DNA of 64,000 nt from Tamlana sp. I1 (GTDB lineage Bacteria; Bacteroidota; Bacteroidia; Flavobacteriales; Flavobacteriaceae), in NCBI RefSeq assembly GCF_015355625.1, contig NZ_JACLAF010000004.1, positions 1 through 64,000 on the forward strand, read 5' to 3'. A model generated the notes under the pieces. The model was not told the origin of the DNA, did not search any database, and was given only the letters and a program-made list of their open reading frames with translations. Both the position numbers and the translations under genes were made by a program. Below, piece by piece: positions 1-64,000 of the stretch; the first letter of the stretch is position 1, and every line of letters begins with the position of its first letter.

Positions 1-1
1 A

Positions 2-100
2 AAATACTTAATAAGTATTTCTGGAAGTAATAAATTGGCTATGGCTAATAATGAATCTGATGGCATTAAAAATTTTTATTCAAAGGTCTTGCTTTTTTAG
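2..100 (+). other. possible C-terminal end of an upstream gene
   Basis: One forward frame is open from the window edge to a TAG at 98-100 and would encode about 32 residues ending YSKVLLF. No family is recognisable in so short a piece. It may be the tail of a gene that begins outside the window or chance. It is listed only because the left edge is otherwise unexplained. Confidence 0.2.
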
Positions 101-461
101 ATGCTCCACAACTTTTGAGATTGACCCCTATTAACCCTTCACTTCATTTTGGAGAACCAAAATCAGTCAAAATATTTTAAAATGTAATCTAAAAACTACA
201 TTTTAAAATCATGCAAATCAAAAAAACGTATTAAATGTATCAATTCATCGATAAAATGCGTAAAATTTATGTACTCTGTGTTCTGTTACAAATAATTTTA
301 CGATATTTATAACGTTAAAAAAAGTTAAAAAAACCAAAAAGACAGTTTAACTGTGGGTATTGAAGTACGATACTTACAAGTGAATTGTGTATAGACCAAT
401 TGTTGCTGGGCCTTTTCTGCAAAGGAAAGTACAGGTAATAATAACCCCAAATATAACCAAC
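101..461. other. sprB upstream region
   Basis: No credible gene lies here. A perfect 13-bp inverted repeat (174-186 and 197-209, arms ATTTTAAAATGTA and TACATTTTAAAAT, 10-base loop) could be a weak terminator for whatever precedes it, although it has no clear T-run. A small palindromic AAGTA-CGA-TACTT lies at 363-375. I could not find a convincing TAnnTTTG box for sprB. The genes sprC and sprD, which precede sprB in Flavobacterium johnsoniae, are not present in this gap. Confidence 0.4.
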
Positions 462-3400
462 ATGAATAAAACTACTTGTTTAACATTTAAGAATTTTCTT
501 TCTAGAAAATTTTTAAAGGCAAACACGCTACTTTTTGCCTTTAAAAGAAAAAATCTAGCATTTATAATTTTACTATTGTTTGCTTTTGCAGGGCATAATG
601 TTTTTGCACAGGATGACAGAGAAGATTTTACTCCAAGATTAGATGGTGGTAATATTAAAGTTAAGGGTGATATTGTTTTAATTGGTAATGGTATTATTGA
701 AGCAGAAGGTTTACCGCTTCCTTATAATGGCGATGCTAAAAATAACGACTATGCCGGAGAATATATTAATGTAGCAAATGGTGGCGATTCTAGCATTTTC
801 AGTTCTAGTTCGGCAGATTTAGCTATTAATAACGAATGTAAAAATATTGTGTATGCTGGTTTGTATTGGTCAGCTGTATACCCAAATGAGGAGGGTGATG
901 ATGCTGGAAAACCATTCAGCGGAACTCCAAGAATTGAAGATTGGAATAATATTAAATTTAGACTACCAACAGGTGGTTTTATTGATTTAACGGCCGATAA
1001 TGATCCCGATCCTGTTGGGGAAGAAGATGAAATTATTTTTGATGGCTATGATTATAATAATATAAATAATTCTGTAAAGGACTCACCATATGTGTGTTAT
1101 AAAAATGTTACTAATTTATTAAAAGGATTAGTCGAAGCTGATGGTACTTATACCGTAGCAAATGTAAGAGCGACTCGTGGTTGGAGAAATGGTGGTTGTT
1201 CTGCTGGTTGGACTTTAGTTGTTATTTATGAAAGCCCATCATTACCAAGTAAATTTATTTCAACATTTGATGGATATGTAGGAGTTGGCGGTTCTTCATT
1301 TGCAGAATTTGATGTTAGTGGTTTTCAAACATTACCTTACCCTTTACCTGTTAAACCTAGATTAGGAGTAGCAGCTTTAGAAGGAGATCTTGATATAAGT
1401 GGAGATTCTTTTCAATTTAAGGCGAGTACCTCTACTAATTTCACTAAAATTTTTGATGATTTAAATCAAGCCAATAATTTTTTCAATGCCAAAATAACAG
1501 ATAATGGGGTTTATATGAATAATAGAAATCCCAATAGTCAAAATACACTAGGGTTTGATATTAATCATGTTACTGTGCGTAACGAGGATAACTTATTGTT
1601 GCCTAATGATGCCACGGCAGGAACTTTAAAACTAACAACTACAGGCGATGGCTATGGTGCTTTTTTTACCTCTTTTGCAGTTGATATTATTGAGCCTAAA
1701 ATTGTATTGACTAAAGAAGTACATGATGAGAATGGTAATCGTATTAATGGGGATGTGGTTCAATTAGATCAGTATTTAAGATATGTTATTGGGTTTGAAA
1801 ACATAGGTAATGATGATGCTAGAAACATGACCATTAGGGATGTATTACCTGCAAACATCAAATTTGATGAGGCTAATATGACGGTTCCTGCTGGTGTTAC
1901 TTATACTTATGATTCTACTGCACGTGAAATAGTTTTTACAGTTGTTGATGAATCTTTGATAGAATATATTCCAGACACCAAAACAGAAATATTTATTCCT
2001 GTTAGGGTTGTTGAATCTTGTGAGGAATTAACAGATGCTTGTTCTAATGTTATTCAAAACCAAGCGTTTACTACTTATGAAGGCGTTACAAATGCAGGGT
2101 TTGTTATTTCAGACGACCCAAGTTATGATGCTAATATTAGCGACAGTTGTTTACTAGGGCCTCAAGCCACAAATTATTTAGGTGATATTTCTAATTGTAC
2201 CTTTAAGGAAGATGTTATTTTGTGTGGGGATTCAATAGAATTAGTAGCTCCAGGTGGCTATGACTCATACCAATGGTCTAACACCAATTCATTTAACCCA
2301 GGTGATATTATTGGAACTTCCCAACGATTAGAGGTGACTACTACGGGCTCTTATTTTGTAAGAAATATAGCTGCAGATTGTGATGACATCGATAAAGAAT
2401 TTGAAGTTTCTCGTTTCGGAGCAAATGTAACCAATCCTGCTGCAGAGTCAGGGGTTTATGATAAACTGGTTCAATGTGCTGATAGTGGTGATTTTATACC
2501 GTACATCTTTTTGTGTGGTGTTAATAATGGTGGACGAACAATTAACACTAATTTACCAGCTAGTAGTACTGGTGTAGTATGGGAGAAATTTGATGCTTCA
2601 AGTAGTGGTAGTAAATGTTTTGAAAATAGAGATGATACTTGTCCGTATGAAAACTCAGAATGTAATTATACCCAAGTTGCAACCACACCTAATTTTACAG
2701 TAACCGATGCTGGTGAATACCGTATTACTATCAATTATCCAGGGGGGTGTTTTAACCGTTTTTTCTTTAACGTTTATACCAATTTATTAGATCCTCGTTT
2801 TTCTAAAAAAGATATCATTTGTAATCAGCAAGGTGAAATTACAGTAGAAAATGTGCCTTCTGGTTATGAGTACAGTTTAGATAATAGCAGCTGGCAGCCT
2901 GGCAATACAATTTCAGTTCCAACTGCAGGACTTTACGATGTTTATATAAGACAAATAGATGTAGATACGAATCCATGTTTATTTTTAATAGAAGATATTG
3001 AAATTTTAGAATACACACCAGAATTAGCGGTTAGTGTAACTAATCCACTTTGTCATGGTGGAGATAAAGGTTCCATTGTGGCATCTGTAAACTTTGGTTT
3101 AGGGCAGTATAAATATCGAATTTTGCAAGGCGGAGTAGAGGTGAATAGTACAGCACCAATAGATAATGTGTTTTATACTTTCAATAACTTAAATGCGGGC
3201 GATTACACAATCGAGGTTACCTTAGATAGTGGTTGTGTTTTAACTAGAGATGTTACCCTTACCGAACCAGATCCTATTGTTATTAGTGTTGATAAAACCA
3301 ATATTACCTGTAACGATGGTGAAATTAGTATTACAGCTACAGGAGGTACAGGAACATATAGTTATTCTATAGATAACGGTGTAAATTTCGATTTAAGTAA

Positions 3401-6400
3401 CACGTTTCCTATAGACACTGCGGGCACTTATGATATTATTGTTATAGATGATAACAACTGTTCGGAAACTACAAGTGTAACCGTAGATCTATTGCTTCAG
3501 CCAGTCTTCACAATGGAAAATACAGGTATCTCCTGCTACGGCGATAATTCAGGATCCATAACATTTAATGTAACGAACGCGAATGGCTACACCCTTGAAT
3601 ACAGTATAGATAATGGGGCGAATTACCTTCCTAATAATACCTTTTCAAATTTAACACCAGGGACGTACCAAACTATTTTAAAATATTCTTTACTCGGTGA
3701 AGATTGTTATAGTCCTGTAGAAGCAATTATTATAGACCAACCCGACGATGCTTTAACCGCTTCGGCAGGGGTTTCACACCTAGCAGGTTGTGGTATGAAT
3801 GGCGAAGGTACTTTACGTATTACAAACCCGCAAGGTGGTATACCGCCATATGAGTATAGTTTTGATGATCAATCTACTTGGATATCAGATAATTTCGCAG
3901 AAGTTATGCCGGGAACTTACACGGTATATATTCGAGATTCGAGTGGCTGTATTTATGCGATGCCAGGTATAGTACTAGATCCAGAGCCTGTTCCTCCAAC
4001 AATTGATGATAATGTAGACCCAGAATATAATTGTGATGGTACAGCAAATGCATCTGTAAATGTGACAAATAATGGAGGAGCTAATTTTGAATACACCTAT
4101 TTATTAAATGGTGTAGAAAACACAAATACAGCCGATCCTACTACATTTTTAAATGTGCCTAGCGGTTCACACACCATTACAGTAACGTATAAGTTATTGG
4201 ATGCACCAACCTATAGTAATTTACTATATGAAACTTTTGGTTATGGTGATGATGTGCGTTCACCAGGAATTAATACCAGTTTCTATTGTTGGGAACGCCA
4301 AGTTGCTGCAACCCAATGTGGAAATGATTATACTATTAATGATGGTCAATATTCAGTTACTGAAAATATTGAAAAACCATTTGGTACTTGGTTAAACCCA
4401 GATGATCATACAACCCCAAGTAGAGCAGATGGACGTATTTTGGTTGTAAATATTGGCGACCAAATTCCAGAACAAGACGTTTTGTATAAAAAGACTATTA
4501 ATGATATTATTCCTAATCAGCCTATTAATGCTGAGTTATTTGCGATTAACTTAATTAAAACAGGTGTTGCAAATCACTTTGACCCTAATTTAACGATAGC
4601 TTTAGTGGATGCTGGAGGTAATGAAATATCATCGTTCCAAACAGGAGATATTCCAAAATCGGAACAATGGGAAAATTATCCTAAAACCCCCGTATTCTTA
4701 AATCCAGGAAATAATACGACTTTAGATTTTATTGTTCGTTCTAGTGTGCAGCAAGTTACTGGTAACGATGTTGCTATAGACGATATTAGAGTGTACCAAT
4801 TACCAATAAGCTGTATTGATGAAGTTAGTTTCCCAATTATCATAGAATCTGGCAAAGCATTTACAGCCGATGTAGTTAGCGCGAACGATGTGGATTGTTT
4901 TGGTGCTAACAATGGTGAAATTCAAATTTCTGCAACCAATTTCAATACCACTAATGGATACCAATATTCTATAGATGGTAGTACTTGGAATACAGTAACC
5001 ACTTCACCACATACTATTACAGGATTAGGTCCAGATACTTACGATGTTCAAATTCGTTATGATGCGACTTCAACGGGTTGTGAATTTAAAATTGAACAAG
5101 AAATTACCGAACCAACCGAAATAGACCTAACCCTAGATACCACACAAGCTACCTGTACTACCGATGCTAGTATAGAAGCTACGGTTACAGGAGGTACGCC
5201 ACCATATACTATAGAATTATTAGATACAGCTGGAACAGTGGTAGATACTTTCCCTAATAGCGGTACGTTAACAGGTGTTGCTTCAGGCGATTACCAAGTG
5301 CGTGTTACCGATGCCAATAGTTGTTCGCCATCAGGAACCGTTAACGTTACTATTGATGCGGTTACCATGCCAACAGCTACGGTAACCATAGCTAGAGACT
5401 GTGTAAACCATGCTGGTGGTGCAAAAATTAGTATGCTTCCAGATAATACTACGGGTAAAGCACCATTTTCTTTCCGCTATGACCGTTACGATATTACTGG
5501 TACTAATCTTTTGGAAAGTACAACTTACAACGCTTCTAAAGAGTTTAACAATGTTCCAGTAGGTGTATATCATATTTATATGATTGACAAAAATGGATGC
5601 GAAGTGCTACTGCCAATAACTACCGTAGAAGAGCCTGTAACCATTAGTGCTGCACTAGTAAAAGATATAGATTGCAGTAATACACCCGATGCGCAAATTG
5701 AAGTAACTATAGCCGATGGGTATCCAGATTATGACTACGAAGTATCTTTTAATGGCGGGAATTTTACTTCACTTGGTACTTTAACTACCGCTGGTGGAGG
5801 TATTTTTACCTATACGGCCACAGCAGCAGGAACGTACCAGTTTAGAGTATTCGATGCGATTACAGGAAAAAACTGTAATAATGTTTCTGCTATAATCACC
5901 GTTAGTGCACCAGAAACACCCGATTTTACAACTAATAAAGTCGATATTACTTGTGCAGGGGCAGATGATGGCCAAATAACTATTTCACCAACTGCCGGAG
6001 CATACGATTTTGAATATAGTATAGATGGCGGGACTAACTACCAAACTTCGGCCACTTTTAATAATTTAGCAGCAGGAATCTACGATGTTATTATTATAGA
6101 CGGAAAAGAATGTGTTTCTGTCATCAAAAAGGTCGAAATTCTAGAACCAGATGCATTATCCGTAAGCGCATCCGCTACAACACTTAAGTGTGATACCAAT
6201 AACGTGGAGCAAGCAGCTGTAGTTACTATTGATGTACCAACCACAGGTACGTCGCCTTACCAATACAGTTTTAATGGTTCAGGATTTAGTAATACTAGAA
6301 CTTTAAGTGTTTACGATAACGGTTCTGTACAATCAATTACTTACTCGGTTAGGGATGCTAATGGTTGTACGGCAGGTGGAACATTAGATATTCAACCACT

Positions 6401-9400
6401 AGATTCTCCAACCGATTTAACGTTTACAAATACAGAGATCACTTGTGAAACAGGAAAAGATAAATCTACAGTTGAAGTAACTTCAACAGGAGGTGTGGGT
6501 CCATTAGTATATGAAATTTCAAATCCAGCATCTGCGACTTCAAATACTACAGGAAGGGATTCAGGAATTTTCACAGGTTTAGATGCCGGTACCTACGTAT
6601 TTAAAGTAACCGATGCCAATGGTTGTTTTTATACAAAATCTTATACGGTTGCTGCTTTATCGCCAATTGCTCTTATTGCTAGAAAACTTAGCGATGTAAA
6701 TTGTTTTGGTGGTGATAATGGTGCTATAGAATTAGAAGTTTCTGGAGGATCTGGAACCTATTCTTATCAAGTATCAACAACTGATGGTACAGCAGTGCCT
6801 GGACAAACAGATCAAACAGTTCCAAATATTACTTTACCTAATTTAGAAGCTGGAACGTACACCATTTTAGTAACTGATAAAACTACAAAATGTCCAGCAA
6901 CATCATCTGTAACAATTAACCAACCAACAGCGGCCTTAAGTTTAACTGCAACAGCAACAAACATATACTGTTCAAATGATGAGTCTCAAATTACAGTAGT
7001 TGCCGCAGACGGTACACCAAATTATAAATATGCTGCCGTAGTAACAGGAGCAACTGCACCAACAACGTTTGAGGCTAGTAATGTGATAATTGTAGACACC
7101 AATTCAGGAACCAATTTAGATTGGGATGTGTATGTACAAGATGCAAACGATTGTATTGAAAAGACTACAGTTAAGATTGCTACTGATGCTGCTCCAACGG
7201 TAAGTGTAACCACAACACCTAATTCTTGTGATGCGGTAGCACCTTATACCTTTACAGCTACTCCAGGAACAGGAAGTGTTGCGCCATTAGAATACAGTAT
7301 TAACGGTGGGGCTTCATACCAAACTAGTGCAACATTCACTATTAATACCGCTGGTGATTACAAAGTTACAATTAAAGATGGTAATGGTTGTACAGCAGAA
7401 ACTGATATCAAAATATTTTCACCGCTTACAGCAAGTGCTATTTTAACTAAAGATATTACGTGTTCAGCAACACCAACAACAGATGCAGTTATTGAAATAC
7501 CAGTTTCAGGCGGAAATAGTCCTTATTTTTATGAGGTGTCTACAGATGGAGGTAGTAATTATTCTGGAATAGCAGCACCTTCACCTAATTTTACTGTAGC
7601 AACAGTTGTTTCAGCAACAACTTATCAGTTTAGAATTACAGATGATAATGGATGTATTGTAGAAACAGGAGGCGTTACAGTTAATCCTGCTGAACCAGTT
7701 ACAGTAGCAACTACAAACGTAGACCCAACTTGTAACGGAAGTACAGATGGTTCTATTCAATTAGAAGCCACAACGGGAGAAGCTCCGTTTGAATATAGTA
7801 TGGATAACGGCGTAACTTTTGTTTCAACTAATGTATTTGGTGGTTTAGCAGCTGGAACGTATAGTTATGTGGTTAGAGATAGTAAAGGTTGTACGTTTGG
7901 TGATGATATTACTTTAACCGAGCCACCTGTAATTGACGTAACCATTGCTATTACGGATATTCAATGTGATGTAGCTATGCAAATTCCTGGTGAATTAGAA
8001 GTGACTATAAACAGTGGAGGTGTTGCAGATTTTGATTATATCTTATATGACCATAGTTATACCGAATTAACTAGAAGTACACCAACAAGTGCTACCACAC
8101 ATATTTTTAATAATTTAGGTTTTGGCGATTACTATGTAGTAATTATTGATGCTACAGGTTGTGAATATAGAAGTGCGGTACAGCGTATTGATACCCCTCC
8201 GGCATTACTGCTGAACAGTAATATTTCCACTGGTACCTGTGCAACAGGTGCAGAGGTTGAAATTTCAATTACAAACACGACTAATCCAGATTATACCTAT
8301 CAAATTTTTGGAGACCCATCTACCGCTATTGGTCCAATTGCAGCAACTTCGCATACTTTTACAGGGCTAGATCATGGTGTAACGTTTTTCTTCCAAGTAA
8401 CCGATGCTAGAGGTTGTTATTCTGTTATAGAAGTAACAACACCGCCGTCTCCTTCAGGGATTGCAATTTCTAATGTAACACCACAAGACGCGAATTGTTT
8501 TGGTAATGCAGATGGCAGTTTAATGTTTGATGTTTCTGGTTATGATGGTTCTGTTACAGCATTAGACTACGAGGTGCGAGATGCTTTTAGTAATTTACCA
8601 GTTTCACCAGCAATCGATGGTTCAAATATTGCTATCTCAGCAACAGGTACTACAAGTATAGGAGTTACAGGTATTCCTGCTGGAAATTATTTGCTATGGG
8701 TTAAAGAAACAGATGGAACCGAGTGTACAGCTACAGCAATGTTTCAAATATCACAACCAACACAAGCTTTAACATCGAGTGTTACTAATAATATAAATGC
8801 AAACTGTAATTCAGATGCTTTAATAACCTTGACTACAACAGGAGGGACTGGACCTTACCAATATGCGGCAGGAGCATCTGGTTTCACTCCTATTGCATCA
8901 GATTTTGATTCAAACAATGTATTAAGTTTAGATCCTAATACCAATACAACTTGGGATATTGTTGTTCGAGATGCCAATGGATGTGAATTTGTGGTTACCG
9001 AGTCTATTTCGGTAGATCCTTTACCAACTGTTAAGCCAGTAGATCCATACTGTTTTGATGGGACACCATTTACAATTACTATTGAAGAGAATAGTAGTTC
9101 TCCGATAAGTCCTTTTAAATATAGTATTAGTACAACAACAACACCAGGTGGTTTTTCAGATAATCAAGACTTTTTGATAACAGCAGCTGGCACTTATCAT
9201 TTATTTGTAAAAGATAATAATGGTTGTATTGCTAGATTAGAATATATAGTTAATCCACCTTTAATTTTAGATGCTGAAATTACTAAGGAAATAGATTGTA
9301 CAGGAACTCCAAATGCTGAAATTACATTAACAGCAACTGGTGGAGACACTTCAAGTGCTTATGTATATGCAGTAAGTACGGATGGTGGTTTAAGTTATAT

Positions 9401-12400
9401 GCCAGCAAGCAACCCATACTCGGCAGTGGCAGGCTCTTATATTTTTAGAGTAACCGATGCGCAAGCACCGCCAAATGCGTGTCAAGCGACATCGCAAACA
9501 GTTGTTGTCGTTGATGCAGATGTACCAACACTATCTGCAACCCATACCGATGTAAGCTGTAACGGAGGGTCTGATGGCAGTATTATAGTTACAGCAACAG
9601 CAGGAGTAGCACCATTTGAATATAGTATTGATAATGGAGCAACGTTCCAAGCTTCAAATGTATTTAATGGTTCGGTAATTTCAATGCCTGCAGGAACTTA
9701 CCAAGTGGTTGTTAAAGACGCTAAGGATTGTGAATCTGCTCCAGTGCCAGTAATTATTGATGAGCCATCTATTGTAGTTGCTTCAGTAGATAACTTTAAG
9801 GGGCTAAATTGTGGTACAGGTAACGCAACCGAGGGTGCTGAAATAGTTATCTCAGGTTCAGGAGGAACAGCACCGTATACCTTTAGTTTTAACGGTTCAA
9901 ATTTTACCACAGAAGATACTTATCAAACTAATTTTGATGGAACTGTATCAGTTATAGTAAAAGATGCCAATGATTGTATTTCAGCATTATTAAATGTTGT
10001 TATAGACCCAATTTCTCCACCAACAGATTTAGATTTCGTAGCAACTACTGTTACATGTAACACAGGAGAATTAACTTCAAATGTGACTTTAACACCCAAT
10101 TCAGGTGCTGTTGGTCCTTTCGATTATAACATTATTTACCCAACTGCAGCAGCTGGTGGTGTAGATGAAGTAGCGGATTATACGTTTACAGGATTAGCTC
10201 CAGATACCTATACATTTGAAGTTATTGATGCCAACGGTTGTAATTACACCGAATCGTTTACGGTTGACCCAGCGGTTAATATTTTTGTAGCTGGTATCGT
10301 AGATAATGATGTGTCTTGTTTTGGAATTCCTAATGGTAAAGCAACCTTTACAGCAACTAATGTTCAATCAACCTTTACAGCAAGGCTAACAACAGGAACA
10401 GGAACAGTAGGTACGCCTTCAGGAAATACCGTTGAAGTTACAGATTTAGCGGCAGGTACATATACTTTAGAAATAGAAGATACAAATACAGGATGTACTG
10501 CTACTGCCGATGTTACCATCACGCAACCTACAGCAGCTTTAGCTTTAACAGCTAGCGCAACCAACGTACACTGTAACAATTACTTCTCGCAAATTACGGT
10601 TACCGCAACAGGTGGTACACCAAGCTACAGCTATGCAGCGGTAACAAATGGTAGTCCTGCACCAGCAGCTACAGACTATGCGCTAAACGCTAGTGTACTA
10701 ACCGTAGATACCAATAATGGTACGCAATTAGATTGGGATGTTTATGTACAGGATGCTAATGGTTGTACAGAAGACACAACCGTGTCTATTACATTAGAAA
10801 CCATGCCAACCGTAACTGCGCCTGCTATAGCAACTTGTGCGACACCAGGAGGTGGCTATGAGTTTACCGTATCAGGAGCAGGAGGCGTATTACCATATGA
10901 ATACTCGGTAGGAAACGGTTTCCAATCCAGTCCAACATTTACAGGGCTAACCCCTGGCACCTATACCGTAACCATTAAAGATGCTAATGGCTGCGAAGGT
11001 ACTAGTGCAGCTGTTACGGTGTACGACAATTTAGAAGTATACACTAGTATAAGTGCGCAACCAAGCTGTGCCGGTAACGATGGAGAAATTAATGTAACTG
11101 CTACTGGTGGTTCTGGAAATTATAGCTATGCTATTAATCCGAATACAGGAATTACCGCTACTGCAACAGGATTTACAGGGTTAACCCATTCTACAGCATA
11201 TATGGTTACTGTTACCGATACAGACACAAACTGTACTAGCGATGCTTCTGTTACCTTAGAAGCACCAATCCCAGTAACCTTTACCACCGATGTTACCAAT
11301 GTAACTTGTAATGGAGGGAACGATGGCGTTATTGAAGTGCTGCTAGATGCTAATCAAGACAATCCTATTTATAGTTTCGAAATTATAGGTTCGCTTAATA
11401 ATGGTACAACTGTTCCTGCTCAAGCTTCTAATGTGTTTAGTGGTTTAGCTGCAGATACTTATACCGTACAAGTAACCTCTGGTAGAGGTTGCATGGATAC
11501 GCAGGATGTAACCGTAGGGGAGTCGGCCGCCATTGCAGTACCAGCACCTACCGTAGTACAGTATGCTTGTTTAGCGGATACTAATTCATCCGATTTTGCT
11601 ACCATCACCGTAGATGCCACTGCAATAATTGGAGGTTCAGGGAATTATGTGTTTTACGAGTTTGTTCGTGGTACAACTACTGTACAAGATTCTACCAACC
11701 CTGTTTACACCGAAACCGATTTAGCTGGCGGAAGCTACACCATTAATGTGTACGACAATAATGGTTGTGTAGGTTCAACTACTACAACAATAGATCCGTT
11801 TGTTGCGATAGACGATTTAGATATTGCAGTTAGCAATGCCATAACCTGTATTTCTGATGAAGAAATTACGATAAGTGTTACGGCTTCTGGAACAGCAACT
11901 TTAGAATATAGAGTTCAAGAAGTTCAAAGTATAGACGTAAATGGTAATCCTGTATTTGGTGGTTATGACAGAACTCAAACAACTTCAGGTACATTTACAG
12001 ATTTAGCTATAGGTAACTATTTAATTACGGTTCAAAACACAGACACCGGATGTTTCTTAAGAGACTACCATTATGTAAGCGATCCTAACACCTTCGACGT
12101 GACTATTGATAATGTGGTAGATGTAACTTGTTTAGATGATGCCGATGGTAGTGTAGATGTTACTTTTATAGACCGTGCGCCATTACCAACTAATGAAGCT
12201 GGTGCGTTTACTTATAATGTTGTAGATGTTTTAGGATCCCCAGTGACTTCTGGAAATGTAGCAGATGCTGGACCAACAACCATTACAGGTTTAGCTTCTG
12301 GAACCTATACCATAACAGCTACATTAGATAATACGCCATTCTGTGAGGTCGTTAAAAACTTTACCATTTCAGGGCCTACAGCCGCATTAGCCATTCAAGA

Positions 12401-14636
12401 AACCCATACAGAAATAACTTGTATTGGTAACGATGGTACAATTTCGGTAACAGCTACAGGTGGTTGGCCAGGTGGTTACGAGTATCAGTTAGAATTGGGA
12501 GCTACAGTTATAGCGCCTTTCAGTGCTACCTCAAGTTTCACTGGTTTAGATGCTGGTGATTATACGGTAAGCGTTAGAGATTCTGGAGGTTGTGAGGTTT
12601 CAACACCAGTTCAATTAGTAGATCCAACGCCAATTTCAGCGACAGCAACAGTAGATATTAATCCGTTATCATGTTTTGGAGATACCAATGCAACAATTAC
12701 AGTAAGTACTCCAACAGGCGGACAAGGTAGTAACTACACCTATACGATTAATAGAGTATTGCCTTCTGGAACTTCTTCTGGACCGCAATTATCAAATGTA
12801 TTTAGTGGTTTAGGTGCAGGAACATATAATGTAACGGTTAACGATGGTTGGAACTGTAGTTTCACAACTGCCGATGTGGTAATTACCGAACCAACAAGCA
12901 TTCAGGCTGATTTAGCATTAACCAGATCGCAAACATGTTTAACTTCATCAGAATTAACATTAACTGTAAGTGGCGGAACAGCACCATATCAGTATAGTGC
13001 AGATCCTACTTTTATGACAAGTGTTTCGACAATTTTCGATCCAAATGTTGTTATTCCAGTTGGTCCAGGAACTTACCAATACTATGTAAGGGATGCTAAT
13101 GGATGTGCGACAGGAATTTCAAATGAAATAAAAATAGATCCGTTACCACCATTAACTGTAGATGCTCAGGCTACAAATACAAGAATTAATTGTTATGGTG
13201 ATAATACAGGTTCTATTATTGCTGAAGCTAAAGGTGGTTTAGGGAACTATGTATATACCTTACGAGATGGAGCAGGATTGGATATTACCCCAGCACCAAC
13301 ACAAAATACACCTGGAGAGTTTACAGAGCTTGTGGCTGGCGATTACCAAGTGTTTGTAACAAGTGGTGACTGTGATGTTATGTCTAGTTTAATTACGATT
13401 TCGCAACCAGATATGCCTTTAGAATACACATTTGCAGTTACGGATGTTATGTGTAGTGGTGGCGACGATGGAATATTAGAGATTACTGCAACAGGTGGTA
13501 CTGGTATTATTAAATACGCGATTTCACCACAGTTAAATCAATTCTTTGAAACATCAACTTTTGAAGATCTACCAGTAGGTAACTACCAAGCGATTGTTCA
13601 AGATGAATTAGGTTGTTTTGAAGTATTCGACTTTACTATTGGCGAACCAACCCCAGTAATATTAAACATTGTACCTAACTCTATTGTTCCAGAAATTTGT
13701 GCTGGCGATTTAGATGGCGCATTTAGTGTAGATATTACAGGTGGTACACCGCCTTACAGTGTAACTTTAGATGATATTAACGGAAACTATGTAACAGGTA
13801 CAGCTACACAAACCCAATTTGATTTTACGGGTCTTGCTGGCGGCGATCATATTGTATATGTGATGGATGCTCAAGGTTGTGAATCGGAATGGAATGTGAG
13901 TTTCCCAGAGTCGGTGAATTTAGATCCTCAAGTGAGTGTGACTTACGATTGTGTGAGTAACTTATCTACAAACACCGTTACGGTTACTATCGATTCGAGT
14001 ATTCAAGACCCAACACAAGTAGAATATGCTTTAAATGGTGGCGCTTTCCAAACAAGTAACATTTTTGTTGATGTGCCTTCTGGAGTAGATCAATATATTG
14101 ATGTAAGACACAGTAATGGATGTATTAAACAAACTCCGTTATTCGATATCGACCATATTGATCCTTTAGAACTTGTTCTTGAAGATGGCGAATTAAACCA
14201 AATCGTAGCAGTGGCTACAGGAGGTGTTGCTCCTTTTGAATATGCCCTTAACGGCGGATCTTTTGGAAGCAGCGAGAAGTTCCTTATTTATGCTTCAGGA
14301 GATTATACCGTAACTGTTAGAGATAGCAACGGTTGTGAAGCTTCTGCAACAAGATACTTCGAGTTTATCGATGTGTGTATTCCAAACTATTTTACACCTA
14401 ATGCCGATGGTAATCAAGATGGATGGGGCCCTGGTTGTACAACACAATACAAAGACTTAATCGTTCATGTATTTGATCGTTATGGCCGTAAGCTGGCAGA
14501 TTTAAAAGTAGATGAAAAGTGGGATGGAAATTATAATGGCAAAGAACTTCCTACTGGTGATTACTGGTATATTGTTAAACTGAATGATCCTTATTATGAT
14601 AAAGAATTTGTAGGGCACTTTACACTTTACAGATAA
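462..14636 (+). CDS. sprB: SprB-type giant gliding adhesin with T9SS type B sorting domain
   Basis: Giant cell-surface adhesin of about 4,724 residues. In the SprB family such proteins are exported by the type IX secretion system and moved along the cell by the gliding motor. A basic N-region of about 33 residues precedes a hydrophobic core and an AGHNVFA-Q cleavage site near residue 50. Next come a unique region (about 50-410), a DUF11-like domain (about 410-550) and Cys-rich Ig/PKD-like modules. From about residue 850 there is a long run of SprB repeats, each opening with a C-x-G-x-x-[DN]-G motif and closing near V-x-D-x-x-G-C. A jelly-roll-like domain interrupts the run at about 1,250-1,450. 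The last 85 residues (CIPNYFTPNADGNQDGWGP through WDGNYNGKELPTGDYWYIV) form the gliding-associated C-terminal sorting domain. The ATG at 462 is preferred because an upstream GTG at 387 only adds 25 residues before the signal peptide. It is shorter than F. johnsoniae SprB (about 6,500 residues). sprF follows after 37 bases. Confidence 0.93.
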   Translation: MNKTTCLTFKNFLSRKFLKANTLLFAFKRKNLAFIILLLFAFAGHNVFAQDDREDFTPRLDGGNIKVKGDIVLIGNGIIEAEGLPLPYNGDAKNNDYAGEYINVANGGDSSIFSSSSADLAINNECKNIVYAGLYWSAVYPNEEGDDAGKPFSGTPRIEDWNNIKFRLPTGGFIDLTADNDPDPVGEEDEIIFDGYDYNNINNSVKDSPYVCYKNVTNLLKGLVEADGTYTVANVRATRGWRNGGCSAGWTLVVIYESPSLPSKFISTFDGYVGVGGSSFAEFDVSGFQTLPYPLPVKPRLGVAALEGDLDISGDSFQFKASTSTNFTKIFDDLNQANNFFNAKITDNGVYMNNRNPNSQNTLGFDINHVTVRNEDNLLLPNDATAGTLKLTTTGDGYGAFFTSFAVDIIEPKIVLTKEVHDENGNRINGDVVQLDQYLRYVIGFENIGNDDARNMTIRDVLPANIKFDEANMTVPAGVTYTYDSTAREIVFTVVDESLIEYIPDTKTEIFIPVRVVESCEELTDACSNVIQNQAFTTYEGVTNAGFVISDDPSYDANISDSCLLGPQATNYLGDISNCTFKEDVILCGDSIELVAPGGYDSYQWSNTNSFNPGDIIGTSQRLEVTTTGSYFVRNIAADCDDIDKEFEVSRFGANVTNPAAESGVYDKLVQCADSGDFIPYIFLCGVNNGGRTINTNLPASSTGVVWEKFDASSSGSKCFENRDDTCPYENSECNYTQVATTPNFTVTDAGEYRITINYPGGCFNRFFFNVYTNLLDPRFSKKDIICNQQGEITVENVPSGYEYSLDNSSWQPGNTISVPTAGLYDVYIRQIDVDTNPCLFLIEDIEILEYTPELAVSVTNPLCHGGDKGSIVASVNFGLGQYKYRILQGGVEVNSTAPIDNVFYTFNNLNAGDYTIEVTLDSGCVLTRDVTLTEPDPIVISVDKTNITCNDGEISITATGGTGTYSYSIDNGVNFDLSNTFPIDTAGTYDIIVIDDNNCSETTSVTVDLLLQPVFTMENTGISCYGDNSGSITFNVTNANGYTLEYSIDNGANYLPNNTFSNLTPGTYQTILKYSLLGEDCYSPVEAIIIDQPDDALTASAGVSHLAGCGMNGEGTLRITNPQGGIPPYEYSFDDQSTWISDNFAEVMPGTYTVYIRDSSGCIYAMPGIVLDPEPVPPTIDDNVDPEYNCDGTANASVNVTNNGGANFEYTYLLNGVENTNTADPTTFLNVPSGSHTITVTYKLLDAPTYSNLLYETFGYGDDVRSPGINTSFYCWERQVAATQCGNDYTINDGQYSVTENIEKPFGTWLNPDDHTTPSRADGRILVVNIGDQIPEQDVLYKKTINDIIPNQPINAELFAINLIKTGVANHFDPNLTIALVDAGGNEISSFQTGDIPKSEQWENYPKTPVFLNPGNNTTLDFIVRSSVQQVTGNDVAIDDIRVYQLPISCIDEVSFPIIIESGKAFTADVVSANDVDCFGANNGEIQISATNFNTTNGYQYSIDGSTWNTVTTSPHTITGLGPDTYDVQIRYDATSTGCEFKIEQEITEPTEIDLTLDTTQATCTTDASIEATVTGGTPPYTIELLDTAGTVVDTFPNSGTLTGVASGDYQVRVTDANSCSPSGTVNVTIDAVTMPTATVTIARDCVNHAGGAKISMLPDNTTGKAPFSFRYDRYDITGTNLLESTTYNASKEFNNVPVGVYHIYMIDKNGCEVLLPITTVEEPVTISAALVKDIDCSNTPDAQIEVTIADGYPDYDYEVSFNGGNFTSLGTLTTAGGGIFTYTATAAGTYQFRVFDAITGKNCNNVSAIITVSAPETPDFTTNKVDITCAGADDGQITISPTAGAYDFEYSIDGGTNYQTSATFNNLAAGIYDVIIIDGKECVSVIKKVEILEPDALSVSASATTLKCDTNNVEQAAVVTIDVPTTGTSPYQYSFNGSGFSNTRTLSVYDNGSVQSITYSVRDANGCTAGGTLDIQPLDSPTDLTFTNTEITCETGKDKSTVEVTSTGGVGPLVYEISNPASATSNTTGRDSGIFTGLDAGTYVFKVTDANGCFYTKSYTVAALSPIALIARKLSDVNCFGGDNGAIELEVSGGSGTYSYQVSTTDGTAVPGQTDQTVPNITLPNLEAGTYTILVTDKTTKCPATSSVTINQPTAALSLTATATNIYCSNDESQITVVAADGTPNYKYAAVVTGATAPTTFEASNVIIVDTNSGTNLDWDVYVQDANDCIEKTTVKIATDAAPTVSVTTTPNSCDAVAPYTFTATPGTGSVAPLEYSINGGASYQTSATFTINTAGDYKVTIKDGNGCTAETDIKIFSPLTASAILTKDITCSATPTTDAVIEIPVSGGNSPYFYEVSTDGGSNYSGIAAPSPNFTVATVVSATTYQFRITDDNGCIVETGGVTVNPAEPVTVATTNVDPTCNGSTDGSIQLEATTGEAPFEYSMDNGVTFVSTNVFGGLAAGTYSYVVRDSKGCTFGDDITLTEPPVIDVTIAITDIQCDVAMQIPGELEVTINSGGVADFDYILYDHSYTELTRSTPTSATTHIFNNLGFGDYYVVIIDATGCEYRSAVQRIDTPPALLLNSNISTGTCATGAEVEISITNTTNPDYTYQIFGDPSTAIGPIAATSHTFTGLDHGVTFFFQVTDARGCYSVIEVTTPPSPSGIAISNVTPQDANCFGNADGSLMFDVSGYDGSVTALDYEVRDAFSNLPVSPAIDGSNIAISATGTTSIGVTGIPAGNYLLWVKETDGTECTATAMFQISQPTQALTSSVTNNINANCNSDALITLTTTGGTGPYQYAAGASGFTPIASDFDSNNVLSLDPNTNTTWDIVVRDANGCEFVVTESISVDPLPTVKPVDPYCFDGTPFTITIEENSSSPISPFKYSISTTTTPGGFSDNQDFLITAAGTYHLFVKDNNGCIARLEYIVNPPLILDAEITKEIDCTGTPNAEITLTATGGDTSSAYVYAVSTDGGLSYMPASNPYSAVAGSYIFRVTDAQAPPNACQATSQTVVVVDADVPTLSATHTDVSCNGGSDGSIIVTATAGVAPFEYSIDNGATFQASNVFNGSVISMPAGTYQVVVKDAKDCESAPVPVIIDEPSIVVASVDNFKGLNCGTGNATEGAEIVISGSGGTAPYTFSFNGSNFTTEDTYQTNFDGTVSVIVKDANDCISALLNVVIDPISPPTDLDFVATTVTCNTGELTSNVTLTPNSGAVGPFDYNIIYPTAAAGGVDEVADYTFTGLAPDTYTFEVIDANGCNYTESFTVDPAVNIFVAGIVDNDVSCFGIPNGKATFTATNVQSTFTARLTTGTGTVGTPSGNTVEVTDLAAGTYTLEIEDTNTGCTATADVTITQPTAALALTASATNVHCNNYFSQITVTATGGTPSYSYAAVTNGSPAPAATDYALNASVLTVDTNNGTQLDWDVYVQDANGCTEDTTVSITLETMPTVTAPAIATCATPGGGYEFTVSGAGGVLPYEYSVGNGFQSSPTFTGLTPGTYTVTIKDANGCEGTSAAVTVYDNLEVYTSISAQPSCAGNDGEINVTATGGSGNYSYAINPNTGITATATGFTGLTHSTAYMVTVTDTDTNCTSDASVTLEAPIPVTFTTDVTNVTCNGGNDGVIEVLLDANQDNPIYSFEIIGSLNNGTTVPAQASNVFSGLAADTYTVQVTSGRGCMDTQDVTVGESAAIAVPAPTVVQYACLADTNSSDFATITVDATAIIGGSGNYVFYEFVRGTTTVQDSTNPVYTETDLAGGSYTINVYDNNGCVGSTTTTIDPFVAIDDLDIAVSNAITCISDEEITISVTASGTATLEYRVQEVQSIDVNGNPVFGGYDRTQTTSGTFTDLAIGNYLITVQNTDTGCFLRDYHYVSDPNTFDVTIDNVVDVTCLDDADGSVDVTFIDRAPLPTNEAGAFTYNVVDVLGSPVTSGNVADAGPTTITGLASGTYTITATLDNTPFCEVVKNFTISGPTAALAIQETHTEITCIGNDGTISVTATGGWPGGYEYQLELGATVIAPFSATSSFTGLDAGDYTVSVRDSGGCEVSTPVQLVDPTPISATATVDINPLSCFGDTNATITVSTPTGGQGSNYTYTINRVLPSGTSSGPQLSNVFSGLGAGTYNVTVNDGWNCSFTTADVVITEPTSIQADLALTRSQTCLTSSELTLTVSGGTAPYQYSADPTFMTSVSTIFDPNVVIPVGPGTYQYYVRDANGCATGISNEIKIDPLPPLTVDAQATNTRINCYGDNTGSIIAEAKGGLGNYVYTLRDGAGLDITPAPTQNTPGEFTELVAGDYQVFVTSGDCDVMSSLITISQPDMPLEYTFAVTDVMCSGGDDGILEITATGGTGIIKYAISPQLNQFFETSTFEDLPVGNYQAIVQDELGCFEVFDFTIGEPTPVILNIVPNSIVPEICAGDLDGAFSVDITGGTPPYSVTLDDINGNYVTGTATQTQFDFTGLAGGDHIVYVMDAQGCESEWNVSFPESVNLDPQVSVTYDCVSNLSTNTVTVTIDSSIQDPTQVEYALNGGAFQTSNIFVDVPSGVDQYIDVRHSNGCIKQTPLFDIDHIDPLELVLEDGELNQIVAVATGGVAPFEYALNGGSFGSSEKFLIYASGDYTVTVRDSNGCEASATRYFEFIDVCIPNYFTPNADGNQDGWGPGCTTQYKDLIVHVFDRYGRKLADLKVDEKWDGNYNGKELPTGDYWYIVKLNDPYYDKEFVGHFTLYR

Positions 14637-14673
14637 ATGCTATTAGAAAGGATTAACCTCTGAACATAAAATT

Positions 14674-15651
14674 ATGCAAATAAGAAAATTTATTATATCT
14701 CTAGTTCTTTTGGTCGTAGTAAAAAGCTACGGCCAAGAGCTAAACTTACCCGTGTTTACACAATATTTGGCAGATAATAATTTTGTGTTGTCACCAACAT
14801 TTGCGGGTATTGGAGATAATGTCAAGCTTAGGGTTAACGGATTTACCCAGTGGGTGGGTATTAATGATGCGCCAGACAACCAATCGTTTTATGGCGATGT
14901 TAGAATTGGCGATAGAACCGGAACCGGACTTTCTGTATATAATGATAGAAACGGGAATACCTTACAAGCAGGTTTTAAAATATCTTTTGCGCACCATATT
15001 ATCTTAGATTATTATTCTAAACAGTATTTGTCATTCGGACTTTCATATAACTTAAACAGCTTTAAAATAAACATCCATAATTTTGAAGGCGGTTACGAAA
15101 ACCCAGCTTTAGACCCTTTTGTTACCGATGATAGACGTACCACAAACCATAACTTCGATGTTGGTTTACTATACCGAAACAAAGGCTTTTTCTTAAGTTT
15201 TAACGCGAATAATATACTACCTAAAGATATTGATGAAGCTATTCGTACTTTAGAACCTAATTTGTTACTTAATTACCAAATCTATTCCGGGATTACCTTT
15301 GGTAAAAAATACGGAAAAGTAGAATTTGAACCTTCTGTGTATTACCAAATGTTTAGTAGTGACAGACGTTCTAGTACCGATTTAAATTTTAAGGTTAGAA
15401 AATACAGTCGAGGCGAAGATTATATCTGGGGAGGCGTATCGTACCGTTTCTTAAACGATCAGCTTTTAAAACCCTTAGGTATTGGTCCAATGGTTGGATT
15501 CCAAAAGAAGATGTTTTATTTCGGCTATGCCTACCAAATCACAACAAACGAATTAGCGGCGTATAACTCAGGAACACACTCCATAACCCTTGGAATTAAC
15601 TTCTTACAAGGTATTAGTAACTGTCCGTGTACACAGAGTCCGATTCATTAA
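14674..15651 (+). CDS. sprF: PorP/SprF family type IX secretion outer-membrane protein
   Basis: A 325-residue outer-membrane beta-barrel of the PorP/SprF family. In F. johnsoniae SprF is needed to deliver SprB to the surface. Such genes are usually paired with a large adhesin carrying a type B sorting domain, as here. A signal peptide ends at KSYG-Q (about residue 20). The family opening LPVFTQYLADNNFVLSPTFAG (LPVFTQYL then NNFVLSPTFAG) follows, and amphipathic strands run to the end. Its position 37 bases after sprB suggests one transcript and a dedicated partner. The stop codon TAA is followed after one base by a 7-bp periodic repeat array. Confidence 0.93.
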   Translation: MQIRKFIISLVLLVVVKSYGQELNLPVFTQYLADNNFVLSPTFAGIGDNVKLRVNGFTQWVGINDAPDNQSFYGDVRIGDRTGTGLSVYNDRNGNTLQAGFKISFAHHIILDYYSKQYLSFGLSYNLNSFKINIHNFEGGYENPALDPFVTDDRRTTNHNFDVGLLYRNKGFFLSFNANNILPKDIDEAIRTLEPNLLLNYQIYSGITFGKKYGKVEFEPSVYYQMFSSDRRSSTDLNFKVRKYSRGEDYIWGGVSYRFLNDQLLKPLGIGPMVGFQKKMFYFGYAYQITTNELAAYNSGTHSITLGINFLQGISNCPCTQSPIH

Positions 15652-16481
15652 TTTTTGGTTGTTGGTTATTGGTTGCTGGTTTTTAGCTATTAGCCTTTAG
15701 CTGTTTGCTTTTGGCAGATTTACAACTGCGAATATATTACCCGGTTATTGCAAAACACATTTAAGTTCCAATATGTCAGGCAGAGCGTGTCGAAGCCTAT
15801 TTTAGAGGAATTGGTTTTTGGTTTTTTTGCTATTATCCTTTAGCTGTTTGCTTTTGGCCCTTAGTCAATAGAAATTTACAACTGAATAGTTCATTATTCA
15901 GTTATTGCAAAACACATTTAATCTCCAAAATGTCAGGCAGAGCTTGTCGAAGCCTTTTTTCGATGGGTTTGGTTATTGGTTGTTGGTTTTTTGCCTTTAG
16001 CCTTTAGCTTTTTGCTTTTAACCATTAGAGATTTACAACTACGAGTTTATTATTTGGTTGTTAGTAATTGGTTTTTAACTTTTAACTCATAACTCTTATC
16101 TCATAACTCATAACTGAAAATTGTTAGCCATTAGAAATTTACAACTATGAGTTTATTATTTGGTTGTTAGTAATTGGTTTTTTAGTTTTTAACTCATAAC
16201 TCATAACTGAAAATTATTAGCCTTTAGCTGTTTGCTTTTGACCCTTAGCCATTAGAAATTTACAACTGAAAAGTTTATTATTCGGTTATTGCAAAATACA
16301 TTTAAGTTCCGAAAATGTCAGGCAGAACTTGTCGAAGCCTTTTTTCGATGGGTTTGGTTATTAGTTTTTGGTTGTTGGTTTTTAGCCTTTAGCTGTTTGC
16401 TTTTGGCTCTTAGCCTTTAGAAATTTACAACTACGAGTTTATTATTTGGTTGTTAGATATTGGTTTTTTAGTTTTTAATTT

Positions 16482-16530
16482 TTAACTCTTAACTCTTAAC
16501 TCTTAACTCTTAACTCTTAACTCTTAACTC
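16482..16530 (+). repeat. perfect heptamer tandem repeat (TTAACTC)7
   Basis: Seven exact tandem copies of TTAACTC, continuing as degenerate copies (TTAACTG, TTAATTG, TTAGCCT) to about 16551. This is the most homogeneous block of the larger array. The lack of divergence suggests recent slippage expansion. Confidence 0.95.
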
Positions 16531-17288
16531 TTAACTGTTAATTGTTAGCCTTTAAAAATTTATAACTGAAAAGTTTATTACCCGATTATTGCAAAACACA
16601 TTTAAACTCCGATATGTCAGGCAGAGCTTGTCGAAGCTTTTTTAGAGGAATTGGTTATTGGTTTTTAGCCTTTAGCCTTTAGCTGTTTGCCATTAGAAAT
16701 TTACAACTACGAGTTTATTATTTGGTTGTTAGATATTGGTTTTTAACTTTTAACTCTTAACTGTTAATTGTTAGCCATTAGAAATTTACAACTGAAAAGT
16801 TCATTATTCGGTTATAGCAAAACACATTTAATCTCCAAAATGTCAGGCAGAGCTTGTCGAAGCCTTTTTTTAGATGAATTGGTTTTTAGCTATTAACCCT
16901 TAACTTTTTGCTATTAGAAATTTATAACTGAAAAGAGTTATTATTCGTTTTTTAGTTTTTAACTATTAACTCTTAACTCATAACTGAAAATTGTTAGCCA
17001 TTAGAAATTTACAGCTGAAAAGTTTATTATTCGGTCATCTACAAAACACATTTAATCTCCGATATGTCAGGCAGAGCTTGTCGAAGCCTTTTTCGATGGG
17101 TTTGGTTATTAGTTTTTGGTTGTTGGTTTTTAGCTGTTTGCTTTTGACCCTTAGCCATTAGAAATTTACAACTGAAAAGTTTATTATTCGGTTATTGCAA
17201 AATACATTTAAGTTCCGAAAATGTCAGGCAGAGCTTGTCGAAGCCTCTTTTAGAGGAATTGGTTGTTAGTTATTGGTTTTTTAGTTTT

Positions 17289-17335
17289 AAACCACAAACC
17301 ACAAACCACAAACCACAAACCATCAACCAAAAAAA
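17289..17335 (-). repeat. (AAACCAC)n heptamer block abutting the cydB stop
   Basis: Four exact AAACCAC copies (17289-17316) are followed by AAACCAT and CAACCAA, reaching the cydB stop codon (complement of CTA at 17336-17338). Read on the minus strand this is a GGTTTGT-type array downstream of cydB, the same T/G-rich polarity relative to its gene as the array after sprF. Confidence 0.9.
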
Positions 17336-18355
17336 CTACCCTTCAAAAACCTTAATCATTTTAAAAGATTTCATTAAGTGAAATAATCCAGGAAGAATAA
17401 CAGCCCCACCAATAATTAAAGAAATTCCTAAAACTTGAATCACCTTATCTGGGGATGCAGAAGCTAAAAGGTCTACTTGTGTATTTGAAGCCATTATTAA
17501 AACCGGAAAATGCGTTACAAAGGCAGCCACTAAAATTAAAACTACTTGCAGACCAGCAAGGAATCTGGTGCGTACTTTTTTAGCTTTTTTGATGCTTTTT
17601 AAAAGCGGAAAAATTAGAATCGCCGATAAAACAACCAAGCCTAATGTGATTGGGTTTTTAATAAAATCGGTAACAAAAGCGACTTCATGATAGAAGCCAT
17701 AGCAGATAAGAATAAAACCTATAAAGACAACGGCAACGGTTGCTTTTTCAGATTTCACCACATAAACCGATCGGTTTGTTGCTGTAGATTCTCCAATTAA
17801 TAAAATGGAGGTTAAAAAAGTACATAATGCAGCAAAAAAGACCCCTACTAAGATTGAAAATCCGTTAAACCAAGGATTAATAAAAAGTTCTACAAACGAA
17901 TAGTTTTCGTAATCTTCAGTAATAATAAGTTCACCTGAAAACATCGCGCCAGCCGTCATTCCTAAAAAAATGGGGGTTATTAAGCTAGAAATTCTAAACA
18001 TCCAATCGTATAGAATTTGAGATCGGTCTTTAAACGCATCATAATGTCTAAAAACAAAGGCAACCCCACGCATGGTAATACCTAGTAAAACTAGTGTTAA
18101 CGGAATGTGTAAATACACAACCAGTACATTATAAAATTTAGGAAATCCTACCCAGAGAATCACCACTAAAATAATAATCCAAATATGATTGGCTTCCCAA
18201 ACAGGTCCCATTACACGGTAAATGGTCTTTTTGGTAAGCTGTTGGTTCTTTTTAGTAGAAAATAGCTCAACAATACCAGCGCCAAAATCAGCTCCAGCTA
18301 AAATGACATAAAGTAACAAAGACACCATTAAAAAAAATAAAACAACGTATAGCAT
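17336..18355 (-). CDS. cydB: cytochrome bd ubiquinol/menaquinol oxidase subunit II
   Basis: Integral membrane subunit II of the bd-type quinol oxidase, a high-affinity terminal oxidase that reduces oxygen to water. The 339-residue protein shows the family's N-terminal helix with the GADFGAGIVELF motif, the PVWEANHIWIIILVV segment and about eight or nine hydrophobic helices. Its length is normal for CydB. It begins one base after the cydA stop, so the two are certainly one operon and probably translationally coupled. Its 3' end abuts a heptamer repeat block. Confidence 0.95.
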   Translation of the reverse strand: MLYVVLFFLMVSLLLYVILAGADFGAGIVELFSTKKNQQLTKKTIYRVMGPVWEANHIWIIILVVILWVGFPKFYNVLVVYLHIPLTLVLLGITMRGVAFVFRHYDAFKDRSQILYDWMFRISSLITPIFLGMTAGAMFSGELIITEDYENYSFVELFINPWFNGFSILVGVFFAALCTFLTSILLIGESTATNRSVYVVKSEKATVAVVFIGFILICYGFYHEVAFVTDFIKNPITLGLVVLSAILIFPLLKSIKKAKKVRTRFLAGLQVVLILVAAFVTHFPVLIMASNTQVDLLASASPDKVIQVLGISLIIGGAVILPGLFHLMKSFKMIKVFEG

Positions 18356-18356
18356 G

Positions 18357-19661
18357 TTAACTTAGGTTTGGATGATTAAGTGATTTAATTTGACGTCCCA
18401 TTAACCAGGTTACGGCAATGGTTAAAATAGTATAGAGACCCACATACAAATGGAAACTGTAAATCATTCCAGGCATCGGGGTTACAGCATCTTTAGTTTT
18501 CATAATCTTATGTATAATCCATGGTTGTCTACCTACTTCGGTAACAATCCATCCGGCTTCTAAAGCAACAAAGCCTAAAGGAGCTAGTAGTGCAAAAAGC
18601 AACCAAAATTTTCGACTTTTCCACCATGATTTTTTAAAAAGACTCGTAAAAAACAATAAACCAGCAAGTAGGAGTAGGGTACCAATACCAACCATAATTT
18701 GAAAGGCATAATGAACAATAGCGACATTAGGGTGTTCATCTTCAGGAAAATCGTTAAGTCCTTTTACTTCAGCATCAAAATCGCCAAAGGCTAGAAAGGA
18801 TAAAGCTTTTGGGATTTCAATTTTATGAGTTACTTCTTGTTTTTCATTATTTACAATACCACCAATATACAGCGGGGCTCCTTTTTGGGTGTGGTAGTGG
18901 GCTTCCATAGCCGCCAATTTTACAGGCTGTCTTTCTGCGATATCTTTAGCCGATAAATCGCCGCTTATAGGTTGTAATATAGCTGCAACAGCACCAAAAG
19001 TAATGGCGATTTTAAACGCTTTTTTGTGAAGTACGATATGGCGTCTTCTAAATATTTGATAGGCATGAATTCCAGCAACAGCAAATCCTGTAGCAGTAAA
19101 GGCTGCTAAAGTCATATGTAAGGCTTGCGTAAACCAAGCAGGGTTAAGAAAGGCTTTTACAGGATCGATATTAAAAAATTCACCATTAATATAATCAAAA
19201 CCAGTAGGGGCATTCATCCAGGCATTAGCCGAAACGACTAGAATTCCCGAAGCAACTCCCGAAACGCCAACGATAATCCCTGTAAACCAATGGAATTTCT
19301 CAGGGATTTTATCCCAACCATATAAATAAAAACCAAGGGCAATAGCTTCAACAAAAAACGCAGCACCTTCTAAAGAAAAGGGCATGCCAATAATTGGGCC
19401 GGCATGTTCCATAAATTCAGGCCAGAGTAGACCCAATTCAAATGATAGAGCAGTTCCAGAAACAGCACCAACCACAAAAAAGATAGCGACTCCTTTTTGC
19501 CATGATTTAGTAAGTTTTAGATAAACTAAATCACGTGTGTTTAACCATTTTTTGTGGGCAACAATCATGAAAAAAGGCATAACCATGCCAATACATGCAA
19601 ATACAATGTGAAAAATAAGCGTAAATGCCATTTGCAGTCTTGCGGCATCTAAATTATCCAT
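18357..19661 (-). CDS. cydA: cytochrome bd oxidase subunit I
   Basis: Quinol-oxidising, haem-bearing subunit I of cytochrome bd, about 434 residues. The N-terminal MDNLDAARLQMAFTLIFH places His18 where the b595 ligand is expected. ALHMTLAAF supplies a second conserved His, and GRQPW near the C-terminal third is the family quinol-site signature. The protein is shorter than E. coli CydA (522), which fits the short Q-loop class. A frame extension to a TTG at 19688 adds MFSHFKPSF, which is not family-like, so I chose the ATG at 19661. cydB follows directly. No cydX-like small ORF was evident. Confidence 0.95.
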   Translation of the reverse strand: MDNLDAARLQMAFTLIFHIVFACIGMVMPFFMIVAHKKWLNTRDLVYLKLTKSWQKGVAIFFVVGAVSGTALSFELGLLWPEFMEHAGPIIGMPFSLEGAAFFVEAIALGFYLYGWDKIPEKFHWFTGIIVGVSGVASGILVVSANAWMNAPTGFDYINGEFFNIDPVKAFLNPAWFTQALHMTLAAFTATGFAVAGIHAYQIFRRRHIVLHKKAFKIAITFGAVAAILQPISGDLSAKDIAERQPVKLAAMEAHYHTQKGAPLYIGGIVNNEKQEVTHKIEIPKALSFLAFGDFDAEVKGLNDFPEDEHPNVAIVHYAFQIMVGIGTLLLLAGLLFFTSLFKKSWWKSRKFWLLFALLAPLGFVALEAGWIVTEVGRQPWIIHKIMKTKDAVTPMPGMIYSFHLYVGLYTILTIAVTWLMGRQIKSLNHPNLS

Positions 19662-19757
19662 AAATGAGGGTTTAAAGTGGGAAAACAAATATACTTGATA
19701 TCGTTTTGTAAACCCTAATTATTTCGCTTAAAAAGATAGAAAAACCTTAGGCGGCAA

Positions 19758-20792
19758 TTAATCTTTTACAATTTCAATTTCAAATAATTTATCCCAATGT
19801 TTACCTGTAACAAAAATAGTTTTGGTTTTTGGGTTGTAAGCAATCCCGTTTAGCACATCAAGATCTTTGTGTTGAGTTACCAAATTTTTAAGCGGCGTAA
19901 AGTCTACCACAGCAATAACAGCCCCGTTTTTAGGATTTATAATCGCTACACCATCTTTTTGGTAACGGTTGGCGTAAATGTTTCCTTCAATCCATTCCAT
20001 TTCGTTAATGCCAACTATTTTGCCTCGGTTGGTATACACTTGAATGTGTTCTTCTTCAGAAAGTGTATCTGGATTTAACAACCAAATATTTTCCGTACCA
20101 TCACTTTTATAAATGGTGTTATCGACATGGCATAAACCCCAACCTTCTTTACTGTTTCCGTATTTAAAGCTGCTAATTTTTTCAAATGTATCCACATCGT
20201 ACACGAAACCTGTACCTTTTTGCCATGTTAATTGGTAAATTTTATCATTTAAAATGGTTAAACCTTCACCAAAATACTCATCCGATAAATTGATGTTTTT
20301 TAAAACACCTCCTGTTTTGTAATCTACTTTTCTAAGTTTAGAGGCTTTGTATTGGCCTGTACTTTCGTATAAAGTATCATTATAAAATTCTAAACCTTGG
20401 GTGTATGAAGTAATGTCATGAGGGTATTCGTTAATAATTTTATAGGTGTATACTTTAGGCAAATCACTGTTTAAAATGGTAATTGCAGAAGCAGTTGTTT
20501 GTTTTTCATTATTAAAATAAACGGTAGCTTCAAGAGTATGTTTGCCTAGTTTTTCATCTTTTAAACTATAACTTTCGGCTATAGGTTTTCCATTTAAACT
20601 ATACGTAATAGAATCTATAACGTGATCTTTTTTGTTCTTTACGGAAAGATTTAAGGTTTTATGATTGGAAATATTACCCTTTGTTGCATTCGTTTCAATA
20701 GAAAAATCACTTTTTTTATGCGCTCCGTTTGAACCGCATGAAATTATAGTAACACTTAAAAATATGATTGTGAGCTGTTTGAATAAAGTCAT
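19758..20792 (-). CDS. glutaminyl-peptide cyclotransferase (glutamine cyclotransferase) lipoprotein
   Basis: A 344-residue predicted lipoprotein: signal peptide with lipobox IISC (Cys19), then a roughly 100-residue Ig-like region, then a glutamine cyclotransferase beta-propeller domain beginning near YPHDITSYTQGLEFYNDTLY. The family converts N-terminal glutamine of peptides to pyroglutamate and is of the plant/bacterial QC type. Typical motifs are YTQGLE, YESTGQY and the repeated G-x-E-W-I-E-G / VTGKHWDKLFEI strands. It lies about 70 bases upstream of cydA on the same strand but may have its own transcript. The substrate is unknown; a periplasmic or surface location is inferred from the lipobox. 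Confidence 0.85.
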   Translation of the reverse strand: MTLFKQLTIIFLSVTIISCGSNGAHKKSDFSIETNATKGNISNHKTLNLSVKNKKDHVIDSITYSLNGKPIAESYSLKDEKLGKHTLEATVYFNNEKQTTASAITILNSDLPKVYTYKIINEYPHDITSYTQGLEFYNDTLYESTGQYKASKLRKVDYKTGGVLKNINLSDEYFGEGLTILNDKIYQLTWQKGTGFVYDVDTFEKISSFKYGNSKEGWGLCHVDNTIYKSDGTENIWLLNPDTLSEEEHIQVYTNRGKIVGINEMEWIEGNIYANRYQKDGVAIINPKNGAVIAVVDFTPLKNLVTQHKDLDVLNGIAYNPKTKTIFVTGKHWDKLFEIEIVKD

Positions 20793-20846
20793 TTTAAAAA
20801 TTTAATTTAAGGCAAGATATTTATTTAAAATCAGTTTAAAAAATCA

Positions 20847-20876
20847 TTGTGATAATTTTAAAAGGTTGTATATTTG
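20847..20876 (+). promoter_or_regulatory. Bacteroidota-type promoter of the SRP RNA gene
   Basis: A TTG at 20847-20849 and TATATTTG at 20869-20876 are separated by 19 bases. This matches the Bacteroidota primary sigma consensus TTG-N19-TAnnTTTG exactly. Transcription would start about 5-6 bases downstream, at the first bases of the SRP RNA. Confidence 0.8.
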
Positions 20877-20881
20877 CACCC

Positions 20882-20975
20882 GGCAAGTCCTACACAACCA
20901 GCTCCTGTTGAATCCTCCAGGTCGGGAACGAAGCAAAGGTAAATGGTCGTAGCGGTGTGATGTAGGTAGCTTGCC
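20882..20975 (+). ncRNA. ffs: signal recognition particle RNA (4.5S type)
   Basis: Small bacterial SRP RNA that pairs with the protein Ffh for co-translational targeting to the membrane. The ends GGCAAG (20882-20887) and CTTGCC (20970-20975) close the rod. The conserved apical core is visible as CCAGGTCGGGAACGAAGCA followed by GGT. A T-run directly after the closing stem acts as terminator. The exact promoter 5' of it supports an independent transcription unit. Confidence 0.92.
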
Positions 20976-21182
20976 TTTTTTTGTACCCAAAACTGAAATC
21001 TTGAAAGCCAAACTGCTTCAAGATTTTTTAGTTTTAGGAAGAAAAGTTGAAGGTTTGAAACTTTTAATTTTTTTAATGTTACCCTTCAGCCTAGTCTTTT
21101 TAAACAATATGAAAAGCTTCAATTTACTTACAAGCTTTCTTCAATATTATTGTATTTTTACCGCCTTAAATCTTAGAAATAA

Positions 21183-21986
21183 ATGTCGAAAGTTGTTTTA
21201 ATTACAGGTGGTTCATCTGGTATTGGTAAGTCTATAGGAGCATTTTTAACCCAAAAAGGTTTTGTTGTTTACGGCACAAGTAGAAACCCTGAAAATTATA
21301 AGGAAAGTCTTTTTCCTATTTTAGAACTGGATGTTAAGAATGAAAAAACCATTAAAGACACGGTTGCGACCATTATAGAAAAAGAAGGTAAACTGGATGT
21401 TGTTATTAATAACGCCGGTGCTGGTATAACAGGGCCTATTGAAGAAATTCCTGAAGCAGAAATAAAAAACAATTTTGAAACCAATTTTTTCGGACCAATA
21501 AAAGTAATTAAAGCGGTATTACCGCAAATGCGTAAACAGCATTCGGGCTTAATTATTAATATTACCTCTATTGCCGGATATATGGGCTTGCCATATCGCG
21601 GGGTTTATAGTGCTAGCAAAGGCGCTTTAGAGTTAATAACCGAGGCCTTTAGAATGGAACTAAAGGATTTTAATATTAAAATGACTAACGTGGCTCCTGG
21701 CGATTTTGCTACCAATATTGCAGCCGGACGATACCATGCACCATTATTAAAAGATTCGCCGTACCACAAGCCTTATGGTGATACTTTAGCGTTAATGAAT
21801 GCTCATGTAGACCATGGGAGTAATCCCGATATGATGGCCGAAGCAGTGTTTAAAGTGATTGAAACATCAAATCCTAAAGTACATTATAAAGTAGGGGCGT
21901 TTATGCAAAAGTTTTCAATTGTGCTGAAACGTATTTTGCCTGATAAGATGTATGAAAAACTTTTAATGAATCACTATAAGTTGTAG
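21183..21986 (+). CDS. short-chain dehydrogenase/reductase (SDR) family oxidoreductase
   Basis: A 267-residue classical SDR using NAD(P)H. The cofactor motif TGGSSGIG lies at residues 8-15, NNAG near 79, the catalytic Ser in the ITSIAGY segment, and the YSASK Tyr/Lys pair near 145. The length is standard. Sequence features resemble SDRs that act on lipid or carbonyl substrates, but the substrate cannot be read from the sequence. It is convergent with the next gene, whose stop lies two bases away. Confidence 0.88.
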   Translation: MSKVVLITGGSSGIGKSIGAFLTQKGFVVYGTSRNPENYKESLFPILELDVKNEKTIKDTVATIIEKEGKLDVVINNAGAGITGPIEEIPEAEIKNNFETNFFGPIKVIKAVLPQMRKQHSGLIINITSIAGYMGLPYRGVYSASKGALELITEAFRMELKDFNIKMTNVAPGDFATNIAAGRYHAPLLKDSPYHKPYGDTLALMNAHVDHGSNPDMMAEAVFKVIETSNPKVHYKVGAFMQKFSIVLKRILPDKMYEKLLMNHYKL

Positions 21987-21987
21987 T

Positions 21988-23409
21988 TTATCTGTTGATA
22001 AGACCTAGCAATTCATCTTCAAATCGTAAGGAGAAAATATTGGCATTGCTATCTACTATTTTTTTGTCTTCATCAACAATAATAACTTTAGTAATCGGGT
22101 AAATAATCAATTTTTCTGAAGCTACTTTAGAGTTTTGAAACTGATATTCTTTAGAATCATCAAAATGAAGGGTTTCAAGTAGTTTTTTTGACTTCTGGAT
22201 CCCGTAATCATCAACATTTATAGATATAAATTCAACTTCAGGATATTTCACTTTAAGTTCCTTTAGTTTGTAATGACTTTCTTTAAAATGTTGGTAGTAC
22301 ACGTTAGACCAAAAAGTAATTACCGTTGGCTTATTAATTAAAGTATTAAGTTCTATGTTGTGGTTTTTATAATCTACAAGATTAACTAAGGGCAAATTAG
22401 AACCATCTTTAAGTCGATGAATGGATTGCGCGTATTTCGTCATGCGACCTTTTTCATCTTCATTAGCACTTTTGCTTAAAAAATAGTTTAAAATGGTGGT
22501 GTTGTTTTCTTCGTTATCATTTTTCGATAGATATTTTAAAGTAAAATGATAAAGTAAATCATCTTTAATGGTGCCATTATCAACCAAACTATCAACCAAT
22601 TTTAAGCGATCTAAATTATAACAGAAGGCGTTTTCCTTATGGGTTTTACACAAATCATGATTTGTATGCGTTTTAAGCGCAAGATTACTTATGTTATGTC
22701 TTAAAAATGAGCGGTAATTGTGGTAATCGCTAAAAAAAGTATCATTGTAGTTAATATGCTTTCTGTAGTTGTAAAAATTACTAGGTAAGCTTTCTAAATT
22801 TTCAACTTTATTTTTGCCATGATGCGCAAACGGATAAACTTCTTTGTAGGAATAATAGCTGTAGTTAATATTAGCTTCTGCTATTTTTATAAAAAGCGGC
22901 GAAGGGTTGTATCTTGAAATAAACTTACTTAATGCAATTTCTTTGCTCGTTTTTATTGAATCGATATGTTTTTCGTAATCGGTTGAGGAAAGCTGGCAAA
23001 GTCTGTAAATATGCTTTTCTTCCTTTTCATGATCAAGAAAATCATTAATTAAATAATTGTTTTTTTTATCGCCTTTTCCTGTGAACACTAAGGATTCGTC
23101 GAAGTCTAATGTATTCAATCTAAAAAAAACACTGTCTTTTGGTTCAAGAAGAATAAGCTGATTTTCAATGCCGTGTTTAAAAGTATAAATACCGCCATTT
23201 AAATTTTTAACCTTATAAATAAAGCGATTGGCACCGTTTAATTTTACGGTGTCTAGTAGTGTTTGTCCTTTCGAGAGTACGACATAGTTTGTATTTGGGT
23301 TGATAATTTCACCACCAATATAAGCGTAAGTAACATCAGAATTATGATGATCTTTTTTACAACTAAAAAAGGCGGTAAGCACAACTATAAGAGACAAATA
23401 ATACTTCAT
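21988..23409 (-). CDS. thioredoxin-fold lipoprotein without a CxxC motif
   Basis: About 473 residues. A signal peptide with lipobox AFFSC anchors it to a membrane. The first 100 residues resemble the DUF4369-like beta domain often found ahead of TlpA domains in Bacteroidota. The middle is a Lys/His-rich helical region. The last 140 residues have a TlpA/thioredoxin fold pattern (TVITFWSN, then EVEFISINVDDYG, then the cis-Pro region YPITKVIIVDE). Where redox-active members carry WCxxC this protein has WSNVYYQHF, so it cannot be a thiol oxidoreductase by the usual chemistry. The ATG at 23409 is preferred over an in-frame TTG six bases earlier. Confidence 0.75.
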   Translation of the reverse strand: MKYYLSLIVVLTAFFSCKKDHHNSDVTYAYIGGEIINPNTNYVVLSKGQTLLDTVKLNGANRFIYKVKNLNGGIYTFKHGIENQLILLEPKDSVFFRLNTLDFDESLVFTGKGDKKNNYLINDFLDHEKEEKHIYRLCQLSSTDYEKHIDSIKTSKEIALSKFISRYNPSPLFIKIAEANINYSYYSYKEVYPFAHHGKNKVENLESLPSNFYNYRKHINYNDTFFSDYHNYRSFLRHNISNLALKTHTNHDLCKTHKENAFCYNLDRLKLVDSLVDNGTIKDDLLYHFTLKYLSKNDNEENNTTILNYFLSKSANEDEKGRMTKYAQSIHRLKDGSNLPLVNLVDYKNHNIELNTLINKPTVITFWSNVYYQHFKESHYKLKELKVKYPEVEFISINVDDYGIQKSKKLLETLHFDDSKEYQFQNSKVASEKLIIYPITKVIIVDEDKKIVDSNANIFSLRFEDELLGLINR

Positions 23410-23576
23410 AAGCAATGTTAGGGTATCTTTGGTCGTACAAAAATATATGATGTAAAGATATTCTGCTGTTAAGACGCTGTTAAAAGATGTTTTTCCTACA
23501 ATATATTGCGATCTATAGACGTTGCGGACTACACAAAATTGCCTGCTTTAAGTTTCGTCTTACCAATTCATTTCTC

Positions 23577-23584
23577 TACTTTTG
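23577..23584 (+). promoter_or_regulatory. -7 element of the ABC-F gene promoter
   Basis: TACTTTTG matches the Bacteroidota TAnnTTTG -7 consensus and lies 19 bases before the ABC-F ATG. A T-rich TTTC segment about 21 bases upstream could serve as the weak -33 element. Confidence 0.55.
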
Positions 23585-23600
23585 CAAAAATTTAATTTGA

Positions 23601-25223
<1,623 letters not shown>

Positions 25224-25443
25224 ACTTAGAACTTGTTAATTCGAGTGAATTTACGATTGATAATGAGTGAAATTAGTATCGAGAATCATTCACATCGTCA
25301 CTTAAAAAGTTACACCCACTAAACACTCTTGGTAAGTAATATCCCCTAGAGGACTATCGAGATGAAAACATTGTTTTTATCGAAGATACATGGCGAAGCC
25401 AATAGGGGTGTTTTATTGCAGTTATTATTTTTATATAAAAAAA
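25224..25443. other. gap after the ABC-F gene
   Basis: No gene is visible. Short complementary segments (ACACCCACTA near 25311, CCCCTAG near 25345 and TAGGGGTGTT near 25415) could fold, but no known RNA family is recognisable. Confidence 0.3.
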
Positions 25444-25570
25444 GGCTGTCTAAAAAGTAAGTTAAATTTGATTTGTCAGGTTGAGCTTGTCGAAACCGAT
25501 ATTGATTAGCAATCAGTTAAAAATATTTCGACAAGCTCAATATAACATCAAGTATACTTTTTAGACAGCC
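25444..25570. repeat. nested inverted-repeat element (shell A, TGTCGAA core)
   Basis: A perfect 16-bp outer inverted repeat, GGCTGTCTAAAAAGTA at 25444-25459 and its complement at 25555-25570, is flanked by A and T runs, so it can terminate transcription from both sides. Inside it is a perfect 14-bp inverted repeat, TGAGCTTGTCGAAA at 25482-25495 and its complement at 25526-25539. The core is related to the module in the large arrays. It sits in a convergent gap (ABC-F gene and DUF2007 gene). Confidence 0.9.
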
Positions 25571-25591
25571 ACTTTTTTTTAATCTATTTTT

Positions 25592-25828
25592 TTACTCTTG
25601 TAATTCAGAAGTAATCGTGTTAATGACTTCCGTTGCTTTTTCAAGTTCATCTTTATGAACAAAAACTTGTTGAATGGGCGCGTTAGATAAACCAAAGATA
25701 GGCGATAAACCTGCGTTGGTTTGCTCTTTAAGGACTGGAATGATATCTATTTTTTCAAGTTCAACAACCATGCGTTGTACGACAATGGAATCACCAGAAT
25801 ATACTTTTATATAATTTGAATCGGACAT
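25592..25828 (-). CDS. DUF2007 domain protein
   Basis: A 78-residue soluble protein of the DUF2007 ('putative signal transducing protein') family. It shows the typical ferredoxin-like pattern: YIKVYSGDSIVVQRMVVELEKIDI, then IPVLKEQ, then IQQVFVHKDELEKATEVI. Family members are often small stand-alone proteins of unknown function, sometimes suggested to bind ligands or nitrogen-regulatory partners. No neighbour gives a clear role. Confidence 0.75.
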   Translation of the reverse strand: MSDSNYIKVYSGDSIVVQRMVVELEKIDIIPVLKEQTNAGLSPIFGLSNAPIQQVFVHKDELEKATEVINTITSELQE

Positions 25829-25899
25829 ATCTTTAAATGTTTAAGGTCTTTTTTAAAGATACAATTTTTTTAAATACAGAACTTCATTTGTTCAGGAAT

Positions 25900-26668
25900 T
25901 ACAAAAAAACCAACAATGAACAATTAACAAATAACAATTCTCAGTTAACAGTTAACAGTTAACAGTTAAGAGTTTAAAACTAAAAAACGAATAATAACTC
26001 TTTTCAGTTATAAATTTCTAATAGCAAAAAGCTAAGGGCTAATAGCTAAAAACCAACAACCAAAAACTAATAACCAAATAATAAACTCAATCGAAAAAGG
26101 CTTCGACAAGCTCTGCCTGACATATCCGAGCTCAAATGTATTTTATAAATGACTGAACAATAACTCTTTTCAGTTGTATATTTCTAAAAGCTAACAGCCA
26201 AAAGCAAACAGCTAAAGGCAAAAACCAAAAACTAGTAACCAATACCCAACCCCATTGAAAGCGGCTTCGACAAGCTCTGCCTGACATATCGGAACTCAAA
26301 TGTATTTTGTAAATGACTGAATAATAAACTTTTCGGTTGTAAATTTCTAAAAGCTAACAATTCTCAGCTAATAGTTAAAAGTTAAGAGTTAAAAACTAAA
26401 AACCGAATAATAACTCTTTTCAGTTGTATATTTCTAAAAGCTAAAAGCTAACAGCCAAAGGCTAAAGGCAAAAGGCTACCAATACCCAAACCCATTGAAA
26501 GCGGCTTCGACAAGCTCTGCCTGACATATCGGAACTCAAATATATTTTATAAATGACTGAATAATAAACTTTTCAGTTGTATATTTCTAAAAGCTAACAG
26601 CCAAAGGCTAAAGGCAAACAGCTAAAAACCAAAAACCAAAAACCAGTAACCAAAATAAACCAATAAAA
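25900..26668 (-). repeat. second composite heptamer/linker repeat array, downstream of the DUF6048 gene
   Basis: Same family as the array at 15.7 kb, in the opposite orientation. On the minus strand, reading away from the DUF6048 stop at 26669, it begins with ten heptamers of the GGTTTTT/TTTAGCC type. It continues with linkers (five copies of the AACTGAAAAG-type linker start, read in complement near 26001, 26168, 26329, 26416 and 26570) and three CAGGCAGAGCTTGTCGAAG modules (complement near 26100, 26266 and 26506). The far end is an AGTTAAC heptamer block at about 25934-25970. No gene is present. The gap 25829-25899 holds nothing recognisable. Confidence 0.88.
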
Positions 26669-27394
26669 TCACTTCTTAAAAAATGGAACTCTATAAGAAA
26701 CTATAAAACCGTATCCAGCACCAATACGGCTACTATCGTAGGTTTTTCCAAAGCCAGGGATATAAACGTTTTCAAAATTATCAACAGCAGTTTCAGAGGC
26801 TAAAAAGCGTAATTGTAGATTAACTCCTATGTAAAGGTTTGTTAGGACTTCAGCCTTTAATCCTAGTTGTATTTCTCCCCAAAAGGCTAATAAACCGTTA
26901 AATTCTTTTGTTTCTTGTAAGGTTAATTGGGGTGCCCAATATTGATTAGTAGCATAAACAGTGGCACTATTTAAATCGTGACTAAAAGTACTTGCACCAG
27001 CTCTAAAGCCAAAATAAATCATGTTATCCATGTCCAACCAGTTTTCATACATATTGTAATCAACACCAGCTTTTAAATAACTTCCTTGGCTGGAAATATT
27101 CATATAATCGGTAATGGTATTTTTTTCTTCAGTACCTATTTCACCAGCTATATAAAGACGTTTTTTAATTCGGAAATCGGCAACAATTTCAAAACCTTTA
27201 TAATCATCATCTATTGCAGTGCGTACTAACTTACTAATATCAGCACCAACTCGAAGGCCGTATTTTAACTTTACGCTTGTAGAATCTTTTGTTTTCTTAT
27301 CAGCAGTTTCACCCTGAGCTTGAACATTTATAGTACAAACAAAAAAGAAAACAATAAGATTAATGCCATATAATAAACTGTGCTTCATTTTCAT
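26669..27394 (-). CDS. DUF6048 family outer-membrane beta-barrel-like protein
   Basis: A 241-residue protein with a signal peptide ending NVQA-Q and alternating strand patterns (LKYGLRVGADISKLV, LYIAGEIGTEE, YLKAGVDYNMYEN, IYFGFRAGASTF) ending in an aromatic residue near the C-terminus. This fits an outer-membrane barrel of the DUF6048 family, conserved in Flavobacteriia. Its start overlaps the 3' end of the upstream DUF6452 gene by 35 bases, so the two are cotranscribed and probably coupled. Function is unknown. Confidence 0.72.
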   Translation of the reverse strand: MKMKHSLLYGINLIVFFFVCTINVQAQGETADKKTKDSTSVKLKYGLRVGADISKLVRTAIDDDYKGFEIVADFRIKKRLYIAGEIGTEEKNTITDYMNISSQGSYLKAGVDYNMYENWLDMDNMIYFGFRAGASTFSHDLNSATVYATNQYWAPQLTLQETKEFNGLLAFWGEIQLGLKAEVLTNLYIGVNLQLRFLASETAVDNFENVYIPGFGKTYDSSRIGAGYGFIVSYRVPFFKK

Positions 27395-27908
27395 TTTCTA
27401 CAGATTGGTTGTCGTTTACAGGTTGCCTAGAAACCATCCAATTATCAGTGTCTGGCTCGATAGTAAGCGTTACGTTTTTATAAATGGTTTTATAGCCACA
27501 AGCACGAGATACATAAACCTCTTCTCGGCTGTAACTTATGGTTATTGTGTCTGGGTTGCCTTCAATAAAATCATCGGAAGTATCATCGGGAGTACCATTA
27601 TCATTAACTTTAGCATCACTTACAAGAACATATTGTGTGGTGTTTACATCGGTTTTCAACGGAAGTAAAACGTCATCAGTGGTTGTGAAATAATAGTCGG
27701 ATAATACCGCATCATTTCCAACGCCTTGAGCAATCATAGTAAATACATTTTTCTTAGCTGTAGGATTTGAAGCGTCGTAAAAATCGATAACAAGTCGTGG
27801 AGTGGTATCTAGTTCTCCAGGGCAAATATCATCAGGTTCGCATGCTATTGCTATTGAAATCCCTAAAATCAATAGTAATGAGATGCCAATTATTTTTAAA
27901 TGTTTCAT
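27360..27908 (-). CDS. DUF6452 family lipoprotein-like protein
   Basis: A 182-residue exported protein with a hydrophobic signal and Cys23 in IAIACEPDD, followed by a short beta-rich domain with the opening EPDDICPGELDTTPRLVIDFYD and two further Cys (CGYKT). This is the DUF6452 family pattern, which I recognise from flavobacterial loci beside rlmD and a DUF6048 gene, as found here. The role is unknown; a shared cell-envelope role with the DUF6048 barrel is inferred only from overlap and conserved adjacency. Confidence 0.7.
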   Translation of the reverse strand: MKHLKIIGISLLLILGISIAIACEPDDICPGELDTTPRLVIDFYDASNPTAKKNVFTMIAQGVGNDAVLSDYYFTTTDDVLLPLKTDVNTTQYVLVSDAKVNDNGTPDDTSDDFIEGNPDTITISYSREEVYVSRACGYKTIYKNVTLTIEPDTDNWMVSRQPVNDNQSVENENEAQFIIWH

Positions 27909-27934
27909 TCTTTATTTTTAAAACTATGTTTTGT

Positions 27935-29347
27935 CTAGCGGTGTTCCAAAAGTACAACATTTTCAACATGGAACGTTTGTGGGAACATGTCTACTGCTTG
28001 GGTTTTAACAACCTTGTATTGTGCATCCATAAGTTCTAAATCGCGCGCCTGTGTGGCGCTATTACAACTTACATAAACTACTTTTTTAGGCGCTATGTTT
28101 AATATTTGCTGCACCACATCTTTATGCATCCCGTCACGTGGTGGATCGGTAATAATCACATCTGGTTCGCCGTGTGTTTTAATAAATGCATCATTAAACA
28201 CATTTTTCATATCACCTACAAAGAACTCAACGTTATTAATGCCGTTTAATTGTGCATTTTCTTTAGCAGCAGTAATGGCATCTGGAACCGATTCTACACC
28301 AATAACTTTGCTGGCTTTTTTTGCAACAAACTGTGCAATGGTTCCTGTGCCTGTATATAAATCGTAAACCAATTCTTCGCCTGATAAACCGGCAAAATCT
28401 CTAGTGATTTTATACAGTTCGAAAGCCTGTTCGGAATTTGTTTGATAGAAGGATTTCGCATTTATTTTGAATTTTAAACCTTCCATTTCTTCAAAAATAT
28501 GGTCGGCACCTTTGTAGCAAATCACTTCTTGATCGTAAATAGTATCGTTTGCTTTACCGTTAATCACATATTGTAAAGAGGTAATTTGTGGAAAAGTTTC
28601 AGCAATATAATCTAATAATAATTCGCGTTTTGCTTGATCATCTTTAAAAAACTGAATCATCACCATAATATCACCTGTAGACGAGGTACGAATCATCATG
28701 GTGCGTAGTAATCCGGTTTGGTTTCTGGTATTGAAAAATTCCAAATCGTTTTCAATAGCAAATTGTTTAACCGAATTTCTAATCACGTTTGAAGGATCGG
28801 CTTGTAAGTGGCACATGTTTAAATCTAGAATTTTGTCCCACATGCCTGGAATATGAAAACCAAGGGCATTTTTATCACCCAAATCTTTATCCGATTGAAT
28901 TTCTTCAAGGGTTAACCAACGGGCATCACTAAAAGAAAATTCCATTTTATTTCTGTAGAAATACTGTTTTTCAGCACCTAATATAGGAGTCACTTCAGGG
29001 AGTTCGATATGCCCAATGCGAACCAAGTTATTGGTAACTTCTTTTTGTTTGTAAAACAATTGGTGCTCGTAGCCCATATCTTGCCATTTACAGCCGCCAC
29101 AAGTCCCAAAATGCTCGCAAGCAGGTTCAACACGTTTATCGGAAAGTTTATGAAAAATAGTTGCTTTTCCTTCGTAATAAGCTTTACGCTTTTTAAAAGT
29201 TTGCACATCTACCACATCGCCAGGAACGGCGTTTGGTAGTAAAATAATTTTGCCATCTGGGGCTTTTGCAATGGTTTTACCTTTTGCGCCAGCATCGATA
29301 ACTTCAACGTTTTCAAAAACTTGTTTTCTTGATTTTTTTCTAGACAT
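27935..29347 (-). CDS. rlmD: 23S rRNA (uracil-C5)-methyltransferase, RlmD/RumA type
   Basis: A 470-residue SAM-dependent RNA m5U methyltransferase. An N-terminal TRAM RNA-binding domain (about 10-65) is followed by the iron-sulfur cluster motif C-x5-C-x2-C (CEHFGTCGGC, about 78-87), with a fourth Cys in LNMCHLQ. The SAM domain has YDLYTGTGTIAQFVA and the DPPRDGMH motif, and the catalytic Cys is in VVYVSCNSATQARDL. The family methylates U1939 of 23S rRNA in E. coli; whether this one also acts on U747 cannot be told. It heads a three-gene minus-strand cluster with the DUF6452 and DUF6048 genes. Confidence 0.9.
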   Translation of the reverse strand: MSRKKSRKQVFENVEVIDAGAKGKTIAKAPDGKIILLPNAVPGDVVDVQTFKKRKAYYEGKATIFHKLSDKRVEPACEHFGTCGGCKWQDMGYEHQLFYKQKEVTNNLVRIGHIELPEVTPILGAEKQYFYRNKMEFSFSDARWLTLEEIQSDKDLGDKNALGFHIPGMWDKILDLNMCHLQADPSNVIRNSVKQFAIENDLEFFNTRNQTGLLRTMMIRTSSTGDIMVMIQFFKDDQAKRELLLDYIAETFPQITSLQYVINGKANDTIYDQEVICYKGADHIFEEMEGLKFKINAKSFYQTNSEQAFELYKITRDFAGLSGEELVYDLYTGTGTIAQFVAKKASKVIGVESVPDAITAAKENAQLNGINNVEFFVGDMKNVFNDAFIKTHGEPDVIITDPPRDGMHKDVVQQILNIAPKKVVYVSCNSATQARDLELMDAQYKVVKTQAVDMFPQTFHVENVVLLEHR

Positions 29348-29609
29348 GCTGCAAAAATAATGAACTCCGGTATACTTTTTTGATTGAACTGAAAAATAGT
29401 TGTTTTCTTTTTAATTTTTTGGTTTTTGAAACTTAATAATAGCTGAAATACATTTTTTGAAGCCATTAATAATTAGTAATTTGCAGGCTCTAGGGATGAT
29501 TTCTTTCCCACGCTGAATTTTCGAAACTTTCGAAAGGATAAAGGTAGATAAGGAATGGTTATTTTAAGTGTCTATATGATTATAGATACAAACTTTAAAC
29601 TTATTTAAA
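29348..29609 (+). other. rlmD-rocD divergent intergenic region, possible structured leader
   Basis: No gene. Ahead of rocD there is a GC-richer, potentially folded segment (about 29480-29550). It has GGGA/TCCC arms at 29493-29496 and 29506-29509 and a palindromic CTTTCGAAAG near 29527. It starts just after AGTAATTTGC, a near match to a -7 box with a spacer one base short. It matches no riboswitch family that I can recognise. Confidence 0.3.
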
Positions 29610-30854
29610 ATGGCTGTTTTAGACCAATTAACTTCGCAACAAGCGATCGATTTAGAAAACAAATATGGTGCACACAATTACCATCCGTTACCTGTAGTAT
29701 TAAACAGGGGAGAAGGTGTGTATGTATGGGATGTAGAGGGTAAAAAATATTACGATTTTTTATCGGCATATTCGGCAGTAAACCAAGGCCATTGCCACCC
29801 AAAAATAATTAGTGCCATGGTGCAGCAAGCCCAGACATTAACTTTAACTTCAAGGGCGTTTTATAATGATATGCTTGGTAAGTTTGAGAAATTTGCCTGC
29901 GAATTTTTCAACTTTGATAAATTATTGCCTATGAATACAGGTGCTGAAGCGGTAGAAACAGCTTTAAAACTTTGTAGAAAATGGGCGTATGAAGTGAAAG
30001 GTATTGATGAAAATCAAGCAGAGATTATTGTTTGTGAAAATAATTTCCACGGAAGAACCACAACGATAATTTCCTTTTCTAATGATCCTGTGGCACGAAA
30101 AAATTTTGGCCCCTACACCAAAGGATTTATAAAAATTGCCTACAATAGTATTGAAGCTTTAGAGGAAGCTTTAAAGAATAATCCGAATGTTTCAGGTTTT
30201 TTAGTAGAACCGATTCAAGGCGAAGCTGGCGTTTATGTGCCGGATGAAGGTTATTTAACCCAAGCAAAAGCGCTATGCGAAAAATATAATGTGTTATTTA
30301 TTGCCGATGAGGTTCAAACGGGTATTGCACGAACGGGTGAATTATTAGCGGTAGATCATGAACAAGTGAAGCCAGATATTTTAATTCTAGGAAAAGCCAT
30401 TAGTGGTGGTGTTTATCCTGTTTCGGCCGTATTGGCAAATAATGCGGTGATGAATGTGATTAAACCAGGAAACCATGGTAGTACTTTTGGTGGTAACCCT
30501 GTAGCAGCTGCAGTAGCTATGGCTGCTTTAGAAGTGATTCGAGATGAAAATTTAGCAGAGAATGCTTCAGAATTAGGTGTTTTGTTTCGTAGTGAATTAA
30601 ATAAATATATTGAAACCAGTCAGATTGTTAAGCTAGTTCGTGGAAAAGGCTTGCTTAATGCCATTGTTATAAACGACGATGAAGAAAGTGAAACTGCTTG
30701 GAATATTTGTATGGCTTTAAAGGAAAACGGCTTGCTTGCAAAACCAACTCACGGGAATATTATTCGTTTTGCCCCACCTTTGGTAATGACTAAAGCACAA
30801 CTGTTAGACTGTGTACAAATCATAACAAATACATTGAAACAATTTGAAGTTTAG
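29610..30854 (+). CDS. rocD: ornithine--oxo-acid transaminase
   Basis: A 414-residue class-III PLP aminotransferase that converts ornithine and 2-oxoglutarate to glutamate semialdehyde and glutamate, linking arginine/ornithine breakdown to proline and glutamate. The N-terminal SAYSAVNQGHCHPKI and R-x-F-Y-N-D segments are typical of ornithine aminotransferases rather than acetylornithine enzymes. The PLP Asp lies in IADEVQTGIARTG and the Schiff-base lysine is Lys262 in LILGKAISGG. The length matches the family. A long untranslated leader precedes it and an inverted-repeat element follows. Confidence 0.92.
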   Translation: MAVLDQLTSQQAIDLENKYGAHNYHPLPVVLNRGEGVYVWDVEGKKYYDFLSAYSAVNQGHCHPKIISAMVQQAQTLTLTSRAFYNDMLGKFEKFACEFFNFDKLLPMNTGAEAVETALKLCRKWAYEVKGIDENQAEIIVCENNFHGRTTTIISFSNDPVARKNFGPYTKGFIKIAYNSIEALEEALKNNPNVSGFLVEPIQGEAGVYVPDEGYLTQAKALCEKYNVLFIADEVQTGIARTGELLAVDHEQVKPDILILGKAISGGVYPVSAVLANNAVMNVIKPGNHGSTFGGNPVAAAVAMAALEVIRDENLAENASELGVLFRSELNKYIETSQIVKLVRGKGLLNAIVINDDEESETAWNICMALKENGLLAKPTHGNIIRFAPPLVMTKAQLLDCVQIITNTLKQFEV

Positions 30855-30886
30855 GGAATGGACTGAAATTTTGTTAACATAAAAAA

Positions 30887-31016
30887 GCGGCTGTCTAAAA
30901 AGTAGATTTTACGTTAATCTGAATTATTTCAGAATCTCATAATCATTGAAATTCAATATCATGAGATTCTGTGTCGAGCACAGAATGACGATTGTTTTAA
31001 CTTTTAAGACAGCCGC
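30887..31016. repeat. nested inverted-repeat element (shell A, GAATCTCAT core)
   Basis: The outer arms GCGGCTGTCTAAAAAG (30887-30902) and their complement (31001-31016, one mismatch) share the shell of the element at 25444. The core is different: an 11-bp inverted repeat CAGAATCTCAT (30930-30940) and its complement (30961-30971), then a second hairpin TTCTGTG-TCGAG-CACAGAA. A and T runs flank it, so it can act as a bidirectional terminator between convergent rocD and the CCC-motif gene. Confidence 0.88.
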
Positions 31017-31037
31017 TTTCATTTTTCAGAATTAGGC

Positions 31038-31370
31038 TTATTGGCCCATCATCTCTTGTATTTTTTCGTTTAGTAATTCTTGATCTTGTAAGGTGTCCCA
31101 ACCAAATACAGATACCATACCTACAATTAAAAGAATGTAAAGAACAGATAATACAATACCAATAATAGCTAATATTTTTCCTGCTTTTACATTTTGATAG
31201 CCTGTGTAGATTTCAGGGTTTTCGGCATACAATTTCGCAGCTTTATTGGCTAGAATAATCGCGGTAACGCCTAAGATAATACCACCTATACCATAGCAGC
31301 AACAAAGTGGTATGGATAGGATTCCGAAAACTAATATTAGGGTTGAATTTGGTAATTTTTGTTCTTCCAT
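31038..31370 (-). CDS. CCC-motif small membrane protein
   Basis: A 110-residue protein with two or three hydrophobic helices. The first contains the eponymous LSIPLCCCYGIGGIILGV motif of the flavobacterial 'CCC motif membrane protein' family (DUF4190-like). The second is GKILAIIGIVLSVLYILLIVG. A short acidic C-tail follows. The function is unknown. The DUF2752 gene lies 10 bases upstream on the same strand, and the two gene families commonly neighbour each other in this group. Confidence 0.75.
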   Translation of the reverse strand: MEEQKLPNSTLILVFGILSIPLCCCYGIGGIILGVTAIILANKAAKLYAENPEIYTGYQNVKAGKILAIIGIVLSVLYILLIVGMVSVFGWDTLQDQELLNEKIQEMMGQ

Positions 31371-31380
31371 TGTTTGATTT

Positions 31381-31722
31381 TTAGTGAATTATAAAGGTTT
31401 TTATTATAAAGTTTGTAACTATAATTAAGCCATTTACTATGGCAAATACAGTGATTATTTTGTTACCGTATTTTAAATTTTTAAACGCATGAATACTAAT
31501 GATGCCAAAAAGAATAATAAGCGTGTAAATAGCAGGATACATTTTAAATGCCGATATAAAATCACCTTCTAAAATTAGGGCTAAGGCACGTTGTATACCG
31601 CAGCCAAAACACTCAAATCCTAAATATTTTTTATTTAAACAGGGGAGCATGTATTCTTCCATGACACGTGGTAAACCGAATTTCTTTGAAGCTAAAATAC
31701 TAAAAGTAAATAAATATATCAT
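31381..31722 (-). CDS. DUF2752 family small membrane protein
   Basis: Up to 113 residues with the DUF2752 core CLNKKYLGFECFGCGIQRALALILEGDFISAF (Cys-x-G-Cys-G-x-Q-R-A) followed by two membrane helices. Family members usually begin close to MEEYMLPC, so the ATG at 31662 (residue 21) may be the true start; the first 20 residues are not family-like. The function is unknown. It forms a pair with the CCC-motif protein. Confidence 0.72.
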   Translation of the reverse strand: MIYLFTFSILASKKFGLPRVMEEYMLPCLNKKYLGFECFGCGIQRALALILEGDFISAFKMYPAIYTLIILFGIISIHAFKNLKYGNKIITVFAIVNGLIIVTNFIIKTFIIH

Positions 31723-31824
31723 GTTTTTAGAGAGGCTTCCATACTGTTGTTTTTATTTGAAAAAATATAAATAAACCCAAATTTTACCGTAATTTGCTTA
31801 CAGATTTAATCTTCATTAAAAATC

Positions 31825-32016
31825 ATGAAATATTTTAATTATTTTCTAATCATTTTTGGTGCATTTGTGGCCATGTATGGTAAAACAAATTCAAATTCCG
31901 ACCAAAGTCAATACCTTTTAATTGGTGGCATTGTTATGTTAATGATTGGTGTTTACCGTGTAGCAAAAACAGTTCCTAGTAAACACGAGCACGAAGACGC
32001 TGAAGACGACGTATAA
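31825..32016 (+). CDS. small two-helix membrane protein
   Basis: A 63-residue protein with two hydrophobic segments (YFLIIFGAFVAMYG and YLLIGGIVMLMIGVY) and a charged tail KHEHEDAEDDV. I do not recognise the family by name. Its last base overlaps the start codon of the Smr-domain gene (TAATGA), so the two are translationally coupled. Confidence 0.6.
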   Translation: MKYFNYFLIIFGAFVAMYGKTNSNSDQSQYLLIGGIVMLMIGVYRVAKTVPSKHEHEDAEDDV

Positions 32017-32579
32017 TGAAATTTAAAACAGGCGATAAGGTGTTGGTTCTAGATGAAGATTTGTCTGGAAAAATTACCCAAATAAAAGGGACTACAATTT
32101 CTATTGAAACCGAAGATGGTTTTTTGCTGGATTTTCAGGCTTCAGAACTGGTTAAAAAACAAAAAGACCAAGATTTAAAAACGGCTTTGTTTTCAAAATC
32201 GAGTATAAATTCGGTAATTTCTGAAAAGGAACAACCCAAACGCAAGCAACAAACAAAAAAACGGGCTAAAGATCGCTATGAGCCAACCATGGAAGTGGAT
32301 TTACACATCCATCAATTGGTAAAGTCTTATCGAGGCATGTCTAATCACGATATGTTAACACTGCAACTGGATACAGCAAGACATAAATTAGAGTTTGCCA
32401 TTTCTAACCGCATTCAAAAAATAGTATTTATTCATGGCGTTGGTGAAGGTGTTCTTAAAACCGAACTCGAATATTTATTTGGACGCTACAACAACGTAAA
32501 ATATTACGATGCCAATTACCAAAAATATGGTTTAGGTGCCACCGAAGTTTACATTCTTCAAAGTGTAAAACCCGATTAA
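32016..32579 (+). CDS. Smr-domain (MutS2 C-terminal-like) protein
   Basis: A 187-residue protein. An N-terminal KOW/SH3-like segment ([21 protein letters not shown], about 1-45) is followed by a basic linker and a C-terminal Smr domain (about 95-187) with the VDLHIHQL motif and [13 protein letters not shown]. Smr domains are nucleic-acid-binding nucleases or nicking domains found at the end of MutS2; this is a stand-alone form common in Bacteroidota. Its stop overlaps the 3' end of the convergent lipoprotein gene by four bases. Confidence 0.82.
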
Positions 32580-33493
32580 TTAAATGCTGGGGTCTTTTTT
32601 ACGGTTTTAGTTAAAGCACTATTTTCTAATTTACCAAAATCAAGTTCATCAGCCGATAAAACCTGAATATCAATATCTCTTAAAGTCATATTGACTTTAT
32701 AGGTTTGAATGTAACTATGTTCTCTGTATTTTGTAGCGGGAACTTTAGAAAATACTGCTGGGTTTAAATAATCTGGGCCAATATCACTATTTGTAATGTC
32801 GTTGGCGGGGTTTTGGTCTTGCGATTCGTTTTCTTCATCACGGGTTAAAGTGCCATCGCCATCATCATCAGGATCTAAATAATCAGGAATACCATCACCG
32901 TCGGTATCTTGAGCATCGCTGTAATCACCGTCGCCGTTAGGGTCTGGATTTTCAAGAGCTGTTAAAATATTATCCCCATCATCATCACTATCAATATAAT
33001 CAGGGATTCCGTCACCGTCTGTATCATCGTCGGTAGGGTCGCCATTACCGTCTCTGTCTTCTGCTAAAGCTGAAACACCATCATTGTCATCTTCAGTTAA
33101 AACCGTTTTAATATCTGCAAATCCGCTGGTACTTTCAATGTCGTTTGTAATCGTAACCGAAGAATCTGGTATATCGCTACAAAACAAATCGCTAGGTAGT
33201 TTTTCGTTACTATAAGTTCTATAATTAAATGGGTTCGAGGTACTAATAGTATAGGTTTTTTCAAAAACACCACCGGCATCAACTGCAAGAATATCACTTA
33301 ATTTAACACCTGTTAGTTTTAAGGAAAGCGATTCTGAAGGATCTTCTTTCGTTTTATATAGCACTAAATTGTTTACGCCACAGCTGTAAAAAGTATCATC
33401 AAAATCAAGCTCAACAATAATAATATCTCCGTCATCACAAGAAATATATAAGAAAAAACTTAAAGAAAGTAGGACAAAAAATAATTTGCGCAT
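32576..33493 (-). CDS. lipoprotein with thrombospondin type 3 calcium-binding repeats
   Basis: A 305-residue predicted lipoprotein (lipobox LYISC, Cys19). The centre (about 150-225) holds Asp-rich calcium-binding repeats of the thrombospondin type 3 form, with two near-identical [10 protein letters not shown][IL]D units and DDDGD turns. The flanking regions are beta-rich and unrecognised. Such repeats usually give calcium-dependent rigidity to extracellular proteins. The ligand and role are not evident. It overlaps the convergent Smr gene by four bases. Confidence 0.78.
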
Positions 33494-33601
33494 GGTACAC
33501 GATTTTAGGCAAAAATAATGGAATTGTTATTTATAACGCATGATATTGATAATAATTTTATTTCAAGTATTTTTGAACTTTAATAGAATTAATACATCGC
33601 T

Positions 33602-34741
33602 ATGCCACAGGTTTATTTTGATAATGCTGCAACAACGCCTTTGCGCACCGAAGTTATTGAGAGCATCACTGAAGTTTTAAAAAACAACTTTGGTAATCCT
33701 TCATCTTCACACAGTTTTGGACGTGCATCAAAAACGCTGGTTGAAAAATCAAGGAAAACCATTGCCAAGCAATTAAATGTAGAGGCAAGCGAAATTATAT
33801 TTACTTCAGGAGGTACCGAAGCCGATAATTTGGTTTTAAAAAGTGCTGTTAAAGATTTGGGGGTTACTCATATTATTACTTCTAAAATCGAGCATCATGC
33901 CGTTTTACATACGGTTTTGCATCTTCAAAAAGATTATAATATTGAGGTTAGTTATGTGGATTTAGATGAAAACGGCATGGTTAACTTCAAACATTTAGAA
34001 AGCTTACTACATACTGAAGCTAAAACGTTGGTGAGCTTAATGCACATTAATAATGAAATAGGCAGCATTTTAGATTTAAAGCAGGTGGCTACTTTATGCC
34101 AAGAAAACAAGGCCTTGTTTCATACAGATGCTGTGCAATCTGTAGGGCATTATAAATTAGATTTACAAGATATACCTGTTGATTTTTTAGCAGCTTCGGC
34201 ACATAAATTTCATGGACCAAAAGGTGTTGGCTTTACTTTTATAAGAAAAAATTCAGGCTTACAACCAATTATTGTTGGCGGCGAGCAGGAGCGTGGTTTA
34301 CGTGCAGGAACCGAAAATGTTCACAATATAGTAGGTATGGAGCGGGCTTTAAATGAAGCTTATAATAATTTCGACAAAGATTTTGAAGATTTAAAAGGCT
34401 TAAAATTTTACTTCATAGAAAAAATAAAAGCCGAAATTCCAGAGGTTGCTTTTAATGGAGATTCTTCAAATATAGAGGGAAGTGCATGTGCCATAGTTAA
34501 TGTGCGTTTGCCTTTACCTGCTGAAAAAGCGTCAATGATTTTATTTCAGCTCGATTTAAAAGGTATCGCCTGCTCGCGAGGCAGTGCTTGCCAAAGCGGA
34601 AGTGCTCAAAAATCACATGTACTAACTGAAATTTTAAACGAAACCGATTTACAAAAACCTTCCATTCGTTTCTCTTTTAGTGTTTTTAATACTCAAGCTG
34701 AAATCGATTATGTTATTGGTGTTTTAAAGAGTTTGTGTTAA
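33602..34741 (+). CDS. cysteine desulfurase (IscS/NifS type)
   Basis: A 379-residue PLP enzyme that removes sulfur from cysteine for iron-sulfur clusters or tRNA thiolation. The N-terminal YFDNAATTPLR, the EHHA segment (His98-His99) and Schiff-base Lys202 in ASAHKFHGPKG are all present. The active-site Cys330 lies in SRGSACQSGSAQKS, the long-loop class I (IscS/NifS) form. Start codon context is unremarkable. No isc or suf scaffold gene is adjacent, so the acceptor is not known from context. Confidence 0.9.
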   Translation: MPQVYFDNAATTPLRTEVIESITEVLKNNFGNPSSSHSFGRASKTLVEKSRKTIAKQLNVEASEIIFTSGGTEADNLVLKSAVKDLGVTHIITSKIEHHAVLHTVLHLQKDYNIEVSYVDLDENGMVNFKHLESLLHTEAKTLVSLMHINNEIGSILDLKQVATLCQENKALFHTDAVQSVGHYKLDLQDIPVDFLAASAHKFHGPKGVGFTFIRKNSGLQPIIVGGEQERGLRAGTENVHNIVGMERALNEAYNNFDKDFEDLKGLKFYFIEKIKAEIPEVAFNGDSSNIEGSACAIVNVRLPLPAEKASMILFQLDLKGIACSRGSACQSGSAQKSHVLTEILNETDLQKPSIRFSFSVFNTQAEIDYVIGVLKSLC

Positions 34742-35077
34742 TCGAAAAATCGGTAGAGTAGGTTTACTTTTCTAGAGGGTAGATGAAGAATTAGTTCGTT
34801 GTTTTATCAATGGAAAAAGGAACAACACTATTATTTAGCACGGTATTGGTTCTAAATCAATTACCTTTACCAAAGTATTATTTATCTGTAGATATTAATT
34901 ATCACTTCGCAAGACATTTAGCGAGATGCTAAGGCTTTATTTAAAGTCCTTATTTTGATTCATGAAACGCTAGTGGCCAACTTGATGCCTGATTACTAGT
35001 AAGTAACTATTTTATAGTATTTTAATCTTACGCTTTGCTCAAGTCATTACTCTGCAAGTCGTTTCAACTTAGAACAA
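34742..35077. other. 336-base gap with no convincing gene
   Basis: A 41-codon ORF (34810-34932, MEKGTTLLFSTVLVLNQL then charged residues) is the only open frame and has no family resemblance, so I do not call it. A small hairpin TTAGC-GAGA-TGCTAA lies near 34918-34932. Nothing else was recognised. Confidence 0.4.
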
Positions 35078-36232
35078 ATGGCTTTAATAAAAATGGGAGT
35101 TATCGGAACTTCCAAAAAGGAAGATGAAAGGCGTGTGCCTATTCATCCAGAGCACTTAAACAGACTCCCAGAACACATTCGTAAACAACTTATTTTTGAA
35201 AAAGGCTATGGGAAACCTTTTAATATTGAAGATGAAGTTATTGCAGAATTAACAGGAGGCCTTGCTTCACGACAAGAAATCTTATCTGATATTGGCTCAG
35301 TCATTATCGCCAAACCAATTTTGTCAGATTTACAAGCTTTAAAACCCGGCGGTATTGTTTGGGGGTATCCGCATTGTGCACAGCAAAACGAAATTACTCA
35401 AGTTGCCATCGATAAAAAATTAACTTTAATCGCTTTTGAAGACATGTATGTTTGGACGCCTAACGGGCAAATAGGAAGACATACTTTTTATAAAAACAAC
35501 GAAATGGCGGGTTATTGCGCCGTTATTCATGCGTTACAGTTAAAAGGGATTGATGGGCATTATGGGAACCAAAGAAAAGTTATCATTTTTAGTTTTGGAG
35601 CTGTAAGTAGAGGGGCAATTTATGCATTAAAAGCACATGGTTTTAGAGATATTACCATTTGTATTCAACGTCCAGATCATGAGGTTAGAGAGGAGGTTCT
35701 AGATGTACACTATGCCAGAATTAGAAAAGGAAAAGCGAACGAGCCACGTTTAATTGTTGTTGAGCATGATGGCTCTGAACGTCCGCTACTAGAGCTTATA
35801 AACGAATCTGAAATCATAATCAACGGAACCTATCAAGATACTGATGATCCCATTGATTATGTGAAAGCAGATGAAAAATCGATGTTAAAACCAGGCACGC
35901 TTATTATTGATGTAAGTTGTGATGAAGGCATGGGCTTTTATTTTGCAAAACCAACAACATTTAAAAAGCCACTTATAGCCATTGATGGTATCGATTATTA
36001 TGCGGTAGACCATACACCAAGCTATTTTTGGGAAAGTGCGTCTAGGTCAATTTCTGCGGCATTAATTACCTATGTGCCTGCTGTAATTGCAGGGCGAGAC
36101 GGCTGGAATAAAAATATGACCATTAAAAAGGCTATAAACATAGACGAAGGCAGCATTGTAAAAGATACTATTTTAAGATTTCAAAACCGTCAAGCGGAAT
36201 ATCCTCACCTAGTAAACAACCGTGTTTATTAA
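35078..36232 (+). CDS. alanine dehydrogenase/PNT-family enzyme, N5-(carboxyethyl)ornithine synthase-like
   Basis: A 384-residue protein. The N-terminal AlaDH/PNT catalytic lobe has the motif GVIGTSKKEDERRVPIHPEHL with conserved Arg and Lys. The Rossmann lobe is FSFGAVSRGAIYALKAHGFRDITI, followed by a substrate-site segment VDHTPSYFWESASRSISAAL. It resembles proteins annotated as N5-(carboxyethyl)ornithine synthase, which reductively couple pyruvate to ornithine. Annotation within this superfamily is unreliable, and plain alanine dehydrogenase or a lysine-pathway dehydrogenase remains possible. The following methyltransferase gene is 71 bases away on the same strand. Confidence 0.65.
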   Translation: MALIKMGVIGTSKKEDERRVPIHPEHLNRLPEHIRKQLIFEKGYGKPFNIEDEVIAELTGGLASRQEILSDIGSVIIAKPILSDLQALKPGGIVWGYPHCAQQNEITQVAIDKKLTLIAFEDMYVWTPNGQIGRHTFYKNNEMAGYCAVIHALQLKGIDGHYGNQRKVIIFSFGAVSRGAIYALKAHGFRDITICIQRPDHEVREEVLDVHYARIRKGKANEPRLIVVEHDGSERPLLELINESEIIINGTYQDTDDPIDYVKADEKSMLKPGTLIIDVSCDEGMGFYFAKPTTFKKPLIAIDGIDYYAVDHTPSYFWESASRSISAALITYVPAVIAGRDGWNKNMTIKKAINIDEGSIVKDTILRFQNRQAEYPHLVNNRVY

Positions 36233-36303
36233 GAAACACTTGCAATTCAATTTATCACAACTACATAAGGCTAAGTAATCATTCTAACCGGTTTCTTCTT
36301 TTT

Positions 36304-37386
36304 ATGAAAAAGCAAACCATGATTAAAGCTATAAAAGTAAACAAGCCAGAGCCTATTAGCTCTAAAAAATCGTCGTTATTATTTGATGATTCTTCAGATG
36401 TGAAACTCACCATTAAAGCGTTAGAGCAGGGGAAATCTATATTAATTACAGGTTTTTTTAGTAACGGATTATTGCTATTAAATGCTTTAAAAAAGCATTT
36501 GAATAAAAAATATCCCAATAGCACTTTTCAAGAGCAGCGTAACTATCGTGCCGCCTACTTTAAGTTATCTAACCTTATTTTAATTGCTATCGTAGATTAT
36601 AAATTAACGGTGAAAAAAGCCCCAGTTATTGGTTGGTTAGAGCAATTATATTCGGAAAATAGCGATTTTTTATTGTCTTTTCCTCAAATACAAGGTTTAA
36701 ACAGTGCTTGGCAATGGTATAAAAACGGAATTTTAACCCCTGTTTTACGTAATAAATTGCAACCTTATTACGGCACTTATTTTCCAACGCGTTTCGATCA
36801 TTTAATATTTTTTGATAATTGGTTGAAACGTTATAAAGGCCCTAAAAAATCGGTTATTGATGTAGGGATAGGAAGTGGTGTTTTGTCTTTTCAAATGCTA
36901 AAATATGGTTTTCAAAAGGTTTTTGGAACAGATACCAACCCGAATGCGATTGTTGGTTTAACCGAATTTATGGGAAGCACCAAATTAGCAAGAAAGATAG
37001 AATTAGATTTTGATTCGCTTTTCGGAAAATTTAACTTCCCTGTGGAATTAATTGTTTTTAATCCGCCTTGGTTACCACAATCTCATGCTTTAGATTGTAT
37101 TGATGAAGCAATTTATTATAACGAAAATTTATTTCCAGATTTTTTTGAAGCAGCAAAACAACACTTACTTCCAGAAGGAAAATTGGTGATTATCTTCTCG
37201 AATTTGGCGCAAATAACAGACGTTACAAAAGAACATCCTATAGAAAAGGAACTCGCTGAAGGTGGCCGTTTTCAATTGGAAAAATGCTATAGGAAAACAG
37301 TAAAAAAAGCTTCAGATAAAACAAAACGCGATCAACACTGGCGTGCTTTAGAAGAAGTTGAACTTTGGGTTTTAACTCATAATTAG
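36304..37386 (+). CDS. SAM-dependent methyltransferase with NPPW motif
   Basis: A 360-residue protein. The N-terminal 160 residues form an unrecognised domain (SILITGFFSNGLLLLNALKKHL). The C-terminal half is a class I SAM methyltransferase with VIDVGIGSGVLSFQML (motif I, about 180) and VFNPPWLPQ (motif IV, about 250). NPP[YFW] is the signature of enzymes that methylate a planar nitrogen (adenine N6, guanine N2 or glutamine N5). The layout of an N-domain, a lead-in PTRFDHL segment and the catalytic domain recalls PrmC and RlmG/RsmC types. The substrate is unknown. It may be cotranscribed with the preceding dehydrogenase gene. Confidence 0.7.
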   Translation: MKKQTMIKAIKVNKPEPISSKKSSLLFDDSSDVKLTIKALEQGKSILITGFFSNGLLLLNALKKHLNKKYPNSTFQEQRNYRAAYFKLSNLILIAIVDYKLTVKKAPVIGWLEQLYSENSDFLLSFPQIQGLNSAWQWYKNGILTPVLRNKLQPYYGTYFPTRFDHLIFFDNWLKRYKGPKKSVIDVGIGSGVLSFQMLKYGFQKVFGTDTNPNAIVGLTEFMGSTKLARKIELDFDSLFGKFNFPVELIVFNPPWLPQSHALDCIDEAIYYNENLFPDFFEAAKQHLLPEGKLVIIFSNLAQITDVTKEHPIEKELAEGGRFQLEKCYRKTVKKASDKTKRDQHWRALEEVELWVLTHN

Positions 37387-37402
37387 GCTAAAACATTCCT
37401 TA

Positions 37403-39922
37403 TTAAAACTTCATCGTAGTTCTAACATTAAACACACGAGGTGTTAAATAGTTAGGAATTGCTATTGCTCTCTTGCTGTTTACATCGCGTACCCAAGTAT
37501 TTGTAATGGAGTTTTGAACATCGAAAATATTGTAGATTTCAACTCCGAAAGTCAGTTCTTTAAAGCGTTTTTTCCAACCGTTAGTAAATTGTTTATTAGC
37601 ATCAACTAAAACGTATTGTACGCCTAAATCGGCACGTTTATAATCAGGTAACCTTGTTTGATAATTGTATGGATCGGCATAACTTGGCGAACCTCCTGGC
37701 AATCCCGTGTTGTAAACCAAGTTAAGATACATTTTTAAACTGGGTACATTAGGTACATAATCTTGAAATAAAGCTGCAAATTTTAAACGCTGATCGGTTG
37801 GTCTGGCAATATAGCCACGGTTGTTAATGTTTTCTTCGGTTTTTAAAAATCCGAAACTAAACCAGGATTCTGTGCCTGGCACAAACTCACCATTTAAGCG
37901 CATGTCTAAACCATAAGCGTAGGCTACAGCTATATTTTCAGCACGATATCTAATTCGAACATTTTCTAAAGTATAGGGGTTTACATCAGTTAAATCTTTG
38001 TAATACACCTCGGAAGTGAGTTTAAAAGGTCTGTTCCACATTTTAAAACTATAATCATTTCCTAAAACAAAATGAACGGATTTTTGAGCCTTAACATCAG
38101 GTTGAACAACCCCGTTTGGATCTCGAAGTTCTCTGTAAAAAGGTGGTTGGTAATAATACCCTGCAGCCACTCTAAAAAGCATGTCTTTTTCCCAATCGGG
38201 TTTTATGCTAAATTGCCCTCTGGGGCTAAATACCGTTTGATTCGATTTTGAAATACCATGGCCACTAACCGTCCAGTTTTGAACACGAATTCCGGCATTG
38301 TACCAAACTTCGCTAGACCCAATGTCACTTCGTTTACTCCATTGGCCATACGCTTGTATTCTGTTAATTATGGTATGATTTGTTGCTCTAACATTTTGAT
38401 AAGGTTCAAGAGGTTCTGTATAGGGCACATAAGGTTGTTCGTTTGGAGCCGAATTTGGAGGTCTCACCGAAAAGCCTATCGAGTCTACAACTTCCCATTC
38501 TACTAAACGGTCTCTAATATCTTCATTAGTGTATTTTAAAGACCATTCAATACGGTGGTCATCCAGTTTAAAATTACCTTTATGCTCTATGTTTGTAATA
38601 AGTGCATCTAAATCATTTCTACCATGGTTTAGTTGGCCACCAATGCCTTCGCTATATTCAACTTCACCTAAATTTTCATCACCAATATTAGCATTTACTT
38701 CACCTAATCGATATTGTGCTAAAATATCAAAATGTTCTTGTTCTTGTGTGTTGTAGGTTGATGCAATTAGGTCTAAAGTTAAATCATCGTTTACAAAATA
38801 CGTCCCTTTAAATGCCCCAAATAATGTGTGGTATTGGTCTTTTTCTTGTCCTTCATAATACACTAAAAGCGCAACAGGGTCGGCAAGGGTTCCAAAGTTA
38901 GTTTGGCGTGTTTGTGGTTGGTAGTTGTATTTGTTTAAAGAAGCATTTCCTAAAAAACTTAAATGAAATTTGTTCGAAAAGCGATACGTAAAGTAGCCTT
39001 GTATATCACCAAAAGCAGGACGGTAATTGGTTTCGGTTTCTTTGGCGTTAACAAGTAATGCGTTGTCGCGGTAACGTGCACCAACAATGGCCGAAAACTT
39101 AGAATCTTTGCTCATGTTTTCTACAGAAACACTAGCGCCAAGTAGGCTAAAATCGGCATTAACTTCAAATTGATACGGGTTTTTATAAGTAATATCTAAA
39201 ACCGAAGATAGTTTGTCACCATATTTGGCTTGAAAACCACCAGCCGAAAAATCGACATTTTGCACCATATTTGTATTTACAAAACTCAACCCTTCTTGCT
39301 GTCCTGAACGAACTAAAAACGGACGATAAACTTCAATATCGTTAACATAAACAAGATTTTCATCAAAGTTACCACCTCGAACCGAATATTGGGTGCTTAA
39401 CTCATTGTTATTGCTCACTCCAGGTAGGGTTAAAAGTAAATTTTCAACACCAGCATTTGCCCCTGGAATTTTTCGAATGGCTTCAGGATCCAGAGTGGTT
39501 ATGCCTTCTATTTCTTTGCGTTGCCCACTTTTAATGGTAACCGTTGCAATTTGCTCTACCACAGTGCTCATAACAGGATTAAACTCGAAAATTTCACCAT
39601 TTTTTAAATTGAAAGTACTTTCAATTCTTTGGTTAGAAATATGAGTAAAAACCAGCGAAACATCTTGGTTTGATGGAATATCAAGCGTATAAAAACCGTT
39701 GGAGTTGGTTTTAGTACCTCCAGAATTGAATTTAATATTTACGTTTTCAACAGGGGTTTTGTTCTCATCAAGAATAACACCCTTAACAGTTGCGGTTTGT
39801 GCAAAACTGAGATTAAAAAGCGTAAAAAGTAGGGTAGTGGTTAGTAATAGTTTTGCTTTCAATAGAGTAATTGGTTTATTTTCGGTAAAATAACGCTTCA
39901 AAAGTAGAATTATTTCCCACAT
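37403..39922 (-). CDS. TonB-dependent receptor with carboxypeptidase-like N-domain
   Basis: An 839-residue outer-membrane receptor that uses TonB energy to import a ligand. A signal peptide ends at NLSFA-Q (about 42). Next come a CarboxypepD regulatory-like domain (TATVKGVILDENKTPVENV, about 43-125), a plug domain (NAGVENLLLTLPGV, YSVRGGNFDENLVYVNDIEVYRPF, about 150-270) and a 22-strand barrel ending TPRVFNVRTTMKF. No SusD partner is adjacent, so it does not look like a polysaccharide-utilisation locus. The ATG at 39922 lies inside the M23 peptidase gene (47-base overlap); a start at a downstream TTG closer to the signal core is possible. Confidence 0.87.
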   Translation of the reverse strand: MWEIILLLKRYFTENKPITLLKAKLLLTTTLLFTLFNLSFAQTATVKGVILDENKTPVENVNIKFNSGGTKTNSNGFYTLDIPSNQDVSLVFTHISNQRIESTFNLKNGEIFEFNPVMSTVVEQIATVTIKSGQRKEIEGITTLDPEAIRKIPGANAGVENLLLTLPGVSNNNELSTQYSVRGGNFDENLVYVNDIEVYRPFLVRSGQQEGLSFVNTNMVQNVDFSAGGFQAKYGDKLSSVLDITYKNPYQFEVNADFSLLGASVSVENMSKDSKFSAIVGARYRDNALLVNAKETETNYRPAFGDIQGYFTYRFSNKFHLSFLGNASLNKYNYQPQTRQTNFGTLADPVALLVYYEGQEKDQYHTLFGAFKGTYFVNDDLTLDLIASTYNTQEQEHFDILAQYRLGEVNANIGDENLGEVEYSEGIGGQLNHGRNDLDALITNIEHKGNFKLDDHRIEWSLKYTNEDIRDRLVEWEVVDSIGFSVRPPNSAPNEQPYVPYTEPLEPYQNVRATNHTIINRIQAYGQWSKRSDIGSSEVWYNAGIRVQNWTVSGHGISKSNQTVFSPRGQFSIKPDWEKDMLFRVAAGYYYQPPFYRELRDPNGVVQPDVKAQKSVHFVLGNDYSFKMWNRPFKLTSEVYYKDLTDVNPYTLENVRIRYRAENIAVAYAYGLDMRLNGEFVPGTESWFSFGFLKTEENINNRGYIARPTDQRLKFAALFQDYVPNVPSLKMYLNLVYNTGLPGGSPSYADPYNYQTRLPDYKRADLGVQYVLVDANKQFTNGWKKRFKELTFGVEIYNIFDVQNSITNTWVRDVNSKRAIAIPNYLTPRVFNVRTTMKF

Positions 39923-41561
39923 TATCGGTTACAATTACTTTTAAATTATTCTTTGTATCGGTTACAACACCATCACTAAAATCGTGAGTAAGTGTTTTAG
40001 TTTTATAATCATACTCCATTAAAATCCATTTTCCGTTTACCGTAGCTCTGTAATTTGAAATGCCAGATCCTACATCGTCAATTTTAAGTTTAAGGTATTT
40101 GTAATCGCTAATCCATTGCTCATTTTTAAAATTTGAAGCTTTAATGGTTGGTTTTACGGTATCTGTCGCGATGGTATATAAGCCTAATTTATTAGTGCTT
40201 CCTATTAGTAAATGACCCTTTCTTTTAGTTGATGTGTAACTAGGGTATTTATTACGCCCAACAAGTCGTACAATATAAAGTTTACTCTGGTCTTCATCAG
40301 AATAATGACTCATATCAAAAGTTATTGTAAAATTCTTTTTAGTGGCTCGTGCATCTTCATCAAGCTTAAGTATGTCGTTTTTAACTTCGAAATCAATATA
40401 GAAATCTTCGTAAAACGTATCTTTATAAAAATCAACAGAAACACGACCTTCCTTTAAATTCGTGGTTTGGTTTTTATTAATAAAATAAGGTGTGGTTTTT
40501 GGTGATTCTGCAATCAACGTGCTGTCTGCTTTACCTGTTATATGAATGGTAACCCAAGCTGAATTGTTTTTGAAATCTGAAACACGAATTTTATAAACCA
40601 CATGAGTACTATCTTTTATTTGTAAAACCCCGTTATTAACAATGGGTTTGATAATACTTAGCGGGTTGTTTATTTTGAATAATTTTTGAATACGTTTATT
40701 CGATTCAATATACGTTTGGTAGTCAATTAGGCGGTTGATGTATCTGGTTTCAGCAAAAGAAAAACGTTTAAAATCGAGTTCGAAATTTTCATTGCCATTT
40801 ACAAACGATTGAATGTTATAAACTCCATTTGAGTTTGGCGCTAAATCTTGACGATCAATCGTTTCAACGCCAAAGCCAATATTTCCGATAGCTTCAATGT
40901 TTTCGGTAGTATAATCGCCGTTACCAAGCGGTGCTAAAGTGAGTTTTCGTTTAGAATTGCTTTTATTTATAAACGAGTTATTATCTATAGGATAAGCGTA
41001 AATGGATTTAATTATAGGAATTGTGGTATCCTTAGTATCAATGCCAAAAAGCATTGGGTTCATGGGGCGTTCCTCTTTATCTCGAATTTCAAAATGTAAA
41101 TGAGGACCACCTGAGCCACCTGTGTTTCCGCTGTAAGCGATAAGACTATCTTTTAAAACGGGCAAAGATTCTGCATTCGGGAAAAGTTCAACTTCATAAG
41201 ATTCCTTTTCATGCTGATGTTTTTTTACAAAAGCTTCAATTTCAGGAGAAAACTTAAGTAAATGCCCATAAACAGTGGTGTACCCATTAGGATGTGTAAT
41301 GTACAAGGCTTTTCCGTAACCATAATGTGAAATTTTAATGCGGCTTATATAACCATTTGCCGACGCTTTAACCCGCAAACCTGTACGGAATTGCGTTTTT
41401 ATATCCATTCCAGAATGAAAATGGTTGGTGCGTAATTCGGCAAAGGTGCCTGCTAAAACAATAGGTATTTCTAAGGGATTACAAAAATAATCTTGTGGAT
41501 AATTATTTTGCGCATTAGAAATTAATGAAAAAACAAAAATTAAAGAAGTTATAAATCGCAT
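39876..41561 (-). CDS. M23-family metallopeptidase
   Basis: A 561-residue exported protein with signal peptide ISNA-Q (about 17). The LytM/M23 domain (about 35-170) shows the zinc motif H-S-G-M-D and the catalytic GGPHLHFEIRD. Members cut peptidoglycan cross-links or act as activators when degenerate; here the His and Asp residues are intact. The remaining 390 residues are beta-sandwich-like (Ig folds) without recognised catalytic motifs. The 3' end contains the start of the TonB receptor gene, which suggests a two-gene operon. Confidence 0.85.
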   Translation of the reverse strand: MRFITSLIFVFSLISNAQNNYPQDYFCNPLEIPIVLAGTFAELRTNHFHSGMDIKTQFRTGLRVKASANGYISRIKISHYGYGKALYITHPNGYTTVYGHLLKFSPEIEAFVKKHQHEKESYEVELFPNAESLPVLKDSLIAYSGNTGGSGGPHLHFEIRDKEERPMNPMLFGIDTKDTTIPIIKSIYAYPIDNNSFINKSNSKRKLTLAPLGNGDYTTENIEAIGNIGFGVETIDRQDLAPNSNGVYNIQSFVNGNENFELDFKRFSFAETRYINRLIDYQTYIESNKRIQKLFKINNPLSIIKPIVNNGVLQIKDSTHVVYKIRVSDFKNNSAWVTIHITGKADSTLIAESPKTTPYFINKNQTTNLKEGRVSVDFYKDTFYEDFYIDFEVKNDILKLDEDARATKKNFTITFDMSHYSDEDQSKLYIVRLVGRNKYPSYTSTKRKGHLLIGSTNKLGLYTIATDTVKPTIKASNFKNEQWISDYKYLKLKIDDVGSGISNYRATVNGKWILMEYDYKTKTLTHDFSDGVVTDTKNNLKVIVTDNVGNNSTFEALFYRK

Positions 41562-41683
41562 AAAAAAGTATAATGGCTAAAGTATTAATCATCGCTTTAA
41601 TAAGCAAAGAATAAAACAAAAATCAAACGGCTGTTTCTTTAGTAAACGCTTACTGAGGCTTTTAAAATTTTATGAAAAAACAA

Positions 41684-41714
41684 TTGTTATTTATACTTAG
41701 GAACATTAACTTTG
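41684..41714 (+). promoter_or_regulatory. Bacteroidota-type promoter ahead of the coiled-coil gene-zapA operon
   Basis: TTG at 41684-41686 and TAACTTTG at 41707-41714 are separated by 20 bases, matching TTG-N19/20-TAnnTTTG. The predicted start is about 41721, roughly 18 bases before the ATG. Confidence 0.75.
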
Positions 41715-41738
41715 TGAGATAAGTATTGAAAATTATAA

Positions 41739-42029
41739 ATGAGTAATATTGAAGATATTGTAGTTTCGTTAGAAGGCAAGATTGGTAAATTATTACACAA
41801 GATGGCTGTTTTAAAGCAGGAAAATTTGAAATTAACTGAAGAATTAAAGGTTTCTAAAGAAGAAATTTCAACTCAAAAACAGCAAAATGCTGGTTGGGAA
41901 GAAAAATATGAAGCTTTAAAAATGGCAAATTCAATACTTGGTAGTGACGATAATAAAAGAGAAACGAAGCTTAAAATAAATGCATTAATTCGGGATATTG
42001 ACCATTGTATTACGCAACTTTCCGATTAA
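41739..42029 (+). CDS. small coiled-coil protein upstream of zapA
   Basis: A 96-residue, almost entirely helical protein with heptad-patterned residues (VSLEGKIGKLLHKMAVLKQENLKLTEEL and IRDIDHCITQLSD). No catalytic motif is present. It sits 15 bases before zapA under one promoter, which suggests a role with ZapA in Z-ring assembly, comparable to but not demonstrably homologous with ZapB. That functional link is inference from position and structure only. Confidence 0.72.
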   Translation: MSNIEDIVVSLEGKIGKLLHKMAVLKQENLKLTEELKVSKEEISTQKQQNAGWEEKYEALKMANSILGSDDNKRETKLKINALIRDIDHCITQLSD

Positions 42030-42044
42030 TGTTAGAAAAATTCA

Positions 42045-42332
42045 ATGTCAGACAAGCTTAAAATAAAGCTATCAATAGCCAATCGTGTATATCCTTTAAC
42101 AATTGATTCTAGTCAAGAGGAAGGTTTGCGAAAGGCAGCTAAAAACATTGAAGTAATGATTAAACAGTTTGAGCAAAGTTATTCTGTTCGAGATAAACAA
42201 GATGTTTTGGCCATGTGCGCTTTACAGTTTGCATCTCAAGTAGAGCAGAAATCTATTGATAAAGCAAATGTGTCAGAACATGTTGAAGAAAAGCTAAAAG
42301 CTTTAAATGATTTGTTGCAATCGCATATTTAG
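42045..42332 (+). CDS. zapA: cell division protein ZapA
   Basis: A 95-residue FtsZ-associated protein. The N-terminal globular head (IKLSIANRVYPLTIDSSQEEGLRKAAKNIEVMIKQFE) and the central helix (RDKQDVLAMCALQFASQVEQK) are characteristic of ZapA, which cross-links FtsZ protofilaments. The length is normal for the family. The next gene is a predicted 6S RNA and then rny; zapA next to ssrS is also the arrangement in enterobacteria. Confidence 0.88.
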   Translation: MSDKLKIKLSIANRVYPLTIDSSQEEGLRKAAKNIEVMIKQFEQSYSVRDKQDVLAMCALQFASQVEQKSIDKANVSEHVEEKLKALNDLLQSHI

Positions 42333-42370
42333 TCTCTTAAAACGTTCTTTAAAATAAACTAAAAGTTACT

Positions 42371-42557
42371 GCCTACATTGGTTATTTTTTTTGATAAACT
42401 CAACGTTAATTCTTTAAAAAGGGTGAGTTTAAGTTGTAAAAGCATGCTGCATTTTTTGATGTATTTCAAATTTTAGCAGACCCTTGATCAGCTTGTTAGC
42501 CCTAAACTTGTTTTTAAGGAGTTTATACAAAATTTTATGCTGGTGTAGGCTTTTTTT
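42371..42557 (+). ncRNA. ssrS: probable 6S RNA
   Basis: The 251-base gap between zapA and rny folds into a long rod. GCCTACA (42371-42377) pairs with TGTAGGC (42544-42550), ATAAACTC (42394-42401) with GAGTTTAT (42519-42526), and AAGGGT near 42418 with ACCCTT near 42480. A small CTGC/GCAG hairpin lies further in. The closing arm is followed by a T-run. A roughly 185-nt rod with a central bubble next to zapA fits 6S RNA, which binds housekeeping RNA polymerase in stationary phase. The family call rests on shape and position, not on a covariance search, and the ends are approximate. Confidence 0.65.
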
Positions 42558-42583
42558 ATATATGAAAATCAACTAAATCAACG

Positions 42584-44158
42584 ATGGATAACTCAATTAT
42601 ATTTGCAGTAGGTGGTGTCATATTAGGGCTTGTAATAGGCTTTATTATAGCAAAGACACTGGAGAAAAATAATGCTTCTAAATTAGTACAAGAAGCTAAG
42701 AAAAATGCAGCTTCAATACTTAAAGAAGCTAATAGTGAAGGTGAAAACCTTAAAAAAGATAAAATACTTCAGGCTAAAGAAAAATTTATAGAACTTAAAT
42801 CTGAACACGAAAAAGTTATTTTATCTCGTGACAAAAAGATGGCTGAAGCCGAAAAACGCACACGTGATAAGGAATCTCAGGTTTCAAGTGAAGTTTCAAA
42901 AAACAAAAAACTTAATGAAAGCCTTGAAAATAAAATCAAGGATTACAACCACAGACTCGATGTTGTTGAAAAACGTCAGGAGGAAGTAGACAAACTTCAT
43001 AAAAGCCAGATTCAACAATTAGAAGTTATTTCTAGTCTTTCTGCTGAAGAAGCTAAAGAACGCTTGATAGAATCCTTAAAAGGTGAGGCTAAAAATGATG
43101 CGATGGCGTTTATTCAAAACGCATTAGAAGAAGCTAAATTAACAGCAGAGCAAGATGCCAAGAAAATTATAATTAATACCATACAACGTATTGGAACCGA
43201 GGAGGCTGTAGATAACTGTGTGTCTGTATTTAATATAGAATCCGACGATGTTAAAGGTCGTATTATTGGTCGTGAAGGTAGAAACATTAGAGCTATTGAA
43301 GCGGCTACAGGTGTTGAAATTATTGTAGATGATACGCCAGAAGCGATTATTTTATCTTGTTTCGATTCGGTTAGAAGAGAAGTAGCGCGTTTGTCTTTAC
43401 ATAAATTGGTTACCGATGGAAGAATTCACCCAGCGCGAATTGAAGAAGTTGTTAAGAAAACGCAGAAACAAATCGAGCAAGAAATTATTGAAGTTGGTAA
43501 ACGTACTGTAATAGACTTAGGGATTCACAATCTACACCCAGAACTTATTAAAATGGTAGGTAGAATGAAATACCGTTCTTCTTACGGTCAAAACCTACTA
43601 CAACACTCGCGTGAAGTTGCTAAACTTTGTGGTGTTATGGCTGCCGAATTAGGCTTAAACCCAAAACTAGCAAAACGTGCAGGTTTATTACACGATATAG
43701 GAAAAGTGCCAGATGCAGAAGCAGATATGGAAACACCTCACGCTATTTTGGGAATGCAATGGGCAGAGAAATATAACGAGAAAGATGAAGTGTGTAACGC
43801 CATTGGAGCGCACCACGACGAAATAGAAATGAAATCGTTATTAGCACCAATTATTCAAGTTTGTGATGCCATTTCAGGAGCAAGACCAGGAGCTAGACGT
43901 CAGGTTTTAGATAGTTATATTCAACGTTTAAAAGATTTGGAAGATATCGCTTTCGGGTTTACAGGTGTTAAAAAGGCTTATGCTATTCAAGCGGGAAGAG
44001 AGTTAAGAGTTATTGTTGAAAGCGAAAAAGTAGACGACCAAAAAGCTGCTGAATTATCTTTTAGCATTTCTCAAAAAGTTCAAACCGATATGACTTACCC
44101 AGGACAAGTTAAGGTCACCGTAATAAGAGAAACAAGAGCGGTTAATATTGCGAAGTAA
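42584..44158 (+). CDS. rny: ribonuclease Y
   Basis: A 524-residue membrane-anchored endoribonuclease that starts mRNA turnover. In order: one N-terminal helix ([19 protein letters not shown], about 5-24), a long coiled coil (about 25-200), a KH RNA-binding domain ([22 protein letters not shown], about 220) and an HD metal-dependent catalytic domain (LLHDIGKV, about 365). The length and order are canonical. It may share a transcript with zapA, but the 6S-like RNA and its T-run lie between them. A terminator follows. Confidence 0.95.
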
Positions 44159-44177
44159 TTTGCAACAGATATAAAAT

Positions 44178-44206
44178 AAAAAATCCAGCTATATGCTGGA
44201 TTTTTT
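44178..44206. terminator. bidirectional intrinsic terminator between rny and xerD
   Basis: AAATCCAGC-TATAT-GCTGGATTT hairpin with an A-run before and a T-run after it. It serves convergent rny and xerD. Confidence 0.85.
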
Positions 44207-44210
44207 ATTT

Positions 44211-44234
44211 CAACCATCAACCATCAACCATTAA
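44211..44234 (-). repeat. short heptamer array abutting the xerD stop
   Basis: Three tandem CAACCAT copies plus TAAC run directly into the xerD stop codon (44235-44237). Read on the minus strand it is a GGTTGAT-type array immediately 3' of xerD, the same polarity as the other heptamer arrays relative to their genes. Confidence 0.85.
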
Positions 44235-45131
44235 CTACTTCCGCGGATGATACTTCTCAACAACCTCTGCTAAATGGCTTTTATCAAGATGTACATAAAT
44301 TTCGGTAGTGGTAATGCTTTCATGTCCTAGCATGAGTTGAATGGATCTTAAATCGGCATTATTTTGTAAAAGGTGCGTAGCAAAGGAGTGTCTGAAGGTA
44401 TGTGGCGATACATTTTTTTTCATGCCAACTTTTTCAACCAATTGTTTGATAATGGTAAAAACCATGGCTCTAGTGAGCTGTTTACCACGTCGATTTAAAA
44501 AAAGCGTGTCTTCAAATCCAGCTTGAATATTCATGTGGTTTCTAATCTGCTTTCGGTAAATGTTAATGTATTTCTGAGTAATATCAACTATGGGGACAAA
44601 ACGTTGTTTATCACCTTTTCCTGTGACTTTTATAAAGCCTTCTTCGAAGAATAAATCGGATAGTTTTAAATTAATAAGTTCAGATACGCGTAAACCGCAA
44701 CCATATAAAGTTTCAAGCATTGCACGGTTACGTTCGCCTTCAGTTTTACTTAAATCTATGGCTCTTATTAGGCTGTCTATTTCTTCTTCAGATAAAACGT
44801 CAGGAAGTTTTCTGCCAATTTTCGGACTTTCAATAAGTTCCAAAGGATTCATAGTGATGTAATCTTCAAAAATTAAATAACTAAAAAAACTGCGAAGTCC
44901 AGATATTATTCGCGATTGGGAACGGGCATTAACATGTTTAGCTGCTTCATAAATAAATTGCTGAATAATATCTGAAGTGATATTTAATGGCGATGCAGTA
45001 ATCGCATTTTCTTCTAAAAAAGAAATCAATTTTTTTACATCTAAAATATAGTTATCAATAGAATTTGAAGATAATCCACGCTCTATTTTTAAATAAGATT
45101 GATAATCTTTTAAGGCTTGTTTCCAGGTCAT
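44235..45131 (-). CDS. xerD: tyrosine recombinase XerD
   Basis: A 298-residue site-specific recombinase that resolves chromosome dimers at dif with a partner. An N-terminal SAM-like DNA-binding domain (1-95) is followed by the catalytic domain. The full active set is visible: Arg148, Lys172, His244, Arg247, His270 and the nucleophile Tyr279, the same positions as in E. coli XerD. This identity in numbering and length argues for a chromosomal XerD rather than a phage integrase. A heptamer repeat begins at its stop codon. Confidence 0.92.
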   Translation of the reverse strand: MTWKQALKDYQSYLKIERGLSSNSIDNYILDVKKLISFLEENAITASPLNITSDIIQQFIYEAAKHVNARSQSRIISGLRSFFSYLIFEDYITMNPLELIESPKIGRKLPDVLSEEEIDSLIRAIDLSKTEGERNRAMLETLYGCGLRVSELINLKLSDLFFEEGFIKVTGKGDKQRFVPIVDITQKYINIYRKQIRNHMNIQAGFEDTLFLNRRGKQLTRAMVFTIIKQLVEKVGMKKNVSPHTFRHSFATHLLQNNADLRSIQLMLGHESITTTEIYVHLDKSHLAEVVEKYHPRK

Positions 45132-45324
45132 AATTAGTAAAAATAAGTAAAAGTTGTGGTTTTATATAAATGCTTTTCTTTGAATTGTTTTTGTGTATGT
45201 ATATTGTTGATTATCAATTAAATGGTGTTTGTTTATAACCCTGTTAATAAGTAGGATGCCACTGTTTTAATTCTAATGATGAATTGTATTACTTTGTAGT
45301 TAACAACTATTAAACATAATTAAA

Positions 45325-45819
45325 ATGAAAAAATTATTATTTACTTCAATTATTGCATTGTTTGCCATGTGTAGCATGAATGCTCAAACTTTTAAAATAG
45401 GTGGATCAGTAGGTTTACCTATGGGAGATGCTTCCGATTTTTATTCTTTTACACTAGGAGCGGATGTGTATTATTATTTTACAGACATTGATGATTTAAT
45501 CGAAATAGGTGGAACTGCTGGTTTTAGAAACTTTTTTGCTAAGGATTTCGAGGTGGCAGGACAAACTATTGAAGGTGAAGACGCACAGTTTTTACCAGTA
45601 GCCGCAGCAGCACGTATAAAATTATTTGGGCTATTTTCAGGTGGTATTGATTTAGGTTATGCCATAGGCCTTACAGATGGGCTTGATGGTGGCTTGTACT
45701 TTAGACCTGTGATTTCTTTTGATATTGCTGATACTATTGAACTTCTTGCTTCTTATGAAAATATTTCAGACGACGGAAGTATTGGAAATTTAAATGTTGG
45801 TGTTTTGTTCCAACTTTAG
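45325..45819 (+). CDS. small outer-membrane beta-barrel protein
   Basis: A 164-residue protein with signal peptide ending CSMNA-Q (about 21), then alternating amphipathic strands (FKIGGSVGLPMGDASDF, FTLGADVYYYF) and a C-terminal LNVGVLFQL with Leu at the end. No enzymatic motif is present. The segment IDLGYAIGLTDGLDGGLYFRPV is clearly related to the protein at 47336 (LDLGYAF, NDGLYFAPK), so these two are paralogues. A near -7 element ACTTTG lies about 30 bases upstream. The role is unknown. Confidence 0.75.
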   Translation: MKKLLFTSIIALFAMCSMNAQTFKIGGSVGLPMGDASDFYSFTLGADVYYYFTDIDDLIEIGGTAGFRNFFAKDFEVAGQTIEGEDAQFLPVAAAARIKLFGLFSGGIDLGYAIGLTDGLDGGLYFRPVISFDIADTIELLASYENISDDGSIGNLNVGVLFQL

Positions 45820-45840
45820 TTTCTAAAAATATCTATTCTA

Positions 45841-45870
45841 AAAACCGAAGCTTAGTCTTCGGTTTTTTTA
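45841..45870 (+). terminator. intrinsic terminator, copy 1 of an identical pair
   Basis: The hairpin AACCGAAG-CTTAGT-CTTCGGTT with flanking A and T runs is identical, loop included, to the terminator after the gene at 46070. Confidence 0.9.
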
Positions 45871-46069
45871 TTTTGGCAGATAGAAGTAGTTTGATTCGAG
45901 ATTTTAGGTAATGCTATGCTAAAATTAAGTTCTAAACTTATAGGTATATGAACATCTATGAAATGCATATTTTTGGGTTGTAATACAAAAAAATATATAA
46001 AAACATTTTTTTAACAAGAAAAAACAACTTTATTTGCCACAAAATTAATCAACTATAACAAATAAAATT

Positions 46070-46693
46070 ATGAAAAAATTAGTATTATGTGTTGCAATTG
46101 CTGCATTCTCAATGAGTTTTGTTAATGCTCAAGAAGTGAAATTTGGTGTTAAAGCTGGTGTTAACTTTGCGAGTTTCAGTGGAGATGACGTAGAAGATCT
46201 AGACGGACTTACAGGGTTCCATGTAGGCGGTGTTGCAGAAATTATGTTTTCTGATAAATTTTCGATACAACCAGAAATTATTTATTCTGCCCAAGGCGCT
46301 AAAAGTGAAGAGTCGGAGACATTTGAAGGGGAAACATTTGAATATAAATCTAAGGCAAAATTAGATTATATAAATATTCCTGTTATCGCTAAATATTATG
46401 TTACTGAAGGTTTAAGTCTTGAAGCTGGTCCACAAGTTGGTTTTTTAGCTTCAGCTAAAGGAAAAGATGAAGTAACTATAGATGGTGATACTGAATCTGA
46501 TACTGAAGATTTAAAAGAGTATGTAAAAGGTGTAGATTTTGGTTTAGGTCTAGGTTTAGGGTATAAATTAGAAAATGGTTTAAATTTTTCTGCCCGTTAT
46601 AACTTAGGTTTAGCAAATATTTCTGATGATGAAGATTCAGATGATAGTTTAAAAAATAACGTAATCCAACTTTCTGTAGGATTTATGTTCTAA
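46070..46693 (+). CDS. PorT-like outer-membrane beta-barrel protein
   Basis: A 207-residue protein with signal peptide ending SFVNA-Q and an outer-membrane beta-barrel domain of the PF13568 type. Typical segments are VKFGVKAGVNFASFSG, HVGGVAEIMFSDKFSIQPEIIYSAQGAK, LDYINIPVIAKYYV and LSLEAGPQVGFL, ending in a phenylalanine (VGFMF). The acidic loop region (about 140-155 and 190-197) is variable in the family. No partner gene indicates its function. It ends 21 bases before its terminator. Confidence 0.8.
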   Translation: MKKLVLCVAIAAFSMSFVNAQEVKFGVKAGVNFASFSGDDVEDLDGLTGFHVGGVAEIMFSDKFSIQPEIIYSAQGAKSEESETFEGETFEYKSKAKLDYINIPVIAKYYVTEGLSLEAGPQVGFLASAKGKDEVTIDGDTESDTEDLKEYVKGVDFGLGLGLGYKLENGLNFSARYNLGLANISDDEDSDDSLKNNVIQLSVGFMF

Positions 46694-46714
46694 ATAAAAC
46701 GATTAGATTTTATA

Positions 46715-46745
46715 AAAAACCGAAGCTTAGTCTTCGGTTTTTTTA
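46715..46745 (+). terminator. intrinsic terminator, copy 2 of an identical pair
   Basis: Same AACCGAAG-CTTAGT-CTTCGGTT hairpin and tails as at 45841. It ends transcription of the barrel gene before aroQ. Confidence 0.9.
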
Positions 46746-46784
46746 TACCATAACTTTTGTATTTTTACTTTTTAAAAAAGACGT

Positions 46785-47201
46785 ATGAAAAAACTAATAA
46801 TCATTAACGGGCCAAACCTAAATCTATTAGGAAAACGCGAGCCTGAAATTTATGGAAGTTTAACTTTTACCGAATATTATAACGAACTTGTTGCTAAATA
46901 TTCCGAAGTTAAAATTGATTATTACCAATCTAATATAGAAGGTGAACTTATAGATAAATTACATGAAGTTGGTTTTAGTTACGATGGTATTATACTAAAC
47001 GCGGCCGCTTATACACATACTTCTGTTGGGATCGGCGATGCTGTTAAAGGAATTGAAACCCCTGTTGTTGAAGTTCATATTTCAAATACCTTTAGTCGAG
47101 AAGAAATTCGTCATCAATCTTATATTTCGGCAAATGCTAGAGGTGTAATTCTAGGTTTTGGTTTGCAGAGTTACGATTTGGCTATTCAAAGTTTTTTGTA
47201 A
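46785..47201 (+). CDS. aroQ: type II 3-dehydroquinate dehydratase
   Basis: A 138-residue enzyme of the shikimate pathway that dehydrates 3-dehydroquinate, assembling as a dodecamer in the family. The N-terminal IINGPNLNLLGKREPEIYG carries the catalytic Tyr23 and the mobile-loop Arg18. ILNAAAYTHTS and EVHISN hold the other active-site residues. The length is standard. No other aro gene is adjacent; the neighbours are unrelated beta-barrel genes. Confidence 0.95.
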   Translation: MKKLIIINGPNLNLLGKREPEIYGSLTFTEYYNELVAKYSEVKIDYYQSNIEGELIDKLHEVGFSYDGIILNAAAYTHTSVGIGDAVKGIETPVVEVHISNTFSREEIRHQSYISANARGVILGFGLQSYDLAIQSFL

Positions 47202-47335
47202 ATTTCTTAAGTTGAAACTAAGAATTTTCACATATAATTAACTTAGGCTTTTATTTTTATTATGATTGTGTTGTGAGAATTTTAAGATAGCGCCGTAGTA
47301 GATTTGTTTTTATTAATCAATAAAACATTTCTATT

Positions 47336-47872
47336 ATGAAAAAAACATTATTCTTTTTTGCTCTTACCATTACAAGCTTAGGACAGCTAAATGCACAAGA
47401 TTTTAAAATTGCTTTAAGTTCAACTTTACCCGTTTTTGACACGACAAGGCATGCTGCAGCGTTAGATGTTAGTTATGTATTTCCAATAACTGAGAAATTT
47501 GATGTTGGTTTAACCACAGGCTTTGCTATTTGGTTTAAAATGCCAACATATCAGTTGGGAGGTGGACTACAGATAGCTAAAGAAGATCAGGCTTCTATGG
47601 TGCCAGTTGCACTAACTACACGGTTTAATGTCGCTAAAAGATTAAGTTTAGGTCTCGATTTAGGTTATGCATTTGCAGTAAATACGGATATAGCGGTTAA
47701 CGACGGACTTTATTTTGCACCAAAAATTCAATATCAAATTTTTGATTATGCCGATATTGTTTTAGGTTATAGGTTAGCCAATTTTAATGTTTTATTAAGT
47801 GAAGGAAACCAATTCTCTACAGTTGATAAAACTATGGACATGATTACTGTAGGATTAGAATTTAAGTTATGA
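47336..47872 (+). CDS. outer-membrane beta-barrel protein, paralogue of the 45325 gene product
   Basis: A 178-residue protein with signal peptide ending GQLNA-Q and a small barrel pattern (FDVGLTTGFAIWF, LSLGLDLGYAF, DGLYFAPKIQYQIF, ITVGLEFKL). Its C-terminal half aligns by eye with the 45325 product. The stop overlaps the start of the next gene by four bases (ATGA), so the two are coupled. Function unknown. Confidence 0.72.
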   Translation: MKKTLFFFALTITSLGQLNAQDFKIALSSTLPVFDTTRHAAALDVSYVFPITEKFDVGLTTGFAIWFKMPTYQLGGGLQIAKEDQASMVPVALTTRFNVAKRLSLGLDLGYAFAVNTDIAVNDGLYFAPKIQYQIFDYADIVLGYRLANFNVLLSEGNQFSTVDKTMDMITVGLEFKL

Positions 47873-48321
47873 AAACACCACTTATTTTAATAGTTGTTTT
47901 GTATTCCATTAACCTATTTGCACAAAGCGAGGAAGAGAAGGTGAGGTCGGAAGATTTTAAAATAGAAAAATCATCATATTTTAATGAATATCGAATAAAT
48001 GACGATTGGACTTTTAAAGGAGAACGGGAAACACGGTTGGAAACTGATTATAGTGTTTATGAATTTCCTTTATTACTTAAATATAATATTTCAGATAAAC
48101 TAAGTTTTTTAGTGGGGCCAAAAATTAATGTCTATAATGATATTAATGGGGCTGGAATACCAACAGCATCTGGTGTACTTGGTGTTCAATACGATGCCAC
48201 CGAAAACTTATTAATTGAAGCTAAATTTAATCAGCGTTTTACAGGTGAAATACCTATGGAAAAAGATTATACTTTTGGTTCAAAACAATCTTTTACATTG
48301 GGTTCGAAATTAAGGTTTTAA
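47869..48321 (+). CDS. small exported beta-barrel-like protein
   Basis: A 150-residue protein with signal peptide ending INLFA-Q, then a charged segment and alternating strands (EFPLLLKYNISDKLSFLVGPKINVY, SGVLGVQYDATENLLIEAKFNQRF) ending LGSKLRF with a terminal Phe, as in outer-membrane barrels. I do not recognise the family. It is coupled to the preceding barrel gene by an ATGA overlap. Confidence 0.65.
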   Translation: MKTPLILIVVLYSINLFAQSEEEKVRSEDFKIEKSSYFNEYRINDDWTFKGERETRLETDYSVYEFPLLLKYNISDKLSFLVGPKINVYNDINGAGIPTASGVLGVQYDATENLLIEAKFNQRFTGEIPMEKDYTFGSKQSFTLGSKLRF

Positions 48322-48333
48322 TGAAAATCCCGA

Positions 48334-48518
48334 CCTAGCCTCCCCAAAGGGGAGGGATTCTTGCTTGGTTGAGAATAGTTCATTCTAAATATAATTATAT
48401 AGCTAGTGTTTTTGTATTAAAATTACAGCATAAAAAAAGCGATTCTAAATCTAGAATCGCTTTTTTAGTATGTATTAACCCAACCGAGTAAAAGTTCCTC
48501 CCCTTTGGGGAGGCTAGG
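48334..48518. repeat. inverted-repeat element with CCTCCCC arms around a terminator
   Basis: The left arm (48334-48357, CCTAGCCTCCCCAAAGGGGA start) and right arm (about 48495-48518) are inverted copies of about 23 bases, each itself partly palindromic (CCTCCCC/GGGGAGG). Between them lies an intrinsic terminator. The element fills the convergent gap before lpdA. Similar CCTCCCC-type repeats are known to me as dispersed sequences in Bacteroidota genomes. Confidence 0.85.
48432..48467. terminator. bidirectional terminator inside the CCTCCCC element
   Basis: AAAAGCGATTCTA-AAT-TAGAATCGCTTTT-type hairpin with flanking A and T runs; it serves the barrel operon on the left and lpdA on the right. Confidence 0.88.
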
Positions 48519-48529
48519 AGGGGCTCTTC

Positions 48530-49921
48530 TTATAAATGTATTACTTCATCATAAGCATCAGCAACAGCTTCCATAACCGCTTCACTCATAGTAGGGTGTG
48601 GGTGGATAGTTTTTAATACTTCGTGACCTGTAGTTTCTAATTTTCTACCTAAAACAGCTTCAGCAATCATATCGGTAACACCAGCACCAATCATATGGCA
48701 ACCTAACCACTCACCATATTTAGCATCGAAAATTACTTTTACAAAACCTTCTTTAGTTCCAGCAGCTGTAGCTTTTCCAGAAGCAGAGAAAGGGAATTTT
48801 CCAACTTTAATATCGTAACCAGCTTCAATTGCTTTAGCTTCAGTTAAACCAACTGATGCAATTTCAGGAGAAGCATAAGTACATCCAGGAACATTACCGT
48901 AATCGATAGGTTCTGTATGTAATCCTGCTAATTTTTCAACACAAGTAATGCCTTCCGCGGAAGCGACGTGTGCTAAAGCTTGACCAGGAACCACATCACC
49001 AATTGCATAATAACCAGGGATGTTTGTTTGGTAGAAATCATTTACTAAAATTTTGTCTCTATCTACTACAATTCCAACATCTTCTAAACCAATGTTTTCA
49101 ATGTTAGATTTGATGCCTACAGCAGATAATAAAATATCAGCTTCTAGAGTTTCTTCTCCTTTTTTAGTTTTTACTTTGGCAACAACACCTTCTCCAGAAG
49201 TATCAACAGATTCTACAGAAGAATTTGTCATTACATTAATTCCAGATTTTTTTAAGGCACTTGCAAATGCTTTAGAAACATCTGCATCTTCAACAGGAAC
49301 TACATTTGGCATAAACTCTACAATAGTTACCTCTGTACCCATTGAGTTGTAAAAATGTGCGAACTCTACACCAATTGCCCCAGAACCAACAACAATCATT
49401 TTCTTAGGTTGTTTTGGTAAAGACATAGCTTGGCGGTAACCAATTACTTTTTTACCATCTTGAGGTAAGTTTGGTAATTCGCGAGAACGCGCCCCAGTTG
49501 CTATAATTATATTGTCTGCGCTATATTCTGTTACTGTTCCGTCTTCGGCAGTAACGTCTACTTTCTTTCCAGTTTTAATTTTTCCAAAACCTTTAATAAT
49601 ATCGATTTTGTTTTTCTTCATTAAAAACTGAACACCTTTACTCATGCCTTCGGCTACTCCGCGACTACGTTTAATAACGGCGTCAAAATCTTTATCGATC
49701 GCTTCTGCTTTCAATCCGTATTCATCAACGTGTTTTAAATAGTCATAAACTTGAGCACTTTTTAACAAAGCTTTCGTAGGAATACAGCCCCAATTTAAAC
49801 AAATTCCTCCAAGACTTTCTTTTTCTACAATCGCTACTTTAAAGCCAAGTTGCGATGCTCTAATTCCTGTTACATAACCTCCAGGACCACTTCCAATAAT
49901 GATGATGTCGTATTTACTCAT
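48530..49921 (-). CDS. lpdA: dihydrolipoyl dehydrogenase
   Basis: A 463-residue FAD flavoprotein, the E3 component of 2-oxoacid dehydrogenase complexes, which reoxidises dihydrolipoamide with NAD. FAD motif GSGPGGYVTG is at residues 10-19, the redox disulfide Cys41/Cys46 in GGICLNWGCIPTK, the NAD motif VVGSGAIGVEFA near 178, and the C-terminal HPHPTMSEAV with the His-Glu base pair. The length is typical. No E1 or E2 gene is next to it, so it may serve several complexes. Confidence 0.95.
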   Translation of the reverse strand: MSKYDIIIIGSGPGGYVTGIRASQLGFKVAIVEKESLGGICLNWGCIPTKALLKSAQVYDYLKHVDEYGLKAEAIDKDFDAVIKRSRGVAEGMSKGVQFLMKKNKIDIIKGFGKIKTGKKVDVTAEDGTVTEYSADNIIIATGARSRELPNLPQDGKKVIGYRQAMSLPKQPKKMIVVGSGAIGVEFAHFYNSMGTEVTIVEFMPNVVPVEDADVSKAFASALKKSGINVMTNSSVESVDTSGEGVVAKVKTKKGEETLEADILLSAVGIKSNIENIGLEDVGIVVDRDKILVNDFYQTNIPGYYAIGDVVPGQALAHVASAEGITCVEKLAGLHTEPIDYGNVPGCTYASPEIASVGLTEAKAIEAGYDIKVGKFPFSASGKATAAGTKEGFVKVIFDAKYGEWLGCHMIGAGVTDMIAEAVLGRKLETTGHEVLKTIHPHPTMSEAVMEAVADAYDEVIHL

Positions 49922-50001
49922 GTGTTAAATTTTAGGATACGAATTTACGAAATCGAAATTGAATATAGAATATAGTCGCTTTAATTTTTACATCTTTATC
50001 T

Positions 50002-50009
50002 TACCTTTG
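50002..50009 (+). promoter_or_regulatory. -7 element upstream of the NDH-2 gene
   Basis: TACCTTTG matches TAnnTTTG and lies 18 bases before the ATG. The -33 region is T-rich without an exact TTG at the ideal distance. Confidence 0.5.
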
Positions 50010-50027
50010 TCAAGCAAGTTGTAATTT

Positions 50028-51314
50028 ATGAATATACCAAAAACAAGTAACCCACGCATTGTCATTATTGGAGGTGGTTTTGCTGGCGTCGCTTTAGCTA
50101 AAAAATTATCGAAACAAGAGGTGCAAGTTGTGCTGTTAGATCGTAATAACTACCACACGTTTCAACCCTTATTATATCAAGTATCTACAGGTGGATTAGA
50201 GCCAGATTCCATAGCGTATCCGATTAGGAAAATACTAAAAGATTTCCCTAACTTTTATTTTAGATTAGCTAATGTTGAGGAAATTGATACCGTTAAAAAC
50301 AAGGTAAGAACAGACATTGGTCATTTAAAATTTGATTATTTAATTGTCGCTTCGGGGTCTACAACCAATTATTTTGGGAATTCTGAAATTGAAAAACACA
50401 GTATGGCCATGAAAACCATACCTCAATCTTTAGATCTTAGGAGTTTAATTCTTGAAAATTTTGAAGAAGCGTTGCTGACATCAGATTTGAACGAACGCAA
50501 TGCGCTCATGAATTTTGTAATTGTAGGCGGTGGCCCAACAGGAGTAGAACTTGCAGGTGCTTTAGCAGAAATAAAAAAGGGCATACTTCCTAAAGATTAT
50601 CCTGATTTAGATACGCGAATGGCTCAGATAAATTTAATTCAGTCTAGCGATTGTTTGTTGAAGGGTATGAGTGCTAAAGCTTCTGAAAAAGCTGAAGATT
50701 TTCTAGAGAAGTTAGGCGTTATTGTATGGAAGAATTTAAGAGTAACCAATTATGATGGTAAAACGGCAACTACCAATACCGATTTAACTTTTAAAACCGA
50801 AACTTTAGTTTGGGCTGCAGGCGTTGAGGGTGCAGTAATAAAGGGCCTAGATAGCGAATATTTTGTAACTCGCGGCAATCGTATTTTGGTAAATGAATTT
50901 AATCAAATAAAAGGATTTGAAAATATTTTTGCAATTGGCGACATTGCTTGTTTATGCACAGAGGAGTTTCCTAATGGTTTTCCTATGATGGCACAGCCAG
51001 CCATTCAGCAAGGGAATCAGTTAGGCGATAATTTACTGCGCTTATTAGAAGAAAAGCCAATGAAGCCATTTGTTTACAAAGACAAAGGAACCATGGCTAC
51101 TATAGGTAGAAATAAAGCAGTGGTCGATTTAAAAAACTTTAAGTTTCAAGGTGTTTTTGCTTGGTTTGTGTGGATGTTTGTGCATTTATTTTTCCTAATT
51201 GGTTTTAGAAACCGCATGGTTGTTTTTGTGAATTGGCTATATAATTACGTGCGATTTGATAGAGAAGCCCGATTAATTATTCGACCTTTTAAGAAACGGT
51301 TGAAGGAGAATTAA
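50028..51314 (+). CDS. ndh: type II NADH:quinone oxidoreductase
   Basis: A 428-residue FAD enzyme that passes electrons from NADH to quinone without pumping protons. The FAD motif RIVIIGGGFAGVALAKKL (about 10-27) is followed by NNYHTFQPLLYQVSTGGL, a hallmark of NDH-2. The NADH motif FVIVGGGPTGVELAGALAEI is near 165, and IFAIGDIA near 305. A hydrophobic C-terminal stretch (FAWFVWMFVHLFFLIGF, about 385) would bind the membrane. It could supply quinol to the cytochrome bd oxidase encoded elsewhere in this window. Confidence 0.9.
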   Translation: MNIPKTSNPRIVIIGGGFAGVALAKKLSKQEVQVVLLDRNNYHTFQPLLYQVSTGGLEPDSIAYPIRKILKDFPNFYFRLANVEEIDTVKNKVRTDIGHLKFDYLIVASGSTTNYFGNSEIEKHSMAMKTIPQSLDLRSLILENFEEALLTSDLNERNALMNFVIVGGGPTGVELAGALAEIKKGILPKDYPDLDTRMAQINLIQSSDCLLKGMSAKASEKAEDFLEKLGVIVWKNLRVTNYDGKTATTNTDLTFKTETLVWAAGVEGAVIKGLDSEYFVTRGNRILVNEFNQIKGFENIFAIGDIACLCTEEFPNGFPMMAQPAIQQGNQLGDNLLRLLEEKPMKPFVYKDKGTMATIGRNKAVVDLKNFKFQGVFAWFVWMFVHLFFLIGFRNRMVVFVNWLYNYVRFDREARLIIRPFKKRLKEN

Positions 51315-51340
51315 AGGCGTTGTTTATTTTTTATAAGCAT

Positions 51341-51892
51341 TTACAAATCATCTGTAAAATGACGACGTCCTTTTTCTTTGCTGAATTTGTTTTCGTTATA
51401 AATTGAAGATGCGCCTTTGGGGATTGATAAAGATTGCCAATGTTCACCTTTTAATAATTTGCCTAAAAACACGATTTGCCCAATATGATAGGCGTAATGT
51501 GTCAATTGCCGGTTAATGGCTTCTAAAACGGTATGTCCTTGATTTCTAATATAAATAATACGTTCTAAATCTTCTGTCTTTAAGGGTTTTATTGCGTTGA
51601 ATAAAGTGTGCCAGCCCGATTCCCAAGCTGCAATCAGTTCTTCCTTAGATTGAAAACCATCTACAAATTCTTGATCCCGATTTCTTGAATCTTTTTCGCC
51701 ATCTTCGGTTAGAAAGTTTGTCCACCGACTTAGCATGTTGCCTGCTAAATGTTTTACGATAATAGAAATGCTATTCGAGTTTTCATCACTCTGCCATTGT
51801 AGGTTTTCAAAAGATAACTGACTAAAAGTTTTATCACCTAAGCTTTTGTAATATTCAAATTGTTTAGTAATGCTTTCTAAATAGCTTTCCAT
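51341..51892 (-). CDS. DUF1572 (DinB-like) family protein
   Basis: A 183-residue four-helix protein of the DinB/DUF1572 group. The metal-binding His triad is visible as His48 (IVKHLAGNM), His132 and His136 (THYAYH). Family members bind a divalent metal and include thiol-dependent transferases, but the DUF1572 branch has no assigned reaction. It lies 15 bases downstream of msrB on the same strand, so the two are probably cotranscribed. Confidence 0.78.
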   Translation of the reverse strand: MESYLESITKQFEYYKSLGDKTFSQLSFENLQWQSDENSNSISIIVKHLAGNMLSRWTNFLTEDGEKDSRNRDQEFVDGFQSKEELIAAWESGWHTLFNAIKPLKTEDLERIIYIRNQGHTVLEAINRQLTHYAYHIGQIVFLGKLLKGEHWQSLSIPKGASSIYNENKFSKEKGRRHFTDDL

Positions 51893-51907
51893 AGTCTGAA
51901 TATGAAT

Positions 51908-52387
51908 TTATTCTTTCGGAATAAAGGTTAAAGCGACTCCGTTTATACAGTGCCTTTTTCCTGTAGTTTTTTTAGGACCATCGTTAAAAACATGTCCTAA
52001 ATGTCCGCCACAAGTTGCGCAATGTTCTTCGGTTCTGGTGTATCCCAAATCTTTGTCTGTAGAAAAGGCAACATTTCCTTTTATTTCGCGGTCGAAACTT
52101 GGCCATCCCGATCCCGAATCATATTTGTGTTCACTTTTAAATAGAGGGGTTTCGCAGGCTTTACAAACATATACGCCTTCAGCATAATTTTTATTTAATG
52201 GACTACTAAAAGCACGTTCTGTACCTGCTTGGCGTAGCACAATAAATTCCATGTCTGATAATTGCGCTTGCCATTGTGCTTCAGTTTTGTTAATTTTAAA
52301 ATTACTTGAAGCTGCTGATTTAGGTTTCTGTGCTGAAGAATTACAGTTAAATAACAGCAATGCAAAAGCAATAAATAGTTTATTCAT
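51908..52387 (-). CDS. msrB: peptide-methionine (R)-S-oxide reductase
   Basis: A 159-residue enzyme that repairs R-methionine sulfoxide in proteins. A signal with a lipobox-like LLFNC (Cys15) suggests a membrane-anchored periplasmic form. Zinc is held by Cys75, Cys78, Cys123 and Cys126 (CKAC and CATC). The catalytic Cys147 lies in RHCINGVALTF, and GSGWPSF is the substrate motif. The second resolving Cys of some MsrB proteins is not obvious. Probably cotranscribed with the DUF1572 gene. Confidence 0.92.
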   Translation of the reverse strand: MNKLFIAFALLLFNCNSSAQKPKSAASSNFKINKTEAQWQAQLSDMEFIVLRQAGTERAFSSPLNKNYAEGVYVCKACETPLFKSEHKYDSGSGWPSFDREIKGNVAFSTDKDLGYTRTEEHCATCGGHLGHVFNDGPKKTTGKRHCINGVALTFIPKE

Positions 52388-52570
52388 CGGTTTATTTTAG
52401 TGAATCGGTCGTAAAAACGAGGTGTTCATAACAGTATTTTTAATATTAAAATAAGAAGATTATTTGTAGCTCTTAAAAAAATCAATCTTTTCTAGTTTAA
52501 AAATAGCGATTCAATTAAATTGTACCTTTAAACCAAACGCATTTTTTCAACATAAATATAAAATTTCAGA

Positions 52571-53392
52571 ATGATAAATATTAAAAACAGTGTCTTATTA
52601 TTAGGTGTGTCTCTGCTTGTTTTAACTTGCGCAACTAATCCGTTTACGGGAAAAAAAACGATGGCATTGGTGCCTAATTCAGATTTATTTCCAACGTCGT
52701 TTGCTGAATATAATCAGTTTTTATCTGAACATAAAGTAGTAAGTGGTACAAAAGACGCCCAGATGATTACTCGTGTAGGCGAGCGTATTGCCATAGCTTC
52801 AAAACGTTGGTTAACCGCAAATGGGTATCATGGTTATTTAAAGGATTATAAATGGGAATACCATTTGGTTAATGATAAAACACAAAATGCTTGGTGTATG
52901 CCTGGCGGAAAAATTGTTTTTTATACAGGAATTTTGCCTGTTGCTAAAACAGAAACTGGCGTTGCTGTAATTATGGGGCATGAGGTTGCTCATGCTTTGG
53001 CCAATCACGGGCAGCAGCGTATGAGTGCTGGAATGTTACAGCAACTTGGTGCAGTTGCGGGAAATGTGGTGTTGCAAAATGAAAGTGATAGAAATTTGTT
53101 TAATCAATATTATGGTGTAGGCTCTCAGGTTGGTGTTATGCTGCCTTTTAGTAGAAGTCATGAAACGGAAGCTGATAAAATCGGATTGTATATTATGGCA
53201 ATTGCTGGTTACAATCCTATGGAAGCTTCTAAATTATGGGAGCGCATGAAAGCCAATAGTGGTGGAGGAGCACCTTCGGAGATGTTAAGCACGCACCCTT
53301 CTAACGACTCGCGTATTGCAAACTTAAAAGCTTTAGCGCCAAAAGCAATTGAGGAAGCTAAGAAATTTGGAGTAACAAAATTCAGAGAATAG
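52571..53392 (+). CDS. M48-family metallopeptidase lipoprotein
   Basis: A 273-residue predicted lipoprotein (lipobox LVLTC, Cys20, then ATNPFTGK, a family hallmark). The zinc motif is HEVAH at residues 137-141, with the third ligand Glu in SHETEADKIGLYIMA near 200. It resembles the LoiP/BepA-type M48 proteases that act in outer-membrane quality control. The C-terminal AlaSer-rich LSTHPSNDSRI is also typical. Transcription should end at the hairpin 42 bases downstream. Confidence 0.9.
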   Translation: MINIKNSVLLLGVSLLVLTCATNPFTGKKTMALVPNSDLFPTSFAEYNQFLSEHKVVSGTKDAQMITRVGERIAIASKRWLTANGYHGYLKDYKWEYHLVNDKTQNAWCMPGGKIVFYTGILPVAKTETGVAVIMGHEVAHALANHGQQRMSAGMLQQLGAVAGNVVLQNESDRNLFNQYYGVGSQVGVMLPFSRSHETEADKIGLYIMAIAGYNPMEASKLWERMKANSGGGAPSEMLSTHPSNDSRIANLKALAPKAIEEAKKFGVTKFRE

Positions 53393-53433
53393 TATTAGGT
53401 TTATTATAATTAAAATATTTGTTTACTTTAGGG

Positions 53434-53460
53434 GCTGCTTAAATAAAAGCAGCTTTTTTT
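53434..53460 (+). terminator. intrinsic terminator ending at the next start codon
   Basis: GCTGCTT (53434-53440) and AAGCAGC (53447-53453) form a stem, followed by seven T residues ending at 53460. The ATG of the UMF1-type transporter gene is at 53461, with no space between. Confidence 0.8.
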
Positions 53461-54771
53461 ATGGAGATACTTAAAAAAGGAAGTAAAAAACTTCTTAACG
53501 CATGGGCGTTCTACGATTGGGCAAATTCAGTTTATACCTTAACTATAGCTTCATCCATTTTTCCTATTTTTTATTCTGCATTGTTTCTTTCAGAAATAAA
53601 GACTGTAACCGCTTTTGGGTTCGATTTTAAAAATACGGCGCTTATTACTTTTGTTACAGCTTTTACTTTTTTGGTAGTTGCGGTTATGTCGCCATTGTTA
53701 TCTGGAATTGCCGATTATGTAGGGAATAAGAAAAATTTCATGAAGTTTTTTTGCTACCTAGGAAGTGCTGGCTGCATCGGTTTGTATTGGTTTAGCTTAG
53801 AAAATATTCATATTAGTTTGCTGTTTTATTTTATGGGACTTATTGGCTATTGGGGAAGTTTGGTGTTTTATAACTCGTATTTACCAGATATTGCTTTTAA
53901 GGAACAGCAAGACCATATTAGTGCTAAAGGATTTTCGTTAGGATATATTGGAAGTGTGGTTTTATTGGTTATTAATTTGGCTATGGTAATGAGCCAAGAT
54001 TCTGGTGAGGCTAAAATGCAAATGATGCGATATGCGTTTGTTTCTGTGGGGCTTTGGTGGATATTATTTAGTCAATATTCATTTTATTATTTACCAAAAG
54101 GGACATCTTCTGGCGAAAAAGTAACCAAAGCTATAATTTTTAATGGGTTTAGAGCTTTACAATTAGTTTGGAAAGATTTAAAAAGTAATTTGCGTTTGAA
54201 GCGTTATTTATACGCCTTTTTCGTGTTTAGTATGGCGGTGCAAACCATCATGTTGGTTGCTGTTTATTTTGGTGAGGAAGAGATACAATGGGGGAGTGAT
54301 GCTGAAAAAACAACCGGCTTAATTGTTAGTATTTTAGTAATTCAATTGGTGGCTATTTTAGGAGCGTTTTTAACTTCGAAGGCTTCAGCTAAGTTTGGAA
54401 ATATTAAGACTTTAATTTACATCAACCTAATTTGGGGTGGAATTTGCTTTTATGCCTATTTTATGGAATCGCCTGTACAGTTTTACATAGCAGCTTCTGT
54501 AGTTGGTTTGGTTATGGGAGGTATACAGTCTTTAGCACGATCGACATATTCTAAATTTTTACCAGAAACTGATGATACCACATCATATTTTAGCTTTTTT
54601 GATGTTGCTGAAAAAATAGGAATTGTAATCGGTATGCTTATTTACGGAAGCATCGATCAAATAACAGGAAGTATGCGCCATGCTATTTTGTTTTTATTTG
54701 TATTCTTTTTAGGCGGTATTATTTTATTGTTACGTGTGCCCAAAGAAAACCAAAAGACTGTTTTAGAATAG
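53461..54771 (+). CDS. UMF1-family MFS transporter
   Basis: A 436-residue membrane protein of the UMF1 (Atg22-like) branch of the major facilitator superfamily, with about 12 hydrophobic helices. The family opening KLLNAWAFYDWANSVYTLTIASSIFPIFY and the later SLARSTYSKFLPETDDTTSYFSFFDVAEKIG are clear. The substrate is unknown; eukaryotic relatives export amino acids from vacuoles. The start codon follows directly on the terminator T-run of the previous gene, so expression depends on readthrough or a promoter inside that region. Confidence 0.85.
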   Translation: MEILKKGSKKLLNAWAFYDWANSVYTLTIASSIFPIFYSALFLSEIKTVTAFGFDFKNTALITFVTAFTFLVVAVMSPLLSGIADYVGNKKNFMKFFCYLGSAGCIGLYWFSLENIHISLLFYFMGLIGYWGSLVFYNSYLPDIAFKEQQDHISAKGFSLGYIGSVVLLVINLAMVMSQDSGEAKMQMMRYAFVSVGLWWILFSQYSFYYLPKGTSSGEKVTKAIIFNGFRALQLVWKDLKSNLRLKRYLYAFFVFSMAVQTIMLVAVYFGEEEIQWGSDAEKTTGLIVSILVIQLVAILGAFLTSKASAKFGNIKTLIYINLIWGGICFYAYFMESPVQFYIAASVVGLVMGGIQSLARSTYSKFLPETDDTTSYFSFFDVAEKIGIVIGMLIYGSIDQITGSMRHAILFLFVFFLGGIILLLRVPKENQKTVLE

Positions 54772-54832
54772 ACTCTTAGTCTTAAATATTAAGGATGTCG
54801 TTTTCTAAACAGTCTTTGGTAGAGGACTTTTG

Positions 54833-57136
54833 CTAAACTAATGTTAGCTCTTGCGCTCTTAGTTTTTTAGCAGCTTTCACTAAGTTTTTTAAGGCGCTTT
54901 TGGTCTCAGGCCAATCTCTCGTTTTCAATCCGCAATCTGGATTTACCCAAATGTGTGCTTTAGGTAAAACGTTTTTAGCTTTCAAGAGTAATTGCTCAAT
55001 TTCTTCTAGTGAAGGTACTCGTGGCGAATGGATATCGTAAACCCCAGGACCAATTTCATTAGGGTATTTAAAGTTTACAAAGGCATCGAGTAATTCCATT
55101 TCAGAGCGCGATGTTTCAATAGTGATAACATCGGCATCCATATCGGCAATGTTTGAAATGATATCGTTAAATTCAGAGTAGCACATGTGGGTATGAATTT
55201 GAGTATCGTCTTGAACTCCACTTGCCGAAATCCGAAAGGCTTTTACGGCCCAATTTAAATATTCGTTCCAGTCTTCTTTTCGTAAAGGCAAACCTTCGCG
55301 AATGGCAGGTTCGTCAATTTGAATAACTTTTAAACCTTTATTTTCTAAATCAATCACTTCATCTCGAATAGCTAAAGCGATTTGGTTACATGTGGTTGCT
55401 CTGGGCTGATCGTTTCTTACAAACGACCATTGTAAAATGGTTACAGGTCCTGTTAGCATGCCTTTTACAGGAATATCGGTTAACGATTGTGCGTACTCCG
55501 ACCATTTTACGGTCATAGGTTTATCGCGAGATACATCGCCAAATAAGATGGGCGGTTTCACACAGCGGCTGCCGTAGCTTTGTACCCAACCGAAATCACT
55601 AAAAGCAAAACCGTTTAGTTTTTCACCAAAGTATTCAACCATATCGTTACGCTCAAATTCCCCGTGTACTAATACATCTAAGCCAATTTCTTCTTGAAAT
55701 CGTATAGAATCTTCAATTTCTTTAGCAATTAGGAAATCGTATGCCTCTTGTGATAAAAGACCTTTTTTATACTTTAAACGCCAGCTTCTAACTTCTTTTG
55801 TTTGCGGGAAGGAGCCAATTGTAGTCGTAGGGTAAAGTGGTAAATTAAGGGCATTCTTTTGTTTGGTTTGACGAACAGAAAACGCATTTTTACGCAGACT
55901 ATCAGATTCCTTCAAGTTTGCAATGCGCTCTTTTACATTTTCATTATGGATTAATTTAGAACGTTGGCGATTAATATTGGCTAATTTGTTTTCTTCAAAA
56001 AGACTTAAATAGCTTTCGTTTTCAGGCGATGCTAAGTTTTTAAGCGTGGTTATTTCTTCTAGTTTTTGTTTTGCAAAGGCTAACCACTGCTTTATTTCGG
56101 GTTGCAGGTTGATTTCTAAATCTAAATCGTAAGGGGTGTGCAATAACGAGCATGAAGCTGAAATCCATAGATTTTCAAAAGACACCTTTTTTGATGCTTT
56201 TTCAATGATTTTCAGTGATGCTTCAAAATTATTTTTCCAAATATTTCTACCATCAACAAGTCCTAAAGCAAGTTTTGTATTCGGATTGAAGTTTTTAGAT
56301 TCTAAAATATCATCCAATTGTAATGGGCATCTCACTAAATCTAAATGCAGCGTGTCTACAGGGAGTTGAAGCACGGTCTCAAGGTTTTCGCCGTAGCAAT
56401 CAAAATAGTTTGCCAAATAGATTTTTAAATCTGGAAATTTGTGATGAATTTGATTGTAAGTCGATGTTATGTCTTGACGTTCTTTTTCTGAAAGATTTAA
56501 AGCTAAACATGGTTCATCAAATTGAATATATTCTGCGTCTAAACGAGTGAGTTCTGATAAAATTTCAAAATACACAGGTAATAAATTATCCAATAAATCC
56601 AATCTGTTAAAGCCAGATTCTTTTTCTTTTCCTAGCAATAGAAAAGTTACGGGACCAATAAGTACAGGTTTTGTTTTGATGCCAAGTTTTAATGCTTCTT
56701 TATATTCTTCAATAATTTTTTTTGAAAAAAATGTAAAACTTTGGTTTTTTTCAAATTCAGGAACGATATAATGGTAATTGGTATCGAACCATTTTGTCAT
56801 TTCCATGGCGGTCACGTCAATATTGTCTTTTTGAAGTCCGCGTGCCATAGCAAAATACAATTCTAAAAAATTGTTTGAGTCAATAGTTTTGTAACGTTTT
56901 GGGATACATCCAAAAGTAAGGCAAGCATCTAAAATCTGATCGTAAAAAGAAAAATCGTTCGAAGGAATTAAATCAATTCCTAAGGCTTGCTGTTGCAGCC
57001 AGTTTTGGGTTTTGATGTCATTCGCAGTTTTTAGCAAAGTGGTTTCGTCTATTTTGTCAGACCAAAATGCTTCACAGGCCTTTTTTAGTTCGCGTTTGTT
57101 TCCAATCCTGGGGTATCCTAAAAGGGTAGTTTTCAT
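54833..57136 (-). CDS. metE: cobalamin-independent methionine synthase
   Basis: A 767-residue enzyme (5-methyltetrahydropteroyltriglutamate-homocysteine methyltransferase) that makes methionine without vitamin B12. Two TIM-barrel halves are present: the N-terminal LLGYPRIGNKRELKKA and the catalytic C-terminal half with HGEFERNDMVEYFGE, IQIDEPAIREGLP, HTHMCYSEF and the zinc Cys in NPDCGLKTR. The length is canonical. It is divergent from an Lrp/AsnC regulator gene. No SAM or cobalamin riboswitch is visible in its short leader. Confidence 0.96.
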   Translation of the reverse strand: MKTTLLGYPRIGNKRELKKACEAFWSDKIDETTLLKTANDIKTQNWLQQQALGIDLIPSNDFSFYDQILDACLTFGCIPKRYKTIDSNNFLELYFAMARGLQKDNIDVTAMEMTKWFDTNYHYIVPEFEKNQSFTFFSKKIIEEYKEALKLGIKTKPVLIGPVTFLLLGKEKESGFNRLDLLDNLLPVYFEILSELTRLDAEYIQFDEPCLALNLSEKERQDITSTYNQIHHKFPDLKIYLANYFDCYGENLETVLQLPVDTLHLDLVRCPLQLDDILESKNFNPNTKLALGLVDGRNIWKNNFEASLKIIEKASKKVSFENLWISASCSLLHTPYDLDLEINLQPEIKQWLAFAKQKLEEITTLKNLASPENESYLSLFEENKLANINRQRSKLIHNENVKERIANLKESDSLRKNAFSVRQTKQKNALNLPLYPTTTIGSFPQTKEVRSWRLKYKKGLLSQEAYDFLIAKEIEDSIRFQEEIGLDVLVHGEFERNDMVEYFGEKLNGFAFSDFGWVQSYGSRCVKPPILFGDVSRDKPMTVKWSEYAQSLTDIPVKGMLTGPVTILQWSFVRNDQPRATTCNQIALAIRDEVIDLENKGLKVIQIDEPAIREGLPLRKEDWNEYLNWAVKAFRISASGVQDDTQIHTHMCYSEFNDIISNIADMDADVITIETSRSEMELLDAFVNFKYPNEIGPGVYDIHSPRVPSLEEIEQLLLKAKNVLPKAHIWVNPDCGLKTRDWPETKSALKNLVKAAKKLRAQELTLV

Positions 57137-57162
57137 AATTATTGTTAGTTTTTAATGCTGTT

Positions 57163-57170
57163 CAAAATTA
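57163..57170 (-). promoter_or_regulatory. -7 element upstream of metE
   Basis: On the minus strand TAATTTTG matches TAnnTTTG, 26 bases before the metE ATG. The -33 region is AT-rich. The 166-base metE-lrp gap is short enough for one regulator site to affect both genes. Confidence 0.5.
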
Positions 57171-57302
57171 TGTTTAAAGAATATAATAAAATAATAAGGC
57201 TAATATTTTGGTTGTATTTTCTATTTTTGAATTAATTATAAGATTAATAATCTTTTTGATTAAACATGAAATAGGTTTAACAGAAAATAATTCTACAGGA
57301 AT

Positions 57303-57758
57303 ATGCTAGATGAAATCGATTTGCGAATTTTGAAACTACTACAAGCAAAATCAAACTTAACAACAAAAGAGTTAGCTGCTAAAGTTAATTTATCGACAAC
57401 ACCTGTTTTTGAACGGGTTAAGAAGTTAGAAAAGGGCGGTTATATTAAAAACTACATCGCTGTTTTAGATGCTGAAAAGTTGGATAAAGGTTTGATGGTT
57501 TTTTGTAATATCACTTTGAAAGAACATACGCGGGAGATTGGTAATCAATTTGTAAAAGATATTTTAACACTGGAAGAAGTGGTTGAATGTTATAACATTT
57601 CTGGTGATTATGATTTTTTGCTGAAGATTTTAGTGAAAGACATGAAGGCGTATCAAAATTTTGTACTCAATCATTTAGGGAGTATAAAAAACATAGGCAG
57701 TGCGCAGAGTACTTTTGTTATGGGAGAAATTAAAAACTCTCACGCTGTACCTATTTGA
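57303..57758 (+). CDS. Lrp/AsnC family transcriptional regulator
   Basis: A 151-residue feast/famine regulator. The N-terminal winged HTH (LDEIDLRILKLLQAKSNLTTKELAAKVNLSTTPVFERVKKLE, split as LDEIDLRILKLLQ and NLSTTPVFERVKKLE) is followed by a RAM ligand domain (VEECYNISGDYDFLLKILVKDM-like segment). Such proteins bind amino acids and form octamers. Its divergent position suggests that it controls metE or amino-acid genes, which is inference. A TATTTTTG box lies at 57222-57229. Confidence 0.9.
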   Translation: MLDEIDLRILKLLQAKSNLTTKELAAKVNLSTTPVFERVKKLEKGGYIKNYIAVLDAEKLDKGLMVFCNITLKEHTREIGNQFVKDILTLEEVVECYNISGDYDFLLKILVKDMKAYQNFVLNHLGSIKNIGSAQSTFVMGEIKNSHAVPI

Positions 57759-57810
57759 TTATGTTTTTGAATTATAATCAGGAAGTATTTCAATCTGAAA
57801 TTGGAGAATA

Positions 57811-57843
57811 AAAAAAGCTCGGAATTAATTTCCGAGCTTTTGT
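57811..57843. terminator. bidirectional terminator between lrp and clpC
   Basis: AAAAGCTCGGAA-TTAA-TTCCGAGCTTTT hairpin with flanking A and T runs, placed between convergent genes. Confidence 0.9.
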
Positions 57844-57863
57844 GTATTTGTATGTTTAAAAGA

Positions 57864-60413
57864 TTATGATTCAGTAGGCTTTTCAGCTTTTTCAATAGAG
57901 ATTTTCAATTCGTCTATATTTTCATCTAAATCGATTTTAATTTGATCGCCTTCTTGTAAATGTGAAGACACAATCTCTTCAGCTAAAGCATCTTCAATGT
58001 ATTTTTGAATGGCTCTTTTTAGCGGTCTAGCACCATATTGTTTATCGAATCCTTTTTCAGCAATATAATCTTTGGCTTTTTCTGTAAGCGTTAAGTTATA
58101 GCCTAATCCTTTAATTCTAGATAATAATTTTTCTAATTCGATGTCGATAATCTTATTAATATCTTCTTTTTCTAAAGGGTTGAAAACAATAACATCATCA
58201 ATTCTATTTAAAAATTCTGGTGCAAACGATTTTTTCAATGCATTTTCAATAACACTTCTTGCATTGGCATCTTCTTGAGCTTTTTGTGAAGCTGTACCAA
58301 AGCCAATACCTGTTCCAAAATCTTTAAGTTTACGAGCTCCAATATTTGAAGTCATAATGATAATAGTGTTTCTAAAATCAATTTTGCGTCCTAAACTATC
58401 TGTTAAATAACCGTCGTCAAGCACTTGTAAAAGCATGTTGAAAACATCAGGGTGTGCTTTTTCAATTTCATCTAAAAGAATAACGGCATAAGGCTTGCGT
58501 CTTACTTTTTCGGTTAATTGTCCGCCTTCTTCGTATCCAACGTATCCTGGAGGTGCTCCAATTAAACGTGAAATCGCAAATTTCTCCATGTATTCACTCA
58601 TGTCGATTCGAACTAACGAGTCTTCACTATCAAACAATTCGCGAGATAACACTTTAGCCAATTGAGTTTTACCAACACCTGTCTGACCTAAAAATATAAA
58701 TGAACCAATAGGTTTGTTAGGGTCTTTTAATCCAGCGCGATTACGTTGTATGGCTTTAACCACTTTAGAAACGGCGTCGTCTTGACCAATAACTTTACCT
58801 TTAATAAGGTTAGGTAATTCGGCAAGTTTGTTTATTTCTGTTTGCGCTATTCTATTAACGGGTACGCCAGTCATCATGGAAACGACGTCTGCAACATTAT
58901 CTTCGGTTACAATTTCACGATGTTGTTTGGTGTCTTCTTCCCATTTTTCTTGAGCAATAGCTAACTCTTTTTCAATGCGTTTTTCATCATCTCTAAGTTT
59001 GGCAGCTTCCTCATATTTTTGTTTTCTAACAACCACATTTTTAGTTTCCTTAATGTCTTCTAGTTGTTTTTCTAACTCTAAAATTTGTTTCGGCACCTCA
59101 ATATTAGTAATGTGAACGCGCGATCCAGCTTCATCTAAAGCATCGATAGCTTTGTCTGGTAAAAATCTTTCAGACATGTATCTGTTGGTTAATTTTACAC
59201 AAGCTTCAATCGCTTCTGGTGTATAATCAACATTGTGATGCTCTTCGTATTTTGCTTTAATATTGTTTAGAATTTCAATAGTTTCATCAACGCTAGTTGG
59301 TTCAACAATAACCTTTTGGAAACGACGCTCTAAAGCACCATCTTTTTCAATGTATTGTCTGTACTCATCTAATGTTGTAGCACCTATACATTGAATTTCA
59401 CCACGTGCTAAAGCAGGTTTAAACATGTTTGAAGCATCTAAACTTCCAGTAGCACCTCCAGCACCTACAATGGTGTGAATTTCATCAATAAATAAAATTA
59501 CATCGTCGTTTTTTTCAAGCTCGTTCATAACGGCTTTCATACGCTCTTCAAACTGGCCACGGTATTTTGTTCCTGCAACTAAGCTTGCTAAATCAAGGGT
59601 TACAACACGTTTGTTGAAAAGTATTCTCGAAACTTTACGCTTTATAATTCTAAGCGCTAAACCTTCAGCAATGGCAGATTTACCAACTCCAGGTTCACCT
59701 ATTAATAGTGGGTTGTTTTTCTTTCTTCTACTTAAAACTTGAGAAACACGTTGTATTTCTTTTTCTCTACCCACAACAGGGTCTAATTTACCTTCCTCGG
59801 CTAAAGCCGTTAAATCACGTCCAAAATTATCTAAAACAGGGGTTTTAGACTTCTTGTTTGCTTTGCCTCCAGTTGGCGTATTAAAAATGTTGTCTTTTGT
59901 AGCGTCGTCATCTGAATTTACATCATCATCTTGAAATTCAGCTTTTGGGTCTATATAATCGTTGTCGTTTGTAATCATAAGTTTAAATTGTTCTTTAACG
60001 TTGTCGTAGTCAACTTTCAGCTTATTTAAAAGCTTGGTAGTGGGGTCGTTCTCATTTCGTAAAATACAGAGCAACAAATGCGCTGTATTTATCGAAGTGC
60101 TTTGAAATAGTTTTGCTTCTAAAAACGTTGTTTTTAAAGCGCGCTCTGCTTGCCTTGTTAGGTGTAAGTTCTTTTTCTGATTGGAACCTAGAATTATATT
60201 AGGGTTTGCAGGACTAAGTATTTCAACTTTCCGTCTTAAATGGTTTAAGTCAATATCTAAAGCATTTAATATGTTAATTGCTTTTCCGTTGCCGTCTCGC
60301 AAAAGCCCAAGCATTAAGTGTTCGGTGCCAATAAAATCATGGCCCAAACGCAATGCTTCTTCTTTACTGTAAGCAATAACATCTTTTACTCTTGGTGAAA
60401 AATTATCATCCAT
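57864..60413 (-). CDS. clpC: ClpC-type AAA+ unfoldase of the Clp protease
   Basis: About 849 residues. The Clp N-domain has two repeats (NFSPRVKDVIAYSKEEALRLGHDFIGTEHLMLGLL). The first AAA domain has Walker A GEPGVGKSA and Walker B LFIDEIHT. A middle region with a UVR motif (KQKYEEAAKLRDDEKRIEKEL, split by KYEEAAKLRDDEK) marks ClpC. The second AAA domain has GQTGVGKTQ and the ClpP-docking IGFG loop. It unfolds proteins for ClpP. The ATG at 60413 gives the conserved MDDNFSPRVK start; a frame extension to 60464 adds 17 non-family residues. ClpP is not in this window. Confidence 0.94.
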   Translation of the reverse strand: MDDNFSPRVKDVIAYSKEEALRLGHDFIGTEHLMLGLLRDGNGKAINILNALDIDLNHLRRKVEILSPANPNIILGSNQKKNLHLTRQAERALKTTFLEAKLFQSTSINTAHLLLCILRNENDPTTKLLNKLKVDYDNVKEQFKLMITNDNDYIDPKAEFQDDDVNSDDDATKDNIFNTPTGGKANKKSKTPVLDNFGRDLTALAEEGKLDPVVGREKEIQRVSQVLSRRKKNNPLLIGEPGVGKSAIAEGLALRIIKRKVSRILFNKRVVTLDLASLVAGTKYRGQFEERMKAVMNELEKNDDVILFIDEIHTIVGAGGATGSLDASNMFKPALARGEIQCIGATTLDEYRQYIEKDGALERRFQKVIVEPTSVDETIEILNNIKAKYEEHHNVDYTPEAIEACVKLTNRYMSERFLPDKAIDALDEAGSRVHITNIEVPKQILELEKQLEDIKETKNVVVRKQKYEEAAKLRDDEKRIEKELAIAQEKWEEDTKQHREIVTEDNVADVVSMMTGVPVNRIAQTEINKLAELPNLIKGKVIGQDDAVSKVVKAIQRNRAGLKDPNKPIGSFIFLGQTGVGKTQLAKVLSRELFDSEDSLVRIDMSEYMEKFAISRLIGAPPGYVGYEEGGQLTEKVRRKPYAVILLDEIEKAHPDVFNMLLQVLDDGYLTDSLGRKIDFRNTIIIMTSNIGARKLKDFGTGIGFGTASQKAQEDANARSVIENALKKSFAPEFLNRIDDVIVFNPLEKEDINKIIDIELEKLLSRIKGLGYNLTLTEKAKDYIAEKGFDKQYGARPLKRAIQKYIEDALAEEIVSSHLQEGDQIKIDLDENIDELKISIEKAEKPTES

Positions 60414-60671
60414 ATTCTTTGTCCTTTCTGCATTAAAAATAAGAAAACATTTTACTAAAGACAAAAACTGTACCTTTTTTATCTGTAAATTGCTAATTGA
60501 CGAAAAAAACTTTATAAAATCAAAATTTTAGTTCGCATACTTATTAATAAATAAGTCGTGTAAATTGTTAATAAATTACATGAAAAAGTACTTGTGTTAG
60601 TCCTGCTGTGATTGATGAAATCCTTATATTAGCGTGTTTTGAAAAAGACATAAAATTAAATTAAAATATTT

Positions 60672-63233
60672 ATGGCAGAAGGAGAGAAATTGATCCCTAT
60701 TAATATTGAGGATGAGATGAAATCGGCATACATTGATTATTCAATGTCGGTCATTGTATCACGTGCCTTACCCGATGTAAGAGATGGTTTAAAACCTGTT
60801 CATAGACGCGTACTTTTTGGTATGCACGAACTGGGTGTTAGAGCAAATACAGCACATAAAAAATCCGCGAGAATAGTTGGAGAGGTTTTAGGAAAGTATC
60901 ACCCACACGGTGATACGTCGGTTTACGACGCTATGGTACGTATGGCTCAAGAGTGGAGTTTACGTTATATGTTAATTGACGGACAAGGAAACTTTGGTTC
61001 TATTGATGGTGACAGTCCTGCAGCAATGCGTTATACAGAAGCACGTATGCGCAAAATTTCTGAAGACATGTTGGCAGATATTGACAAAGAAACTGTTGAT
61101 CATATGCTGAATTTTGATGATACACTGCATGAACCAACCGTTTTACCAACACGAATCCCAGGACTTTTAGTAAATGGAGCTTCTGGTATTGCCGTTGGTA
61201 TGGCCACTAATATGCCACCACATAACTTAACCGAAGTTGTAAGTGGTATTGTAGCGTACATTGAAAATAACGATATAGAAATTGATGAACTGATACAGCA
61301 TGTAAAAGCTCCTGATTTTCCTACTGGAGGAATAATTTATGGCTACGATGGTGTAAAAGAAGCTTTTCATACAGGTCGCGGACGTATTGTAATGCGTGCT
61401 AAAACCAATATTGAAGAAGTTAACGGTAGAGAATGTATTATCGTTGAAGAGATTCCTTACCAAGTGAATAAAGCAGATATGATTAAGAAAACTGCAGACT
61501 TGGTAAACGAGAAAAAACTTGAAGGTATTGCTACCATTCGAGATGAATCGGATAGAAATGGTATGCGTATTGTTTACGTTTTAAAACGTGATGCTATACC
61601 AAACATTGTGTTGAATAAATTATTTAAGTATACGGCATTACAGTCCTCATTTAGTGTGAATAACATTGCATTAGTTAAAGGTCGTCCGCAGTTGTTAAAC
61701 TTAAAAGAACTGATTCAATATTTCGTAGAGCACAGACATGAAGTTGTTGTAAGACGTACTACTTATGAGTTGCGTAAAGCGGAAGAAAGAGCTCATATTT
61801 TAGAAGGATTAATTATTGCTTCTGATAATATTGATGAAGTAATTGCAATAATAAGAGGGTCTTCAAATGCTGATGAAGCACGAGAAAGCTTAATTAAACG
61901 TTTCGAACTTTCAGAAATTCAAGCTAAGGCTATTGTTGAGATGCGTTTGCGTCAATTAACAGGTTTAGAGCAAGATAAATTACGCTCGGAATATGAGGAA
62001 ATCATGAAAACCATTACCGATTTAAAAGATATTCTAGATAGCAAAGAGCGCCGTATGAATATTATTAAAGAGGAATTGCAAGTGGTTAGTGATAAGTATG
62101 GAGATGCACGTCGTTCTACTATTGAATATGCTGGTGGTGATTTAAGTATCGAGGATATGATTCCTAACGAGCAAGTTGTAATTACCATTTCTCATGCGGG
62201 TTATATTAAGCGTACTTCACTTAATGAATACAAAACACAAAATAGAGGTGGTGTTGGTCAAAAAGCATCAACAACAAGAAATGAAGATTTCTTAGAACAT
62301 TTATTTGTAGGTACCAATCACCAATACATGTTGTTCTTCACTCAAAAAGGAAAATGTTTCTGGATGCGTGTTTACGAAATTCCAGAAGGTAGCAAAACCT
62401 CGAAAGGTCGCGCTATACAAAACCTTATAAATATAGAGCAGGACGATAAAGTTATGGCCTTTATTTGTACGCAAGATTTAAAGGATGAAGACTATATTAA
62501 TAGCCATTATGTGATTATGGCAACTAAAAACGGTCAAGTTAAAAAGACATCTTTAGAGCAGTATTCACGTCCGCGTACCAATGGAATTAACGCCATTACC
62601 ATTAAAGATAACGATGTTTTATTAGAAGCGAGATTAACAACTGGAAACAGTCAGGTGATGTTGGCACTTAAATCAGGTAAAGCCATTCGTTTTGAAGAAG
62701 CAAAAACACGACCTATGGGACGTGGGGCTTCAGGAGTTCGCGGTATTACCTTAGCCAATGATCAAGATGAAGTCATCGGAATGGTCACCATTGAAAACCC
62801 ACAAGAAGAATCGGTATTGGTTGTTTCTGAAAATGGTTATGGTAAACGTACTTATATTGATGACCCAGAAGATGGAGAGCCAGTTTACAGAATTACTAAC
62901 AGAGGTGGAAAGGGTGTTAAAACTATTTCGATTACTGAAAAAACAGGTAGTTTAGTAGCTATTAAAAGTGTTACAGATCTTGATGATTTAATGATTATTA
63001 ATAAATCTGGAATTGCCATTAGAATGGTTGTTGCAAACCTAAGAGTTATGGGAAGAGCTACCCAAGGTGTGAAGTTGATAAACCTAAAAGGTAACGATTC
63101 AATCGCTGCAGTAGCAAAAGTAATGCATGATGAAGAAGAGGTAGTTATTGATGAAGATGATACAGAAATTGATGCTTCAGAGAACACAGAAAACACCAAT
63201 TCTACTGAAGACGGTACGACTCTTGATGATTAA
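60672..63233 (+). CDS. gyrA: DNA gyrase subunit A
   Basis: An 853-residue type II topoisomerase subunit that cleaves and rejoins DNA. The winged-helix domain has the active Tyr121 in [10 protein letters not shown]. The quinolone-determining region reads [15 protein letters not shown], with Thr82 and Asp86 at the positions of E. coli Ser83 and Asp87. A coiled-coil tower and a C-terminal beta-pinwheel follow, with a GyrA-box-like [11 protein letters not shown] (about 525). The tail is strongly acidic ([21 protein letters not shown]-like), which is common in this group. A TPR gene follows after 38 bases. Confidence 0.95.
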
Positions 63234-63271
63234 TTAAAATGAAAATCAATATATAATTTAAATATCTTAAA

Positions 63272-64000
63272 ATGAAGAAACAAGTTCTTGTAGCTTTGGC
63301 TATTTCAATTAGTGCACTTTCATTTGCACAAAAAAAGGAATTGAAACAAGCTGAAAAAGCTATTAAAGCAAATAATTTTGCAGCGGCTAAGGCGGCGTTA
63401 ATGCGAGCAGAGTCGTATGATATGGATGGGGCTAATCAATCTAAATACTATTATTTAGAAGCTCAATCTTTATATGCAAATGGTAAAGGTTCGATGGAAG
63501 ATTTCGATGCGGCTATTAAAAGCTTAAACAAAGTAAAAGATAGTTATACTTCTGAAGCTGAAACTTTAAAGCAAACGATGACAAATAATTTGTTAGCTAT
63601 TGGAAATAAAGCTTATGAAGCTAAGAATTTTTCAAAGGCATCCGATTATTTTGAAAAAACCTATAGGTTAAGTACTAAAGACACGGTTTATCTTTATTAT
63701 GCTGCTACAATGGCAGTTAATGTTCCTGAGTATGATAGAGCTTTGGTTTTGTATGAAGAGCTTAAGGAGTTAAACTATACAGGTATTCATAAAGAATATT
63801 TCGCTACAAATAAAGAAACGGGTAAAGAAGAAATCTTAGATAAAGGCACGCGTGATTTATATGTAACGTCTGGAAAATATTCTAATCCAGGTGAAAGAAC
63901 ATCAGATTCTAAAAAACCTGAAATTGTTAAGAATGTAGCGCTTATTTATTTAAGTAGAGGGGAAGATGAAAAAGCTTTAGCTGCTATGAGCGATGCTAGA
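63272..64000 (+). CDS. tetratricopeptide-repeat protein (3' end outside the window)
   Basis: 243 codons are visible and the frame is still open at the window edge. A signal peptide (MKKQVLVALAISISALSFAQ) is followed by paired helices with TPR spacing (KQAEKAIKANNFAAAKAALMRAE, AIGNKAYEAKNFSKASDYFEKTY, VPEYDRALVLYEELKEL, VALIYLSRGEDEKALAAMSDA). It would be an exported scaffold protein of unknown partner. It lies 38 bases after gyrA and may be cotranscribed. It is missed by full-ORF finders because its stop lies beyond position 64000. Confidence 0.85.
   Translation, partial: MKKQVLVALAISISALSFAQKKELKQAEKAIKANNFAAAKAALMRAESYDMDGANQSKYYYLEAQSLYANGKGSMEDFDAAIKSLNKVKDSYTSEAETLKQTMTNNLLAIGNKAYEAKNFSKASDYFEKTYRLSTKDTVYLYYAATMAVNVPEYDRALVLYEELKELNYTGIHKEYFATNKETGKEEILDKGTRDLYVTSGKYSNPGERTSDSKKPEIVKNVALIYLSRGEDEKALAAMSDAR

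Follow-up and report, generated by a model that had tools for sequence, protein, structure and literature searches.

Heptanucleotide repeat arrays in Tamlana sp. I1 and its relatives abut both stop and start codons with one polarity, are partly in register with stops which, as judged from the sequences, are native, and have changed copy number in place in two orthologue pairs. We place roughly even confidence in the explanation that these are slippage arrays born and expanded in place at gene edges.

Heptad arrays in the window

In the window, i.e. the whole stretch of 64,000 nucleotides analysed, 198 positions pass a period test of 22 matches out of 28 at lag 7, and none do so at lags 5, 8, 10, 11 or 13. 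The genes and repeats concerned are the following:

14674..15651, + strand: sprF (PorP/SprF, PF11751 by Pfam), stop TAA
15652..17335, + strand: composite satellite of 1.68 kb that fills the sprF-cydB gap, heptad runs and a core of ~100 bp
15652..15715, + strand: sprF-side heptad array, 0 bp past the sprF TAA, keto-rich strand as sense strand
17289..17335, - strand: cydB-side heptad array, four GGTTTGT and neighbours on the cydB sense strand
17336..18355, - strand: cydB (PF02322 by Pfam), stop TAG
25905..26655, - strand: composite satellite of 0.75 kb, of the same kind as the first
26587..26655, - strand: heptad array near the DUF6048 gene, keto-rich strand as sense strand
26669..27394, - strand: DUF6048 gene (PF19515 by Pfam), stop TGA, C-terminus complete against the profile
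44180..44204, no strand: terminator-like hairpin in the gap between rny (+) and xerD (-), stem 2 nt beyond the array end
44210..44234, - strand: xerD-side array TTAATGG(TTGATGG)2TTGA, 0 bp past the xerD TAG
44235..45131, - strand: xerD-like tyrosine recombinase (PF00589), 298 aa, stop TAG at the family position

A sequence-only reading of the window had reported arrays abutting four stop codons. The junctions are as it described, except that the called array on the DUF6048 side ends at 26652 or 26655, that is 13-16 bp past the TGA and looser than the other three, and that the independent arrays number three, not four, the sprF and cydB junctions being the two ends of one satellite. From 15652 the sprF-side heptads read TTTTTGG, TTGTTGG, TTATTGG and TTGCTGG, and the cydB-side array begins 0-6 bp after the cydB TAG with the opposite polarity, head to head with the sprF end. 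The sprF C-terminus is one residue shorter than in five sister genomes, from which the sprF/cydB adjacency is absent; the cydB stop holds the position of that in the sister orthologue compared, and the final residues differ. Both satellites contain a non-heptad core, ~100 bp each, and the core of the larger one has a REP-like GGCAGAGCTTGTCGAAGCC; a literature search with the core's sequence gave no match, and Rfam at gathering scores returned only 6S-Flavo and SRP RNA in the window. Single TAACTGA words are present within arrays. The xerD array occupies the space between the xerD stop and the terminator-like hairpin.

Placement and polarity at gene edges

Periodic arrays of 7 bp are common in 1,189,453 bp of the genome of Tamlana sp. 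I1 (1.19 Mb, 29% of it), with 60 segments at lag 7 versus 0, 0, 1 and 0 at lags 5, 10, 11 and 13, and 13 segments at lag 8. The pooled set joins this sample with 1.59 Mb from the surroundings of xerD in 80 relatives, and with 1.38 Mb from four other genomes, with genes called by an unpublished hexamer-based caller of our own. The sampling is non-random, as it consists of contigs of the genome itself, of G183, G131 and G252, which were picked for TTAGYTG matches, of G003 as a single contig, and of relatives selected via xerD; since the species are related, the counts are partly dependent. Furthermore, the records of G001, G004 and G005 are identical to those of L147, L092 and L091, so that their xerD loci occur in both sets; the 82 stop junctions include 10 of xerD (from relatives or the window), one locus twice (G131/L187) and two orthologous Maribacter genes. 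Polarity was scored by keto-richness instead of G-richness, with G versus C scored additionally at stops, and ambiguous cases (16 stop edges, 3 start edges, 14 gaps) were set aside.

Among 66 stop edges in gaps with at least 60 bp free, 29 had an array starting at the stop, compared with 5.4 expected, and random placement, doubted already by the sequence-only reading, does not explain the arrays. They are non-coding, as that reading had held, with one doubtful exception among 56. Because arrays occur at just 2-3% of stops, position-averaged autocorrelation around stops proved too blunt a test. The median number of units per array is 8, 12 and 7 in the three data sets, with no overall peak at 4, the threshold disfavouring short arrays.

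The single polarity at stops, claimed from the window, holds in the sampled genome and the relatives: the keto-rich strand points away from the gene at 34 stop edges (three of them the window's sprF, cydB and xerD) and toward it at 2, these being C23 of the own genome at 12598 and L165 at 3814. The sense strand, which is C-poor, has G above C in 75 of 82 junctions and below it in 5. After array-free stops G exceeds C in 41%, and keto bases show no excess there; base composition of the 3' region was therefore rejected as the cause. Start codons have abutting arrays too, the keto-rich strand pointing away at 10 and toward the gene at 1 (own C2 at 24708), so that the idea of an element confined to 3' ends did not survive; relative to the mRNA, outward polarity at starts places the keto-rich sequence on the opposite strand. 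The scan of the genome sample and its relatives, which the sequence-only reading had called for, left the preference for stops and for one strand standing.

The gaps between genes repeat this picture. In 45 of 54 gaps of single polarity the 5' edge of the array is the one nearer an ORF (median 4.5 versus 84.5 bp); the 3' edge is nearer in the remaining 9, and one tail-to-tail gap (L156) is a further exception. Ten of the 11 mixed gaps hold two facing arrays whose keto-rich strands point away from both genes. Divergent gaps are avoided, as they account for 5 of 92 array gaps versus 551 of 2228 gaps of at least 40 bp. A requirement for convergent gaps was rejected, as arrays follow 25 of 850 convergent and 27 of 1252 tandem stops (xerD arrays excluded from the numerators). 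In Bacteroidota outside the family, sense polarity at stops recurred in all four loci read, with heptad-like sequence between, by eye, in two.

Two structural causes were also considered. Terminators were detected for 623 of 2040 array-free genes, starting at a median of 25 nt past the stop, whereas among 60 array genes a terminator was detected beside the array in 7, its stem 1-12 nt past the array, and in 53 none was detected; terminator spacing as sole cause of the abutment thus gives a partial account only. Three-tier G-quadruplexes were rejected as a cause for these units, being possible in 0 of 60, 1 of 38 and 3 of 60 arrays of the three data sets (4/158); 51 of the 158 arrays could form two-tier ones.

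Expansion in place and unit turnover

Two orthologue pairs differ by expansion of local heptads. In L096 and L107, orthologues with 99% protein identity and closely similar downstream flanks, three imperfect heptads after the stop compare with ten near-perfect ones; in L123 and L135, TAATAGTTAGTG compares with (TTAGTGG)3TTAGTG, followed by an identical start of the flank. At the 3' side of xerD, six genomes of the genus differ: one each has (TTAATGG)15, (TTAATTG)10, TTAATGG(TTGATGG)2 and four to five heptads of mixed sequence, and the other two show short T/G-rich traces. The xerD neighbourhood is, by eye, kept in the window and several relatives; within -10 to +3 bp of the stop, xerD arrays were found at 11 of 80 loci. 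Fast-changing heptad repeats occur at the ends of some genes in this marine flavobacterium and in many relatives.

Array presence is sporadic, and unit and copy number vary even within a genus. Sister species have different units at the same site, and short precursors can be seen, which speaks against an element that targets 3' ends, one of the earlier suggestions. The units are many and diverse, mostly TTRGYTN-like; in the own genome their diversity roughly matches that of random heptamers with equal composition, and in G183 it is lower. Units from the same one of these two genomes resemble each other more than units from different ones, a difference as extreme arising in 1 of 500 shuffles. 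Repeat purity is equal at both array edges (37 versus 35, 27 ties, n=99), giving no growth direction and no support for polar growth from one edge.

Native stops, stop-codon switch and register

Compared with the best orthologue lacking a called array, the C-terminus falls at exactly the same residue in 27 of 31 array genes and within 2 aa in all 31; in control genes this holds for 50 and 64 of 78; leaving out ten xerD genes, the figures are 17 and 21 of 21. The stop codons nevertheless differ from the genome-matched expectation: 62 junctions use TAG 31, TGA 16 and TAA 15 times (expected 14.6, 5.4 and 42.1). Arrays begin at or after a complete stop in 39 of 82 junctions, and the shift to TAG/TGA persists where they begin after it (27/39).

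All three bases of the stop equal those 7 nt on in 18 of 81 junctions, and two or more do so in 42; for shifts other than multiples of 7 the corresponding counts are 0-6 and 5-26. About half of the junctions are out of register with the stop, and polarity is retained nonetheless. A stop trinucleotide recurs on the sense strand of 54 of 81 arrays, and units without any (TTGGCTC, TTGGGTG) follow the polarity as well. A pre-existing second stop at 7 nt was considered as a seed; array-free genes show no excess of it.

Proposed explanation and alternatives

In the explanation that we propose, replication slippage would expand heptads in place, in untranslated DNA touching the gene edge. The stop codon would often serve as the first T-R-G/A of the first heptad, and the array would therefore grow outward from the stop into the spacer, carrying its register. 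Since the native stop position would be retained, the gene product would stay intact, though TAA would often be swapped for TAG or TGA, and, through rapid unit turnover, the unit at a given stop would differ from one sister species to the next. The inner edge may be set by coding constraint. The strand rule, with the G-rich, T-rich strand outward, would stem mainly from a stop-containing seed and from selection; upstream of starts, the opposite strand would create TTG, GTG or ATG starts in all three frames. We infer slippage as the motor, as well as both sources of polarity.

The weakest step is the rarity of the opposite polarity after stops even out of register with the array. A seed within the array fails for the TAG/TGA shift because the shift holds after complete stops, and the seed class is not visible because array-free genes lack an excess of second stops at 7 nt. 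Also against the proposed explanation, the equal purity of both array edges shows no direction of growth, the likeness of units within a genome is not predicted by local birth alone, and under a neutral model arrays would be expected throughout the gap and not concentrated at 0 bp. It is conceivable, though we hold it unlikely, that gene edges themselves nucleate arrays through a process which senses translation or coding ends, prefers TAG/TGA, is mirrored at starts and, without needing G-quadruplexes, generates or fixes heptads with the G strand outward in three phyla or more, counting Bacteroidota here together with Xanthomonas and Nostoc from Rehm et al. If true, this would be a general law of strand-specific amplification in bacterial genomes and not a feature of a single sequence.

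Equally doubtful, in our opinion, is a functional 3'-UTR or boundary element under selection, for which slippage would supply the raw material only: the U/G-rich RNA past the stop (or its C/A-rich antisense) might be the target of a binding protein or of Rho acting on antisense transcripts, or might protect the gene end. The strict polarity and C-poor sense strand would fit, as would the arrays at one edge, that of xerD, in many species, and the sense polarity at stops outside the family. However, the arrays occur sporadically and with a copy number and unit that vary within a genus, the window's four genes share no function, and the rule holds at starts too, where the sense RNA carries the other strand. 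In the available text of their paper, Rehm et al. could not identify a regulatory role for the heptamers of Xanthomonas and Nostoc (PMC4692102).

We give somewhat less credence to expansion coupled to transcription, in which past the stop no ribosome would shield the RNA, R-loops would form at the G-rich non-template strand, and slippage would run up to the terminator. This would account for the onset at the stop, for G on the non-template strand and for arrays that end just before a terminator (7/60), but at starts the G-rich strand is the template (10 away, 1 toward), 53 of 60 array genes have no detected adjoining terminator, and convergent and tandem stop rates are close. Of the earlier suggestion of a slippage product tied to transcription, slippage fits the two orthologue pairs, and the tie to transcription found no support in the start edges or in the convergent and tandem rates.

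A mobile or end-healing element, adding or inserting T/G-rich repeats at gene or broken ends as at telomeres and so marking rearrangement joints, appears improbable. The units do resemble T2RG telomere repeats, synteny breaks at the sprF-cydB satellite, mixed gaps have facing arrays, and units from one genome resemble each other more than units from two; yet the xerD neighbourhood is, by eye, kept in the window and several relatives, two orthologue pairs expand locally, and unit purity shows no polar growth. The portion of Rehm et al. available reports more stable, not less stable, neighbourhoods (PMC4692102).

Least probable of all, that an array landed in a gene end and made the stop, the frame closing within a few repeats because TRR recurs in all frames, with abutment and polarity as side effects, would suit the recurring stop trinucleotides, the raised TAG usage, the last residue lost by the window's sprF and the remark of MacGregor, in the text available, that forward TAACTGA repeats close all frames (PMC4679880), but it is largely refuted and mechanical stop creation rejected on C-terminal lengths, tighter than in controls with (27/31) and without xerD (17/21), and 39 of 82 arrays start at or after a complete stop.

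Comparison with known repeat systems

The sequence-only reading knew of no described flavobacterial system of this kind, and our literature searches found none either; the rule itself, as well as heptamers in Bacteroidetes, is known from two papers, compared here as far as their available text allows. Rehm et al. (2015) described GGGNATC and GGGGA(C/T)T heptameric repeats in Xanthomonas and Nostoc, the G-rich strand being sense within 50 bp of stops (stop overlap included) and antisense within 50 bp of starts (PMC4692102). Shared with the present arrays are the heptameric unit, the mostly intergenic position, the rarity between divergent genes, the G-rich strand outward at starts and stops with the ORF nearer the 5' side of the repeat, and a length that varies between relatives (PMC4692102). 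In contrast, the units described here are AT-rich, three-tier G-quadruplexes are out of reach for nearly all of them, and their arrays are anchored within a few bp, with the stop often in register and TAG/TGA-rich. The preference for four units of the repeats of Rehm et al. has no counterpart in an overall peak among the arrays counted here, with a detection threshold that disfavours short arrays.

MacGregor (2015) reported direct repeats of the heptamer TAACTGA in Beggiatoaceae, Cyanobacteria and five Bacteroidetes (PMC4679880). These likewise are mostly intergenic and in the main genome abut starts in one orientation, and in Flexibacter litoralis one set directly follows a stop in reverse orientation; both cases fit the outward rule found here, whereas a Microcystis sample does not (6 forward and 8 reverse relative to the start, 8 between stops, n=22; PMC4679880). 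Gramella and Aequorivita have other heptamers beside TAACTGA, and a role in gene rearrangement was suggested (PMC4679880). That system has one dominant sequence mainly at starts, while we find many diverse units, sharing TTRGYTN and mostly not TAACTGA or TCAGTTA, mainly at stops. Mrazek et al. (2007), as cited in PMC4679880 and PMC4692102, treated long simple sequence repeats of prokaryotes with units of 5-11 nt; there seven was the commonest unit length in most genomes and slippage of DNA polymerase was proposed, similar to the arrays described here, and a gene-edge or strand rule is not among the points cited.

The rule of quadruplex-forming repeats thus holds, within a few bases, for AT-rich repeats of another phylum, and the quadruplex explanation is weakened because repeats rarely able to form quadruplexes obey the same rule. 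The question is sharpened to why slippage arrays should begin at the edges of coding sequence, and with one strand orientation; with their stop-codon shift and expansions between relatives, Flavobacteriaceae are a good system for array birth, and xerD is a test locus. A looser form of the placement rule has already been described in other bacteria (PMC4692102, in the text available); new here are the base-pair-precise anchoring, the partial register with the stop, the switching of stop codons, and units that are mostly not capable of forming G-quadruplexes.

Heptad arrays in the genome and its relatives

The pattern of 7-bp (heptad) repeats at gene edges is real and strong. Our sample of the genome (4.04 Mb in 32 contigs, the window being G000:C27:1-64000) covered 1,125,453 bp besides the window, together 29% of the genome, in which a simple hexamer caller delimited 925 genes (89% coding). 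With the window included, it held 60 segments periodic at lag 7; of its multiples, lag 14 gave 45 and lag 21 gave 35. There were 13 at lag 8, one at lag 11 and none at lags 5, 10 or 13. We added 80 xerD loci (1,589,933 bp) from named records of Flavobacteriaceae and their allies and stretches from four more genomes (1,379,793 bp). All sets taken together, arrays were found in 92 intergenic gaps, and 14 array segments lay elsewhere; 13 of the gaps were the post-xerD gap in the 80 loci, and with these removed, position and polarity were counted over 79. Only 1/56 arrays of the own genome scored as coding: its heptads switch polarity, and it lies (G000:C23:195322-195412) within a called reading frame that is possibly a miscalled ORF. 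Repeats with an 8-bp period form a smaller class, also close to gene ends in the own genome and in relatives; one relative's locus (L143) shows an example by eye on the side facing rny.

Position relative to stops and starts

In the 79 gaps, an array edge fell at -20 to +10 bp of 52/101 stop edges and 14/57 start edges. The stop-codon preference suggested by the sequence-only reading was upheld when the scan it proposed was run on the own sample and relatives: where a gap offered 60 or more free bp, 29/66 stop edges carried an array, while uniform placement predicts 5.4 (z 10.7). The positional excess holds for stop codons, and at start codons it was not significant (6/44 vs 3.8 expected). Strong segments (score at least 17, within 100 bp after stops, xerD included) began at -9 to 5 bp in 42 cases, at 6 to 20 bp in 14, at 21 to 45 bp in 3 and beyond 45 bp in 10. 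In one of the other genomes (G183, stretches L207-L226), TTTGTTN arrays with an A/C-rich sense strand immediately precede start codons, and TTGGGTG and TTGAATG arrays anchored at stops occur beside them. After the 3' edges of 99 arrays of at least 49 bp, A made up 50-56% at +0 to +2, a flank that may partly consist of terminator A-tracts.

An independent sample was drawn with the pattern (TTAGYTG)x3, present in 42/299 family genomes, from 30 of which one locus each was cut out. In 23/30 loci the array started between -9 and +21 bp of a stop in the same sense, and in 5/30 between -7 and +15 bp of an opposite-strand gene start (one ORF being just 87 aa); one further array lay 40 bp from an opposite-strand start, and one had no called gene to its left. 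Across the phylum, 14/296 genomes carried the pattern, and four loci belonging to other classes than the window's were read. Two of them have a long open frame that ends 2-3 bp ahead of the array; in the other two the stop precedes the first perfect triple by 34-37 bp, an interval that by eye looks mostly heptad-like. Another pattern, (TTGGTTG)x3, was present in 36/299 family genomes (a count of genomes).

Polarity

At the 52 stop edges, the keto-rich (G/T-rich) strand ran away from the gene in 34, three of them the window's own, towards it in 2 and was ambiguous in 16; the corresponding numbers at the 14 start edges were 10, 1 and 3. The 5' edge of this strand was the one closer to the ORF in 45/54 single-polarity gaps (median 4.5 vs 84.5 bp), with 14 ambiguous and 11 mixed gaps counted apart, and in 10 of the mixed gaps the keto-rich strands ran away from both genes, the remaining one showing the reverse. 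Stop, start and whole-gap polarity therefore define a rule that is outward at both gene ends; the single polarity reported earlier at stops stands, but a sense-strand rule peculiar to 3' ends does not, since starts are outward as well.

The sequence after array-free stops showed a keto fraction of at least 0.6 in 7-12% of genes and of at most 0.4 in 13-17%; native 3' regions thus carry no keto bias. Ahead of array-free starts, two of the three sets did show a mild bias in the arrays' direction. Among the stop junctions, 82 in all (18 own, 17 from relatives, 27 from other genomes and 20 TTAGYTG loci), the sense strand had G>C in 75 and G<C in 5, compared with 41% and 47% of 1959 array-free genes; excluding 11 junctions of the relatives' xerD-array loci left 65/71 and 4/71.

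Stop codons at arrays

Comparison with orthologues indicates that the stops at arrays are native. An orthologue without a called array was available for 31/82 array-abutting genes (some of these, e.g. relatives' loci L091 and L092, holding sub-threshold heptad-like traces), and the C-terminus fell on the same residue in 27/31 and within 2 aa in 31/31, compared with 50/78 and 64/78 in control genes; without ten xerD genes the values were 17/21 and 21/21. Stop usage at 62 junctions was TAG 31, TGA 16 and TAA 15, where a genome-matched baseline expects 14.6, 5.4 and 42.1, and in the own and other genomes without xerD loci (n=45) it was 22, 12 and 11. This shift persists where the array begins at or after the complete stop (n=39; TAG 16, TAA 12, TGA 11). 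Register between stop and array exceeded chance: with at least two positions matching, the stop was in register at shift 7 in 42/81 junctions and at shift 14 in 45, against 5-26 at other shifts; about half of the arrays thus take the stop as their first unit, and the rest begin beside it, out of register.

Turnover

The unit at xerD varies among the six genus genomes, with (TTAATGG)15, (TTAATTG)10, TTAATGG(TTGATGG)2, one mixed TTATTGG/TTGTTGG/(TTAATGG)2 run and, twice, a short T/G-rich trace; in all six, xerD encodes a 298-residue protein whose TAG stop lies ahead of the repeats or traces. The own xerD is 90% identical to its counterpart in Tamlana sp. 2_MG-2023, and for T. haliotis and T. agarivorans the identity is 88-89%. 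A called array at -10 to +3 bp of the xerD stop was present in 11/80 relatives. Two relatives' loci (L096 and L107; protein 99% identical at that gene) hold ten vs three heptads ahead of similar flanks, and another pair (L135 and L123) three and a half vs one to two; both are changes in place. Unit purity was equal at the two array edges, and unit diversity in the own genome was as high as in random heptamers of equal composition, and lower in G183. Terminator detection gave a stem 1-12 nt past the array in 7/60 junctions, so that at least in those 7 the array fills the spacer between stop and terminator.

Window arrays and composite satellites

The window contains three arrays rather than the four first counted, because those at sprF and cydB are both ends of a single composite satellite. 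The junctions named for sprF, cydB and xerD proved exact, and the array at the DUF6048 gene ends 13-16 bp away from that gene. Rfam places two RNAs in the window:

42398-42524, + strand, 6S-Flavo RNA
20874-20980, + strand, small SRP RNA

For REARRANGEMENT, sprF and cydB lie >100 kb apart or on separate contigs in five sister genomes, whereas in the window they are adjacent (15651-17336) with the satellite between them. Likewise, sprF and xerD are 28.6 kb apart here and ~11 kb apart in four of the five sister genomes, the fifth having them on separate contigs. This places the sprF-cydB satellite at a rearrangement joint (synteny breakpoint). The DUF6048 gene seems, by eye only, to have a different 3' neighbour in most sister genomes. 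The opposite, neighbourhoods of higher stability, was described for Xanthomonas by Rehm et al. (PMC4692102).

A REP-like core (GGCAGAGCTTGTCGAAGCC...) occurs within the composite satellites at window 15652-17335 and 25905-26655 and also on contigs C2, C5, C7, C12, C23 and C26; its 23-base query had 58 genome matches with up to 3 mismatches. Several matches lie close to the ends of C2, C5 and C7, and composite satellites may thus break the assembly.

Mechanism and comparison with known repeats

Slippage is most likely the motor of the arrays. As a cause of the anchoring and the strand rule, transcription fits poorly because outward polarity is also seen at starts, and three-tier quadruplexes do so because just 4/158 arrays can form them.

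The sequence-only reading knew of no described flavobacterial system of this kind, and in the literature searched, which included few subscription papers, we found none closer than the repeats of Rehm and MacGregor; the same rule is, however, known from Xanthomonas and Nostoc. Satellites of prokaryotes are also the subject of PMC6749651, as far as its cited portion goes. In the sections cited, MacGregor 2015 (PMC4679880) described TAACTGA arrays adjoining starts in Beggiatoaceae, one in Flexibacter litoralis that adjoins a stop and is reversed in orientation, and further heptamers from Gramella and Aequorivita; the small Microcystis sample therein does not follow the outward rule at starts. 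The G-rich heptamers of Rehm et al. 2015 (PMC4692102), according to the passages used, lie almost exclusively closer to the ORF on their 5' side, in whichever direction it runs; the preferred sites are the antisense strand in the 50 bp before starts and the sense strand within 50 bp of stops, stop overlap included. Their placement rule, as far as those passages describe it, is the same as that of the arrays studied here, at lower resolution.
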